A DNA stretch of 64,000 nt, from NCBI GenBank assembly GCA_900316845.1, contig ONEG01000009.1, positions 30,661-94,660 on the forward strand, written 5' to 3'. Origin of the DNA: an uncultured Bacteroidales bacterium. GTDB lineage: Bacteria; Bacteroidota; Bacteroidia; Bacteroidales; Paludibacteraceae. Positions within the stretch are counted from its first letter, which is position 1; every line of letters begins with the position of its first letter. Shown in pieces: positions 1 to 64,000 of the stretch. A model generated the notes under the pieces. It was not told the DNA's origin and ran no database searches. It saw nothing but the letters and a program-made list of their open reading frames with translations. The translations under genes and the position numbers were made by a program.

Positions 1-33
1 ATTGCTGATTACTGATTGCTGACTACTCATTGT
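1..33. repeat. Degenerate heptamer array
   Basis: Words TGATTAC, TGATTGC, TGACTAC, TCATTGT in a row; the last supplies the stop codon of the Cys4 lipoprotein. The array may continue beyond the window. Confidence 0.8.
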
Positions 34-518
34 CTTTGCGTGATGGTTAGTTTGTCCTCGGTGGCGATGATGTTCAGGGAACGAAGGGCTTCTTTGCTGA
101 TTCCTTTCTGCGGCATGGCGTACCCGCTGGCGATGTCGAAATGCTCGCCGCATCGCGGACAGATGGCGTAGATGCCGTCCATCTCGCAAGGGCTCTTATG
201 TCCATGCTCCGCGCAGTACGGACAAGCAAGGTCGAACGCCACGTATCCGGCAAGCGAGACATACGCCACGACTCCTCCGTAACCCCATGCGTCGGTCACG
301 GTCACGGGCTGCTTGAAGACGCCGTTCTCTTTGTAACCCTCTTGGTTGACGGTGATATAGGCGTTGGTGTTCTCCGGGAAGAAATCCGTGAAGAGCGTCT
401 TGGTGTTGATCACCACGCGCACGGGGTACGCCGGCACGGAAGATTGAAACGTCGAGCCCTCGCAGCCGCAAAGCATGAGTACTGCTATCAGTCCTATTAA
501 TTGCCCGTAACGCCGCAT
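27..518 (-). CDS. Lipoprotein with Rieske-like Cys4 domain
   Basis: 163 aa. The N-terminus is a lipoprotein signal with lipobox L16-C-G-C19, so the protein is probably anchored in a membrane facing the periplasm or surface. The C-terminal half has two Cys-Pro-x-Cys knuckles (C99/C102 and C120/C123) plus C111. Their spacing and the Phe-Asp-x-x-x-Gly that follows recall the Rieske fold, but the two histidines of a true [2Fe-2S] Rieske site are not in their usual places, so a zinc- or iron-bound Cys4 site is more likely. Last gene of the minus-strand dut operon; its start lies 22 bp inside the upstream FKBP gene, suggesting translational coupling. The function is unknown. The stop codon lies in a heptamer repeat. 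Confidence 0.8.
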   Translation of the reverse strand: MRRYGQLIGLIAVLMLCGCEGSTFQSSVPAYPVRVVINTKTLFTDFFPENTNAYITVNQEGYKENGVFKQPVTVTDAWGYGGVVAYVSLAGYVAFDLACPYCAEHGHKSPCEMDGIYAICPRCGEHFDIASGYAMPQKGISKEALRSLNIIATEDKLTITQRQ

Positions 519-1045
519 ATATGTATCGTGTAGATGAGGGTGGAATAGGGAGGAATATATCCCTGGGTTCCTTCGGTACCAAATCCTTCGGCTGCGTTAT
601 AATCGTCGCTCTGGTACTTGGCGTAGTCGTAACCCAGATAAGCAGGGATGTAGAGTTCTATATCGCCCTGGTTATGAATCTTATGGCATCCTTCCTGAAA
701 GCCGGGGATGGTGTTGGCGAGTGCCAGCGTGACGTTGTTTCCTCCGTCCACCTGGTAGCCGTTGATGAGCTTGACGGTGTAGTCGCAGATGATGACACTG
801 TTCTTGTTAGGGCGAGCTTCTCCGTTGTCTTTTAAGGGGTCTGCTATGATCTTATATTGCAGGCCAGAAGAGGAGGTCTGTACGCCGGGTTGCGTCTTGT
901 TGGCGGTGAGCCATAGCTCGTTCTGCACCTTCCATTCCGTCCAGTTGTTGGTCTTGCAGGAGGGAGTCAGGAGTAAGGAGAAAGGAATAAGGACTAATAT
1001 GATTAGTCGAATCCAACTTGTCTTTATTCTTATTTTGCGATCCAT
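497..1045 (-). CDS. FKBP-type peptidyl-prolyl isomerase lipoprotein
   Basis: 182 aa. Lipoprotein signal with a hydrophobic stretch at residues 13-28 and lipidated Cys30 (L-T-P-S-C). Residues about 60-180 match the FKBP fold, with Gly-Leu-Gln-Tyr-Lys near the start, Ile-Pro-Gly-Phe-Gln in the middle and an Ile-Pro-Pro-Tyr-Ser-Thr-Leu-Ile near the end, as in other FKBPs that end I-P-x-x-x-x-L-x-F. It should help fold envelope proteins. It overlaps the EnvC-like gene upstream by 16 bp and the Cys4 lipoprotein downstream by 22 bp. Oddly, the signal-peptide core Leu-Val-Leu-Ile-Pro-Phe-Ser-Leu-Leu-Leu-Thr-Pro is encoded by a degenerate heptamer array at 964-998. Confidence 0.85.
   Translation of the reverse strand: MDRKIRIKTSWIRLIILVLIPFSLLLTPSCKTNNWTEWKVQNELWLTANKTQPGVQTSSSGLQYKIIADPLKDNGEARPNKNSVIICDYTVKLINGYQVDGGNNVTLALANTIPGFQEGCHKIHNQGDIELYIPAYLGYDYAKYQSDDYNAAEGFGTEGTQGYIPPYSTLIYTIHICGVTGN
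964..998. repeat. Degenerate heptamer array in FKBP signal peptide
   Basis: Plus-strand words GAGTCAG, GAGTAAG, GAGAAAG, GAATAAG, GACTAAT. Read on the minus strand they encode the hydrophobic core of the FKBP lipoprotein signal. Confidence 0.85.
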
Positions 1046-2217
1046 AATTCGGGGTTTTGAATGTTCTTATCTTTGTAAATCTGGAAATACAGTTCGGTCT
1101 TCTGGTCCTGCTCGGGGTCTGTGAAGATGGTGCCGATCGCTTGTTTGGTATCGACCTTATCGCCTTGTTTGACGGACAGCTTGGAGAGGTTGGAATATAC
1201 CGTTCGGTAGTTACCGTGTTGCACGATCACGGCGTATGTACCGCCGACCATGAAACAACTGGTCACCTCACCTTTATACACTGCGCGAGCTTTGGTGCCG
1301 GCTGTCGTCTGCAGGTAAATACCTTTGTTATCCATCGTCACCTGCGAGTACACGGGGTGTTGCTGCTTGCCGAAATGTCCGCTGATCATACCTTTCTCCA
1401 CGGGCCATGGCAGCCGCCCTTTGTTGGCTTCGAAGCCGCCGGCGATGAGTTGTTGCTCTTTGGTGAGAGTGGTCTTGGATGCTTTCTCCGTCTGCTTGCG
1501 CACGATGTCATCGATCTTGCGGTTGAGTTCGTCCACTTTCTTCTGTTTCTGCTTGATCTGCTTGTTCAGGTCTTTCTCTTTGGACTTGAGTTGCGAGAGC
1601 ATGTTCTTCTGCTTGCGCTCGTCCCGTTGCAGGTTCGCCTGCTCGCGTTTGCGGGAAGAGAGAGCAGCCTGTTTGTCGGCTTTGTTGGTCTCCAGGAGTT
1701 CGTTCTGGGTATCTATCTCTGCTTGTGTGTTCTCAATGCGGCGCACTTGTTCCTGGCGGAAGTGTGCAAACTCCTGCAGGTATCGTGTGCGGCGTGCGAG
1801 CTGCTGAAAACTGTCGCTCGCAAGCAGAAACAACAAGGGCGATTGTTGCATCCGGGCATAATGGCTCTGCTTCACCATTTGCGCGTAGTCGCCTTTGTAG
1901 CGCTCCAAGACCACCTGTAACGAGTCGCGCGTATTGCTCAGCCGCGTCATCTCGCGGTTCAGCGCCGTGATCTCGTTGTCCAGCGTGTGGATGAGTTTCT
2001 TCTGGGTCTTGATATTCTGGTTCAGAAGCTGCAGTTTGTTCATCGTCGCGGACTCATCTTTCTTCGTCTGCTTGAGCATCTTGTTGGTCTGCTCGATCTC
2101 TGCCTGCAGTTTCTTTTGTTTCTTCTGCAACTCCTTCACGCTCTCGCCCCATGCCGGCACGAGAAGACATGCGCTCAGAACAAGCGTTAATATGTATTTA
2201 TAGGAACTTCGAAACAT
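1030..2217 (-). CDS. EnvC-like murein hydrolase activator
   Basis: 395 aa. Signal peptide (about 1-24), then a long Lys/Gln/Glu-rich coiled coil (about 25-250), then a LytM/M23 domain (about 270-390). The four metal ligands of an active M23 enzyme appear to be lost: where active enzymes have His-x-x-x-Asp this protein has Asn-Lys-Gly-Ile-Tyr, and the terminal His-Leu-His motif reads Glu-Leu-Tyr (near residue 375). It is therefore more likely an activator of an amidase for septum splitting than a peptidase, like EnvC or NlpD. It overlaps its neighbours on both sides within the dut operon. The order dut, TPR, DUF4292, EnvC-like is one I recognise from other Bacteroidales. Confidence 0.9.
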   Translation of the reverse strand: MFRSSYKYILTLVLSACLLVPAWGESVKELQKKQKKLQAEIEQTNKMLKQTKKDESATMNKLQLLNQNIKTQKKLIHTLDNEITALNREMTRLSNTRDSLQVVLERYKGDYAQMVKQSHYARMQQSPLLFLLASDSFQQLARRTRYLQEFAHFRQEQVRRIENTQAEIDTQNELLETNKADKQAALSSRKREQANLQRDERKQKNMLSQLKSKEKDLNKQIKQKQKKVDELNRKIDDIVRKQTEKASKTTLTKEQQLIAGGFEANKGRLPWPVEKGMISGHFGKQQHPVYSQVTMDNKGIYLQTTAGTKARAVYKGEVTSCFMVGGTYAVIVQHGNYRTVYSNLSKLSVKQGDKVDTKQAIGTIFTDPEQDQKTELYFQIYKDKNIQNPELWIAK

Positions 2218-2752
2218 CTATCTCTGTGTATTTGGTCAGCCTTTGGTTCGTCATCTTCACCGGCACATCGATCTTCCGCGGCGGATAGTCAAGGATGAGT
2301 TCTATCTGCTTCTTTCCGAACGTATAGACAAGCCGTGCTTTCTTGTCTCCCGTGGGTAGTTCAGCCGTGCATATCTGCTGGAGAATGTCCCAATTGAGGG
2401 ATGGCGTCAACTGTTTGTTGAGGTCTGCAAACGTACCTCTGGCGTAGCGGCCGTGCAGTTTGTCGATAGCGATGATCTCCGTCGGCGTAGCTTCTACGCG
2501 CATCATCTCCATGCCGAACATCGGCGTGACGGAGATGACGATCATCGAGTCGAGTACGGTCTGCATCGTCACGGCGGAGGAGAGTTTGTCTTCGTCCGTC
2601 AAGACGGTCGCTTGGGCGCCTTGTATGAGGCAGGTATGCCACGTCGGTACTACCGGTTCGGGTTCGACCGGTTGCACCGCTTTCTTCTTCGCTCCGCATC
2701 CGCAGAGCAGAAGAGCACTACTTAATACTATGAATATGCTTTTGTACTTCAT
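2198..2752 (-). CDS. DUF4292 lipoprotein
   Basis: 184 aa. Lipobox L16-C-G-C19. The body fits DUF4292, a Bacteroidetes family with an LolA/LolB-like half-barrel; such proteins may handle lipids or lipoproteins in the envelope, but no role is proven. The sequence shows short beta-rich stretches and no catalytic motif. It overlaps the TPR gene upstream by 35 bp and the EnvC-like gene downstream by 20 bp, so the set is a tight operon. Family assignment is from overall pattern and neighbourhood rather than a single motif. Confidence 0.8.
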   Translation of the reverse strand: MKYKSIFIVLSSALLLCGCGAKKKAVQPVEPEPVVPTWHTCLIQGAQATVLTDEDKLSSAVTMQTVLDSMIVISVTPMFGMEMMRVEATPTEIIAIDKLHGRYARGTFADLNKQLTPSLNWDILQQICTAELPTGDKKARLVYTFGKKQIELILDYPPRKIDVPVKMTNQRLTKYTEIDVSKFL

Positions 2753-3635
2753 CTCTCATTTTCTCGTCATCACCGATGTTCCACAATGCTTTGTTGAGGT
2801 AAAACAACGCCAGCTGGTCTTGTCCCTGCAGGTGGAGGATCCATCCGTACGTGTCTAAGAACGTCGGGTTGGATGGCTGCTCCCGGATCGTGATCGCGCT
2901 CATCTTCTCTGCCTTCGTCAGATCCCCGCCATGCGTCGCTAAGTGGTACGCGTAGTTATTGAGGATCATCAGGTTATACGGATCGAGTTCCAACACCCGC
3001 TCATAGAGCGCGTAGAGCTCTTTGGGTTTGGCTCCCATCTGCTCCATGATCTCCAGCCGGAAGAGCAGGAACCGCATGTTCGTCGGGTCGATCTCTAAGT
3101 ACCGGTCAATCTCTTGGATGGCTTTCTTGGGTTTGTTGCTCAGCGCGTAGATGCGGTAGCGCGTGATAGCACTATAAGCATCATAACCGTCTTTCTTGTC
3201 GATCTCGTCCTGTAAGGCAAGCGCTTTCTTCCATTCTTCGGCGGTGATGGCCTGCATCTTCAGCCTTTGCAGCAGATCCACCGGCGCTGTCCCTTTCGGC
3301 ATCGACTGATACGCTCGCTCGAAATACTCCTGCGCACGATCCTCTTGCTTGAGCCCCGCATAGATGACGCCGAGGTAGTACAGGGTCTGACCGTCATCGG
3401 GCTTGATCATGAGGCAGAACTGTATCAGCGCGTACGCGTCGGTGTACCGCTCCTGATCAATCGCCTGCCGCGCCGCGTACCAGTAGTACGAGAACTGCTG
3501 GTTCTGCTCCATGGTGTTTTGAGAAACGATTAAGGAATAAGGAGTAAGGAATAAAGACAAAAATGCTATTATCAGTAGCCGTTTAGTCCTTATTCTTTTA
3601 GCGATGCGGTCTTTATTCTTTATTCCTTCTTTCAT
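2718..3635 (-). CDS. TPR protein, exported
   Basis: 305 aa. Tetratricopeptide repeats run from about residue 48 to 290 (for example the Tyr-Tyr-Leu-Gly-Val-Ile-Tyr and Asn-Asn-Tyr-Ala-Tyr-His-Leu segments), so it is a protein-interaction scaffold. Residues about 18-38 are a hydrophobic segment followed by Ser-Gln, so export or inner-membrane anchoring is likely. The N-terminal 35 residues are encoded almost entirely by degenerate heptamer repeats (3530-3631), so the true start could be later and this region may vary between strains. Its ATG overlaps the dut stop (ATGA). It probably works in the envelope with the following DUF4292 and EnvC-like proteins; no specific partner is known. Confidence 0.82.
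3530..3631. repeat. Heptamer arrays with AGCGATGCGGT core
   Basis: TTAAGGA, ATAAGGA, GTAAGGA, ATAAAGA (3530-3557); then CCTTATT followed by the 16-mer CTTTTAGCGATGCGGT (3588-3610), then CTTTATT twice and CCTTCTT. All inside the TPR gene N-terminus. Confidence 0.85.
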
Positions 3636-4066
3636 TTTCTTCCGCTATGTCCAAATCCTCCTTCGCCGCGCTCGGTCTCGCTCAGTTCGGTCACTTCGAT
3701 GACCTCCGGCGTCTCGTGCTTGGCGATGACCATCTGGCATATCCGCTCGCCGGGTTCGATGGTCTGCGCCTCACCGCTCAGGTTAATCAGTATCACACCC
3801 ACCTCGCCGCGGTAGTCTGCGTCAATCGTTCCCGGGGTGTTCAGAACGGTTAAGCCGCGTTTGAGCGCCAGGCCGCTTCGCGGACGAATCTGCGCTTCGT
3901 AACCGGCCGGCAACTCGATAAACAAGCCCGTCGGGATGAGTTTTCGCTCCATCGGCTGCAGCGTGATCGCGTCTTCGATGTTGCATCGTATATCCATACC
4001 TGCTGCCTGCGCACTCTCGTACCGCGGCAGCGGATTCTTGCTCTTGTTGATGATTTTTAGGGTCAT
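3632..4066 (-). CDS. dut: dUTP diphosphatase
   Basis: 144 aa, normal length for a trimeric dUTPase. It hydrolyses dUTP to dUMP and pyrophosphate in the cytoplasm, keeping uracil out of DNA and feeding dTMP synthesis. All five motifs are visible: Ala-Gly-Met-Asp-Ile (22-26), Arg-Pro-Arg-Ser-Gly-Leu-Ala (61-67), [11 protein letters not shown] (79-89), Glu-Arg-Ile-Cys-Gln-Met (107-112) and the C-terminal [10 protein letters not shown] arm (133-142). The 103-bp gap to the upstream kinase gene is filled by decamer repeats. Confidence 0.97.
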
Positions 4067-4080
4067 TATTGGTAGTTTTT

Positions 4081-4170
4081 TAGGTAATCCTAGGTAATCC
4101 TAGGTAATCCTAGGTAGTCCTAGGTAGTCCTAGGTAAACCTAGGTTGTCCTATGTAGTCCTATTTTGTCT
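4081..4170. repeat. Decamer array between lipid kinase and dut
   Basis: Eight 10-bp units in perfect register: TAGGTAATCC three times, TAGGTAGTCC twice, TAGGTAAACC, TAGGTTGTCC, TATGTAGTCC; then TATTTTGTCT. They fill the gap up to the kinase stop. Confidence 0.95.
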
Positions 4171-5102
4171 TAGAACCGCTTTTCTGCGAGGACGCGGAGG
4201 CCGTCCTCGACGATGCAGATATGTATGTCTTTCTCCATCTCCACGGGATCGCCGTCGATGTGGAACGGTGCCGCTTTCTCGCGCTCGAGGGTCACTTCCC
4301 GTGCGCGCAGCGTGTCCATGAAATGGCTGTCATCGATGCTGCCGGCGAACAACCGTAACGCCAGACTCGCACTGCCTAAGAGCGCGTGGCTCGACATCAT
4401 CATAATATCCATCTTACCGTCCTGGATGCTCGCTTTCGGCGCGATGAACGCTTCGTAACCCCACTGGTTCGCATTAGCGAAAGTGATCAGGAACGCCTTG
4501 TGCGTCACGTCCAGACCGTCGCCCACAATGTGGTAGGTCTGCGCTTGGTAAGAGAACGCGTCGTGGATGATGTTCTGCAGATAGGTGCTGAACCCGCGTT
4601 TGTTGCTGCTCGCAAAATGATCCGCTATCAACGCATCAAATCCCGTGCCACACGTACTCACGAACAATCTGCCGTTCGCCAGACCGTAATCAACCGAAAT
4701 CGGCTCGGAGTGGTTGATCATCTCTAAGGCCTTCTGCGGACGGATAGGGATGTTTAAATGCCGTGCAAAACCGTTTCCGCTTCCCATCGGGATGATGCCG
4801 AGTGCGGTCTGTTGACTTCTAAGAGCTGACGGCTGACGGCTAGTACCTGCCACTATCCCTCGTGCCACTTCGTTCACCGTTCCGTCGCCGCCGACCGCTA
4901 CCACAGCGTCAAAGCCCATCCGGGCATACTGCTTCGCTAACTCTACCGCGTGACCGGCATACTCCGTGAAGGTGATGTTCGGCAACCACTGCTCGCTGTC
5001 GAGGGTCTGCATGATCAACTTCGGCAACTTGCGCTTCGCGTTCTGCGTCTCCTTGCTTCCCGAGATGGGATTGATGATAAATGCTATATTTTTCATATTC
5101 AA
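4170..5102 (-). CDS. Diacylglycerol kinase family lipid kinase
   Basis: 310 aa, DagK/YegS fold. It should transfer phosphate from ATP to a lipid such as diacylglycerol at the inner face of the membrane. Residues 71-78 are the hallmark Gly-Gly-Asp-Gly-Thr-Val-Asn-Glu, followed by Gly-Ser-Gly-Asn-Gly-Phe-Ala-Arg (about 107-114). Between these motifs lies an extra loop (about 86-99) coded by degenerate heptamers at 4811-4845, absent from typical relatives as far as I recall. A well-formed promoter lies 50-80 bp upstream (5151-5182). The related enzyme LCB5-like sphingosine kinase has the same fold, so a sphingolipid substrate is possible in Bacteroidales. Confidence 0.9.
   Translation of the reverse strand: MNMKNIAFIINPISGSKETQNAKRKLPKLIMQTLDSEQWLPNITFTEYAGHAVELAKQYARMGFDAVVAVGGDGTVNEVARGIVAGTSRQPSALRSQQTALGIIPMGSGNGFARHLNIPIRPQKALEMINHSEPISVDYGLANGRLFVSTCGTGFDALIADHFASSNKRGFSTYLQNIIHDAFSYQAQTYHIVGDGLDVTHKAFLITFANANQWGYEAFIAPKASIQDGKMDIMMMSSHALLGSASLALRLFAGSIDDSHFMDTLRAREVTLEREKAAPFHIDGDPVEMEKDIHICIVEDGLRVLAEKRF
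4811..4845. repeat. Heptamer array in lipid kinase
   Basis: GTTGACT, TCTAAGA, GCTGACG, GCTGACG, GCTAGTA, coding a loop of the kinase. Confidence 0.75.
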
Positions 5103-5150
5103 ATATGTTTCCTACGCGCACGCACGTACTCGTGCAAACTAAATCGGCTG

Positions 5151-5182
5151 CAAAGTTACAAAAAAAAAATGACATGTGCAAA
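5151..5182 (-). promoter_or_regulatory. Promoter of the lipid kinase-dut operon
   Basis: Minus strand TTTG (5179-5182), 20 bp, TAACTTTG (5151-5158). The about 340-bp gap to the plus-strand addA-like start also holds an AT-rich imperfect palindrome (5201-5225), an 11-bp repeat (5262-5305) and the opposing promoter at 5369. I see no gene in it. Confidence 0.8.
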
Positions 5183-5261
5183 TAAAAAATGAAGACAAAA
5201 AGTATATATACTATGTATATATAGTAAAAGAAGCCAAAATGACAAAATAGGGGTTTCATCC

Positions 5262-5305
5262 TATGGTGATCCTATGGTCATCTTATGGTGATCCTATGGT
5301 GAGAG
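5262..5305. repeat. 11-mer array, intergenic
   Basis: TATGGTGATCC, TATGGTCATCT, TATGGTGATCC, TATGGTGAGAG. Confidence 0.9.
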
Positions 5306-5368
5306 AGTGTAAAAGTCCTGTGGGAGGATTGTAAAACCCCGGCAAATATCAGAAAAAGTGCAAATTAA

Positions 5369-5400
5369 TTTGTTTATTTGAAAAATTATCACTATCTTTG
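5369..5400 (+). promoter_or_regulatory. Promoter of the AddAB-like operon
   Basis: TTTG (5369-5372), 20 bp, TATCTTTG (5393-5400). It places the start codon at 5444 and rules out the upstream TTG. Confidence 0.75.
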
Positions 5401-5443
5401 CACACAAATTGTTGAATGCGGATCAGAAGATAGCGAGAGAGAC

Positions 5444-8400
5444 ATGGAATCATTGATTGATATACGGCGGCCGGTGACGGTCTGCAGGGCGTCGGCGGGA
5501 ACGGGAAAGACGTACACCTTAGCGGCGTATTATGTGGGGTTATTGCTTTCGGGCGAGGACTACCGCTCGATCCTTGCGATCACCTTTACCAACAAGGCGA
5601 CGGCGGAGATGAGTGAGCGTATCATCGGCTATCTGCATGAGATCGCCAAAGGCGGGGCCGAAGGTGCGGCGTCCGGCGGAGCGAAAGGTGTGGTGTCAGG
5701 CGGGGCGAAGGACTTCCTCAGCTACGCGCGGAAATTCATGATCCGCGATCAGGGTGCGCCGGACGAGGTGCTCTGCCGGCGTGCGGGAGAGTGCTTCGAG
5801 AAGATGCTGCTGGACTACGACAATGTGCAGATCCAGACGATCGACTCGTTCCTGCAGACCCTCTTGAGCGGTCTGGCAGGGGTGTTGAAGATGAGTGCGG
5901 GTTTGAGTACGGAGCTGGATATCGACCACGTGATCCGCACGGCGGTGGAGCAACTGCTGACGACCGACATGACGGCGTCGGACCGGACGATCATCGAAGA
6001 TTATATGCGTCTGAAGTTGGATCAGGAGAGCCAGTGGGACGTACGAGAGAGTTTGTGCGGCATGGCGAAAGAGCTGTACAACGAGTCCGTGCAGATGTTG
6101 GACGAAGAGGGGCTGATTTGTTTTGACGGTCCGTCGATTGTCCGCCGTCGCAAGGCGATTGAGGAGCAATGGAAGACGGATAAGGACTTGGCGAAACTGA
6201 AGGAGATTCTGCATCAATGCGAGCCCAAGGCCGATACCTATAACCGCTATACGAAAGCCGCTTATGAGCGCTTGGTCCGGTCGGTTGAGGCACCGGACAA
6301 AGTGACGGCGAAAGACCGTTTCCGCGGCGTGAGCGAGAAATACTGCTGCGACGAGTTGATGGGGCAGGCGACGGCGATTGCAGAGCCTCTGGGAAGAAAG
6401 TACAACACCCTGTCGCTGACCATCCGGTTCAGCAGAGACATGGAGCTGATGAGTTCGTTGCAGCACCTCATCCAACGCAACCTCTCGGAGGCTAACTGCG
6501 CCTTGCTGGCACGGACGGCAGGGACGCTGAGTAAGGCGCTTCGGGACGGTGATGCGGAGTTCATCCTCGAGAAAGCCGGTATCCGCTACCACCACGTGCT
6601 GATGGATGAGTTTCAGGACACCAGCCAACTGCAGTGGAGCGTCATCCGGCGGCTACTGATGGACGTTCTTGCCGGCGCCGGCAACACTCTCCTCATCGTG
6701 GGCGATATCAAGCAGTCCATCTATCGGTGGCGAAACGGCGATTGGCATATTATGGAGGGGCTAACTAATGATGGATTGAGCCGCTCGCAAGGCGAGCTAA
6801 ATGATGGATTGATAAATGAGAAGTTTACTTCGCTCACGCGGAATTTCAGGAGTAGCGAAGAGGTGGTGCGGTTCAATCTGTCGCTCTTCGACCATATAGT
6901 TAAAGAGTGGGACAGTACGTTGGCGGCGAAGATCTACGGCGAAGGGTACGAAGAAGGCAAGTTGGCGGAGTTTTACCAGGCGAAGAAGAAAGGCGGCTAC
7001 GTGCGCTTCCACGCCATCCCAAACGGCAAGCCGGCGGACTTGGCGATGGAGATGTTCGAGCAGATGGAGGAGCTGCTGAGCCGCGGTGTGAGAGCCGAAG
7101 AGATGATGGTGCTCGTTCGCGAGAAGAAAGAGGCGATGCGGGTGACGGAGATGCACGCGGATTTGGACGAGGCGCAGTTCCCGCACCTGAGCAGTGTGAA
7201 GATCGTCTCGGCGGACAGTTTTCTCTTGGAGGCCTCGACGGATGTGCAGCTGGTCATTGCGGGGTTGAAGAGTCTGACGTCCGGCGGCGTGGAAGAGCGG
7301 TATATAGAGATGATGACCGGTCGGCCGGAGTTGCTCAAGGCGCTGAAGGAGCGGCTGAACGCCGACACGCCTTTGTACGAAGCGGTGAGCGAGACCATCG
7401 CTATCCTCCTGACGGACGAGAAAGGGCAGTACCACGGTTCGCAGACGGCGTACCTGAATGCCCTCTTAGATCGTACTCGTGCGTACGTAAGCGCGTACGG
7501 TAGTAATATAAAGGAGTTCCTCAAATACTGGGACGACACAATGCACGCGAAACCCATCCCTGCCTCGTCCACCAACGCCATCCGCATCCTGACGGTTCAT
7601 GCCAGCAAGGGCCTGCAGTCGCAGACCTTGTTCGTGCCGTTCTGTACGTGGACCAAAGAAGCCGGGCGGCATCAACCGAAGATCTGGTGTAAGGCGGACG
7701 GAGAGAAAGATTTTGTGCCCATCCAGGACGGCACGGAGATGGAGCTGTCGAACTACGCGCCGTACCGCGAGGAGGAGCACCTGAACATGCGGATCGATAA
7801 CCTGAATATGCTGTACGTGGCGCTCACGAGGGCAGAGGACAACCTCTTTGTCTCCACCTCGTACCCGGTTAATAAAGACGGCAAGAAAGGTGCCTGCAAC
7901 CACGTGGGGCAGTATATTTTGGATTACGTCAAGGCCGATGAATATGAGGCTGGAAGTGTGATAGTCAAGAGTCAAGAGTCAGGAGCCAAGAGCCAAGAGG
8001 TAATTGAGGAAGCAGAACTGTGGGCGGATAGCGGACAAGTGCGGTTCGTGCAGTCGCAGGAAGGTGCGATGTACACGGCGTACGGCGATGAGTCGTACCG
8101 CAGAACGGCGAAGATGGAGGAGGGCACGTTGTGTCACGACATTTTTGCACATATCCGCAAAGCGGATGAGTTAGACGCGGTGCTGCGGGATTTTGAGACA
8201 CGCGGTCTAATCGCTTCGGATGAACAACGGGAGAAGCTCCGCGGCTTGATCTCTTCGGCATGGAAAGGCAACGACGAGATGCGGGATTGGTTCACCGCTC
8301 CGTGGGAACTAAGGCTCGAGGAGGCGATCTATATCGACCGGCGCGAGTTGCGTCCCGACCGCGTGATGATCAACCCCGAGACGAAAGAAGCCGTGGTGCT

Positions 8401-8539
8401 GGATTATAAGTTCGGCGGATGGGAGAAGCAATATGTCCACCAGGTGCAGGAATACATGGAGGCACTCCGACGCATGGGCTACAGCCCGGTGCGCGGATAC
8501 CTGTGGTTCGCGAAGGAAAACAAGTTGGTTAGGGTTTAG
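5444..8539 (+). CDS. AddA-like UvrD/Rep helicase-nuclease
   Basis: 1031 aa from this ATG. A longer frame from TTG 5378 exists, but that TTG lies between the promoter elements at 5369-5400, so the start must be downstream. Motifs: Walker A Ala-Ser-Ala-Gly-Thr-Gly-Lys-Thr (16-23), Phe-Thr-Asn-Lys-Ala-Thr-Ala-Glu-Met, Walker B Asp-Glu-Phe-Gln-Asp-Thr (about 387), Gly-Asp-Ile-Lys-Gln-Ser-Ile-Tyr-Arg-Trp-Arg (about 419), Val-His-Ala-Ser-Lys-Gly-Leu-Gln (about 716), Tyr-Val-Ala-Leu-Thr-Arg-Ala (about 790) and a RecB-type nuclease Leu-Asp-Tyr-Lys (about 986). With the next gene it should process double-strand breaks for recombination. Three repeat-coded insertions are present (5651-5713, 6762-6820, 7963-7997). 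Confidence 0.93.
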   Translation: MESLIDIRRPVTVCRASAGTGKTYTLAAYYVGLLLSGEDYRSILAITFTNKATAEMSERIIGYLHEIAKGGAEGAASGGAKGVVSGGAKDFLSYARKFMIRDQGAPDEVLCRRAGECFEKMLLDYDNVQIQTIDSFLQTLLSGLAGVLKMSAGLSTELDIDHVIRTAVEQLLTTDMTASDRTIIEDYMRLKLDQESQWDVRESLCGMAKELYNESVQMLDEEGLICFDGPSIVRRRKAIEEQWKTDKDLAKLKEILHQCEPKADTYNRYTKAAYERLVRSVEAPDKVTAKDRFRGVSEKYCCDELMGQATAIAEPLGRKYNTLSLTIRFSRDMELMSSLQHLIQRNLSEANCALLARTAGTLSKALRDGDAEFILEKAGIRYHHVLMDEFQDTSQLQWSVIRRLLMDVLAGAGNTLLIVGDIKQSIYRWRNGDWHIMEGLTNDGLSRSQGELNDGLINEKFTSLTRNFRSSEEVVRFNLSLFDHIVKEWDSTLAAKIYGEGYEEGKLAEFYQAKKKGGYVRFHAIPNGKPADLAMEMFEQMEELLSRGVRAEEMMVLVREKKEAMRVTEMHADLDEAQFPHLSSVKIVSADSFLLEASTDVQLVIAGLKSLTSGGVEERYIEMMTGRPELLKALKERLNADTPLYEAVSETIAILLTDEKGQYHGSQTAYLNALLDRTRAYVSAYGSNIKEFLKYWDDTMHAKPIPASSTNAIRILTVHASKGLQSQTLFVPFCTWTKEAGRHQPKIWCKADGEKDFVPIQDGTEMELSNYAPYREEEHLNMRIDNLNMLYVALTRAEDNLFVSTSYPVNKDGKKGACNHVGQYILDYVKADEYEAGSVIVKSQESGAKSQEVIEEAELWADSGQVRFVQSQEGAMYTAYGDESYRRTAKMEEGTLCHDIFAHIRKADELDAVLRDFETRGLIASDEQREKLRGLISSAWKGNDEMRDWFTAPWELRLEEAIYIDRRELRPDRVMINPETKEAVVLDYKFGGWEKQYVHQVQEYMEALRRMGYSPVRGYLWFAKENKLVRV
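5651..5713. repeat. 24-bp repeat in AddA-like gene
   Basis: Two and a half units coding Gly-Gly-Ala-Glu/Lys-Gly-x-x-Ser; in frame, between helicase motifs I and Ia/II. Confidence 0.75.
6762..6820. repeat. Repeat with internal hairpin in AddA-like gene
   Basis: AATGATGGATTGA occurs twice around GCTCGCAAGGCGAGC, a perfect hairpin. Encodes Asn-Asp-Gly-Leu twice. Confidence 0.75.
7963..7997. repeat. Heptamer array in AddA-like gene
   Basis: AGTCAAG, AGTCAAG, AGTCAGG, AGCCAAG, AGCCAAG in a linker before the nuclease domain. Confidence 0.85.
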
Positions 8540-8555
8540 GATTTAGGGTTTATGG
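8528..8555. repeat. Heptamer array at addA/addB-like junction
   Basis: GTTAGGG, TTTAGGA, TTTAGGG, TTTATGG; contains the stop of the first gene and the start codon of the second. Confidence 0.8.
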
Positions 8556-11380
8556 AGAGTTTTTTGGAACAAACAGCGCGGGAGATCATCTCGCAGATCG
8601 AGTGGAGCAGGTTGAGCCGCACGACCTTAGTACTGCCGTCGCATCGTGCGGGGGTGGTGCTGAAAGATGCGTTGCTGCGGTTGCAGAAAGAGAGCCATGC
8701 ACCGGCAGTATGGGCGCCGCAAGTGAGAACCCTGACGCAGTTGCAGGATGAGTTGAGTCCGCTCTACGCCGAGGATGAGTTATTCACGATCATCCGCCTC
8801 TATAAACACTATCGTGCCTTGATGCACGATGACGACCCGATGCCCCTGGACGTCTTCTATAACTGGGGTCGCCAGATGCTGGCGGATTTCACGAACGTCG
8901 ATGCGTCGATGGGAGCGAGCGAGGTGCCGAACTTCTTTGAGAACACCATCGCCGCGCATGAGTTGGAGCGGTGGAAGTTAGACGAGGAGGTGGAGGAACG
9001 GCTTCGGGCGCTGATGGGTACGAGGACGGACGCGGCGGCAGACTCCGTACGGGCGGCATACGAACGGCTCTGGGATCATCTGTACGAGTTGTATAAGGCG
9101 TTACGGGCAGAGATGTTAGAGGAGCAGAAAGGCTACGCGGGACTGAGACAACGGGCGGTCATCGAGCGATGGGAGGAAGAGAGTGTCCAAAACCAAATAA
9201 AGGATAGGACCTATATCTTCGTGGGCTTTAATTACCTGCTGCCGGTGGAGCGCGAGCTGATGACGCTGCTGAAGGACAAAGGCCAGGCGTTGTTCTTCTG
9301 GGACTACGTCCCGCATTTCCAAACCAACCGCAAGGCCTTCGCTTTTGCAGAGAAGAACGCGGGGGTGTTAGACCGCAGTGCTGACAGAGTACAGACCGCT
9401 TCGCCGACAGACCGCAGCAGAGCTGCTGACAGATTTCCGAAGGAGGTGACAGTGCTGTCGTGTGTGTCACGGGAAGCGCAGGCGCAGTACGTTCACCGAT
9501 GGTTGCAGGAGAACTACACGGCGAAGGGCCGGAAGGTCGGTGTCGTCATCTGCGACGAGTCGATGTTGGAGCCGGTTATTTATGCCCTGCCGGCAATCAC
9601 CTTGCCGGGCGAGAAAGAACCCGAACCGGTGAATATCACCAAAGGTTTTCCGCTGCGCAACACCGCCGTTTACGCCCGTGCCTTAGCGTGGCTGAACGAA
9701 GAGACGAAAGGTCGTGCCGAAGAACTCGCTCAGCCGGAGACGATCGACCGACTGATAGAGGCGTTGTTTGTCAAAGACGAGAGTCAAGAGCCGAGAGACG
9801 AGAGTCAAGAGCAACCGCTTCATTGGCAGGAGTTGCTGGCACTGGAGGCGGACTATCAGATACGTAAGATCCTCAACCAGCTGCGACTGCTCGTCACCGG
9901 TGGGCTGGACGGCGTGCCGTTCACGATGAAGCTGCTGCGGTTATTGTTCCGGCGTATGGTGGAGTCCGTGACGATGCCTTTCCACGGCGAGCCCGTGACG
10001 GATATCCAGATCATGGGTGTACTCGAGACGCGTATGTTGGACTTCGACCGACTGCTGCTGCTGAATGTCGAGGAAGGTGTCATCCCGCAAAAACAGGCGG
10101 ATATCAGTTTTATTCCTTTCTACCTGCGCAAGACCTACCACATGCAGACCTCCGATGAGAAGGCGACTATTTATGCCTATAACTTCTTCCGTCTCTTGAG
10201 CCGCGCCGGGCATGCGACGCTCTTGTACGCAGCGGCAGACGCCGTGGAAGGCGGCAAAGGCATGTCGCGGTTTATCATGCAGATGATCTACTCGCCGGAG
10301 TTTAAGGTGACGCGCGGTGCGATCCAGGAGAGCAGCGTGATCGAGAGCCACGAAGCAGAGATCAACCTCACTCCGCGTTCGATCTTCTCCACCTTGCATC
10401 TCAACGACCGCGGAGAGTTATGCCGGGAGGACGGAAAGCGTTACCGCCTCTCGCCTTCGGCGCTGAATACCTATATCTCTTGTCCCAGGTCGTTCTACCT
10501 GCAGTATATAGAGGGCTTGCGGCCGAAAGAAGAAGAGGATGTGCTCTTTGAACCCGCCACGATGGGTTCGTTCGTGCACCACGCGATGGAGTATATCTAT
10601 ACCCATTTCTTAGGTTGCGATAACAAGACTCCGGTGACCGTCACGCCCGAAGCGATTGAAGCCATCCGGGCGGATGAGACGAAGCTGCATGAGGCGCTGA
10701 TGGCGGCATATGAGGCGATGAACAAGCTCTACGCAGAAGATAACCCCGACGAGCCGAACCATTACATCCCCGACCACCACGTGGGGGAGAACGTGATCAT
10801 CGAGGGCTATATATCGAATATCCTGACGCGCGACCGCGAGGATGCGAAGAAAGGGCTGCAGATCTACCTCTTAGAGCAAGAGCGTACGTTCCCTGTCGCC
10901 GTAGAAGGGCTGGGCGAGATACAAACCGGCGGCACCATCGACCGGCTGGATATAGTCGGCGAAGAAGGCGCAGAGACCCTGCGCGTGGTGGACTATAAAT
11001 CCGGCAGCTATAACGACACGACGCACGCGAAGAAGATGTCGTCTTCATGGGAAGAGATCATGGAGGATGCAGACAAGGCGTACGTACGCCAGACGATGAT
11101 CTACAGCCACGCCGTCATGGCGCATGACAAGACCGGTCTGCCCATCGAACCGAACCTCTTCTTCTGCCGCCGGTCGCTGACGGAGATAGAGACGACGATC
11201 GACGTGGAGAACGAGACCGTACAGGACTATAGAACCGTGCAGAAGTCCTTCTACGAAGCCCTGCAGACGAAGATCAAAGAAGTAATCACCACCACGGATT
11301 TCCCGCAATGCGAGGAGGACCAATGCCCTGCGTTCTGTCCTTTCTTTGCCTTGTGCGGAAGACAACCCAATGAATATTAA
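8552..11380 (+). CDS. AddB-like PD-(D/E)XK nuclease
   Basis: 942 aa. Partner of the upstream helicase-nuclease. A conserved Ser-Pro-Ser-Ala-Leu-Asn-Thr-Tyr-Ile-Ser-Cys-Pro (about 634-645) opens the nuclease domain and Val-Val-Asp-Tyr-Lys-Ser-Gly (about 812-818) is the catalytic core. Three further cysteines in Cys-Pro-Ala-Phe-Cys-Pro-Phe-Phe-Ala-Leu-Cys at the C-terminus (about 924-934) pair with the early Cys to bind a [4Fe-4S] cluster, as in AddB. I see no N-terminal Walker A; the corresponding site reads Leu-Pro-Ser-His-Arg-Ala-Gly. The start codon sits in a heptamer array that also holds the addA stop. Two repeat-coded loops occur (9370-9433, 9777-9811). Confidence 0.92.
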   Translation: MESFLEQTAREIISQIEWSRLSRTTLVLPSHRAGVVLKDALLRLQKESHAPAVWAPQVRTLTQLQDELSPLYAEDELFTIIRLYKHYRALMHDDDPMPLDVFYNWGRQMLADFTNVDASMGASEVPNFFENTIAAHELERWKLDEEVEERLRALMGTRTDAAADSVRAAYERLWDHLYELYKALRAEMLEEQKGYAGLRQRAVIERWEEESVQNQIKDRTYIFVGFNYLLPVERELMTLLKDKGQALFFWDYVPHFQTNRKAFAFAEKNAGVLDRSADRVQTASPTDRSRAADRFPKEVTVLSCVSREAQAQYVHRWLQENYTAKGRKVGVVICDESMLEPVIYALPAITLPGEKEPEPVNITKGFPLRNTAVYARALAWLNEETKGRAEELAQPETIDRLIEALFVKDESQEPRDESQEQPLHWQELLALEADYQIRKILNQLRLLVTGGLDGVPFTMKLLRLLFRRMVESVTMPFHGEPVTDIQIMGVLETRMLDFDRLLLLNVEEGVIPQKQADISFIPFYLRKTYHMQTSDEKATIYAYNFFRLLSRAGHATLLYAAADAVEGGKGMSRFIMQMIYSPEFKVTRGAIQESSVIESHEAEINLTPRSIFSTLHLNDRGELCREDGKRYRLSPSALNTYISCPRSFYLQYIEGLRPKEEEDVLFEPATMGSFVHHAMEYIYTHFLGCDNKTPVTVTPEAIEAIRADETKLHEALMAAYEAMNKLYAEDNPDEPNHYIPDHHVGENVIIEGYISNILTRDREDAKKGLQIYLLEQERTFPVAVEGLGEIQTGGTIDRLDIVGEEGAETLRVVDYKSGSYNDTTHAKKMSSSWEEIMEDADKAYVRQTMIYSHAVMAHDKTGLPIEPNLFFCRRSLTEIETTIDVENETVQDYRTVQKSFYEALQTKIKEVITTTDFPQCEEDQCPAFCPFFALCGRQPNEY
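9370..9433. repeat. AGACCGC/GACAGA repeat in AddB-like gene
   Basis: AGACCGC at 9370, 9393 and 9409, GACAGA at 9383, 9406 and 9428; ACCGCTTCGC is shared with dapA and, inverted, with the 16-mer of other loci. Confidence 0.75.
9777..9811. repeat. Heptamer array in AddB-like gene
   Basis: ACGAGAG, TCAAGAG, CCGAGAG, ACGAGAG, TCAAGAG; encodes Asp-Glu-Ser-Gln-Glu twice. Confidence 0.85.
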
Positions 11381-12263
11381 CAAGATGATGAATACCCGTT
11401 ATTACTGCGTAGCCGACCATCTGATGGCTATCACGGCACCTGAGAAGGCGTTTGAGGTGCTGAGCAATTATGCGCCGTTTGAGATCCCTGAACCGACCGG
11501 CGAGGTGCTGCTGCACATCTCCGTTTCGAAGGAAGAGCGACCTTCTTCCGATAGTTGGGGACACGTCTATACCGACCGCTCGGACGAAGACATGCCGCGT
11601 ATCGAGATGTACCGACGCCCCGAAGAGTGGTTGCTCTGCGTCTCTGTCTATCGCGATGCGCCGATCGACTGCGCCATGCGCTGCTCGGCGGACTGGCATG
11701 AGGTGACGCTGTACCCGAACCCGGAGAACTTCCGCTTTGCGGTCGATAACGCCGCGATGCTCACTTTTGCGTTTGCGACAGCAGATCGCCAGACGCTGCT
11801 CTTTCACTCTTCCGTCACGGTGCGTGAGGGCAAGGCATATATGTTCCTCGGCCATTCCGGTACGGGCAAGAGTACCCATAGTCGCCAGTGGCTCACGGCC
11901 TTCGAGGACGCGTGGCTGCTGAACGACGATAACCCGGCGGTACGGCTCTTGGAGAACGGCGAGGTATGGGTATATGGTACGCCGTGGAGCGGTAAAACTG
12001 CGTGTTATAAGAACGAGAAAGCACTCGTGCAGGCGCTCGTGCAGCTGGCGCAGGCACCGGAGAATAAAATAGCACGCCTGCGAATGACGCAAGCGTACCC
12101 GTATATCCTGGCATCGGTCAGCGGTCTGAAAGTGCTGCCGCAGATGATGGACCGGTTGTATGAGTCCATCGCCAAGTTGTTGGAAATCAGTCCTGTGTAT
12201 CGTCTGGAATGTCTGCCGGAACCGTCTGCCGCACGGTTATGCGCTCAAACGTGTTCACTTTAG
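11370..12263 (+). CDS. HPr-kinase-like ATP-binding protein
   Basis: 297 aa. Walker A Gly-His-Ser-Gly-Thr-Gly-Lys-Ser (about 161-168) followed by Leu-Leu-Asn-Asp-Asp-Asn (about 188) fits the HPr kinase/phosphorylase or PEP-carboxykinase-like fold found as orphans in Bacteroidales. No N-terminal HprK domain is seen and no HPr gene is nearby, so the substrate is unknown; serine kinase-like proteins in peptide-maturation clusters are an alternative relation. The ATG overlaps the AddB-like gene by 11 bp, suggesting co-translation. The last 77 bp are antisense to the 3' end of mtaB, and both C-termini look complete. Confidence 0.8.
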   Translation: MNINKMMNTRYYCVADHLMAITAPEKAFEVLSNYAPFEIPEPTGEVLLHISVSKEERPSSDSWGHVYTDRSDEDMPRIEMYRRPEEWLLCVSVYRDAPIDCAMRCSADWHEVTLYPNPENFRFAVDNAAMLTFAFATADRQTLLFHSSVTVREGKAYMFLGHSGTGKSTHSRQWLTAFEDAWLLNDDNPAVRLLENGEVWVYGTPWSGKTACYKNEKALVQALVQLAQAPENKIARLRMTQAYPYILASVSGLKVLPQMMDRLYESIAKLLEISPVYRLECLPEPSAARLCAQTCSL

Positions 12264-13515
12264 CCTCGTCGTACGGACAGGAGACCCGGATGTAGTTTTC
12301 CGTCCATCCGTACATCAGCGGAGTTTCGACTTTTCCCCCTTCCCAAAGGACAGTCGCCTCGTATCCCTCATGCTCAGCGTAGAAAGCTGCGGTCTTGCGG
12401 GCGCTTAGTTCATGCAGTTCTTTGCTGCGGCGTTCGCGTTCTTTCTGCGGCACGATATATAGGTCCATCTCTAACATCCGCGTGTTGGCGCGCTCCGAGT
12501 AGGTGAAGACATGCAGCTGGCTCACCGGCAGGGAGTTGATGAAGGTCTTATAATCCTCCCAGTACTCATCCGTCTCACCCCGTACGCCCACCATACAATC
12601 GACACCGATGAAAGCGTGCGGCATGACGGTCTTTATATGGTTCACACGCTCGGCGAAGAGTTCCCGCGTATAACGTCTTCCCATGATCTTCAGCACCTCG
12701 TTACTGCCGCTCTGCAGGGGAATATGAAAATGCGGCGCGAAATGCTTGCTGGTGGCTACAAAATCGATGATCTCGTCGGAAAGCAGGTTCGGTTCGCAGC
12801 TACTGATTCGTATCCTGAATCCTGAATCCTGAATCCCGACTCCCGACTCCTGCATCCCATCCAAAGCCCGCAGGAGGTCGATGAACCGCTCACCTGTCGA
12901 GCGCCCGAAATCGCCGATGTTGACGCCGGAGAGGATGATCTCTTTGGCTCCGCCGTCGATGGCTTCTTGGGCTTGTTGAACGATCGTCTCGATGGAGGGG
13001 TTACGGCTCTTGCCGCGCGCCAGAGGGATGGTGCAGTACGAGCAGAAATAATTACAACCATCCTGCACCTTGAGAAAACACCGCGTGCGGTCGTCCTTGC
13101 TGTACGCCCCGTGAAAAGCCTCCACCTCGCGGATAGGAGAAGTGAAGACTTGAGATTTGAGATTTGAGACTTGAGATTTCTCTATCTCTTCCACAAACTC
13201 CTCGAGCCGGAATTTCTCATCCTGACCGAGCACATAATCCACACCTTCGATCTTCGCTATCTCGCCGGGTTTGAGTTGGGCGTAGCACCCCGTGACGATC
13301 AATATCGCATGGGGGTTCTGCCGCCGGATGCGGTGGATCATCTGACGGTCCTTATGGTCGGCGGCGTCGGTGACGGAGCAGGTGTTGATGACGCATATAT
13401 CCGCTTCTTCACCTTTCTCTGCCCGCGTGTGACCTCTCGCGATGAGCATTTTACCCAACGCGCTGGACTCCGCAAAATTCAGTTTGCACCCTAATGTAGT
13501 GAACGAAATCTTCAT
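12187..13515 (-). CDS. mtaB: tRNA t6A37 methylthiotransferase MtaB
   Basis: 442 aa. Radical-SAM enzyme that converts t6A37 to ms2t6A37 in tRNAs reading ANN codons. The N-terminal cluster uses Cys10, Cys46 and Cys77; the radical-SAM cluster is Cys154-x3-Cys158-x2-Cys161; a TRAM domain closes the protein. Two degenerate heptamer arrays are embedded in the frame: 13147-13181 (residues about 112-124, Lys-Ser-Gln-Val-Ser-Asn-Leu-Lys-Ser-Gln-Val) and 12813-12861 (about 219-235, Gln-Glu-Ser-Gly-Val-Gly-Ile-Gln-Asp-Ser-Gly). Both fall in linkers beside conserved motifs rather than in them. The promoter at 13535-13566 is divergent from that of the nitroreductase. The 3' end overlaps the convergent kinase-like gene. 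Confidence 0.93.
   Translation of the reverse strand: MKISFTTLGCKLNFAESSALGKMLIARGHTRAEKGEEADICVINTCSVTDAADHKDRQMIHRIRRQNPHAILIVTGCYAQLKPGEIAKIEGVDYVLGQDEKFRLEEFVEEIEKSQVSNLKSQVFTSPIREVEAFHGAYSKDDRTRCFLKVQDGCNYFCSYCTIPLARGKSRNPSIETIVQQAQEAIDGGAKEIILSGVNIGDFGRSTGERFIDLLRALDGMQESGVGIQDSGFRIRISSCEPNLLSDEIIDFVATSKHFAPHFHIPLQSGSNEVLKIMGRRYTRELFAERVNHIKTVMPHAFIGVDCMVGVRGETDEYWEDYKTFINSLPVSQLHVFTYSERANTRMLEMDLYIVPQKERERRSKELHELSARKTAAFYAEHEGYEATVLWEGGKVETPLMYGWTENYIRVSCPYDEAKVNTFERITVRQTVPADIPDDTQD
12813..12861. repeat. Heptamer array 1 in mtaB
   Basis: TCCTGAA three times, TCCCGAC twice, TCCTGCA, TCCCATC: seven units. Confidence 0.9.
13147..13181. repeat. Heptamer array 2 in mtaB
   Basis: GACTTGA, GATTTGA, GATTTGA, GACTTGA, GATTTCT. 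Confidence 0.88.
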
Positions 13516-13534
13516 CTTTTTTCCATTTCGAGTA

Positions 13535-13566
13535 CAAAAGTACTACAATTTTGTAAAATATGCAAA
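13535..13566 (-). promoter_or_regulatory. Promoter of mtaB
   Basis: Minus strand TTTG (13563-13566), 20 bp, TACTTTTG (13535-13542). Back-to-back with the nitroreductase promoter, only 4 bp between their -33 boxes. Confidence 0.8.
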
Positions 13567-13570
13567 TATT

Positions 13571-13602
13571 TTTGGTAATATCGTTTTTTTTTTGTAATTT
13601 TG
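13571..13602 (+). promoter_or_regulatory. Promoter of nitroreductase-pdxA-alaS operon
   Basis: TTTG (13571-13574), 20 bp, TAATTTTG (13595-13602), 20 bp before the start codon. The -7 box and following GTGCGC match the infC promoter exactly. Confidence 0.8.
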
Positions 13603-13622
13603 TGCGCTAATTTTGGAGTATA

Positions 13623-14132
13623 ATGAATAACTTTGAACAATTATGTCAAGTTAGGCGGTCCGTGCGCGCGTACACGAACCGACCGATAGAGCAAGAGAAA
13701 ATAGATTATATGTTGCGCTGCGCGCTGATGAGCCCGAGTGCCAAACGAACCTGCCCGTGGGAGTTTTACGTGACGACGGACGAAGCCAAGTTGCGTCCGC
13801 TTTCCGGCTGCAGGACTTATGGCAGCAAGATGTTCGATACTGCGACGGCGGCGATCGTCATTGCGCTGGATCCGACGCTGTGCGATAACACCTGGATGGC
13901 AGACGGAGCCATCGCTGCGGAGAATATCCTGCTGGCGGCAGCAGAGCAAGGTATAGGCGCTTGTTGGTGCCACGTGCACGAACGCGAAGGAGCGCCGGAG
14001 TTAACCCATCGCCTTTTCGGCATCCCCGAGAACCTCAAGGTACTCTGCGCCATCGCGCTCGGTTATCCGGCGGAAGAGAAGAAGCCCTATGAGTTAGACA
14101 AACTAAAGTACGAAAAAGTGCATATTTTATGA
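13623..14132 (+). CDS. Nitroreductase family protein
   Basis: 169 aa, FMN-dependent nitroreductase fold of the short type. It should use NAD(P)H to reduce nitro compounds or quinones in the cytoplasm; the true substrate is unknown. Seen: Arg-Arg-Ser-Val-Arg-Ala-Tyr near residue 10 (the typical FMN phosphate contact), Met-Ser-Pro-Ser-Ala-Lys-Arg at about 37, Gly-Ile-Gly-Ala-Cys-Trp-Cys at about 111 and the closing Ala-Leu-Gly-Tyr-Pro-Ala. It starts 20 bp after a strong promoter -7 element (13595-13602) and overlaps pdxA by ATGA, so it leads a plus-strand operon. Confidence 0.9.
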   Translation: MNNFEQLCQVRRSVRAYTNRPIEQEKIDYMLRCALMSPSAKRTCPWEFYVTTDEAKLRPLSGCRTYGSKMFDTATAAIVIALDPTLCDNTWMADGAIAAENILLAAAEQGIGACWCHVHEREGAPELTHRLFGIPENLKVLCAIALGYPAEEKKPYELDKLKYEKVHIL

Positions 14133-15244
14133 AACCGATTATAGCAATTACTACCGGAGATACGAACGGCATCGGATACGAAGTGATCATCAAGGCGCTT
14201 TTGGAGGCTCACATGTTCGAACTCTTCAAACCCGTCATCTACGGCAATGCCGTGGTGGCGAAGTATCATATCCAGACCTTAGGGGACTACTGGAGAAACA
14301 TCAACTGGAATGTCATCGACTCGCCTGAGCAGGCGAAAGACAGCCGTCTGAACCTCATTGTCAGCTATCCGGATAGTACGGAGGTGACGTTAGGAGTACC
14401 TTCCAAGGCAGCTAACCAAGCGGCGAAAGCATCGTTGGATCGTGCCTGCAAGGACCTCAAGGACGGTAAGGTGGACGCGCTGGTGACGGCGCCGCTGAAC
14501 AAAGAGGCGCTGAACGGCGGTCATACGGAGTATCTGGAGAAAATGTTTAATGGTGCAAATGGTGCAAATGGTGCGAATGGTGGCAGTCTGATGATGCTTT
14601 GTTCGGAGGGCTTGCGCGTCGCATTGGTTTGCAACCACGTGTCGATAGCCGACATCCCTTCGCAGATCACCGAGGAGCGCATCCTCGCCAAACTGAATAT
14701 CCTCCAACAATCCCTCATCCGGGACTTTGGTCTGGAGAAACCCCGCATCGCCGTGCTGGCGTTAAACCCCCATGCGGGTGATGCAGGTCTGTTAGGCAAG
14801 GAAGAGCAGGAGATCATCGCCCCGGCGATTCAGAAAGCCAACGAGCAAGGTATCTGGGCGTTCGGTCCGTACGCCGCAGACGGATTCTTCGGTTCCGGCC
14901 ATTTCAAGCATTTCGATGCGGTTCTGGCGATGTACCACGACCAGGGCTTGATTCCTTTCAAGACCCTCGACATGAGCGGCGTGAACTATACCGCCGGCCT
15001 GTCGATTATCCGCACTTCTCCGGACCACGGTACGGCGTACGACCTGGTGGGCAAAGACCAGGCGGATTTCCTCTCTATGCGCAATGCGATGTATATGGCG
15101 TATGACCTCATCCGCGCTCGCGCTGAGTATGATGAGTTGCGGAAGAACCCCCTGCCGTTCATCGAGCGCGAAGATAAGGAGGGACGACCCAGAAGAGAAT
15201 TTATAGACTTTAAAACAACCAAATATGACAGCTCAAGAAATTAG
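14129..15244 (+). CDS. pdxA: 4-hydroxythreonine-4-phosphate dehydrogenase
   Basis: 371 aa, longer than the usual about 330. It oxidises 4-phosphohydroxy-L-threonine in the DXP-dependent pyridoxal phosphate pathway, in the cytoplasm, using NAD and a divalent metal. Seen: Thr-Thr-Gly-Asp-Thr-Asn-Gly-Ile-Gly near the start, Cys-Asn-His-Val-Ser-Ile-Ala-Asp, Leu-Asn-Pro-His-Ala-Gly-Asp, [11 protein letters not shown] and Thr-Ser-Pro-Asp-His-Gly-Thr-Ala (the metal-binding His set). A nine-base repeat at 14549-14584 inserts Asn-Gly-Ala three times plus Asn-Gly-Gly in one loop. It overlaps alaS by 20 bp. Confidence 0.95.
14549..14584. repeat. Nonamer array in pdxA
   Basis: AATGGTGCA, AATGGTGCA, AATGGTGCG, AATGGTGGC; keeps frame. 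Confidence 0.85.
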
Positions 15245-17858
15245 AAAATCATTCTTAGATTTTATGGCATCGAAGGGCCACCAGATTGTGCCCTCTGCGC
15301 CGATGGTCATCAAGGACGACCCGACGCTGATGTTCACCAACGCCGGCATGAACCCCTGGAAGGGTATCATCCTCGGCAATGATCCGATCAAATATCCGCG
15401 TGTGGCAGACAGTCAGAAATGTCTGCGCGTAAGCGGCAAGCATAACGACCTGGAGGAAGTAGGGCATGATACCTACCACCACACGATGTTCGAGATGTTA
15501 GGCAACTGGTCTTTCGGCGACTACTTCAAACAAGAGGCGATTGATTTTGCATGGGAGTATATCGTCGATGTGCTGAAGATCGATCCGGCTAACCTCTATG
15601 CGACAGTCTTTGAGGGTTCGCCCGAGGAGGGTCTGAGTCGCGATGACGAGGCGGCTTCGATATGGGCTAAGCACCTGCCTGCGGATCACATCTTGAACGG
15701 CAACAAACATGATAACTTCTGGGAGATGGGTGAGACGGGTCCTTGCGGTCCGTGTAGTGAGATCCATGTGGACAGTCGTCCTGTCGAGGAGCGCGCCAAA
15801 GTGCCCGGACGGGAGTTGGTCAACAAGGACCACCCGCAGGTCATCGAGATCTGGAACATCGTCTTCATGCAGTTCAACCGCAAGGCGGACGGTTCGTTGG
15901 AGCCGCTGGCGAAGAAAGTGATTGACACCGGTATGGGCTTCGAGCGTCTCGTGCGGACCATCCAGGGTAAGACCTCTAACTACGACACCGATGTCTTCCA
16001 GCCGATGTTGAAGCAGATCGGCGAGATCTGTCATTGTGAGTATGGCAAGGACGAGAAGACCGACATCGCCATGCGTGTCATCGCCGATCATATCCGTACG
16101 ATAGCGTTCGCTATCACCGATGGCCAGCTGCCCTCGAACGAGAAAGCCGGTTACGTCATCCGTCGTATCCTGCGCCGTGCCGTGCGGTACGGTTATACGT
16201 TTCTGAATATGCGTGAGGCGTTCCTCTACCAACTGGTGCCGCAACTCATTGCGGACTTAGGCGAAGCGTACCCCGAGTTAGTGAAACAGCAAGCGCAGAT
16301 CGTGCCGGTCATCAAGTCCGAAGAAGAAGCATTCCTCCGCACCCTCGACAAGGGTATAGGTCTCTTGGATAAGCTGATGGACGAAGCGAAGAAAGCCGGC
16401 AAGACGGAGATCAGCGGCGTCGATGTCTTCACGCTCAAGGACACCTACGGTTTCCCGCTCGACCTCACGGAACTCATCCTCCGCGAGAACGGTTTCACCA
16501 CCAACGAGGAGGAGTATAACAAAGCCCTGGCGCACCAGAAAGAGATGGGTCGCTCGGCGAACAAACAGGACTTGGGCGACTGGAATATCGTCAAGGAAGG
16601 CGAGCCGGAATTCGTGGGCTACGACGAGCTCTCCGTAGAGACGGAGATCCTTCGTTACCGCCGCGTCGAGCAGAAAGGCAAGGCGTTCTTCCAGGTCGTC
16701 ATCTCCAAGAACCCCTTCTACGCGGAAATGGGTGGTGAGGTAGGTGATACCGGTTGTCTGCGTCTGGATAATGAGTGCTTTAAGGTGCTCGACTGCAAGC
16801 GCGAGAACGGTCTGCCGGTTCTGATCATGAACGAGGTGCCGTTCGTCACCGGCGGCGTGGCAGGTGTCTCCGGCAAACTCACCGCTGAGGTGGATGCAGC
16901 TCGCCGCGAAGCGATCATGTGCAACCATACGGCGACGCATATCTTGCACTACGCGCTGCGTCAGGTCTTAGGTGCCCACGTCGAGCAGAAGGGTTCGCTC
17001 GTGACTGCCGACAGTCTGCGTTTTGACTTCTCGCATTTCCAGAAAGTGAGCCCCGAAGAGCTGCGCGAGGTAGAGAAGGTAGCGAACCGTCTCATCCGCG
17101 AAGACATGCCGCTTGAGGAGAGCCGTCATACGCCGATCGCTCAAGCCAAAGCCATGGGAGCCATGGCGCTCTTTGGCGAGAAATACGGCGACGACGTGCG
17201 TGTCATCAAGTACGGTCCGTCGATCGAACTCTGCGGTGGTTGCCACGTGCCTTCCACCGGTAAAATAGGTTCTGTACGCATCGTCATGGAGACCTCTGTG
17301 GCTGCCGGTGTACGCCGTATAGAAGCCGTGACGGCAGCCAAGGCAGACGAACTCTACTACGCTGCGCAAGACATGCTGAGCGGCCTGCGCGGACTCTTCA
17401 ATAACGCGCCGGACCTGGCAGGTGCCATCCATCGCTCCATCGAAGAGAACGCCGGTCTCAAGAAGCAGATCGAGACCTTCATGGCGGAGAAGATCGAGCG
17501 GTACCGCGACGAACTCATTGCGCGTGCCGAGGACTTCGGAGAGATCAAACTCGTGCGGCTGCAGGGCGAAGTGAACCCGGAGATGATCCGTGGCGTCATG
17601 CCGCTCTTGCGAGGAAAGTTCACCGATGTGAAGTTCGCTGTGGTAGGCGCGACGCAGTTCGAGGGCAAACCCACGATCGCTGTCTTCCTCTCTCAACCCC
17701 TTGTTGACGCTGGCAAGAACGCCGGCGCGATGATCAAGGCGGCAGCCAAGAATATACAAGGCGGTGGAGGCGGTCAGCCATGGATGGCTACTGCCGGAGG
17801 ACGTGACGTCAACGGACTCAATGCCGCGATGGAGGAGTTGCTGGCTGCATTGCAATAA
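15225..17858 (+). CDS. alaS: Alanyl-tRNA synthetase
   Basis: 877 aa, full length. It charges tRNA-Ala in the cytoplasm and edits misactivated Ser and Gly. The catalytic domain shows Phe-Thr-Asn-Ala-Gly-Met-Asn and [12 protein letters not shown]; the editing domain has the zinc ligands Cys-Asn-His-Thr-Ala-Thr-His and Cys-Gly-Gly-Cys-His; the C-Ala domain ends with Gly-Gly-Gly-Gly-Gly-Gln. No repeat insertion is visible in this gene, in contrast to its neighbours. Embedded in the nitroreductase-pdxA operon. Confidence 0.98.
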
Positions 17859-17895
17859 ATGGTACATGGTAAATGACCAAATGGTACATGGTATG
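17859..17895. repeat. Heptamer array before GtrA-like gene
   Basis: ATGGTAC, ATGGTAA, ATGACCAA, ATGGTAC, ATGGTAT: creates three possible start codons. The CCAAATGG words recur at 22125, 25806 and 53207 (inverted). Confidence 0.85.
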
Positions 17896-18318
17896 AAACT
17901 CCCGACCCGATATCTCCCTGATAAGACCCGTAGTGCCGTGCGATTCTTCTTCGTCGGCACGACGGGGGCAGTACTGCAGACGTGGTTCTTCATGGCGGCG
18001 CTGACGGTCATGGGCGAACCCGACAAAGGTACGGCGTTGTACTACGTCGCTTTCGGTATCGGATATATTCTGGAGATGATCCCGAATTATTTCTTCTCGA
18101 ACTGGTACACCTTCAACACGAAGCCCACGAAGAAGAACGCAGGAGGATTCCTCTTTGCGCGGGCAATCAACCTCGTCGTGCAGTTCGGTCTGCTGCCATT
18201 AGCTCTGGCGGCTTTCCCATCTTGGCGGGATGACCTCATCAGTATCTTCGTCATCTTCATCGGAGGCTGCATCAACTACTTAATCTGTCTTATCTTCTTT
18301 AAGAAACCCAAATCATGA
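17893..18318 (+). CDS. GtrA-like membrane protein
   Basis: About 142 aa from this ATG; in-frame ATGs at 17866 and 17881 lie inside a repeat of ATGGTAC-type words and would add 9 or 4 residues. Four hydrophobic segments are present, and the pattern Ala-Val-Arg-Phe-Phe-Phe-Val-Gly-Thr then Asn-Tyr-Phe-Phe-Ser-Asn-Trp-Tyr-Thr-Phe matches the GtrA family. Members help flip undecaprenyl-linked sugars or are of unknown function in cell-surface polysaccharide synthesis. It follows alaS by 34 bp and overlaps guaD by ATGA. Confidence 0.85.
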   Translation: MKLPTRYLPDKTRSAVRFFFVGTTGAVLQTWFFMAALTVMGEPDKGTALYYVAFGIGYILEMIPNYFFSNWYTFNTKPTKKNAGGFLFARAINLVVQFGLLPLALAAFPSWRDDLISIFVIFIGGCINYLICLIFFKKPKS

Positions 18319-19592
18319 AAATCTACAGAGCCAATATTATCCATACGCCTACGCCCGGTCGGTTGGAGATCATCGAGCACGGCTATATCGTCGTCAAGTC
18401 CAACGGGCTCATTGAGGGCGTTTATAAGGACCTGCCGTCTGATCTTGACTGGCGGAGACAAGTGATAGATTTTGGCGATAAACTGCTTATCCCGGCTTTC
18501 AACGACTTGCACGTTCATGCTCCGCAGTACCGCAATATGGGTCTTGCGCTGGACTTAGAGTTACTGCCGTGGTTGAATACCTATACTTTCCCGGAGGAGA
18601 CCAAGTATGCCGATCCGGAGTACGCAAAGCGGCTCTACCGTCGTTTCGTGCATGAGCTCTGGATGCAGGGCACAATGCGGTCGGCGGTCTTCGGGACGAT
18701 TCATCCGGAGTCCACACGTATCCTCGCGGATCTCTTTATTCAGGCCGGCATGGGTGCTTACGTAGGACTCGTGGGCATGAACCGTAACTCTCCGGAGACT
18801 CTCCGTAACACCACGGAGGAGTTGATGGATGGCATGCGGATGCTTAAGGCCCATCTCGACGAGCACGGCAACGGGCTCGTCAAGCCGATCATCACCCCGC
18901 GCTTTGTACCCTCCTGCTCAGATAAGATGCTTACCGCCCTCGGCGAGTACGCCCAAGAGACCGGTCTGCCTGTGCAATCCCACCTCTCCGAGAACCGATC
19001 GGAGATTGATTGGGTCAAGGAATTAGAGCCGGAGGCTACTTGTTACGGCGATGCCTATAATAAATACGGCCTCTTCGGCCAGACGCCGACGCTCATGGCG
19101 CATTGTTGCTACACCGACGGCGAAGAGATGGAGCTGATGAAGCAAAACGGCGTCTATGTGGTACATTGCCCGACGTCAAACAGTAACCTCTCTTCCGGTA
19201 TGGCACCGATCCGTAAGTTCCTCAACGCAGGTATCCACGTGGCGCTGGGAACGGATATCTCTGCCGGCCACCATTTGTCGATGCTGCGTGTCATGCAGTA
19301 TGCCATCCAGGTCTCCAAACTCAACTATGCCCAGACGAAAGGCGAGATGTCGTTCCTCAGTCTCTCTGAGGTCTTCTACCTCGCTACCAAAGGTGGCGGA
19401 TCGTTCTTCGGCAAGGTGGGTTCGTTTGAACCGGGATACGAGTTCGACGCCCTGCTCATCGACGATAGTTACCTCAATTATGACCACTACACGCTCCCGC
19501 AACGCCTCGAGCGTTATCTCTACCTCGGTGATGACCGCGATATCAAACGCCGTTTCTGCCGAGGAGTAGAGCTAACTGAGCCGGCCTACTAA
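18315..19592 (+). CDS. guaD: Guanine deaminase (amidohydrolase)
   Basis: 425 aa. Zinc amidohydrolase that deaminates guanine to xanthine in purine salvage. Metal ligands are visible in Asp-Leu-His-Val-His-Ala-Pro-Gln-Tyr (about 58-66), Pro-Val-Gln-Ser-His-Leu-Ser-Glu-Asn, Ala-His-Cys-Cys-Tyr and Leu-Gly-Thr-Asp-Ile-Ser-Ala-Gly. The pair His-Ala-Pro-Gln-Tyr plus Leu-Asn-Thr-Tyr-Thr-Phe-Pro-Glu is specific to guanine deaminases rather than to related chlorohydrolases. The start overlaps the GtrA-like stop (ATGA). A TCGAT-rich repeat follows. Confidence 0.92.
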   Translation: MKIYRANIIHTPTPGRLEIIEHGYIVVKSNGLIEGVYKDLPSDLDWRRQVIDFGDKLLIPAFNDLHVHAPQYRNMGLALDLELLPWLNTYTFPEETKYADPEYAKRLYRRFVHELWMQGTMRSAVFGTIHPESTRILADLFIQAGMGAYVGLVGMNRNSPETLRNTTEELMDGMRMLKAHLDEHGNGLVKPIITPRFVPSCSDKMLTALGEYAQETGLPVQSHLSENRSEIDWVKELEPEATCYGDAYNKYGLFGQTPTLMAHCCYTDGEEMELMKQNGVYVVHCPTSNSNLSSGMAPIRKFLNAGIHVALGTDISAGHHLSMLRVMQYAIQVSKLNYAQTKGEMSFLSLSEVFYLATKGGGSFFGKVGSFEPGYEFDALLIDDSYLNYDHYTLPQRLERYLYLGDDRDIKRRFCRGVELTEPAY

Positions 19593-19599
19593 AGACGGC

Positions 19600-19637
19600 T
19601 CGATATATAGAAGTATCGATATTTCGATTTATCGAAG
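19600..19637. repeat. TCGAT-rich octamer repeat
   Basis: Words such as TATCGATA, TTTCGATT, TATCGAAG. Close to the words at 59874-59921. Confidence 0.65.
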
Positions 19638-20261
19638 ATGAGAATAATTAAGCAAATAGAGAATCTCCCGCTGGAGGACTACCTCGCCCTCGAAGCTGAG
19701 ATGGTGAAGACGGTTACCGAACCGACGCTCTTCACGTGGGTCGTCGATCCGACGGTCATCTACGGCCGTCATCAGCTGCGCGAGCAGGAGGTGAACGAGG
19801 CGTATTGTGCGGCCCACGGCGTGCGGGTCGTTCAGCGGCAGAGTGGGGGAGGATGCGTGTACGCCGATCGTGGCAACCTTATGGTCTCCTTCGTCTCTCC
19901 TTCGACCCACTCGCAGGAGGTCTTTGACGAGTTCCTGACGCTTCTCTCCGGGGCTTTGCGAGAGATGGGATACGAAGCCGTCACCACGGCGCATAACGAT
20001 GTCCTCGTGGGAGGCCGCAAGGTAGCCGGAACGGCTTGCTATACCACGCCTACGGGCACGGTCGTACATGCCTCGATGCTCTATGATATCTGCCTTGAGG
20101 CGCTTGAGCAAGCGATCACACCTTCAGCGACGAAGTTAGCCAAACACGCCGTCTCCTCCGTCCGTCAGCGCGTTCGTAACCTCCGCGAGATACGCGACCT
20201 CGGCGATATAGAGTCCTTCCGAGCAGAGTTGGAAAAAGAGCTATTAATTTTGAATTTTTAA
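19638..20261 (+). CDS. Short lipoate-protein ligase family protein
   Basis: 207 aa. The BPL/LPL catalytic fold is clear: Arg-Gln-Ser-Gly-Gly-Gly-Cys-Val-Tyr (about 68-76), Asn-Leu-Met-Val-Ser-Phe, and Gly-Gly-Arg-Lys-Val-Ala-Gly-Thr-Ala with the adenylate-binding Lys (about 123-131). It attaches lipoate, or octanoate, to E2 or GcvH proteins. It lacks the C-terminal accessory domain of full LplA (about 330 aa), so it may act as a transferase or work with a separate small domain. The stop codon falls in a heptamer array (20243-20270), which also separates it from the aminotransferase by 15 bp. Confidence 0.88.
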   Translation: MRIIKQIENLPLEDYLALEAEMVKTVTEPTLFTWVVDPTVIYGRHQLREQEVNEAYCAAHGVRVVQRQSGGGCVYADRGNLMVSFVSPSTHSQEVFDEFLTLLSGALREMGYEAVTTAHNDVLVGGRKVAGTACYTTPTGTVVHASMLYDICLEALEQAITPSATKLAKHAVSSVRQRVRNLREIRDLGDIESFRAELEKELLILNF

Positions 20262-20270
20262 TTTTTAATT
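20243..20270. repeat. Heptamer array at lipoate ligase stop
   Basis: TTAATTT, TGAATTT, TTAATTT, TTAATTA; the second and third contain the stop codon. Confidence 0.7.
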
Positions 20271-20276
20271 ATCTAT

Positions 20277-21464
20277 ATGGAAATCTCCTTACGTGCCCAA
20301 TCCATGCCGGAATCGCCGATCCGTAAGTTGGCGAAGTACGCAGATGCTGCTAAGTTAGCCGGTGTTCACGTTTATTATCTGAATATCGGTCAGCCGGATA
20401 TCAAGACCCCTCCGCAGGCGCTCGAAGCCGTGCGTAACTACTCCACGGACATCCTCGAGTACTCGCCTTCGCAGGGTCTCAAGTCGCTCCGTACGAAGAT
20501 GGTCAGCTACTACGCCGAGTACGGTATCGACCTCTCCCCGGACGAGATCATCATCACCGCCGGCGGTTCGGAAGCGATTATGTTTGCGTACATGAGTTGT
20601 TTGAACCCGGGCGATGAGATCATCGTCACCGACCCCTCGTACGCGAACTATATGGCGTTTGCTATCTCTGCAGGAGCCGTCGTCAAGTCCGTTAAGACCG
20701 ACATTAAGAACGGCTTCAAGTTGCCGCCGGTGGAGGAGTTTGAGAAACAGATCACGCCGAAGACGCGCGCGATCCTTATATGTAACCCTAATAACCCAAC
20801 GGGTTATCTCTATACCAAGCAGGAGATGCGGCAGATACGCGACCTCGTGAAGAAATACGACCTCTATCTCATCTCTGATGAGGTCTATCGCGAGTTTATC
20901 TATACCAAGTCGCCGTATATCTCTGCCTGCCACCTTGAGGGTATTGAGGAGAACGTCGTGCTCGTGGACTCCGTCTCCAAGCGTTACTCCGAGTGCGGTA
21001 TCCGTATCGGCGCGCTCATTACGAAGAACAAAGCCGTCCGTGAGTCGGTCATGAAGTTCTGCCAGGCGCGTCTGAGTCCTCCTTTGTTCGGTCAGGTCGT
21101 TGCAGAGGCTTCGCTCTCGACACCGGAGGAATATATGCAGGAGGTGTACGACGAGTACCTCACGCGCCGCAACTTCCTCATCGACCAGCTCAACCAGATA
21201 CCCGGAGTCTTTGCACCCGCGCCGACAGGAGCTTTCTATGTCATGGTAGAGCTACCGGTGGACGATGTGGAGAAGTTCTGCAAGTGGTGCCTCACGGACT
21301 TCACGTATGAAGGCGCAACGATCATGATGGCGCCGGGAACGGGTTTCTATACCAACCCCGAAGACGGACGTCATCAGGTTCGCATGGCGTACGTTCTCAA
21401 TAAGGAAGATCTGGGCAAAGCGATGATCGTCCTCCGCAAAGCCCTTGAAGCCTATAACGCGTGA
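20277..21464 (+). CDS. Class I aminotransferase (aspartate type)
   Basis: 395 aa, pyridoxal-phosphate fold type I. Seen: Ala-Gly-Gly-Ser-Glu-Ala-Ile (PLP phosphate loop), Cys-Asn-Pro-Asn-Asn-Pro-Thr-Gly (about 169-176), Ile-Ser-Asp-Glu-Val-Tyr, and Ser-Val-Ser-Lys-Arg-Tyr with the Schiff-base Lys at about 235, then Arg-Ile-Gly-Ala. It most likely transfers amino groups between aspartate or a related amino acid and 2-oxoglutarate; the exact substrate cannot be read from sequence. Last gene of the plus-strand run; it converges on YqeY with only 34 bp between and no clear terminator. Confidence 0.93.
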   Translation: MEISLRAQSMPESPIRKLAKYADAAKLAGVHVYYLNIGQPDIKTPPQALEAVRNYSTDILEYSPSQGLKSLRTKMVSYYAEYGIDLSPDEIIITAGGSEAIMFAYMSCLNPGDEIIVTDPSYANYMAFAISAGAVVKSVKTDIKNGFKLPPVEEFEKQITPKTRAILICNPNNPTGYLYTKQEMRQIRDLVKKYDLYLISDEVYREFIYTKSPYISACHLEGIEENVVLVDSVSKRYSECGIRIGALITKNKAVRESVMKFCQARLSPPLFGQVVAEASLSTPEEYMQEVYDEYLTRRNFLIDQLNQIPGVFAPAPTGAFYVMVELPVDDVEKFCKWCLTDFTYEGATIMMAPGTGFYTNPEDGRHQVRMAYVLNKEDLGKAMIVLRKALEAYNA

Positions 21465-21498
21465 TAGTATCCTTTGGGTCTCCTGATCTTTATTAAGC

Positions 21499-21945
21499 TT
21501 ATGCTAATTGGCTTTGGACGACTTGTGCCACCATCTTTCCGTCTGCATTGGGCAGCGCGGTTTTGATTGCTTTGACAAAGAGTCCCATGTTTTTCTTTTC
21601 CGCAGTCCAACCGTTGGCTTCTTTGGCTTGGTTGAACGCGCGAAGGATATCTTCTTCGGACGCTGCTTTCGGCAGGAAGGTCTCCAAGACGTTTATCTGG
21701 GCTTGCTCAGCATTGGCTAACTCTTTACGTCCGGCGGCGATATATTGCTCCACGGACTCCTGACGTTGTTTGACCATCTTCTTGATGATCTGGATCTCAT
21801 CCGCTTCGGACAGTTCTTTACCTGCATTCTCTTTGCTGGTCTGCCAATTAAGGAATGCACTTTTGATGGCGCGCAGGGTCTCGGTGCGCACGGTGTCATG
21901 GTTTTTCATTGCCTCCATGATCAAGGCATTGATTTCATTCTTCAT
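21499..21945 (-). CDS. GatB/YqeY domain protein
   Basis: 148 aa, the usual length of the YqeY family, which resembles the tail of GatB and may bind tRNA or aid amidotransferase function. Seen: Asp-Thr-Val-Arg-Thr-Glu-Thr-Leu-Arg near residue 18, a charged helical middle, and the closing Leu-Pro-Asn-Ala-Asp-Gly-Lys-Met-Val. It overlaps the HAD gene upstream by 4 bp (ATGA), so they share a transcript. No precise role is established for this family. Confidence 0.92.
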   Translation of the reverse strand: MKNEINALIMEAMKNHDTVRTETLRAIKSAFLNWQTSKENAGKELSEADEIQIIKKMVKQRQESVEQYIAAGRKELANAEQAQINVLETFLPKAASEEDILRAFNQAKEANGWTAEKKNMGLFVKAIKTALPNADGKMVAQVVQSQLA

Positions 21946-22604
21946 ATTTTATGGTTGTTTATTTCGTTGCTGATTTTTGCCGGAACGTCCACGATTCGTG
22001 CTACGCCGGCTTTGATTAAAGCATCCCGGCTCACGTATCCCCATGAGCACGCGACAAACGGAACATGGGCATTCTCAGCCGTGTCTCGATCGACGAGACT
22101 ATCGCCGATGTAAAGTACCATAGGGTCATTTGCCATTTGGTCATTTAGTTGCGCCATGATGTCCTTTACGATTTGCGGATCGGGTTTGCGGGGAATGCCT
22201 TCTCGTTCGCCGAGGATGACATCAAAGACCCCGGGGAAGAAATGGGATACAATCTTCTCTGTGGCCGCCTGGTATTTATTGCTGGCTACAGCGAGCAGAT
22301 GACCTTGCGCTTTGAGCTTTTGCAAGACTTCCGGAATGCCTTCGTATGGGCGCGTGTAATCGCAGTTATGCTCGTTATAATAGGGTACGAAATATTCTCG
22401 TACCCGCCATATATTCTCCTCCGTCCGTTTGGACTCCGGCAAAGCACGGCGGATGAGATTATTGATTCCATTTCCTACCATTCGAGGGTAGTTTTCTATC
22501 TGATGCGTCGGAAAGCCGGTGTGCTCCAACGCATAATTGCACGCATAACCCAAGTCATCAATCGTATTGAGCAGCGTTCCATCTAAATCAAAAATGACAA
22601 TCAT
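21942..22604 (-). CDS. HAD phosphatase, phosphoglycolate-phosphatase-like
   Basis: 220 aa. Catalytic Asp6-Leu-Asp8-Gly-Thr motif at the N-terminus, a helical cap domain with a Val-Gly-Asn-Gly substrate loop, Ala-Ser-Asn-Lys (motif II-III region), Arg-Lys-Pro-Asp-Pro and Tyr-Ile-Gly-Asp-Ser-Leu-Val-Asp. This pattern is typical of Gph-type enzymes that remove 2-phosphoglycolate, although other small phosphates are possible. A repeat at 22125-22145 encodes the extra Asn-Asp-Gln-Met-Ala-Asn-Asp-Pro-Met just before motif IV. Promoter at 22641-22672, divergent from the next gene. Confidence 0.9.
   Translation of the reverse strand: MIVIFDLDGTLLNTIDDLGYACNYALEHTGFPTHQIENYPRMVGNGINNLIRRALPESKRTEENIWRVREYFVPYYNEHNCDYTRPYEGIPEVLQKLKAQGHLLAVASNKYQAATEKIVSHFFPGVFDVILGEREGIPRKPDPQIVKDIMAQLNDQMANDPMVLYIGDSLVDRDTAENAHVPFVACSWGYVSRDALIKAGVARIVDVPAKISNEINNHKI
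22125..22145. repeat. Heptamer array in HAD gene
   Basis: GTCATTT, GCCATTT, GGTCATT. Confidence 0.65.
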
Positions 22605-22640
22605 TCGTTACAATAACTGCTATCTAATTATTTACGGCTG

Positions 22641-22672
22641 CAAAGTTACTGCTTTTTTTTGAGATATGCAAG
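22641..22672 (-). promoter_or_regulatory. Promoter of HAD-yqeY operon
   Basis: Minus strand CTTG (22669-22672), 20 bp, TAACTTTG (22641-22648). Confidence 0.75.
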
Positions 22673-22699
22673 AAAAAAAGCGGCAATTTTGCTGAGACT

Positions 22700-22731
22700 C
22701 TTGTATGATTGATAAAAAAATTGTAACTTTG
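22700..22731 (+). promoter_or_regulatory. Promoter of DUF4874/DUF4832 gene
   Basis: CTTG (22700-22703), 20 bp, TAACTTTG (22724-22731), 25 bp before the start codon. Confidence 0.75.
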
Positions 22732-22756
22732 CAGCAGATTTTAAGTTTGTTCAATT

Positions 22757-24283
22757 ATGAATCCTACTTTCTTATCTTTTCTTTTTGCTGCTGTATTTTC
22801 AGCCAGTGTGATTAATTATCAGGCGGATGACGCGACGACTTTCCCGAACCCGGAACGTGGCTTTACCGACCAGTTAGGCGGCGAAAAGGCTTTGAGTGAC
22901 AATAATAACCATGTCGTTCAACCGGAAGAAGATTGGTATTGGGACCAAAGTGACTCCCATTACGGCGAGCGCAAGAACCAGAGTATCGTCATGTTGATGT
23001 ATTACCTGAAGAACTACAGGACCAAAGACCTCTCGAATCAGATTCTGCAGGGTTTTGACGAGGATATGCAGATCCTGCGCAACCACGGCTTCAAATGCGT
23101 GCTGCGTTTTGCGTATGACTGGGGTAGTAAGAACGATGCTTCTTTGCAGTGGGTACAGCGTCATGCAGCGCAGTTAAAACCCTATCTGGCGGCGAACGCG
23201 GATGTGATTTATGTGATGGAAGCCGGATTTGTAGGGCAATGGGGAGAGTGGTATTATAGTTCTAATTTCGGCAACGAGACGCAGAAGATGAATGACAGCC
23301 GAAAGGCAGTGCTGACTGCTGTTTTGGACGCTTGTCCGGCGGACCGGTTTGTACTGACGCGCTATCCGCTGATCAAGATTGGATATCTGGGCGATGAGAA
23401 TACCTTGACCCCTGTGCAGGCGCATGACGGCTCTGTTCGTGCTCGCATCGGACACCACAACGATGCCTTTTTGGCAGAGTGGGGTAATGATGGTACGTAC
23501 GGTCGCGACGGCGACGGACCGGATGACGACCCTGTACTGCGTCGCTATATTGCTACGGAAACGCTCTATGTGCCTAACGGTGGTGAGACGAATGTAGAGG
23601 ACGATGGGCCCGCCAGTATCGTGGCGCAACACGACACGACGATAGCCGAACTAAGCCGTTACCACTGGTCGTTCTGCGGATCCGAGTATTCCGAGAAGGT
23701 AACGGGAAAATGGCGCAATAACGGTACGTTCGCGGAGATGGAGAAGCGATTAGGCTATCGTTTCCAGCTGAAGCAAGGTTCCTATCCGGCGCAAGCAGCG
23801 AAAGGCGGTACGATGCCGATCCGGATCACGCTGGTGAACAAAGGTTTTGCCCCGATGTATAACTACCGTCCGGTGTATCTGGTACTGAAGAATGCGCAGC
23901 ATACTTATTCCTTGCCGCTGCAGGCCGATCCGCGTAAATGGACTGCTGAAGCAGGCACGATTACCATCAATGAGGCACCGGATCTGCCAGCAACGATGGC
24001 AGAGGGTACGTATCAGATGTATCTCCATCTGCCGGATGCCTACGAATCGTTGGCCGGTGATCCGCGTTATGCCGTGCGGTTTGCCAACCTGAATGTCTGG
24101 GACCGGAACACCGGAATGAATAACTTGGGCGCGTCAGTAGAAGTGGTGAGCGGAGGAGAAGGTATAGAGGTTCAAAATGAAAATCCGACCTCATACACGA
24201 AAATCATGCGCAGTGGTCGGATCTATATTCTTCGAGGCGAGAAAGCCTATACGTTGCTTGGCGGCGAAGTAGCTACATATTAG
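22757..24283 (+). CDS. Secreted DUF4874/DUF4832 protein
   Basis: 508 aa. Short hydrophobic N-terminus (about 3-18) consistent with a signal peptide. Residues about 28-200 carry Phe-Pro-Asn-Pro-Glu-Arg-Gly-Phe and match DUF4874; about 220-455 match DUF4832. The two domains normally occur together in secreted proteins of Bacteroidetes and other bacteria and suggest a TIM-barrel glycoside hydrolase, but the activity is unproven. The C-terminus (Gly-Arg-Ile-Tyr-Ile-Leu-Arg-Gly-Glu-Lys-Ala-Tyr-Thr-Leu-Leu-Gly-Gly) resembles a T9SS sorting tail. It has its own promoter (22700-22731) and overlaps the convergent CYTH gene by 11 bp. Confidence 0.85.
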   Translation: MNPTFLSFLFAAVFSASVINYQADDATTFPNPERGFTDQLGGEKALSDNNNHVVQPEEDWYWDQSDSHYGERKNQSIVMLMYYLKNYRTKDLSNQILQGFDEDMQILRNHGFKCVLRFAYDWGSKNDASLQWVQRHAAQLKPYLAANADVIYVMEAGFVGQWGEWYYSSNFGNETQKMNDSRKAVLTAVLDACPADRFVLTRYPLIKIGYLGDENTLTPVQAHDGSVRARIGHHNDAFLAEWGNDGTYGRDGDGPDDDPVLRRYIATETLYVPNGGETNVEDDGPASIVAQHDTTIAELSRYHWSFCGSEYSEKVTGKWRNNGTFAEMEKRLGYRFQLKQGSYPAQAAKGGTMPIRITLVNKGFAPMYNYRPVYLVLKNAQHTYSLPLQADPRKWTAEAGTITINEAPDLPATMAEGTYQMYLHLPDAYESLAGDPRYAVRFANLNVWDRNTGMNNLGASVEVVSGGEGIEVQNENPTSYTKIMRSGRIYILRGEKAYTLLGGEVATY

Positions 24284-24737
24284 CGTTATAATATTGCGGC
24301 AGGCCGGTTACTTCTTCGCCGATCCAATCGGGACGAAGGAATGGCTCGTGCTCGTCTCCCAACTCAATCTCCGCCAGGACACGTCCTTCCAGACGGTCGT
24401 GGAAGACATCTACCTCCCAACATCGCTTTTCTCCATGATAGGATGGAGCAGGGATGATATAGCGGGTCTTGGAGATCGCTCCGGGAAGGCAAAGCTTCAT
24501 CAGTTCCTGTGCGTCCTGCAGGTCAATCTCCCGTTCCCATTCGAACTTAGCGAGACCCTCTCGAAGTGTGCTCGACTTAATAGTAAGGAACGCGCGCGTA
24601 TCGCGTACACGCACGCGAATGGTCTTGTTGGGATCCTTGCAGAGGTATCCCTGCAAGATGGAGAAATGCTCTGTGGCCTCCTTCATAAAGGCATCTGAGC
24701 GAACCAGAAACTTACGTTCTATCTCGGTATTATGCAT
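24273..24737 (-). CDS. CYTH domain protein
   Basis: 154 aa from the ATG that gives Met-His-Asn-Thr-Glu-Ile-Glu-Arg-Lys-Phe; a frame extending to 24767 exists, but family members start right before the Glu-x-Glu-x-Lys motif (here 5-9). CYTH proteins hydrolyse inorganic or thiamine triphosphate in a tunnel lined with charged residues; Arg-Val-Arg-Val-Arg, Thr-Ile-Lys, Glu-Trp-Glu-Arg-Glu-Ile and Leu-Ala-Glu-Ile-Glu-Leu are present as expected. Adenylate cyclase class IV shares the fold but triphosphatase is the likelier activity. Confidence 0.9.
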   Translation of the reverse strand: MHNTEIERKFLVRSDAFMKEATEHFSILQGYLCKDPNKTIRVRVRDTRAFLTIKSSTLREGLAKFEWEREIDLQDAQELMKLCLPGAISKTRYIIPAPSYHGEKRCWEVDVFHDRLEGRVLAEIELGDEHEPFLRPDWIGEEVTGLPQYYNANM

Positions 24738-24800
24738 ACAAAAGGGGATTTCTTCGTAATCGCCCACAGTCTGCCGACGGCATCCTGTGCAAAAACTTCA

Positions 24801-24845
24801 AAACGATTTGCTTGCTTGAGTGTGACTCAGACAGACAAATCGTTT
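24801..24845 (-). terminator. Hairpin downstream of tRNA-Ser
   Basis: AAACGATTTG and CAAATCGTTT form a perfect 10-bp stem around an inner GAGT/ACTC hairpin; on the minus strand it is followed by TTTGAAGTTTTT. It likely ends the tRNA-Ser transcript. Confidence 0.6.
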
Positions 24846-24854
24846 CTTGTTTAG

Positions 24855-24941
24855 CGGAGAAAGGGGGATTCGAACCCCCGGTACGGTTACCCGTACGACA
24901 GTTTAGCAAACTGTTGGTTTAAGCCACTCACCCATCTCTCC
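24855..24941 (-). tRNA. tRNA-Ser (GCU)
   Basis: The minus strand folds as a class II tRNA: 7-bp acceptor stem GGAGAGA with TTTCTCC, a D-arm starting TGGGTGAGTGG, anticodon loop TTGCTAA between CAGT and ACTG giving anticodon GCU, a long variable arm (CGTACGGGTAACCGTACG) and a T-arm with GGTTCGAATCC. No CCA is encoded. It has a promoter at 24991-25022 and a downstream hairpin at 24801-24845. Confidence 0.95.
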
Positions 24942-24990
24942 TCGCGCTTGCGCGAATAAATGTTCTGTGCTTAAATTTCAAAAGCGAGTG

Positions 24991-25022
24991 CAAAGGTACT
25001 GCTTTTTTCTGACATATGCAAA
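24991..25022 (-). promoter_or_regulatory. Promoter of tRNA-Ser
   Basis: On the minus strand TTTG, exactly 20 bp, then TACCTTTG, the Bacteroidetes housekeeping consensus. The flanking sequence, including CAAAAGCGAG just downstream, is nearly identical to that of the tRNA-Val promoter at 34934. Confidence 0.8.
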
Positions 25023-25041
25023 TTTTTTTGCATTTTTTTAC

Positions 25042-25071
25042 AAAAAAAAAGAAGGTTGTCTCCCGACAACC
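25042..25071 (-). terminator. Intrinsic terminator of the candidate sRNA
   Basis: On the minus strand GGTTGTC-GGGA-GACAACC, a perfect 7-bp stem, is followed by TTC and nine T residues. Confidence 0.85.
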
Positions 25072-25113
25072 CAATCTTTTCATTTAACCTTAAATCTAAT
25101 ACCATGAAAAACA
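25042..25113 (-). ncRNA. Candidate small RNA with own promoter and terminator
   Basis: A consensus promoter (TTTG 25147-25150, 20 bp, TACTTTTG 25119-25126) would start a minus-strand transcript near 25113. It runs about 70 nt and ends in an intrinsic terminator at 25042-25071. No gene lies between. The transcript contains GGTATTAGATTTAAGG. The unit stands between UspA-like and tRNA-Ser and is transcribed in the same direction. I do not recognise a named family with certainty. Confidence 0.55.
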
Positions 25114-25118
25114 CGATG

Positions 25119-25150
25119 CAAAAGTACTGCTTTTTGCCGATATGACCAAA
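25119..25150 (-). promoter_or_regulatory. Promoter of the candidate sRNA
   Basis: TTTG (25147-25150), 20-bp spacer, TACTTTTG (25119-25126) on the minus strand. Nothing coding follows before the terminator. Confidence 0.7.
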
Positions 25151-25241
25151 TATTTTTGCAAAAAAGTGTTAAAAATCTTAGAATTGTAAAATTTAGTTGA
25201 CAAAACGAGGTGTGCCGCAGTGCTTTTGTTTCAAAATGCTG

Positions 25242-25802
25242 CTAATCGCATAGGGAAAACAAATCTTCTCTTGGATTTATCAACATCACAGGTACCAAAG
25301 CCCGTTGAATGGCTTTTCGTTCAGGCGGCCCGAAGAGAATATCGTCCAGCCCATAGTCTCTGCTGGCGGTTAGGATCAGCAAGTCGTGTTGAAAATCCCG
25401 TTGCCGCTCTGCCGCTTCCTGAATAAGTGAGAAGGAGTCCTTGCGGGCTTGAACTATTTCGTACGATATTGGTTCTTCACTTCGTTGCGCCACGGCGTTG
25501 ATATGCGTGACGATGCGGTTGACATTCTGCCGTGCATGCGAACCGTAGTCGTTGGCTTGCAGAAGGATGATATGTGCGCCCGTCTTACGCGCCAGATAGG
25601 TACATATCTCCGCTTTGTAGGTCTCCTCCTCCAGCATCGAAACCGGTACTAACAGCCGCCTGAGAGGTTTGATAGTCATCGTAGGAGTGACAAAGACGTA
25701 CGGCCGCCTCTCCTCGCGACAGGCGTTGAGCTGGCGTTGGATAGCGCGTTTGTTATTCTCGCACTCCACTAAGCGGATATCTTCGTTATTGTCCCAAATC
25801 AT
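25242..25802 (-). CDS. Universal stress protein-like protein
   Basis: 186 aa. Residues about 47-176 fit the UspA fold: Leu-Leu-Val-Pro-Val-Ser at the first strand, Ala-His-Ile-Ile-Leu-Leu-Gln at the second, then Asp-Leu-Leu-Ile-Leu-Thr-Ala-Ser and a closing Val-Pro-Val-Met-Leu-Ile-Asn-Pro. The ATP-binding Gly-x2-Gly-x9-Gly-Ser loop is not clear, so it may be a non-ATP-binding member. The first 45 residues do not match the fold. It follows mltG by 5 bp and closes the mutS-mltG operon. Role unknown, possibly stress response. Confidence 0.75.
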   Translation of the reverse strand: MIWDNNEDIRLVECENNKRAIQRQLNACREERRPYVFVTPTMTIKPLRRLLVPVSMLEEETYKAEICTYLARKTGAHIILLQANDYGSHARQNVNRIVTHINAVAQRSEEPISYEIVQARKDSFSLIQEAAERQRDFQHDLLILTASRDYGLDDILFGPPERKAIQRALVPVMLINPREDLFSLCD

Positions 25803-25805
25803 GGC

Positions 25806-25850
25806 ATTTATTCATTTATCATTTGGTCGTTTACCATCTGGTCATTGACC
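25806..25850. repeat. Alternating 8/7-bp array at mltG end
   Basis: ATTTATTC, ATTTATC, ATTTGGTC, GTTTACC, ATCTGGTC, ATTGACC; codes the mltG tail and stop. Confidence 0.75.
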
Positions 25851-26911
25851 CAGTGGATGGTATCCAACGTGTGGCGGTACTGGCGCGCTGCGGCGGCGTG
25901 ACTGCTGTAGGTCGAGGAGAAGATATGCGTGTTATTCAGCTCAGGGCTTGCGCACATATATAGGTAATCGGTCTTGGGCGCATTGAGCACAATATCCATC
26001 GTCTCCGGCGCCGGACAACGGATAGGTCCCGGGGGCAGACCGGGGTTCTTATAGGTATTGTAAGGCGAATCGACATTCAGATGGCTGTACAGGATGCGGC
26101 GGAGTTTGAAATCCCCCACTGCATATTTGATGGTCGGACAGGCTTGCAGCGGCATGTTCTTATGCACGCGGTTGAGATACAAGCTGGCGATGAGCGGCAG
26201 TTCCTGCTTGTTATGGCTCTCGCCTTCCACGATTGACGCAACGATACATACTTCTACCGGCGTGAGGCCAATCGAATCCGCTTTTGCGCGGCGGGTGTCG
26301 TTCCAGAAACGATTATATTCCCGGATCATCCGGTCGAAAAGCTGCTCCTCGGTGATATTCCAATAGACCTCGTAGGTGTTGGGGATAAAGAGGCAACGGC
26401 TGGTCTCGCGATTGAAGCCGTACGGCGCAAGGAAAGCATCGTCTTCCAGCAACCTGAGAAGGGTAGTGCTGTCCATCTTCAGGTGCGTAGTCACTTTGCC
26501 CGCGAGTTCCTCACGCGTCCTTACATAATGGTTCCAAGTGATACGCACCGGCGTCTGGCGGCCGTATTTGAAGGTTTCAATCAGTTCGCGGTCACCGATC
26601 TTCGCAGGCAGCACATAGTGGCCCGGTTCCGGGTAACGGAAGAGAAGGATACGCATATGCATCTTCAGATCCGCGTCAGCGCCGATCTCATAATCCTCTT
26701 CGATCATCGTCAGCAACGAGTCAATACTCGTTCCCTCGTTGATGTTATAGGTATGCGGTTCGCCGTCGCGGGAGACGAAGTTACTTACCTTCCAGCGGTA
26801 GTATTGCTCGATGACAAAGGCCATGATCAGGCAGAATACCCATCCTGAGATACCTAAGGTCCAACGGAAGATACGTGCTTTGGTCCAGTTGTTTTTCTTC
26901 ATGTACTTCAT
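25808..26911 (-). CDS. mltG: Endolytic murein transglycosylase
   Basis: 367 aa. One transmembrane helix (about 18-36) anchors a periplasmic LysM-like and YceG/MltG domain. The catalytic Glu is in Ala-Ser-Ile-Val-Glu229-Gly-Glu, the signature of the family. It cuts nascent glycan strands and sets their length. Other motifs seen: Phe-Ile-Pro-Asn-Thr-Tyr-Glu (about 175-181) and Tyr-Asn-Thr-Tyr-Lys-Asn-Pro-Gly-Leu-Pro-Pro-Gly-Pro-Ile. The last 12 residues (Asn-Asp-Gln-Met-Val-Asn-Asp-Gln-Met-Ile-Asn-Glu) are encoded by a 7/8-bp repeat. It follows mutS by one base. Confidence 0.95.
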   Translation of the reverse strand: MKYMKKNNWTKARIFRWTLGISGWVFCLIMAFVIEQYYRWKVSNFVSRDGEPHTYNINEGTSIDSLLTMIEEDYEIGADADLKMHMRILLFRYPEPGHYVLPAKIGDRELIETFKYGRQTPVRITWNHYVRTREELAGKVTTHLKMDSTTLLRLLEDDAFLAPYGFNRETSRCLFIPNTYEVYWNITEEQLFDRMIREYNRFWNDTRRAKADSIGLTPVEVCIVASIVEGESHNKQELPLIASLYLNRVHKNMPLQACPTIKYAVGDFKLRRILYSHLNVDSPYNTYKNPGLPPGPIRCPAPETMDIVLNAPKTDYLYMCASPELNNTHIFSSTYSSHAAAARQYRHTLDTIHWVNDQMVNDQMINE

Positions 26912-26912
26912 A

Positions 26913-29528
26913 TTATTTACCTCCTACCAATCGTTTTATTTCGGATAGTTTATTGAGTGCCTCCAACGGCGTGAGGTTATTGATATCCAGACTCTTGACT
27001 TCATCGCGGATCTGCTCCAGGACGGGGTCGTCGAGTTGGAAGAAACTCAGTTGCATACCTTCCCTCGACTCGCCGATATGCTCAATCGGTTTGGCGATGT
27101 CGCCGTTCTTGGCAGCGCGCTCCAGGTCTGCGAGGATCTGGTTCGCGCGATCGACAATGGATGCCGGCATGCCTGCTAATTTAGCCACGTGAATACCGAA
27201 ACTGTGCTCACTGCCGCCACGTACGAGTTTGCGCAGGAAGATCACTTTGCCGTTCACTTCGCGCACGGAGACGTTATAGTTGCGGATACGGTCGAAGGTC
27301 TTCTCCATCTCGTTCAGCTCGTGGTAATGGGTGGCGAAAAGGGTCTTGGCATGTCCGCGGTTCTCATGGATGTACTCCACAATCGCCCAGGCGATGGAGA
27401 TGCCGTCGTACGTGCTGGTGCCACGGCCCAACTCGTCGAAAAGAACCAGACTCCGCTTGGAGAGGTTGTTTAGAATCGAGGCGGCTTCGTTCATCTCCAC
27501 CATAAAAGTTGATTCGCCGAGGGAGATATTATCCGACGCCCCGACCCGGGTGAATATCTTATCCACGATGCCTATCGATGCGCTGTCGGCGGGTACGAAC
27601 GAACCCATCTGCGCCATGAGAACGATCAATGCCGTCTGTCGCAAGAGTGCCGATTTACCGGCCATGTTCGGTCCCGTGACGATGATGATCTGCTGGCCGT
27701 TATTGTCCAGCAGCACGTCGTTGGCGATGTATTGCTCTCCCGGCGGCAGCTGTTGCTCGATGACGGGGTGGCGTCCCTGACGGATGTCGATGACGAGGCT
27801 GTCGTTGATGTCCGGACACACGTATCGGTTCTCTGCTGCTACCGTTGCAAACGACAGCAGGCAGTCCAACTGCGCCAGCACGTTTGCGTTCAGTTGCATC
27901 TGCGGAATCCACTCGCTGAGCGCTAACATCAGCTCCTGATAGAGCCTGTTCTCGATGATCTGTATCCGCTCCTCGGCAGAGGTGATCTTCTCTTCATACG
28001 ACTTGAGCTCGTCGGTGATATACCGCTCTGCGTTGACGAGTGTCTGCTTGCGGATCCACTCCGCCGGCACTTGCTCTTTATAGGTGTTACGGACCTCCAG
28101 ATAGTAGCCGAAGACGTTGTTATAACCTATCTTCAAACTCGAAATACCCGTTCGCTCTATCTCGCGTTGCTGAATCTGCAGGAGGTAGTTCTTGCCGTCC
28201 GACTGGATGGCGCGTAACTCGTCCAGTTCGGTATCTACGCCCCGGGCGATGATGTTCGGCCGGCCTTGTGCAATAGGCGGATCGGGCACTATCTCCCGCT
28301 CGATGCGGCTTCGCATCTCCGTGCAGGGGTCTAACTCTTCGCCCATAAGCGACAGATAGGGATTGTCCGTAGCGGCTTCACAGACCTCTTTGATCGGTTT
28401 GACTGCCCGTAACGCACGACCGAGTTGTACCATCTCCCGCGGACCGATACGGCCGGTGGATACTTTGCTGACGATGCGCTCCAAGTCGCCTACTTGTCCC
28501 AACGCCTCACGGATCGTCTCGCGTGCCTCGGGGTTCTTGAAGAGGTGCTCGACGACCGTCTGGCGGTTACGTATCAGCTTTACTTCTTTGAGCGGAAAAG
28601 CCATCCATTGATGTAACTTTCTTCCGCCCATCGGAGTGATCGTCCGGTCGATGATATCATATAACGTCCGGCTCTCTGTTGTCTGACCGCCTAACAGTTC
28701 CAGGTTCCGGATCGTGAACTTGTCCAGCCATACGTATTTGTCTTCCTCAATGCGGCTAAGATGCTGTATATGACCTGTCTGCAGGTGTTGCGTCATGTCC
28801 AGATACATGAGTATTCCACCTGCTGCAGTAACGCCGGCCGGCATCTTCTCCAGACCGAATCCCTTGAGCGAACTAACGCCCCAGAGTTTCTGCAAACGCT
28901 CGTGCGCAGTCGATTCCACAAGCATCCAGTCCTCCAATTCAAAGGTGAAGAACTTGGAGCCGAACAGGTTCTCGATATCGTTCTTGCGCCCGCGCAGGTA
29001 CAACACCTCTTTTGGAGCAAAATTCGTCAGCAGTTTGTCGATATAGTCGTTCTCTCCTTGGCCCGCGAGAAACTCTCCGGTGGAGATGTCCAGGAATGCC
29101 ACACCGATGACATGTTTGTCGAAATGCAGACATGCCACCCAGTTGTTCTCCTTCTGCGTGAGGGTGGTGTCCGAGTAGCTCACACCGGGTGTCACTAACT
29201 CCGTCACACCGCGTTTGACCAGTTTCTTCGTCAGTTTGGGATCCTCCAACTGGTCACAGATAGCAACCCGCAGTCCCGCGCGAACGAGTTTCGGAAGGTA
29301 CGTATCCAAGGCATGGAACGGAAAACCGGCCATCTCTAAAACCGACGCAGCGGACGAACCGCCGTTGGAGCGGTGGGTCAGCGTGATATTCAGGATCTTC
29401 GACGCCTTCACGGCATCCTCTGCATATGTCTCATAGAAATCCCCGCAACGGAACAACAGCATCGCGTCCGGATACTGCGTCTTAATGTCGCGGAACTGCT
29501 TCATCATCGGTGTTAACTCTTCTGCCAT
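26913..29528 (-). CDS. mutS: DNA mismatch repair protein MutS
   Basis: 871 aa, full length. Recognises mismatches and loops and recruits MutL. The mismatch-binding Phe-Tyr-Glu is at 31-33 within Gly-Asp-Phe-Tyr-Glu-Thr-Tyr. The ATPase domain has Walker A Gly-Pro-Asn-Met-Ala-Gly-Lys-Ser (about 617-624) and Walker B [10 protein letters not shown], plus Ala-Thr-His-Tyr-His-Glu-Leu. Intact by eye; no repeat insertion. That matters because mismatch repair normally restrains slippage in short tandem repeats, which are abundant here. First gene of the mutS-mltG-UspA unit, one base downstream of the TonB receptor stop. Confidence 0.98.
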
Positions 29529-29529
29529 A

Positions 29530-31995
29530 TTATCTCAAATCTACTGTTATTTTCAAATTAAATCGTCTTCCCGTCAGGTAGTTCGGGCTGGCCCATTGTG
29601 CGCCATACGCGTCAGCTACCCAGAAATACGAGTTCACGTTGCGCCATCCCACGAGGTTGAACACCTCAAACTGGATCGCCCATTGTTTGACATGTTTGGC
29701 GCTTGGCGCGCGCATAAACTTGGCGGTCTGCGCATTGAAGGTATAAGTTGCGCCTATGTCGATACGTTTGTAAGTCGGCATTCTGCCCCAAGCCTGGTTA
29801 TTACGCGGCGCGTAGTACGGCTGGCCTTCCGAGAACTGCATCTTCAGGTGAAATTTCAACTGCGGCAATCGCGGGATATAGTCCTGAAAGAGCATCGAGA
29901 AGTTGTACCGTTGCTCCGTGGGGCTCGGAATCCACAGCGTTGAGCCCAACAGCCTTTGACGTGCCACCATCGTGCTGAATGAGATCCAACTGTCTGCGCC
30001 CGGAACCAACTCGCCGTAGAGCTTGAGGTCCAGACCTCCGGCGTAGCCCTGTGAGTCATTGCGACCGGAATACCGTACGCGTACATTATCCACCGTATAA
30101 CTCTCCATCCGGTCGATATATTTGTAATAGCCTTCCGCCGTCAGTTTGAACGGCCGTCCCCACGCGCGGAAATAGTAGTCTCCGCCTAACACCACATGCA
30201 CCGAACGCTGTGCGCGAAGGTCTTTGTTGAGTTGGATACGCGTCACGCCGAGCGCGTCGGTCACGGTGTCGCGCAACTCCTTGTAGAACGGCGCCTGATA
30301 GTACAGACCCGTTGCCAGACGGAAACATAAGTCGCGTTTCCATCCGGGGATCCATTCCACCGAAGCACGCGGAGAGGGAAGTACCTCGTTGTTCCAGCTC
30401 CACCATTGCAACCGGCCGCCGACCGTCAATATCCATTGTCCCGAACGGGTATGCCAGCGATGTTCGTTTTGGATGTATCCTTGTATGCGCGCCGAACGCA
30501 TCGCACTGTCCCCGCGTAAGGCGTAATACAGCTCCATCGACTTGCCGTCATTCGGCAGCGAATAACCCGCCGAGTCGCGCCATTCCCATTCGCTTATATG
30601 ATCCCGAATCAGTTCTGCCTGGCCGCTCACGCCCCATTTCAAGTCGTTATTGCCGCTATGCCAGTTTCCCGAATGAGCCACTGTAATCACACCGGCTTCC
30701 AGGCTGTTGCGCGCGTGTTGATGAAAGAGTCCCGTTCCCAAGGCGTCGGTAATCTCTCCTGCCGGCGCATTCGAAAGCACGTACTCGCCTGTGATATCGA
30801 AATTCTCCCGCTCGTTGGTATAGAACCCGCTTGCGTCAAAGCCTATCTCTACCTCCTCCGACACTTTTCCTTTCGCGCTCAGCGCTGCAAAAGCCGTCAG
30901 GAAGCGGTCTTTCTCTTGGCCCTCATAATAAATGGAGAGGTTCTTCGCGTTTTGTCCGCCGAATGACTCACTCAAACTATCCGGCGTGAAGCGGTAGTCG
31001 TTCTGGCTCACGTTCCCCAGAAACGACATCGTCCACGGCCTCTCGGCTCTTGGCTCTTGACTCTTGGCTCTTAGCTTCCACGTGATATACGTCTGGTAAT
31101 CAATGTACGTCGGCTGATAATTGCCGCTCGTCGCCAGGCCGCCTAACATATATTTGCTGGTCTTGTAACGCAGTCCGTGCATCTGGCTGTACGTGCTGTC
31201 GCCGTGGCCCACATATAGTTGTGCGCCCAAGAGACTTGCGCTGATACTCGCCTCAAATGCCTGCGGGCGTTTATACGTGATATCCAGTACCGACGACATC
31301 TTATCGCCGTATTGCGCTCCGTAACCGCCGGCAGAGAAATGTACGTTCTCCACCATTTCCGGATTGACAAAACTCAATCCTTCCTGTTGACCGCTGCGGA
31401 TCAGCAACGGACGGTGGATCTCGATACCGTTGACATAAACGGAGTTCTCGTCAAACGAACCGCCGCGGACGTTATACTGGCTGCTCAACTCATTTGTCTG
31501 GCTCACACCCGCAAAAGTGATCAGCAGACTCTCTATCGAACCGCCCGTAGCGTCCGGCATGACGCGCGTCGTGGAAGCGTCGATGCGGTCCATCGTGCCC
31601 TGCGTATGTTTGATGCCGCGCACCTCTATCTCCGTCAGCATCTGTTCGTCCGTCAGCATCTGCACATTCACATTCAACACCTCTTTGAGGTCGATGATGC
31701 GTTGCTGCACAGTAGTATAACCGATCATCGAGAAGGACAACACCACCGTGTCCGTTTCCTCCAGAATCAATTCATAATAACCGTTTTTGTTGGTAGCCGT
31801 TCCGCCTATGAGTTCCGTTGTACTTTGTACATTGTCCCCTTGTACATTTTTAGTGGCCGCCACATTTGCCAGTTCGATTCCCACATTGTCCTGATCTACC
31901 ACGTACCCATATACGCGTGCCGCGCGCGCGTACAAAGAAAACGTGCTCAAAAAGAGCAACACCCACAAATGTACTATTTTTAAGAATCTAAGCAC
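29530..31995 (-). CDS. TonB-dependent receptor
   Basis: 821 aa outer-membrane receptor. Signal peptide (about 1-25), a carboxypeptidase-regulatory-like domain (about 26-115) with Gly-Tyr-Val-Val-Asp, then a plug domain (about 125-240; [11 protein letters not shown], Gly-Gly-Tyr-Gly-Ala-Gln-Tyr-Gly) and a beta barrel ending in an aromatic-rich C-terminus ([10 protein letters not shown]). The substrate is unknown; no SusD partner is adjacent. Two heptamer arrays lie in the frame (31818-31846 and 31044-31078), both in loops. It ends one base before mutS. Confidence 0.93.
31044..31078. repeat. Heptamer array in TonB receptor
   Basis: CGGCTCT, TGGCTCT, TGACTCT, TGGCTCT, TAGCTTC. Confidence 0.85.
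31818..31846. repeat. Heptamer array in TonB receptor N-domain
   Basis: TTGTACT, TTGTACA, TTGTCCC, C, TTGTACA; similar words occur in cstA at 33090. Confidence 0.75.
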
Positions 31996-32090
31996 GGTTC
32001 TATATCAATTCAAAATCGTTTCAAATGGCAGACCTTGCGCTGACGTTGCGCTGAGGCTACGCTGACCTTGGAAATGTACTATTTTTAAGA
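31967..32090. repeat. 19-bp direct repeat pair, 105 bp apart
   Basis: AAATGTACTATTTTTAAGA at 31967-31985 (start of the TonB receptor) and again at 32072-32090. Between them is an 11-mer array CTTGCGCTGAC, GTTGCGCTGAG, GCTACGCTGAC (32034-32066). Confidence 0.9.
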
Positions 32091-32105
32091 TTTTGTGCAT
32101 TTAGT

Positions 32106-32172
32106 CTTTACTCTTTATTCTTTCAGCGAAGCGGTCTTTGTTCTTTACTCTTTATTCTTTCAGCGAAGCGGT
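32106..32172. repeat. Composite 30-bp repeat, two exact copies
   Basis: CTTTACT, CTTTATT, then the 16-mer CTTTCAGCGAAGCGGT; copies at 32106-32135 and 32143-32172, joined by CTTTGTT. The second copy forms the end of engB. Confidence 0.95.
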
Positions 32173-32799
32173 CAAACTTTCTATGTATGCGGTTAACTCG
32201 TCTCCTCCTAATTTGGTCTCAGATGAAGTCACAAAAATCGGCGGCAGCTCTTCCCATTCCTCCAATAATCGTTTCTTATACGCTTCTATGTTTTCCTCCA
32301 ACCGCACTCTTCCTAACTTGTCGCCTTTCGTAAAGACAATCGCAAACGGCACACCGTTCTCGCCCAGCCATGCCATAAACTCCAGGTCAATCTTCTGCGC
32401 CTCGTGCCGGCAGTCAATCAGCACAAACAGGCACACCAACTGCTCCCGCAGCAGGCAGTAACGCTCGATCATCCGTTTCAGCGCCTCCCTTTGTTTCTGT
32501 CCCGCTTGCGCGTATCCGTATCCCGGCAGATCGACTAAATGCCCGGAGCGTCCTCCCGTTGAAGCGGGAGGAGCGGCCTCCGCCGAGGAGGGACCGAATT
32601 CTATCTTAAAATGGTTGATCAGCAAGGTCTTTCCCGGCTTCTGACTTGTCTTCGCCAACTTCGGGTTATGGCAAAGCATATTGATCAGGCTCGATTTGCC
32701 CACATTGCTTCGCCCGATAAACGCATACTCCGGCAACCCGCTCTGCGGGCAATCCTTCACGTCCTGACTCGAGATAATATATTTCGCGTTGGTAATCAT
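32152..32799 (-). CDS. engB: Ribosome-biogenesis GTPase EngB/YsxC
   Basis: 215 aa. G1 Gly-Arg-Ser-Asn-Val-Gly-Lys-Ser-Ser (29-37), G2 region Gln-Lys-Pro-Gly-Lys-Thr, G3 Asp-Leu-Pro-Gly-Tyr-Gly (90-95) and G4 Thr-Lys-Gly-Asp-Lys are all present. It aids large-subunit assembly and is usually essential. Residues about 71-86 ([16 protein letters not shown]) are an insertion between G2 and G3, coded by a GC-rich palindrome-containing element at 32545-32592. The last codons and stop come from a composite repeat (32106-32172). Confidence 0.94.
32545..32592. repeat. GC-rich palindromic insertion in engB
   Basis: CCTCCCG (32552-32558) pairs with CGGGAGG (32565-32571). Similar CT/GA palindromes occur at 32848-32861 and 46379-46392. 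Confidence 0.6.
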
Positions 32800-32847
32800 A
32801 GTTCACTCTGTGCATTTCTCGCGCATCATTGCGCGAGCCGCTCCCTC

Positions 32848-32907
32848 CCTCTCGGGAGAGGTCTTTCAACTTCTTTCAACTATCAACTATCAACATTCAA
32901 CTCTTTT
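32848..32907. repeat. Palindrome plus heptamers at cstA end
   Basis: CCTCTCGGGAGAGG (32848-32861) followed by CTTTCAA twice, CTATCAA twice, CATTCAA, CTCTTTT. Contains the cstA stop codon. Confidence 0.8.
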
Positions 32908-34431
32908 CACCTTCTTCGCCCAATTGATGAACCCAAACAGGCAACCGATTGTCACTAAACCGGCGATAACATATCCCAGCCAGCGCACCTCAGGTGCAAT
33001 ATGCAGACCCTCCGGAGCTATCAGTATATAACTGCTGCACACCATCGTCATAAACAACGCCGGAATCATCGCTACCAGATACCCGTAACGGTACTTGGTA
33101 CCTTGTACTTGGTCACTTTGTCCCTTCTTATACAGCCAACACGTTCCCGCCCACAGCGTGAAAACCGCTAAGGTCTGGTTCGTCCATGCGAAATAGCGCC
33201 AGACGACATTGAAATCCACAAACACCATGCCGAAGACGCAGAGGAACAGCGGCACGGCGATTATCAGACGCTTCGGTATCGGACGCTGGTCCCATTTCAG
33301 AAAGTCCGCTACGATCAGTCGTGCACTACGGAGCGCCGTGTCGCCGCTCGTGATAGGCGCGGCGATGACGCCCACGATCGCTAAAATGCCACCTACCGTA
33401 CCCAACCAGCTGCGGCTCACTTTGTCAATCACCAGCGCCGCAATATTCTCACCCGGGTGTTGCGCTGCAAACGCCTGCAGACCGTCAATGCCGTACAAAC
33501 CCTTCTCCGGATCCGCAAAGAAAGTACCCGCTGCGGCGGCCCAGATCAATGCCAAGATACCTTCCGCTACCATTGCGCCGTAGAAGATCCAACGCCCCTG
33601 ACGCTCGTTCGTCACGCACCGCGCCATGATAGGACTCTGTGTCCCGTGAAAACCAGAAATAGCACCGCAAGCGATACTCACGAACATCATCGGAAAGAGC
33701 GGCAAACCGTTCGTCTGCCTGTTCTGCAAACCGTCAAACACTTCCGGCATCTCGCTACTATGCCATCCTAACATCACAACCATGATGCCTAAGCCCATGA
33801 ACAGAAGGATGCCGCCGAAAATAGGGTAGAAACGGCCGATGAGTTTATCCACAGGAAGTACCGTAGCCAAGGCATAGTATCCGAAGATAATCAATACCCA
33901 AACGATAGGAATCATCCGTCCCTGAAAATCCATGGTGTCCAAGCCTGCCAGGCCTTGTAACAATGTAGCCGGACCGCTCAAAAACGTCGTCGTCAGCAGA
34001 ATCAACAGAACCAAGGTCAGAATACGGATGAACATCTTCAGTCCGGCTCCTTTACCCAACTCGTCGCCGATGATATCCGGCAGAGACGCTCCGCCCTTGC
34101 GGATGGACAACATTCCGCTCAGGTAATCGTGAACGCCACCGGCAAAGATCGTTCCGAACACAATCCATAGAAACGCCGCCGGACCATAGAAGATACCCAT
34201 AATAGCGCCGAAGATAGGTCCCAGACCCGCGATATTCAGAAACTGAACCAGGAAAATTCGCCACGGGGCCATCGGCACAAAATCCACACCATCCGTCTTC
34301 GTCAGCGCAGGAGTCTTGCGCTCGGGCTCGATGCCAAAAATCTTCTCCACCAAGGTTCCGTACGTAAAGAACCCTACCACCAATAAAATCAATGCAACAA
34401 TAAAAGTAATCATACCAAGCCTAATTTTCAA
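32890..34431 (-). CDS. cstA: Carbon starvation protein CstA family transporter
   Basis: 513 aa with about twelve hydrophobic helices. CstA proteins move pyruvate or peptides across the inner membrane. Characteristic motifs: Gly-Pro-Ile-Phe-Gly-Ala-Ile (about 72), Gly-Gly-Val-His-Asp-Tyr (about 98-103) and Thr-Gln-Ser-Pro-Ile-Met-Ala-Arg-Cys. Shorter than the about 700-aa enterobacterial protein, but like other short CstA proteins of the phylum. Heptamers at 33090-33124 encode Gly-Gln-Ser-Asp-Gln-Val-Gln-Gly-Thr-Lys in a loop, and its stop lies in the repeat at 32863-32907. Promoter at 34440-34471. Confidence 0.93.
   Translation of the reverse strand: MKIRLGMITFIVALILLVVGFFTYGTLVEKIFGIEPERKTPALTKTDGVDFVPMAPWRIFLVQFLNIAGLGPIFGAIMGIFYGPAAFLWIVFGTIFAGGVHDYLSGMLSIRKGGASLPDIIGDELGKGAGLKMFIRILTLVLLILLTTTFLSGPATLLQGLAGLDTMDFQGRMIPIVWVLIIFGYYALATVLPVDKLIGRFYPIFGGILLFMGLGIMVVMLGWHSSEMPEVFDGLQNRQTNGLPLFPMMFVSIACGAISGFHGTQSPIMARCVTNERQGRWIFYGAMVAEGILALIWAAAAGTFFADPEKGLYGIDGLQAFAAQHPGENIAALVIDKVSRSWLGTVGGILAIVGVIAAPITSGDTALRSARLIVADFLKWDQRPIPKRLIIAVPLFLCVFGMVFVDFNVVWRYFAWTNQTLAVFTLWAGTCWLYKKGQSDQVQGTKYRYGYLVAMIPALFMTMVCSSYILIAPEGLHIAPEVRWLGYVIAGLVTIGCLFGFINWAKKVKRVEC
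33090..33124. repeat. Heptamer array in cstA
   Basis: GGTACTT, GGTACCT, TGTACTT, GGTCACT, TTGTCCC. Confidence 0.8.
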
Positions 34432-34439
34432 TTAGCCTA

Positions 34440-34471
34440 CAAAGGTACTACAAAAATTGCACATACGCAAA
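34440..34471 (-). promoter_or_regulatory. Promoter of cstA
   Basis: Minus strand TTTG (34468-34471), 20 bp, TACCTTTG (34440-34447), ending 9 bp before the start codon, so the leader is very short. Confidence 0.75.
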
Positions 34472-34474
34472 TAA

Positions 34475-34606
34475 AAATGTATTTTTCCGCAAAAAATAGA
34501 ATTTATTCTATTATTGGCTATACCTATACGGGCTTGGATGCTTGCATACGAAGAACGTATAGGTATAGACGATAGAGGGCAAAGCCCTTTGCGGAAAAAT
34601 ACATTT
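34475..34606. other. 132-bp multibranch inverted-repeat element
   Basis: A perfect 19-bp inverted repeat (AAATGTATTTTTCCGCAAA at 34475-34493, its complement at 34588-34606) closes three further hairpins: TAGAAT/ATTCTA (34497-34510), a perfect 13-bp stem CTATACCTATACG/CGTATAGGTATAG (34518-34530 with 34556-34568) and AGGGC-AAA-GCCCT (34576-34588). The whole can fold as a four-way junction on either strand. It could be a structured RNA or a miniature transposon-like element; I see no clear target-site duplication. A promoter-like sequence points into it from 34670-34701. Confidence 0.7.
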
Positions 34607-34669
34607 ATTGGTGTATGTCCTGCAGGATGCGACTGTACTTTCGAAGGGGACCCCTATGGGGGAGGAGGT

Positions 34670-34701
34670 CGAAGGTACAACTTTTTTTTGACATACGCAA
34701 A
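34670..34701 (-). promoter_or_regulatory. Promoter-like site facing the structured element
   Basis: Minus strand TTTG (34698-34701), 20 bp, TACCTTCG (34670-34677), one mismatch from consensus. The only thing downstream before cstA is the structured element, so it may drive a non-coding RNA of roughly 190 nt. The stretch 34607-34669 holds two GC-rich palindromes (TCCTGCAGGA and GGGACCCC) and no gene. Confidence 0.5.
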
Positions 34702-34737
34702 AAATAGCGCATAATTTGAGAAAAATGTGAGTCCAAT

Positions 34738-34770
34738 CCCGCGACCTGCCCGCGACCACATCGTGACCAG
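34738..34770. repeat. 11-mer array, intergenic
   Basis: CCCGCGACCTG, CCCGCGACCAC, ATCGTGACCAG. Confidence 0.75.
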
Positions 34771-34786
34771 TACGTAAGGTTACTAC

Positions 34787-34811
34787 AAAAAAAGAGACCT
34801 TATTGGTCTCT
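34787..34811 (-). terminator. Terminator of tRNA-Val
   Basis: On the minus strand AGAGACC-AATAA-GGTCTCT followed by seven T residues: a standard intrinsic terminator just downstream of the tRNA. Confidence 0.85.
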
Positions 34812-34817
34812 TCGTTG

Positions 34818-34892
34818 TGGGCGTTTACGGATTCGAACCGCAGACCCTCTGCTTGTAAGGCAGATGCTCTAAACCAGCTGAGCTAAACGCCC
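34818..34892 (-). tRNA. tRNA-Val (UAC)
   Basis: The minus strand folds as a normal cloverleaf: acceptor GGGCGTT with AACGCCC, D-arm AGCTCAGCTGG, anticodon stem TCTGC/GCAGA with loop CTTACAA (anticodon UAC), and T-arm containing GGTTCGAATCC. No CCA is encoded. Confidence 0.95.
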
Positions 34893-34933
34893 GTCGTTTT
34901 ACCGACTTTAGAGCTCTTTTTCAAAAGCGAGTG

Positions 34934-34965
34934 CAAAGGTACTGCTTTTTTTTGACATGACCAAA
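34934..34965 (-). promoter_or_regulatory. Promoter of tRNA-Val
   Basis: Minus strand TTTG (34962-34965), 20 bp, TACCTTTG (34934-34941). Spacer and flanks closely match the tRNA-Ser promoter. Confidence 0.8.
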
Positions 34966-34994
34966 TTTTTTTGCAAAAAAATGCACTTTACCCC

Positions 34995-35732
34995 TCATTT
35001 TTTTGCATTTTTCTCATTTTTGAGGCTTAGAAGGCGGTAATTATACCATTTTTTGTCTTCATACCGACTAAAAACAGCATAACAAACAGCAGTGACAATC
35101 ACTCCTACTAAAATGCCCGCAAAAACGTCCCGCGCGAAATGCTGACTCAAATAAATCCGGCTGTATCCTCCCAATGCCGCCAGGAAAAACAGCCCAACCT
35201 GTATGAGACAACTAAACGCCTTATACGTTTTAGGACTCCTAAGGCTTCTAGGACTCCTAGGACTTCTAGGACTCCTGGTAAAAATCACACACAGCACAAA
35301 GGCCAGCGCAAAGAAACTGGTCGTATGTCCCGATGGGAAAGAGAACCAGCTATGAACCTCTACTCCCTGAGTAAGCGGCAGTTGTACATCCGGCATGTTT
35401 AATTCAAACCACTTGATAGGGCGGGGCGCATTGATGATGTTCTTGAAGAGTTGGGTTGTCAGCGCAGAGAGAATCATCGCTGACGATGCAAAAACACCGT
35501 CTCCGATGCGGCTGAAAAGCAGTAACGCCACGCACACTATATACGGAAACCATTCCGCCACCTGCGTGTAATACCTATAAAATATATCGCGCGCGGGCGT
35601 GTGGCGGTCACAAAGCAGCAGGTGCAACTCGCCCTGAGGGATATACAAAAGGGCTAAGCCCAATACTCCAAGGAGTATCAGGCTTAGTCCGATAAAGATG
35701 CTATTTCGTTGAAATAACTGTTTCACTGTCAA
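34995..35732 (-). CDS. PAP2 family phosphatase
   Basis: 245 aa membrane protein, about five or six helices. The three PAP2 motifs are visible: Lys-Asn-Ile-Ile-Asn-Ala-Pro-Arg-Pro (about 97-105), Pro-Ser-Gly-His-Thr (about 131-135) and Ser-Arg-Ile-Tyr-Leu-Ser-Gln-His-Phe-Ala-Arg-Asp (about 193-204). It removes phosphate from a lipid such as undecaprenyl diphosphate or phosphatidic acid at the outer face of the membrane. A nine-base repeat (35231-35275) codes for Arg-Ser-Pro repeated in a loop between helices. Immediately downstream of the large secreted protein at 35733-38528, so probably the same transcript. Confidence 0.92.
   Translation of the reverse strand: MTVKQLFQRNSIFIGLSLILLGVLGLALLYIPQGELHLLLCDRHTPARDIFYRYYTQVAEWFPYIVCVALLLFSRIGDGVFASSAMILSALTTQLFKNIINAPRPIKWFELNMPDVQLPLTQGVEVHSWFSFPSGHTTSFFALAFVLCVIFTRSPRSPRSPRSLRSPKTYKAFSCLIQVGLFFLAALGGYSRIYLSQHFARDVFAGILVGVIVTAVCYAVFSRYEDKKWYNYRLLSLKNEKNAKK
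35231..35275. repeat. Nonamer array in PAP2 gene
   Basis: TAGGACTCC, TAAGGCTTC, TAGGACTCC, TAGGACTTC, TAGGACTCC; frame-preserving. Confidence 0.9.
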
Positions 35733-38528
35733 TTATTGTATCCGCTGGCCATAGATATTATAGCTCTGCTCGCCTTTCTTTATCACGATTCTGCGGTCGA
35801 TCAGATGTTTCGATGCCGGAGCATTCTGCGGCTGCGGATTGAAATCCTTCACATTTGTGATGACTTGCTGACAAGAGGGCAGAGTCATTCCGTCTTTGTC
35901 GGTCAAGACGACGTAAACGACATCTCCGGATTCGAAGGTCACGCCTTGTCCCAAATAGAGGATGGACACTTCCGGTCCTGCTGCCATAATAGTGTCTTGT
36001 ACTCCACGAATAAGGTGCCATTCATAGTTCGAGAACTCATATCCGGAGTTTCCTCCATGACCCGGTTTATACATCGCCAGAACGTTATTGAACTTGAACT
36101 TGAAGATACTATCCGGATAGTAAACAGCGAAATCTATAGGGAACTCCAATACTTTTTGTTGCTCCGGATTGTTCTCGTCATAGCAGTACATGTCCGTGAC
36201 GTATAGTTTACCGGAATAATAACCCGGCTTTTTGATATCGCTGATTGGCAGCGTGAACGAACCGTCTGTCACCTTGTCATCCATCAAAATGGTCTGATCC
36301 GGATAGCCCGCTACGCGGAAGATGGCGTCGCCGTCAATATTTCCTTTATGTTTGGTATAGGTGACGTTGAAGGTCTCACCCGGACAAACATGTTGTGCGC
36401 TCGGTGTGTTGTGTACATCCAAATTTAGACAGGTGATTACCTTAACATAGTACTTCCTGTAGATATTACATCCGGAGTAGGGATCCTTAAGCGTATCAAC
36501 CACATCGGTGGACCTATCATACCACAGGCCGTTATAGCCTTGAACCAAATCCTGACCTTTGAGGGTATCAAGGATTTCCTCTTTCTCTGCTGCATAAGTG
36601 ACGAAATTCAAGACGACGTCATCGTAGCAGTTTTCCTGAACAGTGTCCATATCGCCATGGAGAATCTTCTCATCCCAATATTCCTTCCGGGCTTTATAAT
36701 CCTCCAGTTTTACGCATTCTGTCGGTTGAACCGTACCCATCAACGTATCCGGACGATAAACGAGGAAGGAGAAGGATACTTGACCTATATACATTTCGTC
36801 TTCGTTGGTACAAACTTGGTGACCATAGAGATCCGCTGTCACGTCATACCATCCAGGAGAAGTATAGGCATGTTTGGTTTGTGCCGGACCGTAAACTTCC
36901 GTCGTACCGTCGCCGAAATACCAGTCCACACGGGTAATATCGTCCGTACCTACTTTGGCATCAAACTCAATGCTATCACCAAAACAGAACTTATTCTCGC
37001 TACGATAACCATCGGTAAAGGTCTCTCCATTCACGTTCACACCTTGTTTAACGGCAGCAGAACCAACTGAGTATGCGTATGATTCGTTAAATCCACTACC
37101 ATAGACATGTGCTACTACGCCTTTGGGACTGCTTAATGTGTATATTTTATCTGGATTAGAATCGTCCGTATCGACTAAGAATTTTCTGGTAAATGAATAT
37201 GCCGGATTTCCAGGAACAGGCTGGAAGTCTAAGGGAATATCTGCTCGTTGGTCGGAACTTAAATGAACATTTGGTGCATCATCTGTGAGACAAACAATAT
37301 TCACATAGTGTTTATTGGTATGTCCTTCTTCTCCCGTAGTGCCACAGGCTCCAAATGTAATCTTGGATATACGTTGTTGCAAAGGAGAAATCCATACCAT
37401 AGAAGGGTCACCCAATTTTGCTGTTGAAGAGAAGCGGTAATCACTGGACACATCATAACCAAATACGGCTACCGGGCATGACGTTTCTATATAGTGTGCA
37501 TCGCCTGTTAGTACAGGAGGAGCAGTCCTTCCGGCTCCACTAATTGCACTTGCCATATCAGTAGTGGCCAGATTGTCAGACATCTCAAATTCGTACGTTT
37601 CTCCTTCATTTAATATATCGGAGAGTTCTACCCCATCAATGCTGATGGTAGTACCATTAGTTTGTGCTGTAATACGAATACGGTTAGCATCCTTCTCCAT
37701 AGACCGTGTTACGACGAACTGAGTTCCCCAATATTCGACAGGCATAGCTTGTTCATACAGACAGTCACGAGCAGATTTTCCACCAGGTACCTGTGTAAAA
37801 TCGGCACCGGAGAATACAGCGATTTTCTTAGGCGCTGATTTATTTCCCGTCGTATAGGCGGTTACACGTGTGCCGGAGAGAGTTTGTTTATCTGTACCGA
37901 TAACCTGATAGGTTTCGCCCTTCTTTAGGTTTACCGTAATTATTGAACCGGCTGCTTTACCCTTTTGAGTTGCAGTAGAGGGGCGAATCTCGACTGTCGT
38001 GTTGTCTTCCGTAGCGAGTATTACCATAGCAGCATGAGATTCTCCTTGCGAGTTGTATGCCTGATAATCTTGAATAATATATTCACTACCTAAAGCAGTA
38101 ACTGGTAATACATTCGTGGCATCGTATGAAAACTCCATACGGATAGCTGCATACACACTAACCTCTTCTGTCGCTTCTACCTTAATACCCAAGTTGCGTA
38201 CCGTTTCAGACGCACTATTGGCCGTCCATGTTGCGTCGTACCATTTGTCATTTGGTATGTCATTTATGACAAGCCATGAATCAGCTTGCACAGTACGTAC
38301 CGGCTGAGTCCAATTTTGGGCGGGGTTTGAGACTGTGACTTGGCATTGTTTCTTAGCGGAAATAGCGATGAATGGTTCAAATGAACTTGCGCTGAATCCG
38401 CTTGGAGAGTTTGCCATTAGCAGCGCAACCCAGAACTCCTTGCCTTGCGTGGAGGCTTGGCTCCATGCGGGAAGGGTAGTGCACGCGAAAAACGCTACAA
38501 GCAATAGTGACTTAAATAGTTTTTTCAT
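35733..38528 (-). CDS. Large secreted IgGFc-binding/PKD protein
   Basis: 931 aa. Signal peptide (about 1-24; Leu-Pro-Ala-Trp-Ser-Gln). Residues about 25-480 resemble the IgGFc-binding N-terminal domain family (Gln-Gly-Lys-Glu-Phe-Trp-Val, Ala-Val-Phe-Ser-Gly). A PKD domain follows (about 515-570; Trp-Tyr-Phe-Gly-Asp-Gly-Thr). The end (Arg-Arg-Ile-Val-Ile-Lys-Lys-Gly-Glu-Gln-Ser-Tyr-Asn-Ile-Tyr-Gly-Gln-Arg) looks like a T9SS sorting tail, so it is likely exposed on the surface. It is a paralog of the protein at 40731-43394, sharing the order of segments. The binding target is unknown; the domain name does not prove IgG binding. Confidence 0.82.
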   Translation of the reverse strand: MKKLFKSLLLVAFFACTTLPAWSQASTQGKEFWVALLMANSPSGFSASSFEPFIAISAKKQCQVTVSNPAQNWTQPVRTVQADSWLVINDIPNDKWYDATWTANSASETVRNLGIKVEATEEVSVYAAIRMEFSYDATNVLPVTALGSEYIIQDYQAYNSQGESHAAMVILATEDNTTVEIRPSTATQKGKAAGSIITVNLKKGETYQVIGTDKQTLSGTRVTAYTTGNKSAPKKIAVFSGADFTQVPGGKSARDCLYEQAMPVEYWGTQFVVTRSMEKDANRIRITAQTNGTTISIDGVELSDILNEGETYEFEMSDNLATTDMASAISGAGRTAPPVLTGDAHYIETSCPVAVFGYDVSSDYRFSSTAKLGDPSMVWISPLQQRISKITFGACGTTGEEGHTNKHYVNIVCLTDDAPNVHLSSDQRADIPLDFQPVPGNPAYSFTRKFLVDTDDSNPDKIYTLSSPKGVVAHVYGSGFNESYAYSVGSAAVKQGVNVNGETFTDGYRSENKFCFGDSIEFDAKVGTDDITRVDWYFGDGTTEVYGPAQTKHAYTSPGWYDVTADLYGHQVCTNEDEMYIGQVSFSFLVYRPDTLMGTVQPTECVKLEDYKARKEYWDEKILHGDMDTVQENCYDDVVLNFVTYAAEKEEILDTLKGQDLVQGYNGLWYDRSTDVVDTLKDPYSGCNIYRKYYVKVITCLNLDVHNTPSAQHVCPGETFNVTYTKHKGNIDGDAIFRVAGYPDQTILMDDKVTDGSFTLPISDIKKPGYYSGKLYVTDMYCYDENNPEQQKVLEFPIDFAVYYPDSIFKFKFNNVLAMYKPGHGGNSGYEFSNYEWHLIRGVQDTIMAAGPEVSILYLGQGVTFESGDVVYVVLTDKDGMTLPSCQQVITNVKDFNPQPQNAPASKHLIDRRIVIKKGEQSYNIYGQRIQ

Positions 38529-38550
38529 ATCGATAAGTTATTTCTTCGTA

Positions 38551-40707
38551 TTACTGGATCTCGATCTCTACACGACGGTTATTCTGACGTCCTTCTTCGG
38601 TGTCATTTGTGTCGATCGGTTGGGTCTCACCACGACCTTCCGCTTGCAGACGATCGGCAGAAATACCACGTTCAATCAGGTCTTTCATTACCTCGTTAGC
38701 ACGGCCGTCAGACAGTTTCTGGTTCGCCTCGTCCTTACCTACGCTATCGGTGTGACCGATGATCTTGATACGAACTTGCGGGTTACGCGCCAGATACATG
38801 TACAGGTCGTTAAGCGCCTCTTCCGAACGAGAGAGGATACGAGTCTTGTTGGTCGCGAAGAAGAGGTTCTTGACGATGAAGACCTCGCCTTTCTTAACCG
38901 GAACCAACTGGATATTGAGCGAGTCGCCGATATTGGCAATCGCCATATCTAAGGTGTCGTAACCCATCTGTGCGATATGCAGGCTATATTTCGGACCTTC
39001 CTCCAACATCTGCTTTGTAGCGCCGGTAGCGGAATCGGTAGCTAAGTTATAAGCGGGATCCGCAACGTCGGCACGGAGGATCTGTACCGTAGCAGGAACA
39101 GCGAGACCGGTCTCCTTATTAGTTACGCGTACGCGCAAGACAGGACGGTGACGCATTGCGATGGTTACATACTCGGTCGTACCTACTTCCTCGATATCGA
39201 AAGTCTGCGTAGCAGGGTAGTAGTTCTCTGCCTTGACATCTACGGTGAAGTTACCCAGGGCATGTTTCTGACGGAGACCCTTCGGCGTGATCTGTTTCTC
39301 ACGCATAGCGATCTTACCGCTTTCGGTAGCACGAGTCTCAATCAGCGCTTTCTCCAGCGGCTGGTTGGTCTCGGAATCAACTACGCTATAGATGGCATAT
39401 GCAGGAGGAGGCGGAACGGGACGCTCTTTCTTACCCGGAACCTCAAACTGGATAGCAAACTTAGCACCTACGAAGAGGTTGTTGAGTTTTGTGTCGCCGT
39501 TCATAGCAAGAAGAGTGTTGGAGTTCTTTACTTCTACAGCCTTCGCGTCAAAATCTACCGGATTAGCCTTCGGAGTACCGTTGGTGTTCAGTACGCCGTA
39601 TTCAGCGAACAATGCCACGCGGTAGTGAATATGTTCACGGCCAAACGGCAGACGTTGACCCGGTTTCACTTTCTGTTTCTTCTTGGCTTTCTTATCCGGC
39701 TGAGCCTGCATCCATTCGTCGAGATCCAAACCGACCTCAGCGGCTAAACTGATATCCGGTTGCTTGAACGACATCTTTTGATTGGTCTCGCCATTAAGAT
39801 CGTAGATACCCATACCGTACGGATCGATGTATGCAGGATCATCGACGGTGATATCGTATTGTCCCTTATGGCTGTAACCCATCGGCAGACCGTAATGTAC
39901 TTTTGCTCCCAAGAGGAAGTAGTAACGGCTGAATTGCGCACCGAACATCACCGGAATACCAATCTCCAGCATGTTACGCATCTCGCGCAAGTTATCAAAG
40001 AGATAAGTGTACGTCGCGCCGTAGGTACGATCCAGACGCGTGGCCTGGAAACCATACGCAGAGGTGGAATTCAGGAAACGGAAGTCCAAACCTGTCTCAA
40101 ACAGGAAATGTCCGTACTCCAAGTTATAAGTTACATCCAGACCTACGCCCGGGCCGCCTTTGAGTTGCTGCAGCGCATTGCTCTGGTTCAGCGTTCCGGC
40201 GCCCATATACGAGCCGTTGATCTTATCCATCATCGCGGCATAACCGAGGCGTAGCCCTAAGTTGAAGTACGAAATCACCTCTGTACGCGGGTTCTCCAGA
40301 CGCTCCTGGTATTTCTCGTAGTCGCGGATAGCCTTTTCTTCTTTTGCTTTCTGCTCCGCCTCTTTCTTTGCCTGTGCTTCAGCGCGCTCTTCAGCGGCTT
40401 TCGCGCGTTCAGCAGCAGCCTTATCACGCTCTGCCTGTTTCTTTGCATTCTCTTTAGCGGTAGCGGCTTTCTTCTTTTCTGCCTCGCGTTTCTTTGCCTC
40501 TGCGGCTTTCTGTTTCTCGCGTTGAGCCTTGGCTTTCTCAGCCTCTTTCTTGCGTTTCTCAGCCTCTTTCTTCTTCTGGGCAACTGCTTTCGCCTTGTCG
40601 TTTTGTGCGGCAGGAGCCGGTTCCGGCATTGCGTACGCCACTATCGGAGCGCAGTTCAAACTAAGAACAACACTTGCAATCAGGATATTTCTAAAGATAT
40701 TTTTCAT
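38551..40707 (-). CDS. OmpA-family protein with coiled-coil N-terminus
   Basis: 718 aa. Signal peptide (about 1-27). Residues about 35-140 are an Ala/Lys/Glu-rich helix, probably coiled coil. Then a membrane beta-barrel-like region (about 145-440), carboxypeptidase-regulatory-like beta domains (about 445-590) and a C-terminal OmpA peptidoglycan-binding domain (about 600-718; Ile-Gly-His-Thr-Asp-Ser-Val-Gly, Asn-Asn-Arg-Arg-Val-Glu-Ile). It should tie outer membrane to cell wall. It sits between two paralogous surface proteins, 22 bp from one and 23 bp from the other, so it may anchor or present them. PorE-like T9SS anchors share the CRD-OmpA end but not the rest. Confidence 0.88.
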   Translation of the reverse strand: MKNIFRNILIASVVLSLNCAPIVAYAMPEPAPAAQNDKAKAVAQKKKEAEKRKKEAEKAKAQREKQKAAEAKKREAEKKKAATAKENAKKQAERDKAAAERAKAAEERAEAQAKKEAEQKAKEEKAIRDYEKYQERLENPRTEVISYFNLGLRLGYAAMMDKINGSYMGAGTLNQSNALQQLKGGPGVGLDVTYNLEYGHFLFETGLDFRFLNSTSAYGFQATRLDRTYGATYTYLFDNLREMRNMLEIGIPVMFGAQFSRYYFLLGAKVHYGLPMGYSHKGQYDITVDDPAYIDPYGMGIYDLNGETNQKMSFKQPDISLAAEVGLDLDEWMQAQPDKKAKKKQKVKPGQRLPFGREHIHYRVALFAEYGVLNTNGTPKANPVDFDAKAVEVKNSNTLLAMNGDTKLNNLFVGAKFAIQFEVPGKKERPVPPPPAYAIYSVVDSETNQPLEKALIETRATESGKIAMREKQITPKGLRQKHALGNFTVDVKAENYYPATQTFDIEEVGTTEYVTIAMRHRPVLRVRVTNKETGLAVPATVQILRADVADPAYNLATDSATGATKQMLEEGPKYSLHIAQMGYDTLDMAIANIGDSLNIQLVPVKKGEVFIVKNLFFATNKTRILSRSEEALNDLYMYLARNPQVRIKIIGHTDSVGKDEANQKLSDGRANEVMKDLIERGISADRLQAEGRGETQPIDTNDTEEGRQNNRRVEIEIQ

Positions 40708-40730
40708 TTCCGTGTTCTCCTATATTAGAT

Positions 40731-43394
40731 TTATTTATTGATGACAAATTTGAAACTACGGCTCTTCCCGTCTGTTACTACGCGCAGTAGGTACAGACCG
40801 TTCTCGTTCGGCGTCGGGATCGTGCATCCTCCGTCCGGGATGTCGAATTTCAAGTCGCCGTAGATATTACCGCTTGCGGTGATCCATTGAGCGTAGCACT
40901 CGATATCTTTTTCGCCTTTGTAGTTGGCGTTGACGAAGATCTTGTTGTCTTTGTAGTCATAGTTAGCCGTGATAATCAGGCTGTCCGGATTCACCTCAAA
41001 ACTATGCTCCGATGCGTCCTCACCGAACATCTTCGCGCAAGCGCAGGCGTACGTCTCGTCCGCAAGTCCTTTATTGATATAGTAGCAAACGTAGAACGAT
41101 TCGTTCTTGTAGCTGTCTTTGGGCAGGTCGTACATGTTGAGGTTCGAACTTACCTGACCTTCGATAGCCGTGCTGTCACTTACTCTGTACCATTGGAAAT
41201 CGCTCAGTGTCAGCCCCTTGAACTGCGGGTGATCTTTCAAGAGACCTAATACATTGTTGTATCGCTGTGCAATCACGTCGTTGCCCACCGGCAGACGGAA
41301 AGGAAGGACTGCGGTCGTGTCGCCACAATCTGATTTGATATCAATCGTAATACCGTATTTTACACCCGGTTCTGCATTGTCAGGGATATGCAACTCGAAG
41401 TAACCCGGCTTGATCGTCAGGTCGGTTATTACGAATCCTGCTGCCTTGGCGGCATCATCAAAGTCCACCGTCACGTTCTTTCCAGCGAGGTCAATGGTAC
41501 TGGTATATGGAATAGTACCAGGAGGTTGTATGCCGTTTACCGGACATGGAATATTCGGCTTTTTAATTTCGAACGTATAACGTCCTACATTCACTTTTAT
41601 GTTGATTTTAGTAACGGCTGATTGACCTACGCATACATTACTACTATTGCGGTAAATATAGCAAACCGCATTGTAGTCCTGTGATCCCGTGTAATAGTGC
41701 TTTACAACTGTCGTCGTATCCTGAACAAGTACCACATCCGGTGTTCCGTCTCCGAAATGCCAAATGACGCTATCGGGCATGAAGTCCGGTTTGCAGGCAA
41801 AATGTACAGTATCTTTACCGCAGAGGTTGTTCTCTTTGTCCGGCGAGAACTCCTCACCGTTGATATAGATCGACTGCGAGAGCGGTACTGTCGCACCTCC
41901 GGCAGAATAGCCATAGGACTCATTTTTCGTGAATCCGTACACGTGAGCGATGAAGTTCGAACCGTTGCTCTTAAGCGTATAGGAAGTAGCTTCATTTCCT
42001 AGCGATACTTGTGCGTAATAATACGTGGAAGAACCGCTTACAGGGTTGAATGTCATGGTAGGAGTGGTTGTTCCTCCGGAAATTGTCATTAAATCCGGCT
42101 GGTCGGTTACTACATTTACATAGTGTGAGGTGGTTCCGTTGCTACTAGCATAAGTGGCAAACGTCACCTGATCAATCTGTTGCTCAATTGGGTTGACCCA
42201 CAACATTGCCGGGTCTCCGTTGCTATTTTTATCGCCATGGTAGCGTTGAGAAACCATAAAGAGGTGTGCAGCGCAAGGACAAGAAGTAGTTACTAAACAA
42301 CTTCCTTCTTTTGCGTAAGTACCTTCTGTTCCTATCTCAAACTCCCAATAGCGCTTTGGTTCGTTGGCGAAATTGAAGGTATGTACCAGATTACCATTGA
42401 TACGCACTTCCGTTCCATCATGCAAAGCCAAGATACGAATAATATCTACAGGGCGGCTGGCAGAAGCCGTCAGCACAAATGTATTTCCCCAGTATTGGAT
42501 AGGCATTGCTTGGGAGAAGATATGGTCTCGTTGCTCTTTTTGATACGGGATGTTGGTATGCGGACAACCCTGGAAAACTGCAATCTTCTTGCCGTCACGG
42601 GCTTTGACATATGTACCGGAGAGGTCTCCAGCATCTTTGTCTTTCTTACCTGTCCAAACATAATAAACCTGACCTGCATTCAGGACCGGAGAATGCAATG
42701 TGTCACGACCAAATTGATAATTTATCAATTCCAACTCCTCTTCGGTTAGTTCATATCCACCATCGCGTCTTTTAATGGCATCGTTTATACGCTCCGTATT
42801 TACAGAGGGGCAATAATCGACGATGGTGTTGTCCTCGGCAGCAATAATTGCAAAATGGCTACCTTGTGTTGCGTTAGGACCATCGTGGTCAGATGGTGTA
42901 TAAGTTTGGATAATATATTCATCCAGCAACGAAGGTGTAGGTAATACATTCGTAGCATCAAAAGTAGCTTTCTTATAACTCGTAGCGAAGAGAGAGATAT
43001 TCTTCGTCGCCGTTACATGCAGGGCGCATGTATCCACTTTCTCCGAGTTGACAGCGTAGCACACTTTACCGGTACCAGCCATTGCAGAACGTGCATTGCC
43101 GGCCAGTACATTGCCGTTATACAACTCTACTAACTTCATTTGGTTGGCGGTTACGATTACGTCTTCCGTATAACCAGTGAAAGGGTTCTTAATTGTTACT
43201 TGGCAATCTTCGCGGGAAGAAATGGAAAGGGAAAGTACCAAGGCATTGTTGGCGTCCTGGTCGGCACGCATAAACGTTACCCAGAAATCTTTACCTTCGG
43301 TCGATTGACCTTCGTCGATCACATCTGCCCGGATACTCATTGCCGGCATTGCCAGCAAGCAGAAGAGCAGCGCATTGAATAGTTGTTTTTTCAT
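40731..43394 (-). CDS. Large secreted IgGFc-binding/PKD protein, paralog
   Basis: 887 aa. Signal peptide (about 1-24). The region about 25-480 parallels the protein at 35733 (both open with Gly-Lys-Asp/Glu-Phe-Trp-Val, then Asp-Ala-Thr-Asn-Val-Leu-Pro and Gln-Ala-Met-Pro-x-x-Tyr-Trp-Gly). PKD domain at about 535-585 (Trp-His-Phe-Gly-Asp-Gly-Thr-Pro). The C-terminus (Asn-Gly-Leu-Tyr-Leu-Leu-Arg-Val-Val-Thr-Asp-Gly-Lys-Ser-Arg-Ser-Phe-Lys-Phe) is a clear type A T9SS sorting domain. First of a three-gene unit with the OmpA protein and its paralog. A -7 element lies at 43435-43442 but the -33 box is weak. Likely a surface adhesin; ligand unknown. Confidence 0.84.
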   Translation of the reverse strand: MKKQLFNALLFCLLAMPAMSIRADVIDEGQSTEGKDFWVTFMRADQDANNALVLSLSISSREDCQVTIKNPFTGYTEDVIVTANQMKLVELYNGNVLAGNARSAMAGTGKVCYAVNSEKVDTCALHVTATKNISLFATSYKKATFDATNVLPTPSLLDEYIIQTYTPSDHDGPNATQGSHFAIIAAEDNTIVDYCPSVNTERINDAIKRRDGGYELTEEELELINYQFGRDTLHSPVLNAGQVYYVWTGKKDKDAGDLSGTYVKARDGKKIAVFQGCPHTNIPYQKEQRDHIFSQAMPIQYWGNTFVLTASASRPVDIIRILALHDGTEVRINGNLVHTFNFANEPKRYWEFEIGTEGTYAKEGSCLVTTSCPCAAHLFMVSQRYHGDKNSNGDPAMLWVNPIEQQIDQVTFATYASSNGTTSHYVNVVTDQPDLMTISGGTTTPTMTFNPVSGSSTYYYAQVSLGNEATSYTLKSNGSNFIAHVYGFTKNESYGYSAGGATVPLSQSIYINGEEFSPDKENNLCGKDTVHFACKPDFMPDSVIWHFGDGTPDVVLVQDTTTVVKHYYTGSQDYNAVCYIYRNSSNVCVGQSAVTKINIKVNVGRYTFEIKKPNIPCPVNGIQPPGTIPYTSTIDLAGKNVTVDFDDAAKAAGFVITDLTIKPGYFELHIPDNAEPGVKYGITIDIKSDCGDTTAVLPFRLPVGNDVIAQRYNNVLGLLKDHPQFKGLTLSDFQWYRVSDSTAIEGQVSSNLNMYDLPKDSYKNESFYVCYYINKGLADETYACACAKMFGEDASEHSFEVNPDSLIITANYDYKDNKIFVNANYKGEKDIECYAQWITASGNIYGDLKFDIPDGGCTIPTPNENGLYLLRVVTDGKSRSFKFVINK

Positions 43395-43502
43395 ATGATT
43401 TTTTGTGTTAAATGATGTCGTTTCAATTCGGGTGCAAAGTTACTGCTTTTTCTTTACGCGCGCGTGCAGATATTCACGGAAAATGTGTAAAAATTGACAC
43501 AC

Positions 43503-44969
43503 TTACCGTAACTGCTGACCTAAAGTGGTGTAAATTGCCGAATTACGTCGAATTACTACTTGCCCGTTGCGTATTTCCTTGTACGCCGGTACTTTTTCGG
43601 TCGGGCTATTACTGACGCCGGTCTCTTGTTTGCGACTAAGGAGATACAACTCCTGTATGCACGCTCGTTTGGACGTACTTCCTCCTACCGATCGCAGGCT
43701 AAGCGTCTCTGTTCCGGCAGGAATAGTGATGCGGTAACGTATCTCGTCGCGTGTCTCTTTCTGAACCGTCACTTGGATCGATTGCAAGAGGGTGTTGCCG
43801 GCATACACGTCTAACTGCATACTTGTCGCGCTATTATACGGCGAAGCCCGGAACGCCAAAATGGCTGTGTCCTGCAGGTTCAATCCGGTAAATGAGATCT
43901 CACCGTCAGTACTGCTCTTGCCCATCGTGATAGAGGCGTTCCCGTTAGACTGAATACCGCTGTTGGCGGAGCCTGTAATACCGTCGTGGCTCACCGCGTT
44001 AACCAACGCTGCGGTAATAGCCGGCAGGTTAATCAGCGTGTCATAGAGCTGCGGAGCCGGCGTAACGGGATCGTCCGGACAAGTTCCCGGGATGAAAGCA
44101 CATGTAAGTTCCGATAGATTAACTGTTTGCCCTTTCCGGTTGCCCCAGATATATTCCACCAATTCCGGGTAGTCGATAAACGGATTTCGGTTGCATTGAA
44201 TATCTGAGATTAGATCCATTCGGCATCGCTCTTTATCGCTCACCGGATCGGCTCTGTGCCAGTCTAACAGCACTTTTTGAATACTGTCGGAGAACATGAG
44301 ATAGCTCGCTTTGCTGATATATTGCGGGTACGCCGTCCATGTTAAATACTCATAGGCGGTAGCCACATAGAAATACGCGCGGGCAAAATCGCCCCGATAC
44401 TCTTCTGCCGGTTCCCAACAGATATATCCGTATCCGGAACTCTTGGCGGCATCCATCCTGAATGACCCATTGTCGAACTTATCGCCTTTCTTGACATGCC
44501 CCGGGGCATAATTGCTTTTCTGACTGTTGGCGCGTTGGTCCGACGGGTTGAGGTTATACAAGTCTTTGTACGCCTCATTCACCGTGCCTCCCCACCAACT
44601 CTTCGGTAAACAATGCTCAATGTTGAGCGAACAGCCCGAATCGCCTAATTTATTGGGGTAGTAGCGTACGCAATCGGAGTACATGTCCCAAACCACTCCT
44701 CCTTCTTTTCTGTCCGTGTAAGGCAAGGCTTGCCATGTACCATAAGCCTTTAAGTCGCCTTTTTCCCACTCCGGCGGATTACTCGAACTATGGTATTGGT
44801 TCGGGCCATACTCATACCGGTCACCGCCGCGAACAATCAAACTTAGTGTCGATTTGAGCACCGAGTCTTGCTTCCCGTCGATGGCATCATAGTAGCCCGC
44901 AGGAATATCTTCCGCCATCATTCCGACGGAGAAGAGGATTGCTGCAATAAAAATGGAGGTGCGTTTCAT
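43503..44969 (-). CDS. Secreted endonuclease I family protein
   Basis: 488 aa from ATG 44969, which is followed directly by a good signal peptide (Met-Lys-Arg-Thr-Ser-Ile-Phe-Ile-Ala-Ala). The frame stays open upstream to 45071, but that part is overlapped by pssA. The catalytic His-Cys pair lies in Asn-Ile-Glu-His-Cys-Leu-Pro-Lys-Ser-Trp-Trp (116-126), with Asp-Leu-Tyr-Asn-Leu-Asn-Pro and Asn-Ser-Gln-Lys-Ser-Asn-Tyr nearby. EndoI-type enzymes cut DNA outside the cell or in the periplasm. A beta-rich domain follows, and the C-terminus (Val-Val-Ile-Arg-Arg-Asn-Ser-Ala-Ile-Tyr-Thr-Thr-Leu-Gly-Gln) resembles a T9SS tail. Confidence 0.88.
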   Translation of the reverse strand: MKRTSIFIAAILFSVGMMAEDIPAGYYDAIDGKQDSVLKSTLSLIVRGGDRYEYGPNQYHSSSNPPEWEKGDLKAYGTWQALPYTDRKEGGVVWDMYSDCVRYYPNKLGDSGCSLNIEHCLPKSWWGGTVNEAYKDLYNLNPSDQRANSQKSNYAPGHVKKGDKFDNGSFRMDAAKSSGYGYICWEPAEEYRGDFARAYFYVATAYEYLTWTAYPQYISKASYLMFSDSIQKVLLDWHRADPVSDKERCRMDLISDIQCNRNPFIDYPELVEYIWGNRKGQTVNLSELTCAFIPGTCPDDPVTPAPQLYDTLINLPAITAALVNAVSHDGITGSANSGIQSNGNASITMGKSSTDGEISFTGLNLQDTAILAFRASPYNSATSMQLDVYAGNTLLQSIQVTVQKETRDEIRYRITIPAGTETLSLRSVGGSTSKRACIQELYLLSRKQETGVSNSPTEKVPAYKEIRNGQVVIRRNSAIYTTLGQQLR

Positions 44970-44976
44970 ACTGGTA

Positions 44977-44998
44977 AAGTAAGGGTTAAGTAAGGGTT
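44977..44998. repeat. 11-mer direct repeat
   Basis: AAGTAAGGGTT twice, between pssA and the EndoI start. Confidence 0.85.
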
Positions 44999-45013
44999 TT
45001 GTGCTGTTCTCAA

Positions 45014-45715
45014 TTATTTCTTTCTTGTACACGCCAATAACAGGTTCAGCGTCACGTACCAAAGGATACAAGCCGTACCGCTAAAGAGCGCGAACTCCGG
45101 ATGGTGATTTATAATCGCTTTCGTCACGCAATAACCGATTAGTATCACGCAACCGAGGAGGAAGCTGATAATCACCGTCTTCTCTTTTTCCCAGCCCTTG
45201 AAGCTGAAGAACGGGATCTCGGCGTTCAGCAGATAGCAGCTTACAAGCGACAATCCTAACATGCACCAGCCCATCCAGTCGTAAGCCAGCATCGCGTATG
45301 GCATGCAACATATACCACCCCAGAAGATGGCGTTTGCCGGTGTCGCCAGACCGATAAAAGAGTCATGCTGACGCTCATCGACATTGAATTTCGCCAAACG
45401 GAGCGCCGAGAACGCCGCCATCAGCAGCGCTATTCCTGCCCACCAACCCAAGATCGGTTTCAGCCAGCAGAACAGCATCATCGCCGGCGCCAGACCGAAA
45501 GTGATATCGTCCGCCAACGAATCTAACTCCACACCAATAGGACTCGGTGTCTTCAGTAACCGAGCGCTCAATCCATCGAAGAAATCGAAAAACGCACCGG
45601 CTAAGATAAACACAAAGGCCCAAACAAAAGCCCCTTGCGTTGCCAAGAACACAGCTACACTGCCGCAAAGGAGGTTACAACTCGTTATGGTGTCGGGGAT
45701 AATTCGCTTATTCAT
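45014..45715 (-). CDS. pssA: CDP-diacylglycerol-serine O-phosphatidyltransferase
   Basis: 233 aa membrane enzyme of phosphatidylethanolamine synthesis. The CDP-alcohol phosphatidyltransferase motif is exact: Asp47-Gly48-x2-Ala51-Arg52-x8-Gly61-x3-Asp65-x3-Asp69. Around it lie about seven or eight hydrophobic helices. It overlaps the MFS gene upstream by 4 bp (ATGA). The EndoI signal-peptide gene begins 45 bp further on, after an 11-bp tandem repeat. Confidence 0.95.
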   Translation of the reverse strand: MNKRIIPDTITSCNLLCGSVAVFLATQGAFVWAFVFILAGAFFDFFDGLSARLLKTPSPIGVELDSLADDITFGLAPAMMLFCWLKPILGWWAGIALLMAAFSALRLAKFNVDERQHDSFIGLATPANAIFWGGICCMPYAMLAYDWMGWCMLGLSLVSCYLLNAEIPFFSFKGWEKEKTVIISFLLGCVILIGYCVTKAIINHHPEFALFSGTACILWYVTLNLLLACTRKK

Positions 45716-47046
45716 AATCTTTTATATACAAAATAGGTGATTAAAAAGGTTGTCACGCTGCATGCATTCGCGATCCAGAAGAAGGTGGAGTAGCCCACGG
45801 CGAGTTCCAACGAACCGGCAATGAATCCCGGAATCATCATACTAAGCGCCATGAACGCTGTGCAGATGGCATAGTGAGAGGTCTTGTATTTGCCTTCCGA
45901 GAAATGCATCATGTACATCATATACGCCGTGAAACCGAATCCGTAACCGAAATTCTCAAAACTGATTGCGCTGCCGATGAGCCAAAGCGACTCCGGTTGC
46001 GCCATACTCAGATAGACATATACGAAACTCGGTAACGTCAGCGCGGAAGCCATCAGCCATAGGGACTTTTTTAGACCATGGCGGGAGATGTAGATACCGC
46101 CTAAGATACCGCCTAACAGCAGACAAGCAACGCCGATCGTGCCATATAGCAGTCCCACAGTGTCGGTGCTCAACTCCAGTCCGCCGCCGATGATCTGTCC
46201 GTCTCGCAGCATCGTCGCGCGGCTGTCAACCAGGAACGGCTGACATAACTTCACCAGGAATCCTTCGCTCAACCGGTACAACAGCATAAAAGCAATCGCT
46301 AATCCCACGCCCGGCTTGGTGAAGAAAGTCTTGAATGCTTCTCCTAATTCCTTCCAAACTGCTTTAGAAAGGCTTTTTCCTTCTTTTGAAGGGGAGGTAG
46401 GGAGGGGATCCTCAACCTTTGGCAACGCAAAACAGTGGTACAACGTGACACACAGCATCAGCACGCTTGTCACGCCTAACGTCACTTGCCAGGAGAGCGG
46501 TATATCGCCCGTGCGGTTCTCTATCTGGCCGGCGATATACACCAGCACGCCTTGCGAGAACACCGACGCGATGCGGTAGAACGTAGAACGGATTCCGATG
46601 AAAGCCGCCTGGCTCTTGGTGTCGTGTGCCAACATATAGTACCCGTCCGCCGCTATGTCATGCGTCGCCGATGCAAATGCAGCGATGATGAAGAACACCA
46701 AAGTCCACCGGAAAAGACCGACGGATGTAGCCTTCGTAGCTATCATCTCCGCCTCCGGATGAGGCAGTGTGAGGGTCAATAAGACACATAACACCGTCAT
46801 CAGCGCTTGCATCGCTATGATCCACCATCGCTTCGTCCGGAAGATATCTACGAACGGACCCCACAGTCCTTTCAGGAACCACGGGAAATAGAGCAGGGTA
46901 GTGAAGAATGCCAGCTGATCATTGGGTACTCCCATTTTAGCAAACAGCATCACAGAGATGCTGTTTACCAAGAAATAGGGGATTCCTTCAGTGAAGTACA
47001 GGGTCGGAACCCATACCCACGGTGATATTTGCCTTTCGCCTTTCAC
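45712..47046 (-). CDS. AmpG-like MFS permease
   Basis: 444 aa, twelve predicted helices. The N-terminal Leu-Tyr-Phe-Thr-Glu-Gly-Ile-Pro-Tyr-Phe and Asp-Ile-Ala-Ala-Asp-Gly-Tyr (about 138-144) match the AmpG/PAT branch of the MFS, whose members import muropeptides for cell-wall recycling or acetyl-CoA-type solutes. Substrate not proven. The cytoplasmic loop after helix six holds Asp-Pro-Leu-Pro-Thr-Ser-Pro-Ser-Lys-Glu-Gly-Lys (about 213-224), encoded by a GC-rich hairpin element (46372-46412) that looks inserted. Confidence 0.88.
   Translation of the reverse strand: MKGERQISPWVWVPTLYFTEGIPYFLVNSISVMLFAKMGVPNDQLAFFTTLLYFPWFLKGLWGPFVDIFRTKRWWIIAMQALMTVLCVLLTLTLPHPEAEMIATKATSVGLFRWTLVFFIIAAFASATHDIAADGYYMLAHDTKSQAAFIGIRSTFYRIASVFSQGVLVYIAGQIENRTGDIPLSWQVTLGVTSVLMLCVTLYHCFALPKVEDPLPTSPSKEGKSLSKAVWKELGEAFKTFFTKPGVGLAIAFMLLYRLSEGFLVKLCQPFLVDSRATMLRDGQIIGGGLELSTDTVGLLYGTIGVACLLLGGILGGIYISRHGLKKSLWLMASALTLPSFVYVYLSMAQPESLWLIGSAISFENFGYGFGFTAYMMYMMHFSEGKYKTSHYAICTAFMALSMMIPGFIAGSLELAVGYSTFFWIANACSVTTFLITYFVYKRL
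46372..46412. repeat. GC-rich hairpin insertion in MFS gene
   Basis: CCTTC-TTTT-GAAGG followed by GGGAGG-type words, encoding Asp-Pro-Leu-Pro-Thr-Ser-Pro-Ser-Lys-Glu-Gly-Lys. Confidence 0.6.
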
Positions 47047-47084
47047 CTTATTATATTACGTACGCGTGCGCGGACGCGCGTTGC

Positions 47085-49085
47085 TTATTGGAAGTTAGCG
47101 CGGTTATCGGTAATCTCTGCCTCGTCCTCCAGCAGCTGGATAGCCTGATACGGCAGGTAAGCGAAGCGACTGGATAACTGTGCTTTCTCGCTCTCGGCGT
47201 TGAAAGTGCCCTCTGCGTTATTCGCTGCGCCGGTCTTTACGACGAACACACCCATGTTACCTTGAATCGGCTCGCTCAGAGCATTCTCGCCTTGTGCGAT
47301 AGCGGCGCCGATGACTGCTGGCTCCATGCCGGCATTGCCGAAACGGCTGTCAGCCAGACTCACGCGCTCTACGCTCTGTACTTTCTGACCCATGATCTGA
47401 GCAGCAGCCTCCAGGCTCTCAACGCCTTTCAGCTCTTTCATGATATATGCTGCTTTCGCGTTATTCGTTGCCTCGTAAGTCAACTCTGCACGTACAGCCT
47501 CCAACGGACGATAATCGCCGTCGTTCACCTCGGTCAGAGCAGCTACGATGAACTGCTGGCCGCACTCGAACACGTCGCTCACTTGACCTTCTTTCGCCTC
47601 AAATGCCCAGCGTACGATAGGACGGCTGGCTGCCAACTGACCTACTTTGTCGGTCGTGGCGGTCAGGTTGAACTGCGGTACAACGGTCATGCCTGCTTCC
47701 TGAGCAGCTGCCTCCAAGGCCTCGGCATTGTTGTTGTCCACGATGAACTGTTTTGCGTTGTTATAGATGATCGAGTAGGTCTTGCTCGACGGAGTTACCT
47801 CGCGTGCAAGGATAGCCAACTTCACTTTCGGGGTCGGTTTACCGATCTCCATGATCTCATAGGTCTGCTCACCCATGCCCTGTGCAACGGTGAATTTCTC
47901 GCCGCGTTTGCCTGCCAGAGCCGGCTCTGCGATGTTCTTCGGCAGATCTGCAGCCTTGAACCAACCTAACTCCTGATCCTCACCGCCCTCAACGATAGCC
48001 TTCAGCTCTACGGAATCCGGCAGCGAATAGCCGGCTTGCATGATACGGGCCATCGCATAGGTGTTGTTCTCAAACAGAATCTCCGTGCAATCGCCGGCTT
48101 TAGCGCCCTTAGCGAACGCAAACTCCTTGAACTGAGCCGGAACGGTCTCCTCCGAGTAGTCGCGGCCGTCGTACATAACATCCGAATTGGTGTTAACGAC
48201 GAGGCTCACGTCTTCTGCGTTCCGGAACTCCTCTTTGAGGTTGTTCATCAGCGTCTCTGCTGCCTTGAAATCATCCTCGCTCGGAACGATATCAAAGGCG
48301 ATGTATTTGATCGCGCGGTTCGGAGTCTGCTTGTACTGCTCTTTGTGTTGTGCATATAGTTTCTTGATGTCGCGGTCGCTAACCTTTACCAGGCTGTCGG
48401 CTACGCTGAAGTACGGCTGCATAACGTACTCTGCGCTCACACCTTTCTGACGGGCGTCAAAAGCGTACTCTGCGTCCAGCGAGTTTGCCTTCAGCAGGTG
48501 TTGCAGCAGAGAGGTGTATTTCTCCTGCATATAGCTCATGCGTACGGCTTTCTCCCAGTACATCCAATAGGTCTTGGCCTGCTGCAGGTTCGCGTTCTGC
48601 TCTGCGTCATCGCTACCTTCGTTGATAGCGGCAATCAGGTTCTTCACGATCTCGCGGCTGTACTGACCGTCCTCGCCGTAGAAAGCACGACGACCACGCA
48701 AAATCTGATGCACGTTCTCGCCGATGCATAACTCTGTTAACTCATCGGCGGTAATGTCCATACCGATTTTCTTTGCTTGAGCACGCATCGTGTAGTCCAT
48801 AACGAACATGTTCCATACCTGATTGCGAATCTGTGCCTGCAGGTCCTCGTCAAAATCCGAACGTCCGGACTCGATCTTATAGACCTCTGTCAATTGTTCT
48901 TTAGCTGCCTCGTACTCCGTGTAGTGTACTTTCTGACCCTCGATAACACCCACGTTCTCGCGGCTGCGGTTGAAGAAGCTACTACCGGAGTTCAAAAAGT
49001 CTCCGAGGATAAATGCCAACATGGCGAGACCGACAATCGCGATCAACAATGCGCCATGATTTCTAATTCTTTGTAAACTTGCCAT
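47085..49085 (-). CDS. PpiD-like SurA_N periplasmic chaperone
   Basis: 666 aa. One membrane helix near the N-terminus (about 12-30) followed by Phe-Leu-Asn-Ser-Gly-Ser-Ser, then a long helical SurA_N-like region and a middle part that resembles parvulin domains (Gly-Trp-Phe-Lys-Ala-Ala-Asp-Leu-Pro, about 373). The parvulin core is weak, so it may act as a chaperone more than an isomerase, like PpiD for outer-membrane and secreted proteins. Stands alone between MFS and the OB-fold lipoprotein; the 38 bp downstream are an alternating CG-rich stretch. No promoter with the standard pattern is clear. Confidence 0.9.
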   Translation of the reverse strand: MASLQRIRNHGALLIAIVGLAMLAFILGDFLNSGSSFFNRSRENVGVIEGQKVHYTEYEAAKEQLTEVYKIESGRSDFDEDLQAQIRNQVWNMFVMDYTMRAQAKKIGMDITADELTELCIGENVHQILRGRRAFYGEDGQYSREIVKNLIAAINEGSDDAEQNANLQQAKTYWMYWEKAVRMSYMQEKYTSLLQHLLKANSLDAEYAFDARQKGVSAEYVMQPYFSVADSLVKVSDRDIKKLYAQHKEQYKQTPNRAIKYIAFDIVPSEDDFKAAETLMNNLKEEFRNAEDVSLVVNTNSDVMYDGRDYSEETVPAQFKEFAFAKGAKAGDCTEILFENNTYAMARIMQAGYSLPDSVELKAIVEGGEDQELGWFKAADLPKNIAEPALAGKRGEKFTVAQGMGEQTYEIMEIGKPTPKVKLAILAREVTPSSKTYSIIYNNAKQFIVDNNNAEALEAAAQEAGMTVVPQFNLTATTDKVGQLAASRPIVRWAFEAKEGQVSDVFECGQQFIVAALTEVNDGDYRPLEAVRAELTYEATNNAKAAYIMKELKGVESLEAAAQIMGQKVQSVERVSLADSRFGNAGMEPAVIGAAIAQGENALSEPIQGNMGVFVVKTGAANNAEGTFNAESEKAQLSSRFAYLPYQAIQLLEDEAEITDNRANFQ

Positions 49086-49122
49086 TTTTTATTATTGAAT
49101 TTATTTTTTTTTTGCGTTTTGG

Positions 49123-49956
49123 TTACTGGGCTGCCTCAAGAATAGTAATCTTGCCATTCTTCATTTCAGCCGTGCTGCCATTATAGTTCATGATCTTACC
49201 TTGCAGACGAACTTTTGCTCCCACAGGTACCGGTGTTGCGCCGTCCGGCACGTCGCACCAATATGCCTCGAACACTTTCGAGCCTTCTTTCACGTCGTCA
49301 ATCCAAAAGTATTTCTGCTGACCTCGGCTAATCTCCGAACTGTAGCCTTCTGATTGTACGTAACCTTCGATAATATAGATATCCGTACTCGTTCCTCCGC
49401 TCGGCAATGCCAATGCGGCAGTCTTGGCCTCGGCGCATGTCGCGTAAATGGTATCCGGTATCGTCGGACGTACCATCGAGTCGATGCGTACGATGAAGCC
49501 GTCTTTCAGCTCCGGCGTGGAACCCTTGTAATTGATGAGCTGGCCGCGAACGGTCAGTTTGGAACCTACCAGAGGCACATCCGTCATCTTCGTGAACTTC
49601 TTGTTGTTGAGGTTGTTGATGTAGTAGCAAGAGATACTCGTCTTGCCGCCGTTGTCCGACAACTTGAAGTTGATATTCTTGTATTTACCCGGCACGTCAT
49701 CCGGATTTGTGCTGTTTGCCGTCAATACGCCCGACAGCTTATACACCTCTGCCGTTGCCTGGTCTGCCGGAAGACTCTTGCATATAGCGATAGCGCTATC
49801 AACGGATATCTCAATACCGTTGGTATCGGGAATTGTCACGGGCATCGATTCCGGCACACCATCCGTGGTTCCGGGATTCGGGATATACGGACTCTCCTTG
49901 CAACCTACAACTACCATTGCGACCATTGCGGTCAGTATTAAAATGCTCTTTTTCAT
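49123..49956 (-). CDS. Lipoprotein with two OB-fold-like repeats
   Basis: 277 aa. Lipobox Val-Val-Gly-Cys (Cys19). Two similar halves (about 45-158 and 165-277): each ends with Val-Gly-x-Lys-[Leu/Val]-x-[Val/Leu]-[Arg/Gln]-Gly-x-[Leu/Ile]-[Ile/Met]-Asn-Tyr-x-Gly-Ser-Thr, a pattern I associate with nucleic-acid-binding OB-fold-like domains in Bacteroidetes surface proteins (DUF5689-like). The duplication is internal. Its ligand is unknown. Promoter at 50009-50040, divergent from infC. Confidence 0.82.
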   Translation of the reverse strand: MKKSILILTAMVAMVVVGCKESPYIPNPGTTDGVPESMPVTIPDTNGIEISVDSAIAICKSLPADQATAEVYKLSGVLTANSTNPDDVPGKYKNINFKLSDNGGKTSISCYYINNLNNKKFTKMTDVPLVGSKLTVRGQLINYKGSTPELKDGFIVRIDSMVRPTIPDTIYATCAEAKTAALALPSGGTSTDIYIIEGYVQSEGYSSEISRGQQKYFWIDDVKEGSKVFEAYWCDVPDGATPVPVGAKVRLQGKIMNYNGSTAEMKNGKITILEAAQ

Positions 49957-50008
49957 ATAACTTTTTGTTTTAGATATCAGATTAAGCGTTAAATATCAAA
50001 ATCGGCTA

Positions 50009-50040
50009 CAAAATTACAAAAAATATTTCACGCGCGCAAA
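50009..50040 (-). promoter_or_regulatory. Promoter of OB-fold lipoprotein
   Basis: Minus strand TTTG (50037-50040), 20 bp, TAATTTTG (50009-50016). Confidence 0.75.
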
Positions 50041-50075
50041 CATTTATAAAAAAAAGTGAAAAAAATCGCACTTTT

Positions 50076-50107
50076 CTTGCGTATGTCAGAAAATTGTTGT
50101 AATTTTG
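50076..50107 (+). promoter_or_regulatory. Promoter of infC-rpmI-rplT
   Basis: CTTG (50076-50079), 20 bp, TAATTTTG (50100-50107). A start near 50114 leaves about 165 nt before the likely infC start, much of it degenerate heptamer repeat. Confidence 0.75.
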
Positions 50108-50185
50108 TGCGCTTTTTCGATGGTGGGGCAATTTGTGCACGCACGAGAAGCATCAGTATTAATCCGGAAAGTGGTAGCTGAGGGG

Positions 50186-50266
50186 CTTTCGACTTTCGAC
50201 TTTGAGCGAAGCGGTCTTTCGACTTTCGACTTTGAGCGAAGCGGTCTTTCTACTTTCTACTTTCTA
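50186..50266. repeat. Composite 30-bp tandem repeat before infC
   Basis: CTTTCGA twice then the 16-mer CTTTGAGCGAAGCGGT; exact copies at 50186-50215 and 50216-50245, then CTTTCTA three times. Confidence 0.95.
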
Positions 50267-50281
50267 CTAAAGGCTAAAACT

Positions 50282-50839
50282 ATAGCAACTATTCCTCAGC
50301 GGCCACGCGGTGGTCGTGTTATTAAAGAAGACCCGCATCGTATTAACGACAAGATTCGCGGTGTCCAGCAAGTGCGCCTCATCGGCGACAACGTAGAGCA
50401 AGGGATCTATTCCTTCCAGCAGGCAATGAAGATTGCCGATGACCTCAACCTCGATCTGGTTGAGATTGCGGCTACTGCTAACCCGCCTGTCTGCCGGGTT
50501 ATTGACTACCAGAAGTTCCTCTACGCGCAGAAGAAAAAGCAAAAAGAGGCAAAGGCGAACCAGAAGAAGCAAGAAGTGAAGGAGATCCGTTTCGGCCCGC
50601 AAACCGATGACCACGACTACAACTTCAAGCTCAAGCACGCCCAGGAGTTCCTCAAGGAAGGCAACAAAGTGAAGGCGTATGTCTTCTTCCGCGGACGTTC
50701 CATCGTCTTCAAGGAGCAAGGCGAACTCCTCCTCGCACGATTCGCGGCCGACCTCGAAGAATTCGGGAAGGCAGATAACGTCCCAACCCTCGAGGGAAAA
50801 AGGATGATTATGTTCTTGAGCCCCAAGAGCCAAAAGTAA
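50282..50839 (+). CDS. infC: Translation initiation factor IF-3
   Basis: IF-3 binds the 30S subunit and checks start-codon pairing. The conserved part begins at His-Arg-Ile-Asn-Asp-Lys-Ile-Arg and includes [12 protein letters not shown], Lys-Glu-Ile-Arg-Phe-Gly-Pro and Val-Phe-Phe-Arg-Gly-Arg-Ser. No ATG stands where homologs start; the best fits are ATA at 50282 (giving Met-Ala-Thr-Ile-Pro-Gln-Arg-Pro) or ATT at 50291. Rare AUU-type starts are a known self-control device of infC. The frame stays open back to ATG 50120, only about 6 nt after the likely transcription start, but that extension would be mostly repeat-coded (50186-50266). No thrS upstream, unlike many relatives. Confidence 0.9.
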
Positions 50840-50869
50840 AACTAATATAGGTCAAAAATAAGTCCAATA

Positions 50870-50913
50870 CCGACGGTCGAACGACGGTCAACCGACGGTC
50901 AACCGACAGTCAA
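50870..50913. repeat. 11-mer array between infC and rpmI
   Basis: CCGACGGTCGA, ACGACGGTCAA, CCGACGGTCAA, CCGACAGTCAA. Confidence 0.9.
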
Positions 50914-51031
50914 AGCCAATGTTGGACCAATGTAACGCCCCAAAACAAGTCGTAGGGCCTACCTTTTTATCGCGTCCGAGTACGCGTGGCTGCCCGAGAC
51001 TTTAGTATTAATATTTTAAATTCAAAACAAA

Positions 51032-51229
51032 ATGCCAAAGGTAAAAACGAACTCCGGTGCAAAAAAGCGTTTCGCGCTTACCGGAACCGGTAAAATCAAG
51101 CGTAAGCACGCTTACAAAAGTCACATTCTGACGAAGAAGACTAAAAAGCAAAAACGCAACTTGACTCATGTTGCTATTGTTGATCAGACGAACATGCGCT
51201 CCATCCGTGAGATGCTGCTGCTTCGTTAA
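51032..51229 (+). CDS. rpmI: 50S ribosomal protein L35
   Basis: 65 aa, basic, starting [13 protein letters not shown], as in L35 proteins, with Lys-Arg-Lys-His-Ala and a closing Leu-Leu-Leu-Arg. It binds 23S rRNA in the large subunit. Second gene of infC-rpmI-rplT; the 192-bp gap from infC holds 11-bp repeats (50870-50913) and a GC-rich stretch, and no promoter of the standard pattern. Confidence 0.97.
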
Positions 51230-51261
51230 GTACTAACCATTAAAGTGAAAGGACAAGAGAA

Positions 51262-51621
51262 ATGCCAAGATCAGTAAATCACGTTGCTTCGCGCAACCGT
51301 CGCAAAAAGATTTTGTCTCTCACCCGTGGTAACTTTGGTGGCCGTGCTAATGTATGGACCGTAGCAAAGAACACGTGGGAGAAAGGTTTGCAGTATGCTT
51401 ACCGCGATCGTAAGAACAAAAAACGTACTTTCCGCGCTCTCTGGATTCAGCGTATCAACGCTGCCGCTCGCCTCGAAGGTCTGAGCTACAGCCAGTTGAT
51501 GGGTTGCCTCAAGAAAGCAGGAATCGTCATCAACCGCAAAGCGCTTGCTGACCTCGCTATGAATCAACCCGCTGCTTTCAAAGCAGTCGTTGACCAAGCG
51601 AAGAAGAAAGCCGCTAAGTAA
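51262..51621 (+). CDS. rplT: 50S ribosomal protein L20
   Basis: 119 aa, the usual length. It starts Met-Pro-Arg-Ser-Val-Asn-His-Val-Ala and contains Leu-Thr-Arg-Gly-Asn-Phe-Gly-Gly-Arg, Tyr-Ala-Tyr-Arg-Asp-Arg-Lys and Leu-Trp-Ile-Gln-Arg-Ile-Asn-Ala-Ala. It is needed early in 50S assembly and in other bacteria represses its own operon. A strong terminator follows. Confidence 0.98.
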
Positions 51622-51677
51622 TTGCGTTGAACGTATCCGCCATGAATGGCGGATTATCCCGTTCTTACAAACAAAAA

Positions 51678-51706
51678 GGCTCGCATTTATGTGCGAGCTC
51701 TTTTTT
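51678..51706. terminator. Terminator between rplT and dapA
   Basis: GCTCGCA-TTTATG-TGCGAGC followed by CTCTTTTTT... reads as an intrinsic terminator on the plus strand; five A residues before it give a weaker T-run for dapA on the minus strand, so it may act both ways. Confidence 0.85.
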
Positions 51707-52646
51707 ATATAATAGCCGATATCCGGCGGTTTAGTTCTGCGCTTGCCGGAACAAGCGGTAGCCTCAAATAATTATCAATCAATCCCTTTTGCGCCAAGAC
51801 GGCTTTGATGCCGACAGGATTGCCTTCGGCGAAAAGGAGTTTGATTATCTCTGCGTATTTCGCTTGCAAGGCTGCATCTTTGTCATGCACGATATGCCAG
51901 AAGTCCTCCGGGAAGGCGTTCGACGCTACAGAGATCAGGCCTGCCGCGCCTGCTTCCATCAGTTCGCACGCAATACCATCATCGCCGGAGATGACTAATA
52001 GACCGGCTTCGCTGACAGACCGCTTCGCTGTTAGACCGATTAACCTTTTTATTTGCTCGAGGTTGCCGGAGGCTTCTTTGATGCCGATAATCTTATCTGG
52101 GTGCGCCTCATAAATACGCATGACGGTCTCCGGAAGCAGGTTCACACCCGTGCGCCCGGGAACATTATATAATACTACAGGAATTGGACTCGCCTCTGCT
52201 ACGGCGCAGAAATGTTGGTATAGCCCTTCCTGGTTGGGTTTGTTGTAATACGGGCAGACAGAAAGGATAGCGGCATAGTTCTCCGATAGTTCGTCACGCA
52301 TGGTGGTCAACTCTGCACACACCGCCGCAGTATTGTTTCCGCCAACTCCCAATACCAATGGTATCGGAACGGGTCTGATCGCGGCGCAGATGTCGGGGTC
52401 ATCCATCGCCGGGTAATGACGTTTAAAAGCGGCAAGTTTGACATGTTCCGCTATAAACTGCCGTACTTCTTTCTTCTCCTCTGCGGTCAGGGTGGCGGCT
52501 TCGCCGGTTGTACCGAGTACAACGAGATAATCTACGAAGCCGGTTAGTTGGGTGTCTAACAGGCGAGCGAGTGCTTCGTAATCCACCTTGCCATTTGCAT
52601 CAAACGGCGTGATAAGCGCTGTTCCTAAACCTTTTAACTTTTCCAT
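51705..52646 (-). CDS. dapA: 4-hydroxy-tetrahydrodipicolinate synthase
   Basis: 313 aa from ATG 52646 (an ATG at 52661 would overlap the upstream stop by 8 bp). It condenses pyruvate and aspartate semialdehyde in lysine and diaminopimelate synthesis. Schiff-base Lys (about 190) in Ile-Gly-Ile-Lys-Glu-Ala-Ser-Gly-Asn, Tyr (about 160) in Leu-Tyr-Asn-Val-Pro-Gly-Arg-Thr-Gly, and Gly-Thr-Thr-Gly-Glu-Ala near residue 45. The stretch Ile-Gly-Leu-Thr-Ala-Lys-Arg-Ser-Val-Ser-Glu-Ala-Gly (about 203-215) comes from the ACCGCTTCGCT repeat at 52002-52034. Confidence 0.95.
   Translation of the reverse strand: MEKLKGLGTALITPFDANGKVDYEALARLLDTQLTGFVDYLVVLGTTGEAATLTAEEKKEVRQFIAEHVKLAAFKRHYPAMDDPDICAAIRPVPIPLVLGVGGNNTAAVCAELTTMRDELSENYAAILSVCPYYNKPNQEGLYQHFCAVAEASPIPVVLYNVPGRTGVNLLPETVMRIYEAHPDKIIGIKEASGNLEQIKRLIGLTAKRSVSEAGLLVISGDDGIACELMEAGAAGLISVASNAFPEDFWHIVHDKDAALQAKYAEIIKLLFAEGNPVGIKAVLAQKGLIDNYLRLPLVPASAELNRRISAII
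52002..52034. repeat. ACCGCTTCGCT repeat in dapA
   Basis: ACCGGCTTCGCT then ACCGCTTCGCT, separated by GACAG; the latter is the inverse of AGCGAAGCGGT at 32125 and 50205. Confidence 0.8.
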
Positions 52647-52653
52647 GCGGTTT

Positions 52654-53202
52654 TTAATCATTGCTTTTAATAGTGGTAATAAATCCCATAATCTGGTCGT
52701 AGAGCCAAGAGGCCTCGAGGGCCGCTTCTTCGCCTTGCTCAGGTGTGAGATCGGGTAGGGAGATCAGCATGTCGTGTATCCCTTCGCCCATATTCAGACC
52801 CACTTTGAAATCCGCATTCGTGTACATGGTAATGTAGCGAAGCGGCAGACTTGGCCTCGTCGTGAGATCAATCAACAGGTCGTATTGCTCTGCCTGCAAG
52901 TCTTCCAAGACGTAGTCGCGCGGTTTGCCGAAGAAATTATAATCTCCCACACCGAGAATGCGACTTTGCGGCAGAATGAGCGTGTTGATTTCTTTTTTCT
53001 CTACATATCCCCACATCGTCACGTCCATCTGGCGGCGCAAGAGGTCTTGACGAATCGACTTAATCGCATCATTTCGCTCCAACAGATCGCTCTCATAGAC
53101 AATCATCACCTTCAGCGGCTGGTCTAAATGCGGAAAACGCGGATGGCGTTCCGGCATTTTCTTACGCAGGTAATCAAATATAAACTGTTTTAATTTTCTC
53201 AT
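52654..53202 (-). CDS. DUF6913 family protein
   Basis: 182 aa from ATG 53202; the earlier ATG 53217 lies in a CCATTTA-type repeat. The family is a small cytosolic protein common beside dapA and ligA in Bacteroidales, of unknown function. Seen: a basic N-terminus, a Lys-Val-Met-Ile-Val-Tyr-Glu-Ser strand (about 31), Leu-Gly-Val-Gly-Asp-Tyr-Asn-Phe-Phe-Gly-Lys-Pro (about 83-94), Leu-Leu-Ile-Asp-Leu-Thr (about 109) and a nearby Val-Gly-Leu-Asn-Met-Gly. No catalytic motif. The conserved neighbourhood hints at a link with cell-wall or DNA metabolism but nothing firmer. Confidence 0.82.
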   Translation of the reverse strand: MRKLKQFIFDYLRKKMPERHPRFPHLDQPLKVMIVYESDLLERNDAIKSIRQDLLRRQMDVTMWGYVEKKEINTLILPQSRILGVGDYNFFGKPRDYVLEDLQAEQYDLLIDLTTRPSLPLRYITMYTNADFKVGLNMGEGIHDMLISLPDLTPEQGEEAALEASWLYDQIMGFITTIKSND

Positions 53203-53206
53203 AAAT

Positions 53207-53247
53207 CCATTTACCATTTAGTCTTTTACCATGTACCATTTATTTGG

Positions 53248-53249
<2 letters not shown>
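53207..53249. repeat. Heptamer array between ligA and DUF6913
   Basis: CCATTTA twice, GTCTTTTA, CCATGTA, CCATTTA, TTTGGTC; reaches the ligA stop. Confidence 0.8.
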
Positions 53250-56801
<3,552 letters not shown>

Positions 56802-56825
56802 AGTGCATTCCTGTTAAATCGGCTA

Positions 56826-56857
56826 CAAAAGTACAAAAAAATTTGCATTCTTGCAAA
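56826..56857 (-). promoter_or_regulatory. Promoter of the secreted nuclease gene
   Basis: Minus strand TTTG (56854-56857), 20 bp, TACTTTTG (56826-56833). It overlaps the opposite-facing promoter at 56842-56873. Confidence 0.8.
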
Positions 56858-56873
56858 AAAAATCGTAACTTTG
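56842..56873 (+). promoter_or_regulatory. Promoter of the DivIC/FtsB-like gene
   Basis: TTTG (56842-56845), 20 bp, TAACTTTG (56866-56873). Its -33 box lies inside the spacer of the divergent promoter, and the reverse. Confidence 0.8.
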
Positions 56874-56905
56874 CAGCGAATTTTGAATTTTGTAAGCTTT
56901 ATACT

Positions 56906-57205
56906 ATGACTTTTTCGGAATTTTGGACAACAATAAAGATTCGTAAATGGGGCAAGTATGTGATTACGCTACTTGTTTTTCTCGTCGTGTTTCTGTTTAT
57001 CGGAGACCAAAGTCTGATACATTTCATGCGCCGAGGACGTGAGATTCGTCATCTGGAGGAACAACGGGATATGTATCGTGCCGGAGCAGAAGAGGCACAA
57101 CGGGAGATATTGTTGCTGCAAAACCCTGACAGTCTGGAGCAATACGCGCGCGAACATTATTTTATGCATACAAGTAACGAAGACATTTATTTAGTCGAAG
57201 AATGA
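56906..57205 (+). CDS. DivIC/FtsB-like septum protein
   Basis: 99 aa from ATG 56906 (33 bp after the promoter -7 element; a longer frame from 56843 would start upstream of the transcript). One transmembrane helix (about 19-37) and a short coiled coil (Glu-Ile-Arg-His-Leu-Glu-Glu-Gln-Arg) followed by Glu-Gln-Tyr-Ala-Arg-Glu-His-Tyr, the classic FtsB/DivIC pattern. It should join FtsL and FtsQ at the division site. It overlaps the 52-aa membrane gene by ATGA. Confidence 0.9.
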   Translation: MTFSEFWTTIKIRKWGKYVITLLVFLVVFLFIGDQSLIHFMRRGREIRHLEEQRDMYRAGAEEAQREILLLQNPDSLEQYAREHYFMHTSNEDIYLVEE

Positions 57206-57360
57206 AAAAATCTACTATCATATTGATTATCGGCCTGATTATTCTGGCCGTTGGAGCAGGGCTGAGTGTTGCTAAAATAGAGCCCTGGGCGGATTATGTG
57301 CTCATCGCCGGAGCGGTTGTGGTCATCATCCGCGGTTTTGTCAGAAACCACGAAGATTAG
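57202..57360 (+). CDS. Small two-helix membrane protein
   Basis: 52 aa: ATG at 57202 overlaps the preceding stop as ATGA, stop TAG at 57358-57360. Two hydrophobic helices (about 5-23 and 33-45) separated by Lys-Ile-Glu-Pro-Trp-Ala-Asp. The tight coupling to the DivIC/FtsB-like gene suggests real translation and a possible link to cell division. I do not recognise a named family. Confidence 0.75.
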   Translation: MKKSTIILIIGLIILAVGAGLSVAKIEPWADYVLIAGAVVVIIRGFVRNHED

Positions 57361-57405
57361 CATAATCATCGTGGCCCTATGGTTTAGGTCTTATTTGGGT
57401 AGGGA

Positions 57406-58038
57406 ATGCAGGATACTCTCAATCGAGAACATATTATTTTGGGTGTCGATCCCGGTACGTTGTACATGGGCTATGCACTCTTGCACACGGTCGGTCAGCA
57501 GGTGGAGATTATTGATTTCGGCGTACTGGACGTGCATAAGTTGGACGGTCAGTATCCGCGGTTGCAGCAGGAGTTCTTCTTCTTGCAGGAGTTGATCGAC
57601 AAGCATCATCCCACTTCGTTGGCAATCGAGACGCAGTTTGTGGATAAAAACCCGCAAACAATGATAAAGATCGTGCACGCGCAAGGCGTAGCGATCGCTG
57701 CGGCGTTGAGTAAAGATGTGCCGATTTATGAGTATTCGCCGATGAAGATCAAGATGGCGATCACCGGCAACGGGCATAGTTCGAAAGAGCAGGTGGCGGG
57801 AATGTTACAACGGTTTTTGCATATTCCCGATGAGAAAATGCCGAAGAAACTCGACGCGACGGACGCACTCGGTATTGCGTATTGCCACTACCTACAATTA
57901 GGGATGCCGGTTTCCGATGGCGGTCCGAAAGACTGGACCACTTTCGCGAAGCGCAAAGGCCTGACGGATAAGGGTTTGACAGGTCCTGCAGCACAACTGG
58001 CTGCCGCGCTCGCTACCGCAAAAAAGAAAAAAAAGTAA
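57406..58038 (+). CDS. ruvC: Holliday junction resolvase RuvC
   Basis: 210 aa; the core is the usual about 185 with a Lys-rich tail. It cuts Holliday junctions as a dimer with RuvAB. The four acidic metal ligands are in place: Asp15 (Gly-Val-Asp-Pro-Gly-Thr), Glu75 (Ile-Glu-Thr-Gln), Asp150 and Asp153 (Leu-Asp-Ala-Thr-Asp-Ala). It sits 45 bp after the small membrane gene in the plus-strand run. The last residues are nearly all Lys, coded by an A-rich end. Confidence 0.96.
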   Translation: MQDTLNREHIILGVDPGTLYMGYALLHTVGQQVEIIDFGVLDVHKLDGQYPRLQQEFFFLQELIDKHHPTSLAIETQFVDKNPQTMIKIVHAQGVAIAAALSKDVPIYEYSPMKIKMAITGNGHSSKEQVAGMLQRFLHIPDEKMPKKLDATDALGIAYCHYLQLGMPVSDGGPKDWTTFAKRKGLTDKGLTGPAAQLAAALATAKKKKK

Positions 58039-58055
58039 AAAATCTTTCCCTAAAA

Positions 58056-58087
58056 TTTGGTAGTGTCAATTTTTTGTTGTACCTTTG
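58056..58087 (+). promoter_or_regulatory. Promoter of ferredoxin gene
   Basis: TTTG (58056-58059), 20 bp, TACCTTTG (58080-58087). The 130-nt leader carries GTACAATT-type direct repeats (58100-58130) and AATTCACAA (about 58121) that can pair with TTGTGAATT (about 58191). Confidence 0.8.
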
Positions 58088-58221
58088 CAGCGGAAATCAA
58101 TGTACAATTAACAATGTACAATTCACAAGGCGTTCTAAAAGTCCCGTACAAACCTTAAAGTCCGTACGTATTCTAAGAGCCCTTTGTAAATTGTGAATTA
58201 TAAATTTTAAATTAATATAGT

Positions 58222-58386
58222 ATGGCTTACAAGATTTCAAGTGACTGCGTAGCATGCGGTACATGTATTGATGAGTGCCCGGTAGGAGCAATCCATGAGG
58301 GCGAACAGTATTCGATTGATCCGGAGGTTTGTATCGAGTGCGGTACATGTGAGGGCGTGTGCCCGAGCGGCGCAATCAGCCTCTAA
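58222..58386 (+). CDS. 2[4Fe-4S] ferredoxin
   Basis: 54 aa, starting Met-Ala-Tyr-Lys-Ile-Ser. Two clusters: Cys9-x2-Cys12-x2-Cys15-x3-Cys19-Pro and Cys37-x2-Cys40-x2-Cys43-x3-Cys47-Pro, the standard bacterial-type (clostridial) ferredoxin pattern. It carries electrons at low potential, and with pyruvate:ferredoxin oxidoreductase 1.6 kb downstream it is the natural electron acceptor. Own promoter (58056) and a terminator right after (58423-58454). Confidence 0.96.
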   Translation: MAYKISSDCVACGTCIDECPVGAIHEGEQYSIDPEVCIECGTCEGVCPSGAISL

Positions 58387-58422
58387 TGAGGTGTATTTTT
58401 TGACGAAAAATGTAAATTTTTG

Positions 58423-58454
58423 AGGGACTACGGCTGGTAGTCCTTCATTTTTTT
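58423..58454 (+). terminator. Terminator of ferredoxin gene
   Basis: GGACTAC-GGCTG-GTAGTCC hairpin followed by TTCA and a run of seven T residues. Confidence 0.85.
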
Positions 58455-58474
58455 GCAAAAAATGTAAGGTAAAC

Positions 58475-58506
58475 CTTGCAAATATGAATTTTTTTTTGTA
58501 ATTTTG
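58475..58506 (+). promoter_or_regulatory. Promoter of the AAA ATPase gene
   Basis: CTTG (58475-58478), 20 bp, TAATTTTG (58499-58506), about 28 bp upstream of the start codon. Confidence 0.75.
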
Positions 58507-58533
58507 CAGCGATTTTCAATATTTTAATTCAAA

Positions 58534-59868
58534 ATGGAGAAAAAAGAGGCAAATATGATTGCTCAAGAAGAGCAAGTGCAAGGTGTTCCGGAGGTTCAGG
58601 AAGTGCAGGTTGACGTGCAGGAAGAGATGTTAAAAACCTTCTTCCGTATTCATGATTATCTCGTGGCTCATGCGAAGATGCCTATCCGCAGGCAGTTGAT
58701 GGACGAAATCAATTGGGACGACCGGTTGATTGCGATTAAAGGCGGCCGTGGCGTGGGCAAAACGGATTTCCTCCTGTCTCGTGCGAAGGAAATTGAGACC
58801 GAGTGGAAAAATCTGCCGGTACCCTTGACCAAGAAAGGACGTCCTTCCAAACGCAAATCCCAACGGGATGTGCGCCCTTGCCTCTTTGTGAGCATGAATG
58901 ATTTCTATTTCACCAAGCACACGTTGATGGAGCTCGCAAGCGCGTTTGCGCAGAAGGGTGGGCGATACCTCTTCATCGATCAACTCTTCAAGTATCCGAA
59001 CTGGTCGCGCGAACTCAAACGCTGCTATTCGAAATTCAAGAATCTGCATATCGTCTTCTGCGCTACGCCGGTGATGCCTATTGATGAGGAGAACCGCGAC
59101 TTGGAACGAATTGTTCACACGTATAACCTCCGCGGATTCTCGTTCCGCGAGTACCTGAACCTGCAGACCGGTCTGCGCTTGCAGTCTTATACGCTGGAGG
59201 ATATTCTTCAGCGTCATGCTTCTATCTCTCGCGAGATTTGCGAACGTGTACATCCGCTTGATTATTTCAATGCGTACCTCGACCACGGCTATTATCCTTC
59301 CTATCTGGAGTCCAAGTCCTTTGAGTCCGAAGTGTTGAAGGTGATGAACAGCCAGTTGGAGGTGGACGTGCTGATGATTAAGCAGATTGATGTAGCGTGT
59401 CTGCATAAGCTCCGCAAACTGCTCTATATTCTTATGGAGGAGGCGCCTTCTGCGTTAAATGTGTCGAATATCTCCGATGAGATTCAGCTCAGCCGAGCGA
59501 CGACCATGAACTATATCAAGTATCTCAAGGACTCGCGACTCATCAACCTCCTCTATCCTGAGAATAAAGCTTTCCCGATGAAGCCGACCAAGGTCTATAT
59601 GCATAACCCGAACCTCGCACGGATGATTTTCACCCGTGAGATCCCGCGGATAGATATGCTGGAGACCTATTTCTATACGGCTATCCATGGTTCGCATAAG
59701 GTCAACGCGACCGAGCGAAGCGCGATGTTCATCGTCGATAACCAGTATTATTTCGACGTGCACGAGAAAGTCTCTAACCGCGACACTATCCGTCCGACGG
59801 CAGTGGGCGACCTCGAGACCGGCCGTGGCAACCAGATACCCCTCTGGCTGTTAGGATTCCTGTATTAA
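58534..59868 (+). CDS. AAA ATPase with DUF4143-like region
   Basis: 444 aa. Walker A Gly-Gly-Arg-Gly-Val-Gly-Lys-Thr (70-77) and Walker B-like Arg-Tyr-Leu-Phe-Ile-Asp-Gln (about 143-149), then a winged-helix-like section with Leu-Ser-Arg-Ala-Thr-Thr-Met-Asn-Tyr-Ile (about 323-332) and a C-terminal DUF4143-like part. Such ATPases are common in prokaryotes and their role is unknown. The N-terminal 30 residues are rich in Gln, Val and Glu and look unstructured. It sits between ferredoxin and nifJ but that does not by itself imply a redox role. Confidence 0.85.
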   Translation: MEKKEANMIAQEEQVQGVPEVQEVQVDVQEEMLKTFFRIHDYLVAHAKMPIRRQLMDEINWDDRLIAIKGGRGVGKTDFLLSRAKEIETEWKNLPVPLTKKGRPSKRKSQRDVRPCLFVSMNDFYFTKHTLMELASAFAQKGGRYLFIDQLFKYPNWSRELKRCYSKFKNLHIVFCATPVMPIDEENRDLERIVHTYNLRGFSFREYLNLQTGLRLQSYTLEDILQRHASISREICERVHPLDYFNAYLDHGYYPSYLESKSFESEVLKVMNSQLEVDVLMIKQIDVACLHKLRKLLYILMEEAPSALNVSNISDEIQLSRATTMNYIKYLKDSRLINLLYPENKAFPMKPTKVYMHNPNLARMIFTREIPRIDMLETYFYTAIHGSHKVNATERSAMFIVDNQYYFDVHEKVSNRDTIRPTAVGDLETGRGNQIPLWLLGFLY

Positions 59869-59873
59869 AGGAC

Positions 59874-59921
59874 GAAATATCGACATATCGATAAATCGGC
59901 ATATCGATAAATCGAAAAATT
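59874..59921. repeat. Octamer array before nifJ
   Basis: GAAATATC, GACATATC, GATAAATC, GGCATATC, GATAAATC, GAAAAATT. Confidence 0.85.
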
Positions 59922-59962
59922 AATCAAACAATTTAAACCATTATAAAAAACAAATTAGTCTT

Positions 59963-62900
59963 ATGGCAAAAGAGAAAAAATTTATGACCATGGATGGTAA
60001 CGCAGCTGCGGCGCATGTGGCTTACATGTTCACCGAGGTAGCTGCTATCTATCCTATCACGCCGTCGTCTCCGATGGCGGAGAACGTGGACGAGTGGGCT
60101 GCTGCAGGTCGCAAGAACCTGTTCGGCGAGACCGTACTCGTGCAGGAGATGCAGTCTGAGGCCGGTGCAGCAGGTGCCGTTCACGGTTCGCTGAACGCAG
60201 GTGCCCTCACCACCACTTTCACGGCTTCGCAGGGTCTGCTCCTCATGATCCCGAACATGTACAAGATCGCCGGTGAGTTGATCCCGACCGTCTTCCATGT
60301 ATCGGCTCGTACGCTCGCTTCGCACGTGCTCTGTATCTTCGGTGACCACCAGGATGTCATGGCTTGCCGTCAAACCGGTTTCGCTATGCTCGCTGAGGCT
60401 TCCGTACAAGAGGTGATGGACCTCGCAGGTGTGGCTCACCTCGCTACTATCAAGAGCCGCGTACCATTTTTGAACTTCTTCGACGGCTTCCGTACGTCCC
60501 ACGAGTATCAGAAGGTGGAAGCGATGGATATGGAGGACCTCCGTCCATTAGTAGACTACAAGGCACTCCAGGAGTTCCGTGAGCGTGCTCTGAGCCCGAT
60601 GCGTCCTGAGATGCGCGGTATGGCGGAAAACCCCGATGTTTTCTTCGCTCACCGCGAGAGCTGCAACCGTTACTATGACGGCGTAGCGGACATCGTTTCC
60701 GACTACATGAAGGAGATCAGCAAGATCACCGGTCGCGAGTACCGTCCGTTCAATTACTACGGCGCTGCTGACGCAGAGAACATCATCATCTGTATGGGTT
60801 CGGCTTGCGAGGCTATCCGCGAAGTGATTGATTATGAGGCTGCTAATGGTAACAAGAAACTCGGTCTCATCAACGTACACCTCTATCGTCCGTTCAGCCT
60901 CAAGTACTTGCAAGAGGCGCTGCCGAAGACCGCTAAACGTATCTGCGTGCTCGATCGTACCAAAGAGCCGGGCGCTAACGGCGAACCGCTCTACCTCGAT
61001 GTAAAAGACGCACTCGACGAACTCGGTCTGAAGGACCTGCTCGTTGTAGGCGGTCGTTACGGTCTGGGTTCCAACGATACCACTCCGGCACAGATGCTCG
61101 CAGTATTCGAGAACCTCGCTCTGCCGCAACCGAAGAACCACTTCACCGTGGGTATCAACGATGACCTCACCTTCACTTCTCTGCCTGTTGGCGAGGAGAT
61201 CGCGATGGGTGACGCATCGCTCTTCCAGGCTAAGTTCTACGGCCTCGGTGCAGACGGTACCGTCGGTGCAAACAAGAACTCGGTGAAGATCATCGGTGAC
61301 ACCACCGACAAATACTGCCAGGCTTACTTCTCTTACGATAGTAAGAAATCCGGTGGATTCACCTGCTCGCACCTCCGTTTCGGCGACGAGCCTATCCACT
61401 CGACCTACCTCGTTACCACGCCTAATTTCGTGGCTTGCCACGTTCAGGCTTACCTCCACATGTACGATGTGACCCGCGGTCTGCAGGACGGCGGTACGTT
61501 CCTGTTGAACACCATCTGGGAGGGTGACGAGCTGGTTAAGAACCTGCCGAACAAAGTGAAGAAATACTTCGCTGACCATAAGATTAAAGTTTATTACATC
61601 AACGCTACGAAGATCGCACAGGAGATCGGTCTGGGCAACCGTACCAACACCATCCTCCAGTCTGCTTTCTTCCGTATCACCGCAGTCATCCCTGTTGACA
61701 AAGCCGTTGAGGAGATGAAGCACTTCATCGTGAAGTCTTACGGCAAGAAGGGTGAGGATGTCGTTAATAAGAACTACGCTGCTGTTGATCGCGGTGGTGA
61801 GTACCAAGAGCTCGCTATCGATCCCGCATGGTCGAAACTGCCTGCTGATCCCGCTAAGGACTACGGAGATGAGCCGGAGTTCATCACCAAAGTCGTTCGT
61901 CCGATCAACGGTCAGGACGGTGACCTCCTCCCGGTTAGCTCGTTCAAGGGCATCGAGGACGGTACATGGCCTGCTGGAACTGCTAAGTTCGAGAAACGTG
62001 GTGTGTCTGCCTTCGTTCCGGTTTGGACCGCTGACAACTGTATCGAGTGTAACAAGTGTGCGTATGTTTGTCCTCACGCTTGTATCCGTCCGTTCGTCCT
62101 CGACGAGAAAGAGCTTGCAGGCCTCAACGGCGCTGCTACCCGCGAGATGAAGGCTCCGGCTGCCATGAAGGGTATGCACTTCCGCATGCAGGTTGGCGTT
62201 ATGGACTGCCTCGGTTGCGGTAACTGCGTCGATGTATGTCCGGGCAATCCGAAGACAGGCAAGGCACTCGCTATGGTTGATCTCGAGAGCCAACTCGGCG
62301 AGGCTGCTAACTGGGATTACTGCGTAGAGCACGTAGCTACCAAGCAACACCTCGTTGAACTCAACAACGTCAAGAACAGCCAGTTCGCAACTCCGCTCTT
62401 CGAGTTCTCCGGCGCTTGCTCCGGTTGCGGTGAGACTCCGTATCTGAAGCTCATCAGCCAACTCGTCGGCGACCGCGAGATCATCGCTAACGCTACCGGT
62501 TGTACCTCTATCTACTCCGGTTCGGTTCCTTCTACTCCTTATACCAAGAACGAGAAGGGTCACGGTCCCGCTTGGTCCAACTCCCTCTTCGAGGACTTCT
62601 GCGAGTACGGTCTCGGTATGCAGATCGCACACCGCAAACTGCGTGAGCGCCTTGCTGCTCTGATGCAGAAGGGTCTCGAGTGCGCTGACTGCTCCGACGA
62701 ACTCAAAGCGATGTTCAAAGAGTGGCTGGAGAACCAGAACTCTGCAGAGGTTACCAACCGCCTCTATGAGCCGATGGTAGCTGCTATGGAGAAATGCGGT
62801 TGCGACACCTGCAAGGCTATCCTCGCTGAGAAAGACCATATCGTTAAACGCAGCCAGTGGATCGTCGGCGGTGACGGTGCTTCCTATGATATCGGTTACG

Positions 62901-63505
62901 GCGGACTCGACCACGTCATCGCTTCCGGCGAAGATGTCAACATCCTCGTGCTCGATACCGAGGTGTACTCCAACACCGGTGGTCAGGCATCCAAAGCAAC
63001 GCCGCTTGGCGCTATCGCTAAGTTCGCTGCTATGGGTAAGCGCGTTCGTAAGAAAGACCTCGGTATGATTGCTACCACCTACGGTTATGTCTATGTAGCA
63101 CAGATCGCTATGGGCGCTGACCAGGCTCAGACCCTCAAGGCTATCCGCGAGGCAGAGGCTTATCCCGGACCGTCGCTCGTCATCGCTTACGCTCCGTGTA
63201 TCAACCACGGTCTGAAAGCAGGTATGGGCAAGTCGCAGGCTGAGGAGGCTAAGGCTGTTGAGTGCGGTTACTGGCACCTCTGGCGTTACAACCCGCAGCT
63301 CGAGGCAGAAGGCAAGAACCCGTTCTCGCTCGACTCCAAAGAGCCGCAGTGGGATAAGTTCCAAGACTACCTGAAGGGTGAGGTTCGCTTCGCTTCTGTA
63401 GCAAAACAGTTCCCGAAGGAGGCAGACGAACTCTTCGCTGCCGCTCAGGAGAACGCTCAGTGGCGTTACAAATCCTACCTCCGCATGCTGGGCACAGCTT
63501 GGTAA
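59963..63505 (+). CDS. nifJ: Pyruvate:ferredoxin oxidoreductase
   Basis: 1180 aa, single-chain form. It converts pyruvate and CoA to acetyl-CoA and CO2 while reducing ferredoxin, a core step of anaerobic fermentation. Seen: Tyr-Pro-Ile-Thr-Pro-Ser-Ser-Pro-Met-Ala-Glu (about 31-41), domain III with CoA-binding, ferredoxin clusters Cys-Ile-Glu-Cys-Asn-Lys-Cys (about 692) and Cys-Leu-Gly-Cys-Gly-Asn-Cys (about 749), the proximal cluster Cys-Ser-Gly-Cys-Gly-Glu-Thr (about 818) and TPP motif Gly-Asp-Gly-Ala-Ser-Tyr-Asp-Ile-Gly (about 970). No repeat insertion. The 94-bp gap before it is mainly an octamer repeat, and no standard promoter is evident, so it may be read from the ATPase gene. Confidence 0.98.
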   Translation: MAKEKKFMTMDGNAAAAHVAYMFTEVAAIYPITPSSPMAENVDEWAAAGRKNLFGETVLVQEMQSEAGAAGAVHGSLNAGALTTTFTASQGLLLMIPNMYKIAGELIPTVFHVSARTLASHVLCIFGDHQDVMACRQTGFAMLAEASVQEVMDLAGVAHLATIKSRVPFLNFFDGFRTSHEYQKVEAMDMEDLRPLVDYKALQEFRERALSPMRPEMRGMAENPDVFFAHRESCNRYYDGVADIVSDYMKEISKITGREYRPFNYYGAADAENIIICMGSACEAIREVIDYEAANGNKKLGLINVHLYRPFSLKYLQEALPKTAKRICVLDRTKEPGANGEPLYLDVKDALDELGLKDLLVVGGRYGLGSNDTTPAQMLAVFENLALPQPKNHFTVGINDDLTFTSLPVGEEIAMGDASLFQAKFYGLGADGTVGANKNSVKIIGDTTDKYCQAYFSYDSKKSGGFTCSHLRFGDEPIHSTYLVTTPNFVACHVQAYLHMYDVTRGLQDGGTFLLNTIWEGDELVKNLPNKVKKYFADHKIKVYYINATKIAQEIGLGNRTNTILQSAFFRITAVIPVDKAVEEMKHFIVKSYGKKGEDVVNKNYAAVDRGGEYQELAIDPAWSKLPADPAKDYGDEPEFITKVVRPINGQDGDLLPVSSFKGIEDGTWPAGTAKFEKRGVSAFVPVWTADNCIECNKCAYVCPHACIRPFVLDEKELAGLNGAATREMKAPAAMKGMHFRMQVGVMDCLGCGNCVDVCPGNPKTGKALAMVDLESQLGEAANWDYCVEHVATKQHLVELNNVKNSQFATPLFEFSGACSGCGETPYLKLISQLVGDREIIANATGCTSIYSGSVPSTPYTKNEKGHGPAWSNSLFEDFCEYGLGMQIAHRKLRERLAALMQKGLECADCSDELKAMFKEWLENQNSAEVTNRLYEPMVAAMEKCGCDTCKAILAEKDHIVKRSQWIVGGDGASYDIGYGGLDHVIASGEDVNILVLDTEVYSNTGGQASKATPLGAIAKFAAMGKRVRKKDLGMIATTYGYVYVAQIAMGADQAQTLKAIREAEAYPGPSLVIAYAPCINHGLKAGMGKSQAEEAKAVECGYWHLWRYNPQLEAEGKNPFSLDSKEPQWDKFQDYLKGEVRFASVAKQFPKEADELFAAAQENAQWRYKSYLRMLGTAW

Positions 63506-63559
63506 GTCGAGCGGCTCGACACCCGGATATCCATGCGGGTGTGCGTGCGTAATAATAAG

Positions 63560-63592
63560 GAGAGGCATCCATTCGGATGCCTCTCGTTTGTT
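63560..63592 (+). terminator. Terminator of nifJ
   Basis: GAGAGGCATCC-ATTC-GGATGCCTCTC, a perfect 11-bp stem, followed by GTTTGTTT. A smaller hairpin GTCGA-GCGGC-TCGAC lies at 63506-63520. Confidence 0.85.
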
Positions 63593-63637
63593 TACAGCCC
63601 TTTCTTTGACGCGTCATACGAGAAGGGGTCTTCTCCG

Positions 63638-63838
63638 TTACAAACGCTCTTCAGCGTTGTAACTCTCGACGGTCTTGGTCTGAATAACGACGCTGGTGTC
63701 GCCTTTCTGCCATGCTTCGCTTCGGGTCGTTACCGTTCGGGTGACGTTGCATGAACTCAGTCCCAACGCAATCGCCACGCACGTCACGATGGCGGTAGTG
63801 ATGGTTACTACCATCTTGTAGATCTGCTGCTTACTCAT
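63638..63838 (-). CDS. Small lipoprotein
   Basis: 66 aa. One hydrophobic helix (about 9-27) ending in Leu-Gly-Leu-Ser-Ser-Cys30, a plausible lipobox, then a short polar tail. It resembles the tiny membrane or lipoprotein genes found near amidase or phage-like clusters in Bacteroidales, but I cannot assign a role. It follows the truncated gene at the window end on the same strand with 35 bp between, filled by an octamer repeat. Confidence 0.7.
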   Translation of the reverse strand: MSKQQIYKMVVTITTAIVTCVAIALGLSSCNVTRTVTTRSEAWQKGDTSVVIQTKTVESYNAEERL

Positions 63839-63840
63839 AC

Positions 63841-63872
63841 GATTTAACAGTTTAACGATTTAACAGTTTAAC
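63841..63872. repeat. Octamer array, window end
   Basis: GATTTAAC, AGTTTAAC, GATTTAAC, AGTTTAAC between the partial gene and the small lipoprotein. Confidence 0.9.
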
Positions 63873-63873
63873 G

Positions 63874-64000
63874 TTAAGAGTGGGCCTGATCCCACTCCGC
63901 GCCGCAGACGCGCCAGTACCACTGTTTCATGGTCTTTGCGCCGTTCGGCTCGTTCTTCTGCGCGATGAAGGTCTGCTGGTCGGTCGTGATCTTCGACAGG
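63874..64000 (-). CDS. Partial gene, C-terminal end
   Basis: Minus-strand frame open to the window edge, 41 residues ending Trp-Asp-Gln-Ala-His-Ser with stop TAA at 63874-63876. Rich in Lys, Gln and Trp (Lys-Gln-Trp-Tyr-Trp-Arg-Val-Cys). The 5' part is outside the window. Product not recognised. Coding is supported by length without stop and by adjacency to the small lipoprotein. Confidence 0.55.
   Translation of the reverse strand, partial: LSKITTDQQTFIAQKNEPNGAKTMKQWYWRVCGAEWDQAHS

Follow-up and report, generated by a model that had tools for sequence, protein, structure and literature searches.

The window, a stretch of 64,000 nucleotides, carries short-word tandem arrays on both strands, in gaps, at gene junctions and in open reading frames, as the initial annotation had described. 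Within genes, arrays were confirmed in an AddA-like ORF, the ORF after it, mtaB (two arrays), pdxA, a TonB-receptor plug domain gene and dapA. The same annotation had placed arrays in mltG and a CstA-like ORF, but neither wholly contains one at a detector score of 10: only an overlap with the 3' end was found for mltG (25805-25850), and only a weak Tandem Repeats Finder (TRF) array for the CstA-like ORF (at 33090). The reported absence of arrays from alaS, mutS, nifJ and ligA held at that score, but by TRF only mutS is free of them, with one or two weak 9-mers listed for alaS, nifJ and ligA. The window comes from the genome of an uncultured member of the Bacteroidales, near to records that bear the label Paludibacteraceae. 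The arrays along the window are listed below, the genome carrying it being referred to as the source genome.

1..32, unstranded: 7-mer array TGATTAC/TGATTGC/TGACTAC, truncated by the window edge
963..997, unstranded: 7-mer array GGAGTAA
3531..3554, unstranded: 7-mer array TAAGGAA
4081..4163, unstranded: 10-mer array, CCTAGGnnnn family, about 8 units; family at other source-genome loci, none in the 442-kb G042 sample
5258..5302, unstranded: 11-mer array ATCCTATGGTG, within a dispersed element of >100 bp at three sampled loci
7963..7999, plus: 7-mer array AGTCAAG/AGCCAAG within the AddA-like ORF; the same array in L010 (genome G042)
8529..8552, plus: 7-mer array TTAGGGT where the AddA-like ORF meets the next one; L010/L011 vary in copy number, L009 has different words
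9778..9812, plus: 7-mer array AGAGTCA within ORF 8552-11380; L011 longer by 21 bases
12812..12857, minus: 7-mer array ATCCTGA within mtaB (source residues ~220-239); different word in L011
13146..13179, minus: 7-mer array AGATTTG/AGACTTG within mtaB, lying between the UPF0004 domain and the radical-SAM domain; L009 and L010 have other words
14549..14582, plus: 9-mer array AATGGTGCA within pdxA; L010 and L011 shorter by 18 bases
17856..17893, plus: AAATGGT/ACATGG words, from the alaS stop codon to just before a likely start codon
19600..19635, plus: 8-mer array TCGATATA; L011 has AAATCCT words, L010 a short gap
20244..20270, plus: 7-mer array TTAATTT in an intergenic gap; AAATGACCAAATAGT 15-mer in L010, AAATCAT in L011
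25805..25850, minus: 15-mer array CATTTGGTCATTTAC, the AAATGACCAAATG family in reverse, which overlaps the mltG 3' end
31040..31076, minus: 7-mer array CTCTTGG within the TonB-receptor plug domain gene; shorter CTTTCGA array in L119 (genome G041)
32031..32070, unstranded: 11-mer array GACCTTGCGCT
32100..32160, unstranded: 7-mer arrays TTTACTC and TCTTTAC flanking a AGCGAAGCGGTC motif
32862..32902, unstranded: 10-mer doublet plus 7-mer array TCAACTA; G042 has an AAAGTCG-type array at that place
33090..33118, minus: weak 7-mer array GGTACTT within the CstA-like ORF; G041 is similar there, G042 has unrelated sequence
35231..35276, unstranded: 9-mer array TAGGACTCC; related, shorter in G042
44973..44998, unstranded: 11-mer array GGTTAAGTAAG; absent in G042
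50186..50268, unstranded: 7-mer arrays CTTTCGA/CTTTCTA with AGCGAAGCGGT motifs; one extra (shortened) unit in G042
50869..50913, unstranded: 11-mer array CGACGGTCAAC; one unit less in G042
52000..52038, minus: 16-mer array (GCTTCGCTGACAGACC) within dapA; CTCTTGA x4 at the same site in G042
58098..58128, unstranded: 14-mer array CAATGTACAATTAA
58184..58213, unstranded: 7-mer array TTGTAAA
59879..59915, unstranded: 8/16-mer array ATCGACAT; in G042 this site has CTAGGATA-type words
63839..63873, unstranded: 16-mer array ACGATTTAACAGTTTA

Non-overlapping TRF arrays of period 5-12 in the window numbered 46, 27, 18 and 8 at scores of at least 30, 35, 40 and 50, against 8.5, 3.05, 0.6 and 0 per shuffle (mean of 20 shuffles in 1-kb blocks, dinucleotides preserved), and a second, independent detector (period 6-16, score at least 10) identified 33. 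Period 7 was the most frequent in the TRF set, in agreement with the initial description of many arrays of mostly 7-bp words, and the comparisons which that description proposed (shuffles, other genomes, orthologous loci) left its claim of arrays standing. Short-word arrays are a lineage trait: per 100 kb, three closely related genomes carry 33 of them, against 5.7 for the other genera of their family and 3.2 for the phylum's other families.

Array length has a median of about 32 bp. Period 7 is the commonest class (225 of 555 arrays in the source, G042 and G035 samples), and fundamental periods peak at 7, 8 and 11, plus 15 (7+8), rather than at codon multiples. Variation had been described as limited to a few columns; variable columns averaged 2.48 against 3.16 expected over 153 arrays, which partly bears this out, as a modest effect that the detector itself favours. 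The within-array transition/transversion ratio was 0.80, to which array edges may contribute noise, versus 1.16 in intergenic non-array divergence, and the transition bias that might have hinted at editing or a wobble RNA template was thus not seen. The median heptamer array has about 4.3 copies at the detection threshold used. A strongly humped copy-number distribution was hinted at first, but a better, non-genic null yielded a heptamer plateau followed by a fall, with excesses over shuffles of about 20 (2-2.5 copies), 50 (2.5-3.3), 112 (3.3-5.5) and 25 above; the hump is therefore not used as proof against slippage. Octamers and 11-mers outside genes presented a more regular fall with copy number than heptamers.

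The carriers of these arrays are a group of gut and rumen bacteria, in which arrays fill intergenic spacers and loops within some enzymes. Among 500 sampled arrays, 203 were intergenic, 105 at junctions and 192 in genes, with densities of 100-180 per 100 kb outside genes versus 11-19 within them. Period 7 was also the most frequent within genes (93 of 192 arrays). Length differences between orthologues, assessed in two directions, were multiples of three in 10 of 10 and 15 of 15 genic cases, and in 6 of 19 and 7 of 24 non-genic ones; genes with heptamers hence stay open because selection retains those changes that add or remove bases in multiples of three overall. The coding strand had an AT skew of 0.31 in genic arrays versus 0.064 in other genic DNA, and the AAATG 15-mer family was sense-oriented in 20 of 25 co-directional gaps and in 24 of the 25 cases within genes. 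In MtaB, 25 of the 61 usable orthologs carry arrays (score at least 8) in one loop, made from a wide variety of words, and word-built loops were replaced, shortened or absent in a close relative for MtaB, a second radical-SAM methylthiotransferase, phosphatidylserine decarboxylase, RsgA and PdxA. Conserved enzymes are thus included among the sites where patches are written and overwritten, and the arrays represent an unusual source of protein variation, in these enzymes too.

Each locus had been credited with its own word family. This did not hold: the same words recur at unlinked loci far more often than letter-shuffled words do, which rules out a private word per locus. Of 48 heptamers, 25 had a nearest-neighbour distance of 0 at unlinked loci, where three nulls of letter-shuffled words gave 4-6; the same was true of 10 of 21 octamers and 6 of 22 11-mers, with 0 in the null for both. 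The lexicon common to the loci of a genome is limited and partly genome-specific. The CCTAGG 10-mer occurs at 26 per Mb in the source genome and is absent from the G042 and G035 samples, and the ATCGA 8-mer at 22.8 per Mb in the source genome, 2.3 in G042 and 0 in G035. Among 41 same-genus genomes, the source genome included, the CGACGGTC 11-mer is present in 20, its spacers varying from genome to genome. The 15-mer is present in 23 of the 41, its reversed pattern being absent from every one. A plasmid origin of the 10-mer array found no match among 72,556 plasmid records (E 0.001, BLAST low-complexity filter on).

The comparison of orthologous sites revealed extensive turnover. For 49 arrays whose orthologous site was located in a relative, with flanks at about 91% identity, all from one genome pair, automatic classes assigned the same word to 24, another array to 14 and none to 11, a split that, judged by eye, inflates turnover somewhat. 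By eye, three sites classed as having none (window position 14549, L184:1528 and L188:12053) are contractions of the same word, and one classed as different (L010:5619) is a related AAATG-type array. Similarity between arrays and their partners was two-peaked with both directions pooled (45 of 103 below 0.4, 42 of 103 at least 0.7), whereas 90 of 93 random pairings scored below 0.4 and none reached 0.7. Parsimony polarisation indicated that the genome of L009, the most similar to the source genome in most aligned segments, alone deviates at window positions 8529 and 31040. Several orthologous pairs differ in length by whole units, and a local seed seems to have given rise to some arrays (L188:8265). 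Replacement at orthologous sites and the genic frame filter therefore suggest a mutational process that writes and overwrites short patches where selection permits.

The observations are that arrays are enriched and limited by lineage, that words are shared between loci and biased by genome, that arrays are replaced at orthologous sites and that a frame filter operates in genes. The reading that we tentatively favour, at somewhat less than an even chance, is that the arrays are the trace of a mutational process, unusually active and specific to the lineage, which combines slippage growth, short-patch copying and selection as a filter. Such a process would lay short tandem patches of 7-, 8-, 10-, 11- or 15-bp words, which would afterwards be lengthened, shortened or wholly overwritten. 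Patches would grow through replication slippage, and new words could arrive by short-patch copying from other arrays through microhomology template switching, which would spread a heritable lexicon across one genome. Selection would act only as a filter, with patches surviving in spacers and in permissive protein loops, in frame and mostly with an A-rich coding strand. The initial description was right in taking the arrays for more than chance and in holding that local slippage alone may not account for them, and the copying or seeding that it suggested may be at work.

Exact matches elsewhere give weak direct support for copying. The longest exact match of turned-over patches (25 and 31 patches) averaged 17.8 and 17.6 bases in the patches' own genome, 16.4 and 15.9 in the sister and 15.5 and 14.5 in G035, an excess with uncorrected p values of 0.14 and 0.037 versus the sister and 0.10 and 0.004 versus G035. 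Donors could sit in the 64% of the genome outside the sample. Exact non-periodic shared strings were 1.3-1.4 times commoner within the source genome or G042 than between the two, and 1.7-4.1 times commoner within in comparisons with G035. Match lengths do not support long exact copying of whole patches as a general rule; it holds for a few cases, such as a 34-base AATTATC patch and the ATCCTATGGTG element. More speculatively, and rather doubtfully, the process could amount to heritable word-writing, with a genome-specific lexicon of 7-15-bp words continually written as patches of about 30 bp into permissive sites, enzyme loops included, overwriting earlier ones, so that the words would be tiny selfish sequences spreading without a transposase, reverse transcriptase or shared ends.

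A possible but less probable account than the favoured process is that these are ordinary long simple sequence repeats (SSRs), born of slippage that is purely local, together with point mutation and homogenisation wherever a site permits. The replicative polymerase would prefer 7-bp units, and words would be shared by descent or slippability, with no copying between loci. Heptamers are reported (Mrazek 2007, as described in PMC4679880) to be the commonest long repeat class in most genomes, with polymerase slippage as the proposed cause; copy-number changes are frequent here, some births have a local seed, and the within-genome excess of shared strings is only modest. However, 11- and 15-bp words recur exactly at many unlinked loci, word and period both switch abruptly at single sites, and the heptamer excess is plateau-like instead of falling steeply, although an instability threshold could give that too. 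The independent origin of locus words that a slippage model implies, which may not be definitional of the SSR class, is at odds with words shared across loci and genomes.

It is unlikely that DNA- or RNA-binding proteins recognise the words and that selection therefore preserves the arrays, as suggested for TAACTGA repeats, which lie mostly just upstream of start codons in forward orientation (PMC4679880). The orientation of some words (the AAATG 15-mer family), the dyad symmetry of others (CCTAGG) and the highest array density outside genes are consistent with this proposal, but words swap at one site between close relatives, which lack entire families, arrays also lie within enzyme loops, and orientation tracks the A-richness of the coding strand, explicable by hydrophilic loops.

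Equally improbable is the insertion of preformed arrays by mobile elements, whether miniature transposons or reverse-transcribed sequences. Rickettsia palindromic elements provide a precedent for in-frame genic insertion, and some 11-mer families (ATCCTATGGTG and others) sit in longer dispersed elements; yet similarity mostly stops near the array, with 129 of the 202 arrays matching another sampled locus extending less than 30 bp in all, and alignments of presence and absence revealed by eye no consistent target-site duplication. Searches with RVT_1 returned no match in the word-rich genomes G000, G042, G035, G009 and G022 or in G103 (most of them drafts), and matches in G015, G018 and G097; a reverse transcriptase is hence unlikely as the writer, being ruled out at the sensitivity of this search. 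Matches to Y1 transposases were weak (bits 23-35, same-genus genomes) and missing in G042 and G015, and a Y1/REP-type transposase is thus not consistent as the writer. Chance or base composition as the origin is ruled out by shuffles that yield almost no arrays, and an assembly artefact, even with mostly metagenome drafts compared, has next to no likelihood given the same arrays at orthologous sites in separate assemblies and the few arrays in stretches of other genera.

The initial view that no known repeat class comes near does not stand, heptamer tandem repeats having been described in Beggiatoaceae, cyanobacteria, Xanthomonas and a few Bacteroidetes. Among the papers listed by our literature search were the heptamer reports cited here and none on this group, and there was no paper on tandem repeats of Paludibacteraceae. 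Cyanobacterial STRR heptamers are specific words of heterocystous cyanobacteria. The broadest class, long SSRs of 5-11 nt with heptamers foremost (Mrazek et al. 2007, as described in PMC4679880 and PMC4692102), shares with the present arrays, as far as those descriptions go, the unit range, the prevalence of heptamers, occurrence beyond chance and patchiness over lineages. Tandem 5-11-nt units longer than chance, heptamers as the commonest class and whole-unit length changes were all found here. Unlike that class as so described, the arrays present degenerate units, many coexisting words, sharing across loci with genome bias, and word exchange between relatives.

TAACTGA direct repeats occur in Beggiatoaceae, cyanobacteria and five Bacteroidetes; Paludibacter propionicigenes has two sets, and other heptamer assemblages stand beside them in some Bacteroidetes and cyanobacteria (PMC4679880). 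They too are dispersed few-copy heptamer arrays, mostly intergenic with some in ORFs (PMC4679880), but constitute a one-word system, related heptamers being rarely repeated in the Beggiatoaceae genome, whereas variants and unrelated words abound here. The TAACTGA doublet occurred once in the source-genome sample of 834,660 bases, and TAACTGA is thus not the unit of these arrays. The GGGAATC/(GGGANTN)n heptamers of Xanthomonas and Nostoc, whose four-unit preference was linked to G-quadruplexes (PMC4692102), share degenerate units with fixed and free columns, dispersal and about four units; most words here, CCCCTAA-type excepted, lack G tracts, and three G-rich doublets of GGGAATC/GGGGAYT type were absent from the source-genome sample. 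The P6b loop of the Nostoc tRNA-Leu intron is a site where one repeat motif has taken the place of another on several independent occasions (PMC4476775); that is a single RNA loop, whereas replacement here involves many genome-wide sites, protein loops included. Rickettsia palindromic elements, inserted in frame in unrelated metabolic genes (PMC10969869), likewise bring repeated DNA into genes, but as palindromes of about 150 bp instead of tandem words of about 30 bp, mostly without shared ends.

The dispersal of a short tandem word without a visible element found no explanation in the literature searched; the TAACTGA paper suspects horizontal spread and sees no mechanism (PMC4679880). Many words are present, in differing states and partly at the same sites, across dozens of genomes of this genus, and the birth, spread and replacement of words could therefore be dated and tested. 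What is new is site-faithful word replacement together with a shared lexicon, which extends the known class of tandem heptamers.

The window (G000:C25:30661-94660) belongs to a draft host genome of 2.34 Mb in 37 contigs, 96.6% complete. Tandem Repeats Finder (TRF) returned 77 rows at a score of at least 30, and non-overlapping arrays of periods 5 to 12 numbered 46, 27, 18 and 8 at scores of 30, 35, 40 and 50, versus 8.5, 3.05, 0.6 and 0 per shuffle in 20 shuffles of the window preserving dinucleotides within 1-kb blocks. An independent detector, comparing a sequence with itself at an offset of one period (match +1, mismatch -2), gave leading periods of 7, 11, 8 and 15 (7+8) at score 12 in 464 kb of the own genome, and no arrays in the shuffled counterpart of that sample. 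On the minus strand of the window (60548-63568), an open frame of 1006 aa also runs antisense to nifJ; codon bias probably accounts for it.

TRF at score 35 identified 247 period-7 arrays, versus one in shuffled DNA, in a 1.47-Mb set comprising the window and 78 of the 80 best mtaB loci, two loci shorter than 5 kb being left out. The records of 76 of these 80 relatives are titled Bacteroidales or Paludibacteraceae, many of them naming ruminant hosts, and the remainder are titled Paludibacter sp., Bacteroidia, Candidatus Colicola and Oscillospiraceae. The locus with the Oscillospiraceae title (L018, JAFUBI010000272.1) carries a Paludibacteraceae-type mtaB with 80% identity and an array identical to that of locus L017, and its record is probably a mislabelled bin.

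At detector score 12, density reached 33.1 arrays per 100 kb in samples of the own genome (834 kb), of the same-genus genome G035 (400 kb) and of G042, the genome of locus L010 (442 kb), with none in shuffles. These three genomes, studied in detail, are close kin (G042 DNA is about 91% identical to that of the own genome), and the lineage genomes are draft assemblies. Outside the genus, 14 genomes of the family (384 kb) yielded 5.7 arrays per 100 kb at the same score; seven had none, and two were rich, G097 with 45 and G103 with 37 per 100 kb, densities like those of the genus but measured on just 20 and 10.8 kb. Outside the family, 12 genomes of the phylum (400 kb) gave 3.2 per 100 kb, with 1.5 in shuffles. 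Density was also over-dispersed with respect to a Poisson distribution among the 46 mtaB loci of at least 20 kb (mean 6.67, variance 17.3, index of dispersion 2.6). The high density in close kin, the low density elsewhere and this over-dispersion hence indicate a lineage trait of uneven strength, recurring in a few other genera, and comparing G097 and G103 with the array-free genera should be helpful for tying the trait to gene content.

At orthologous sites, array changes were frequently complete, period included. Both flanks were found in the G042 sample for 49 of the 227 arrays of the own sample (same word 24, different array 14, none 11) and in the own sample for 62 of 157 G042 arrays (27, 19 and 16, respectively), under automatic classes that count a few shortened arrays with an unchanged word as "none" and a few related words as "different". 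The remaining arrays lay outside the fetched parts or were not anchorable. The two sets of counts are not additive, because many sites are common to both directions, and some loci are doubled in the G042-to-own direction because L010 overlaps other G042 stretches. Flanks averaged 91-92% identity, and the similarity between an array and its orthologous stretch, set to 0 for partner stretches under 12 bases, was two-peaked, the low peak being that of random pairings.

The mtaB site carries AGATTTG in the own genome, CTTTCTA in L009 (a locus of genome G041) and CTCTCGG in L010, and the gap at window position 20244 holds TTAATTT in the own genome, the 15-mer in L010 and AAATCAT in locus L011. In dapA, a 16-mer in the own genome corresponds to four copies of CTCTTGA in G042. 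At window positions 8529 and 31040 it is G041 that deviates, the own genome agreeing with L010 and L011, which are more distant (or with G042 and G043); judging from pairwise identities rather than a tree, the L009 state is best read as derived. Several own spacers and one gene loop present small GC-rich palindromes (GGCGTAGCC, GCACCTCCGGTGC and CTCGCCTTGCGAG) opposite G042 word arrays, in stretches orthologous to L177:12392, L177:15450 and L153:12871.

Within one genome, words recur at unlinked loci beyond the level of letter-shuffled words. Across species, 27 heptamers occur in at least three loci, versus 5-6 for letter-shuffled words, orthology accounting for part of this recurrence. The following word families were chosen by eye:

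Period 7: AATTATC, AAAGTCG and AATCAGT
Period 8: ATATCGnn
Period 8: CCCCTAAT
Period 10: CCTAGGnnnn
Period 11: CGACGGTCAAC
Period 11: ATCCTATGGTG
Period 15: AAATGACCAAATGGT

The word counts cover 41 whole genomes from the genus, own included, and overlapping matches inside one array count repeatedly. The CCTAGG triple is present in five of the 41 (36 matches in the own genome, a count that takes in both strands because the word is palindromic), the CGACGGTC doublet of the 11-mer in 20 (own 27, G009 29, G022 22, G035 20) and the 15-mer in 23 (own 28, G018 38, G009 31); the reversed pattern gave 0 matches in each of the 41. Among the matches listed, 11-mer spacers are mostly GGC or GAC in G009 and AAA, AAC or GAA in the own genome. 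Per Mb of the own, G042 and G035 samples, CCTAGG occurs at 26.4, 0 and 0, ATCGA at 22.8, 2.3 and 0, and AACGA at 1.2, 18.1 and 0, and the 15-mer is evenly spread (13.2, 11.3 and 10.0). The share of array words met among 60 others was 0.38 within G035 versus 0.13-0.22 between G035 and the own genome or G042; the own-G042 overlap nearly equals each genome's self-overlap (0.28-0.34), as expected because many of their arrays are orthologous.

The motif AGCGAAGCGGTC lies among and between arrays, and also forms 16-mer tandem units (window 32124-32136, 50203-50246 and 52000-52038); found in all three sampled genomes, it looks like a dispersed motif of its own. The ATCCTATGGTG array sits inside a longer dispersed element (window 5258-5302, L132:527 and L140:18271); two of these loci share about 92% identity across 124 bp, and the third has 50 identical bases. 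Similarity runs past the array ends in several further 11-mer arrays, and those with such extended similarity may constitute a distinct element class.

With a simple gene caller, density was 100-180 arrays per 100 kb outside genes and 11-19 within them, where the commonest period is also 7, not 9 or 12. Excluding pairs with an empty partner stretch, length differences from own to G042 were divisible by three at all 10 genic sites and at 6 of the 19 elsewhere, and in the opposite direction at all 15 and at 7 of 24; by our count, the 25 genic comparisons represent 19 distinct sites. By domain matches, the genes with such differences include mtaB, phosphatidylserine decarboxylase, an RsgA GTPase and another radical-SAM methylthiotransferase, which has a TRAM domain and which we read as MiaB-like. 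In 61 of 81 mtaB orthologs (20 with a stop in the matched stretch were excluded), arrays of score at least 8 concentrate at own residues 100-119 (25 species), a loop between two Pfam domains, and 220-239 (20 species), with one to four species in each of nine other residue bins. Arrays are AT-richer than the surrounding DNA and A-rich on the coding strand, a pattern that selection would account for through hydrophilic loops and A-rich leaders.

The disregard for reading frame indicates that the process is mutational, with selection acting as a filter. The usual mobile enzymes fit poorly as writers: RVT_1 had no match in five word-rich genomes, Y1 transposase matches are weak and inconsistent across genomes, and similarity between loci mostly stops close to array ends. 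The fact that words are remembered across loci implies that independent invention at every site is apparently not the rule. Several points weigh against our reading: slippage with an instability threshold is compatible with the observed copy-number distribution, column restriction of within-array variation is modest, and, as noted above, the assemblies are drafts and the three genomes studied in detail close kin. Among the mostly unpolarised presence/absence pairs, L188:8265 presents seeded growth, and L145:5214 and L188:16120 have no obvious seed.

Slippage accounts for gains and losses of whole units. As the route of word transfer, our best guess is template switching between arrays via short shared strings, for which direct support is weak: in turned-over patches, within-genome matches are only slightly longer than between-genome matches, and exact non-periodic shared strings amount to 1.80 per 1000 pairs within the own genome versus 1.27 and 1.07 between genomes.

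Earlier publications already describe tandem heptamers and their dispersal by no known mechanism (PMC4679880), degenerate repeat units (PMC4692102) and the replacement of a motif at one site (PMC4476775). Among the top matches of the open-licence literature, no paper described arrays in this bacterial group or combined a multi-word lexicon with word replacement at fixed sites across the genome. Judged against those matches, this combination of a multi-word lexicon and genome-wide word replacement at fixed sites appears to be new within a known class of repeats.
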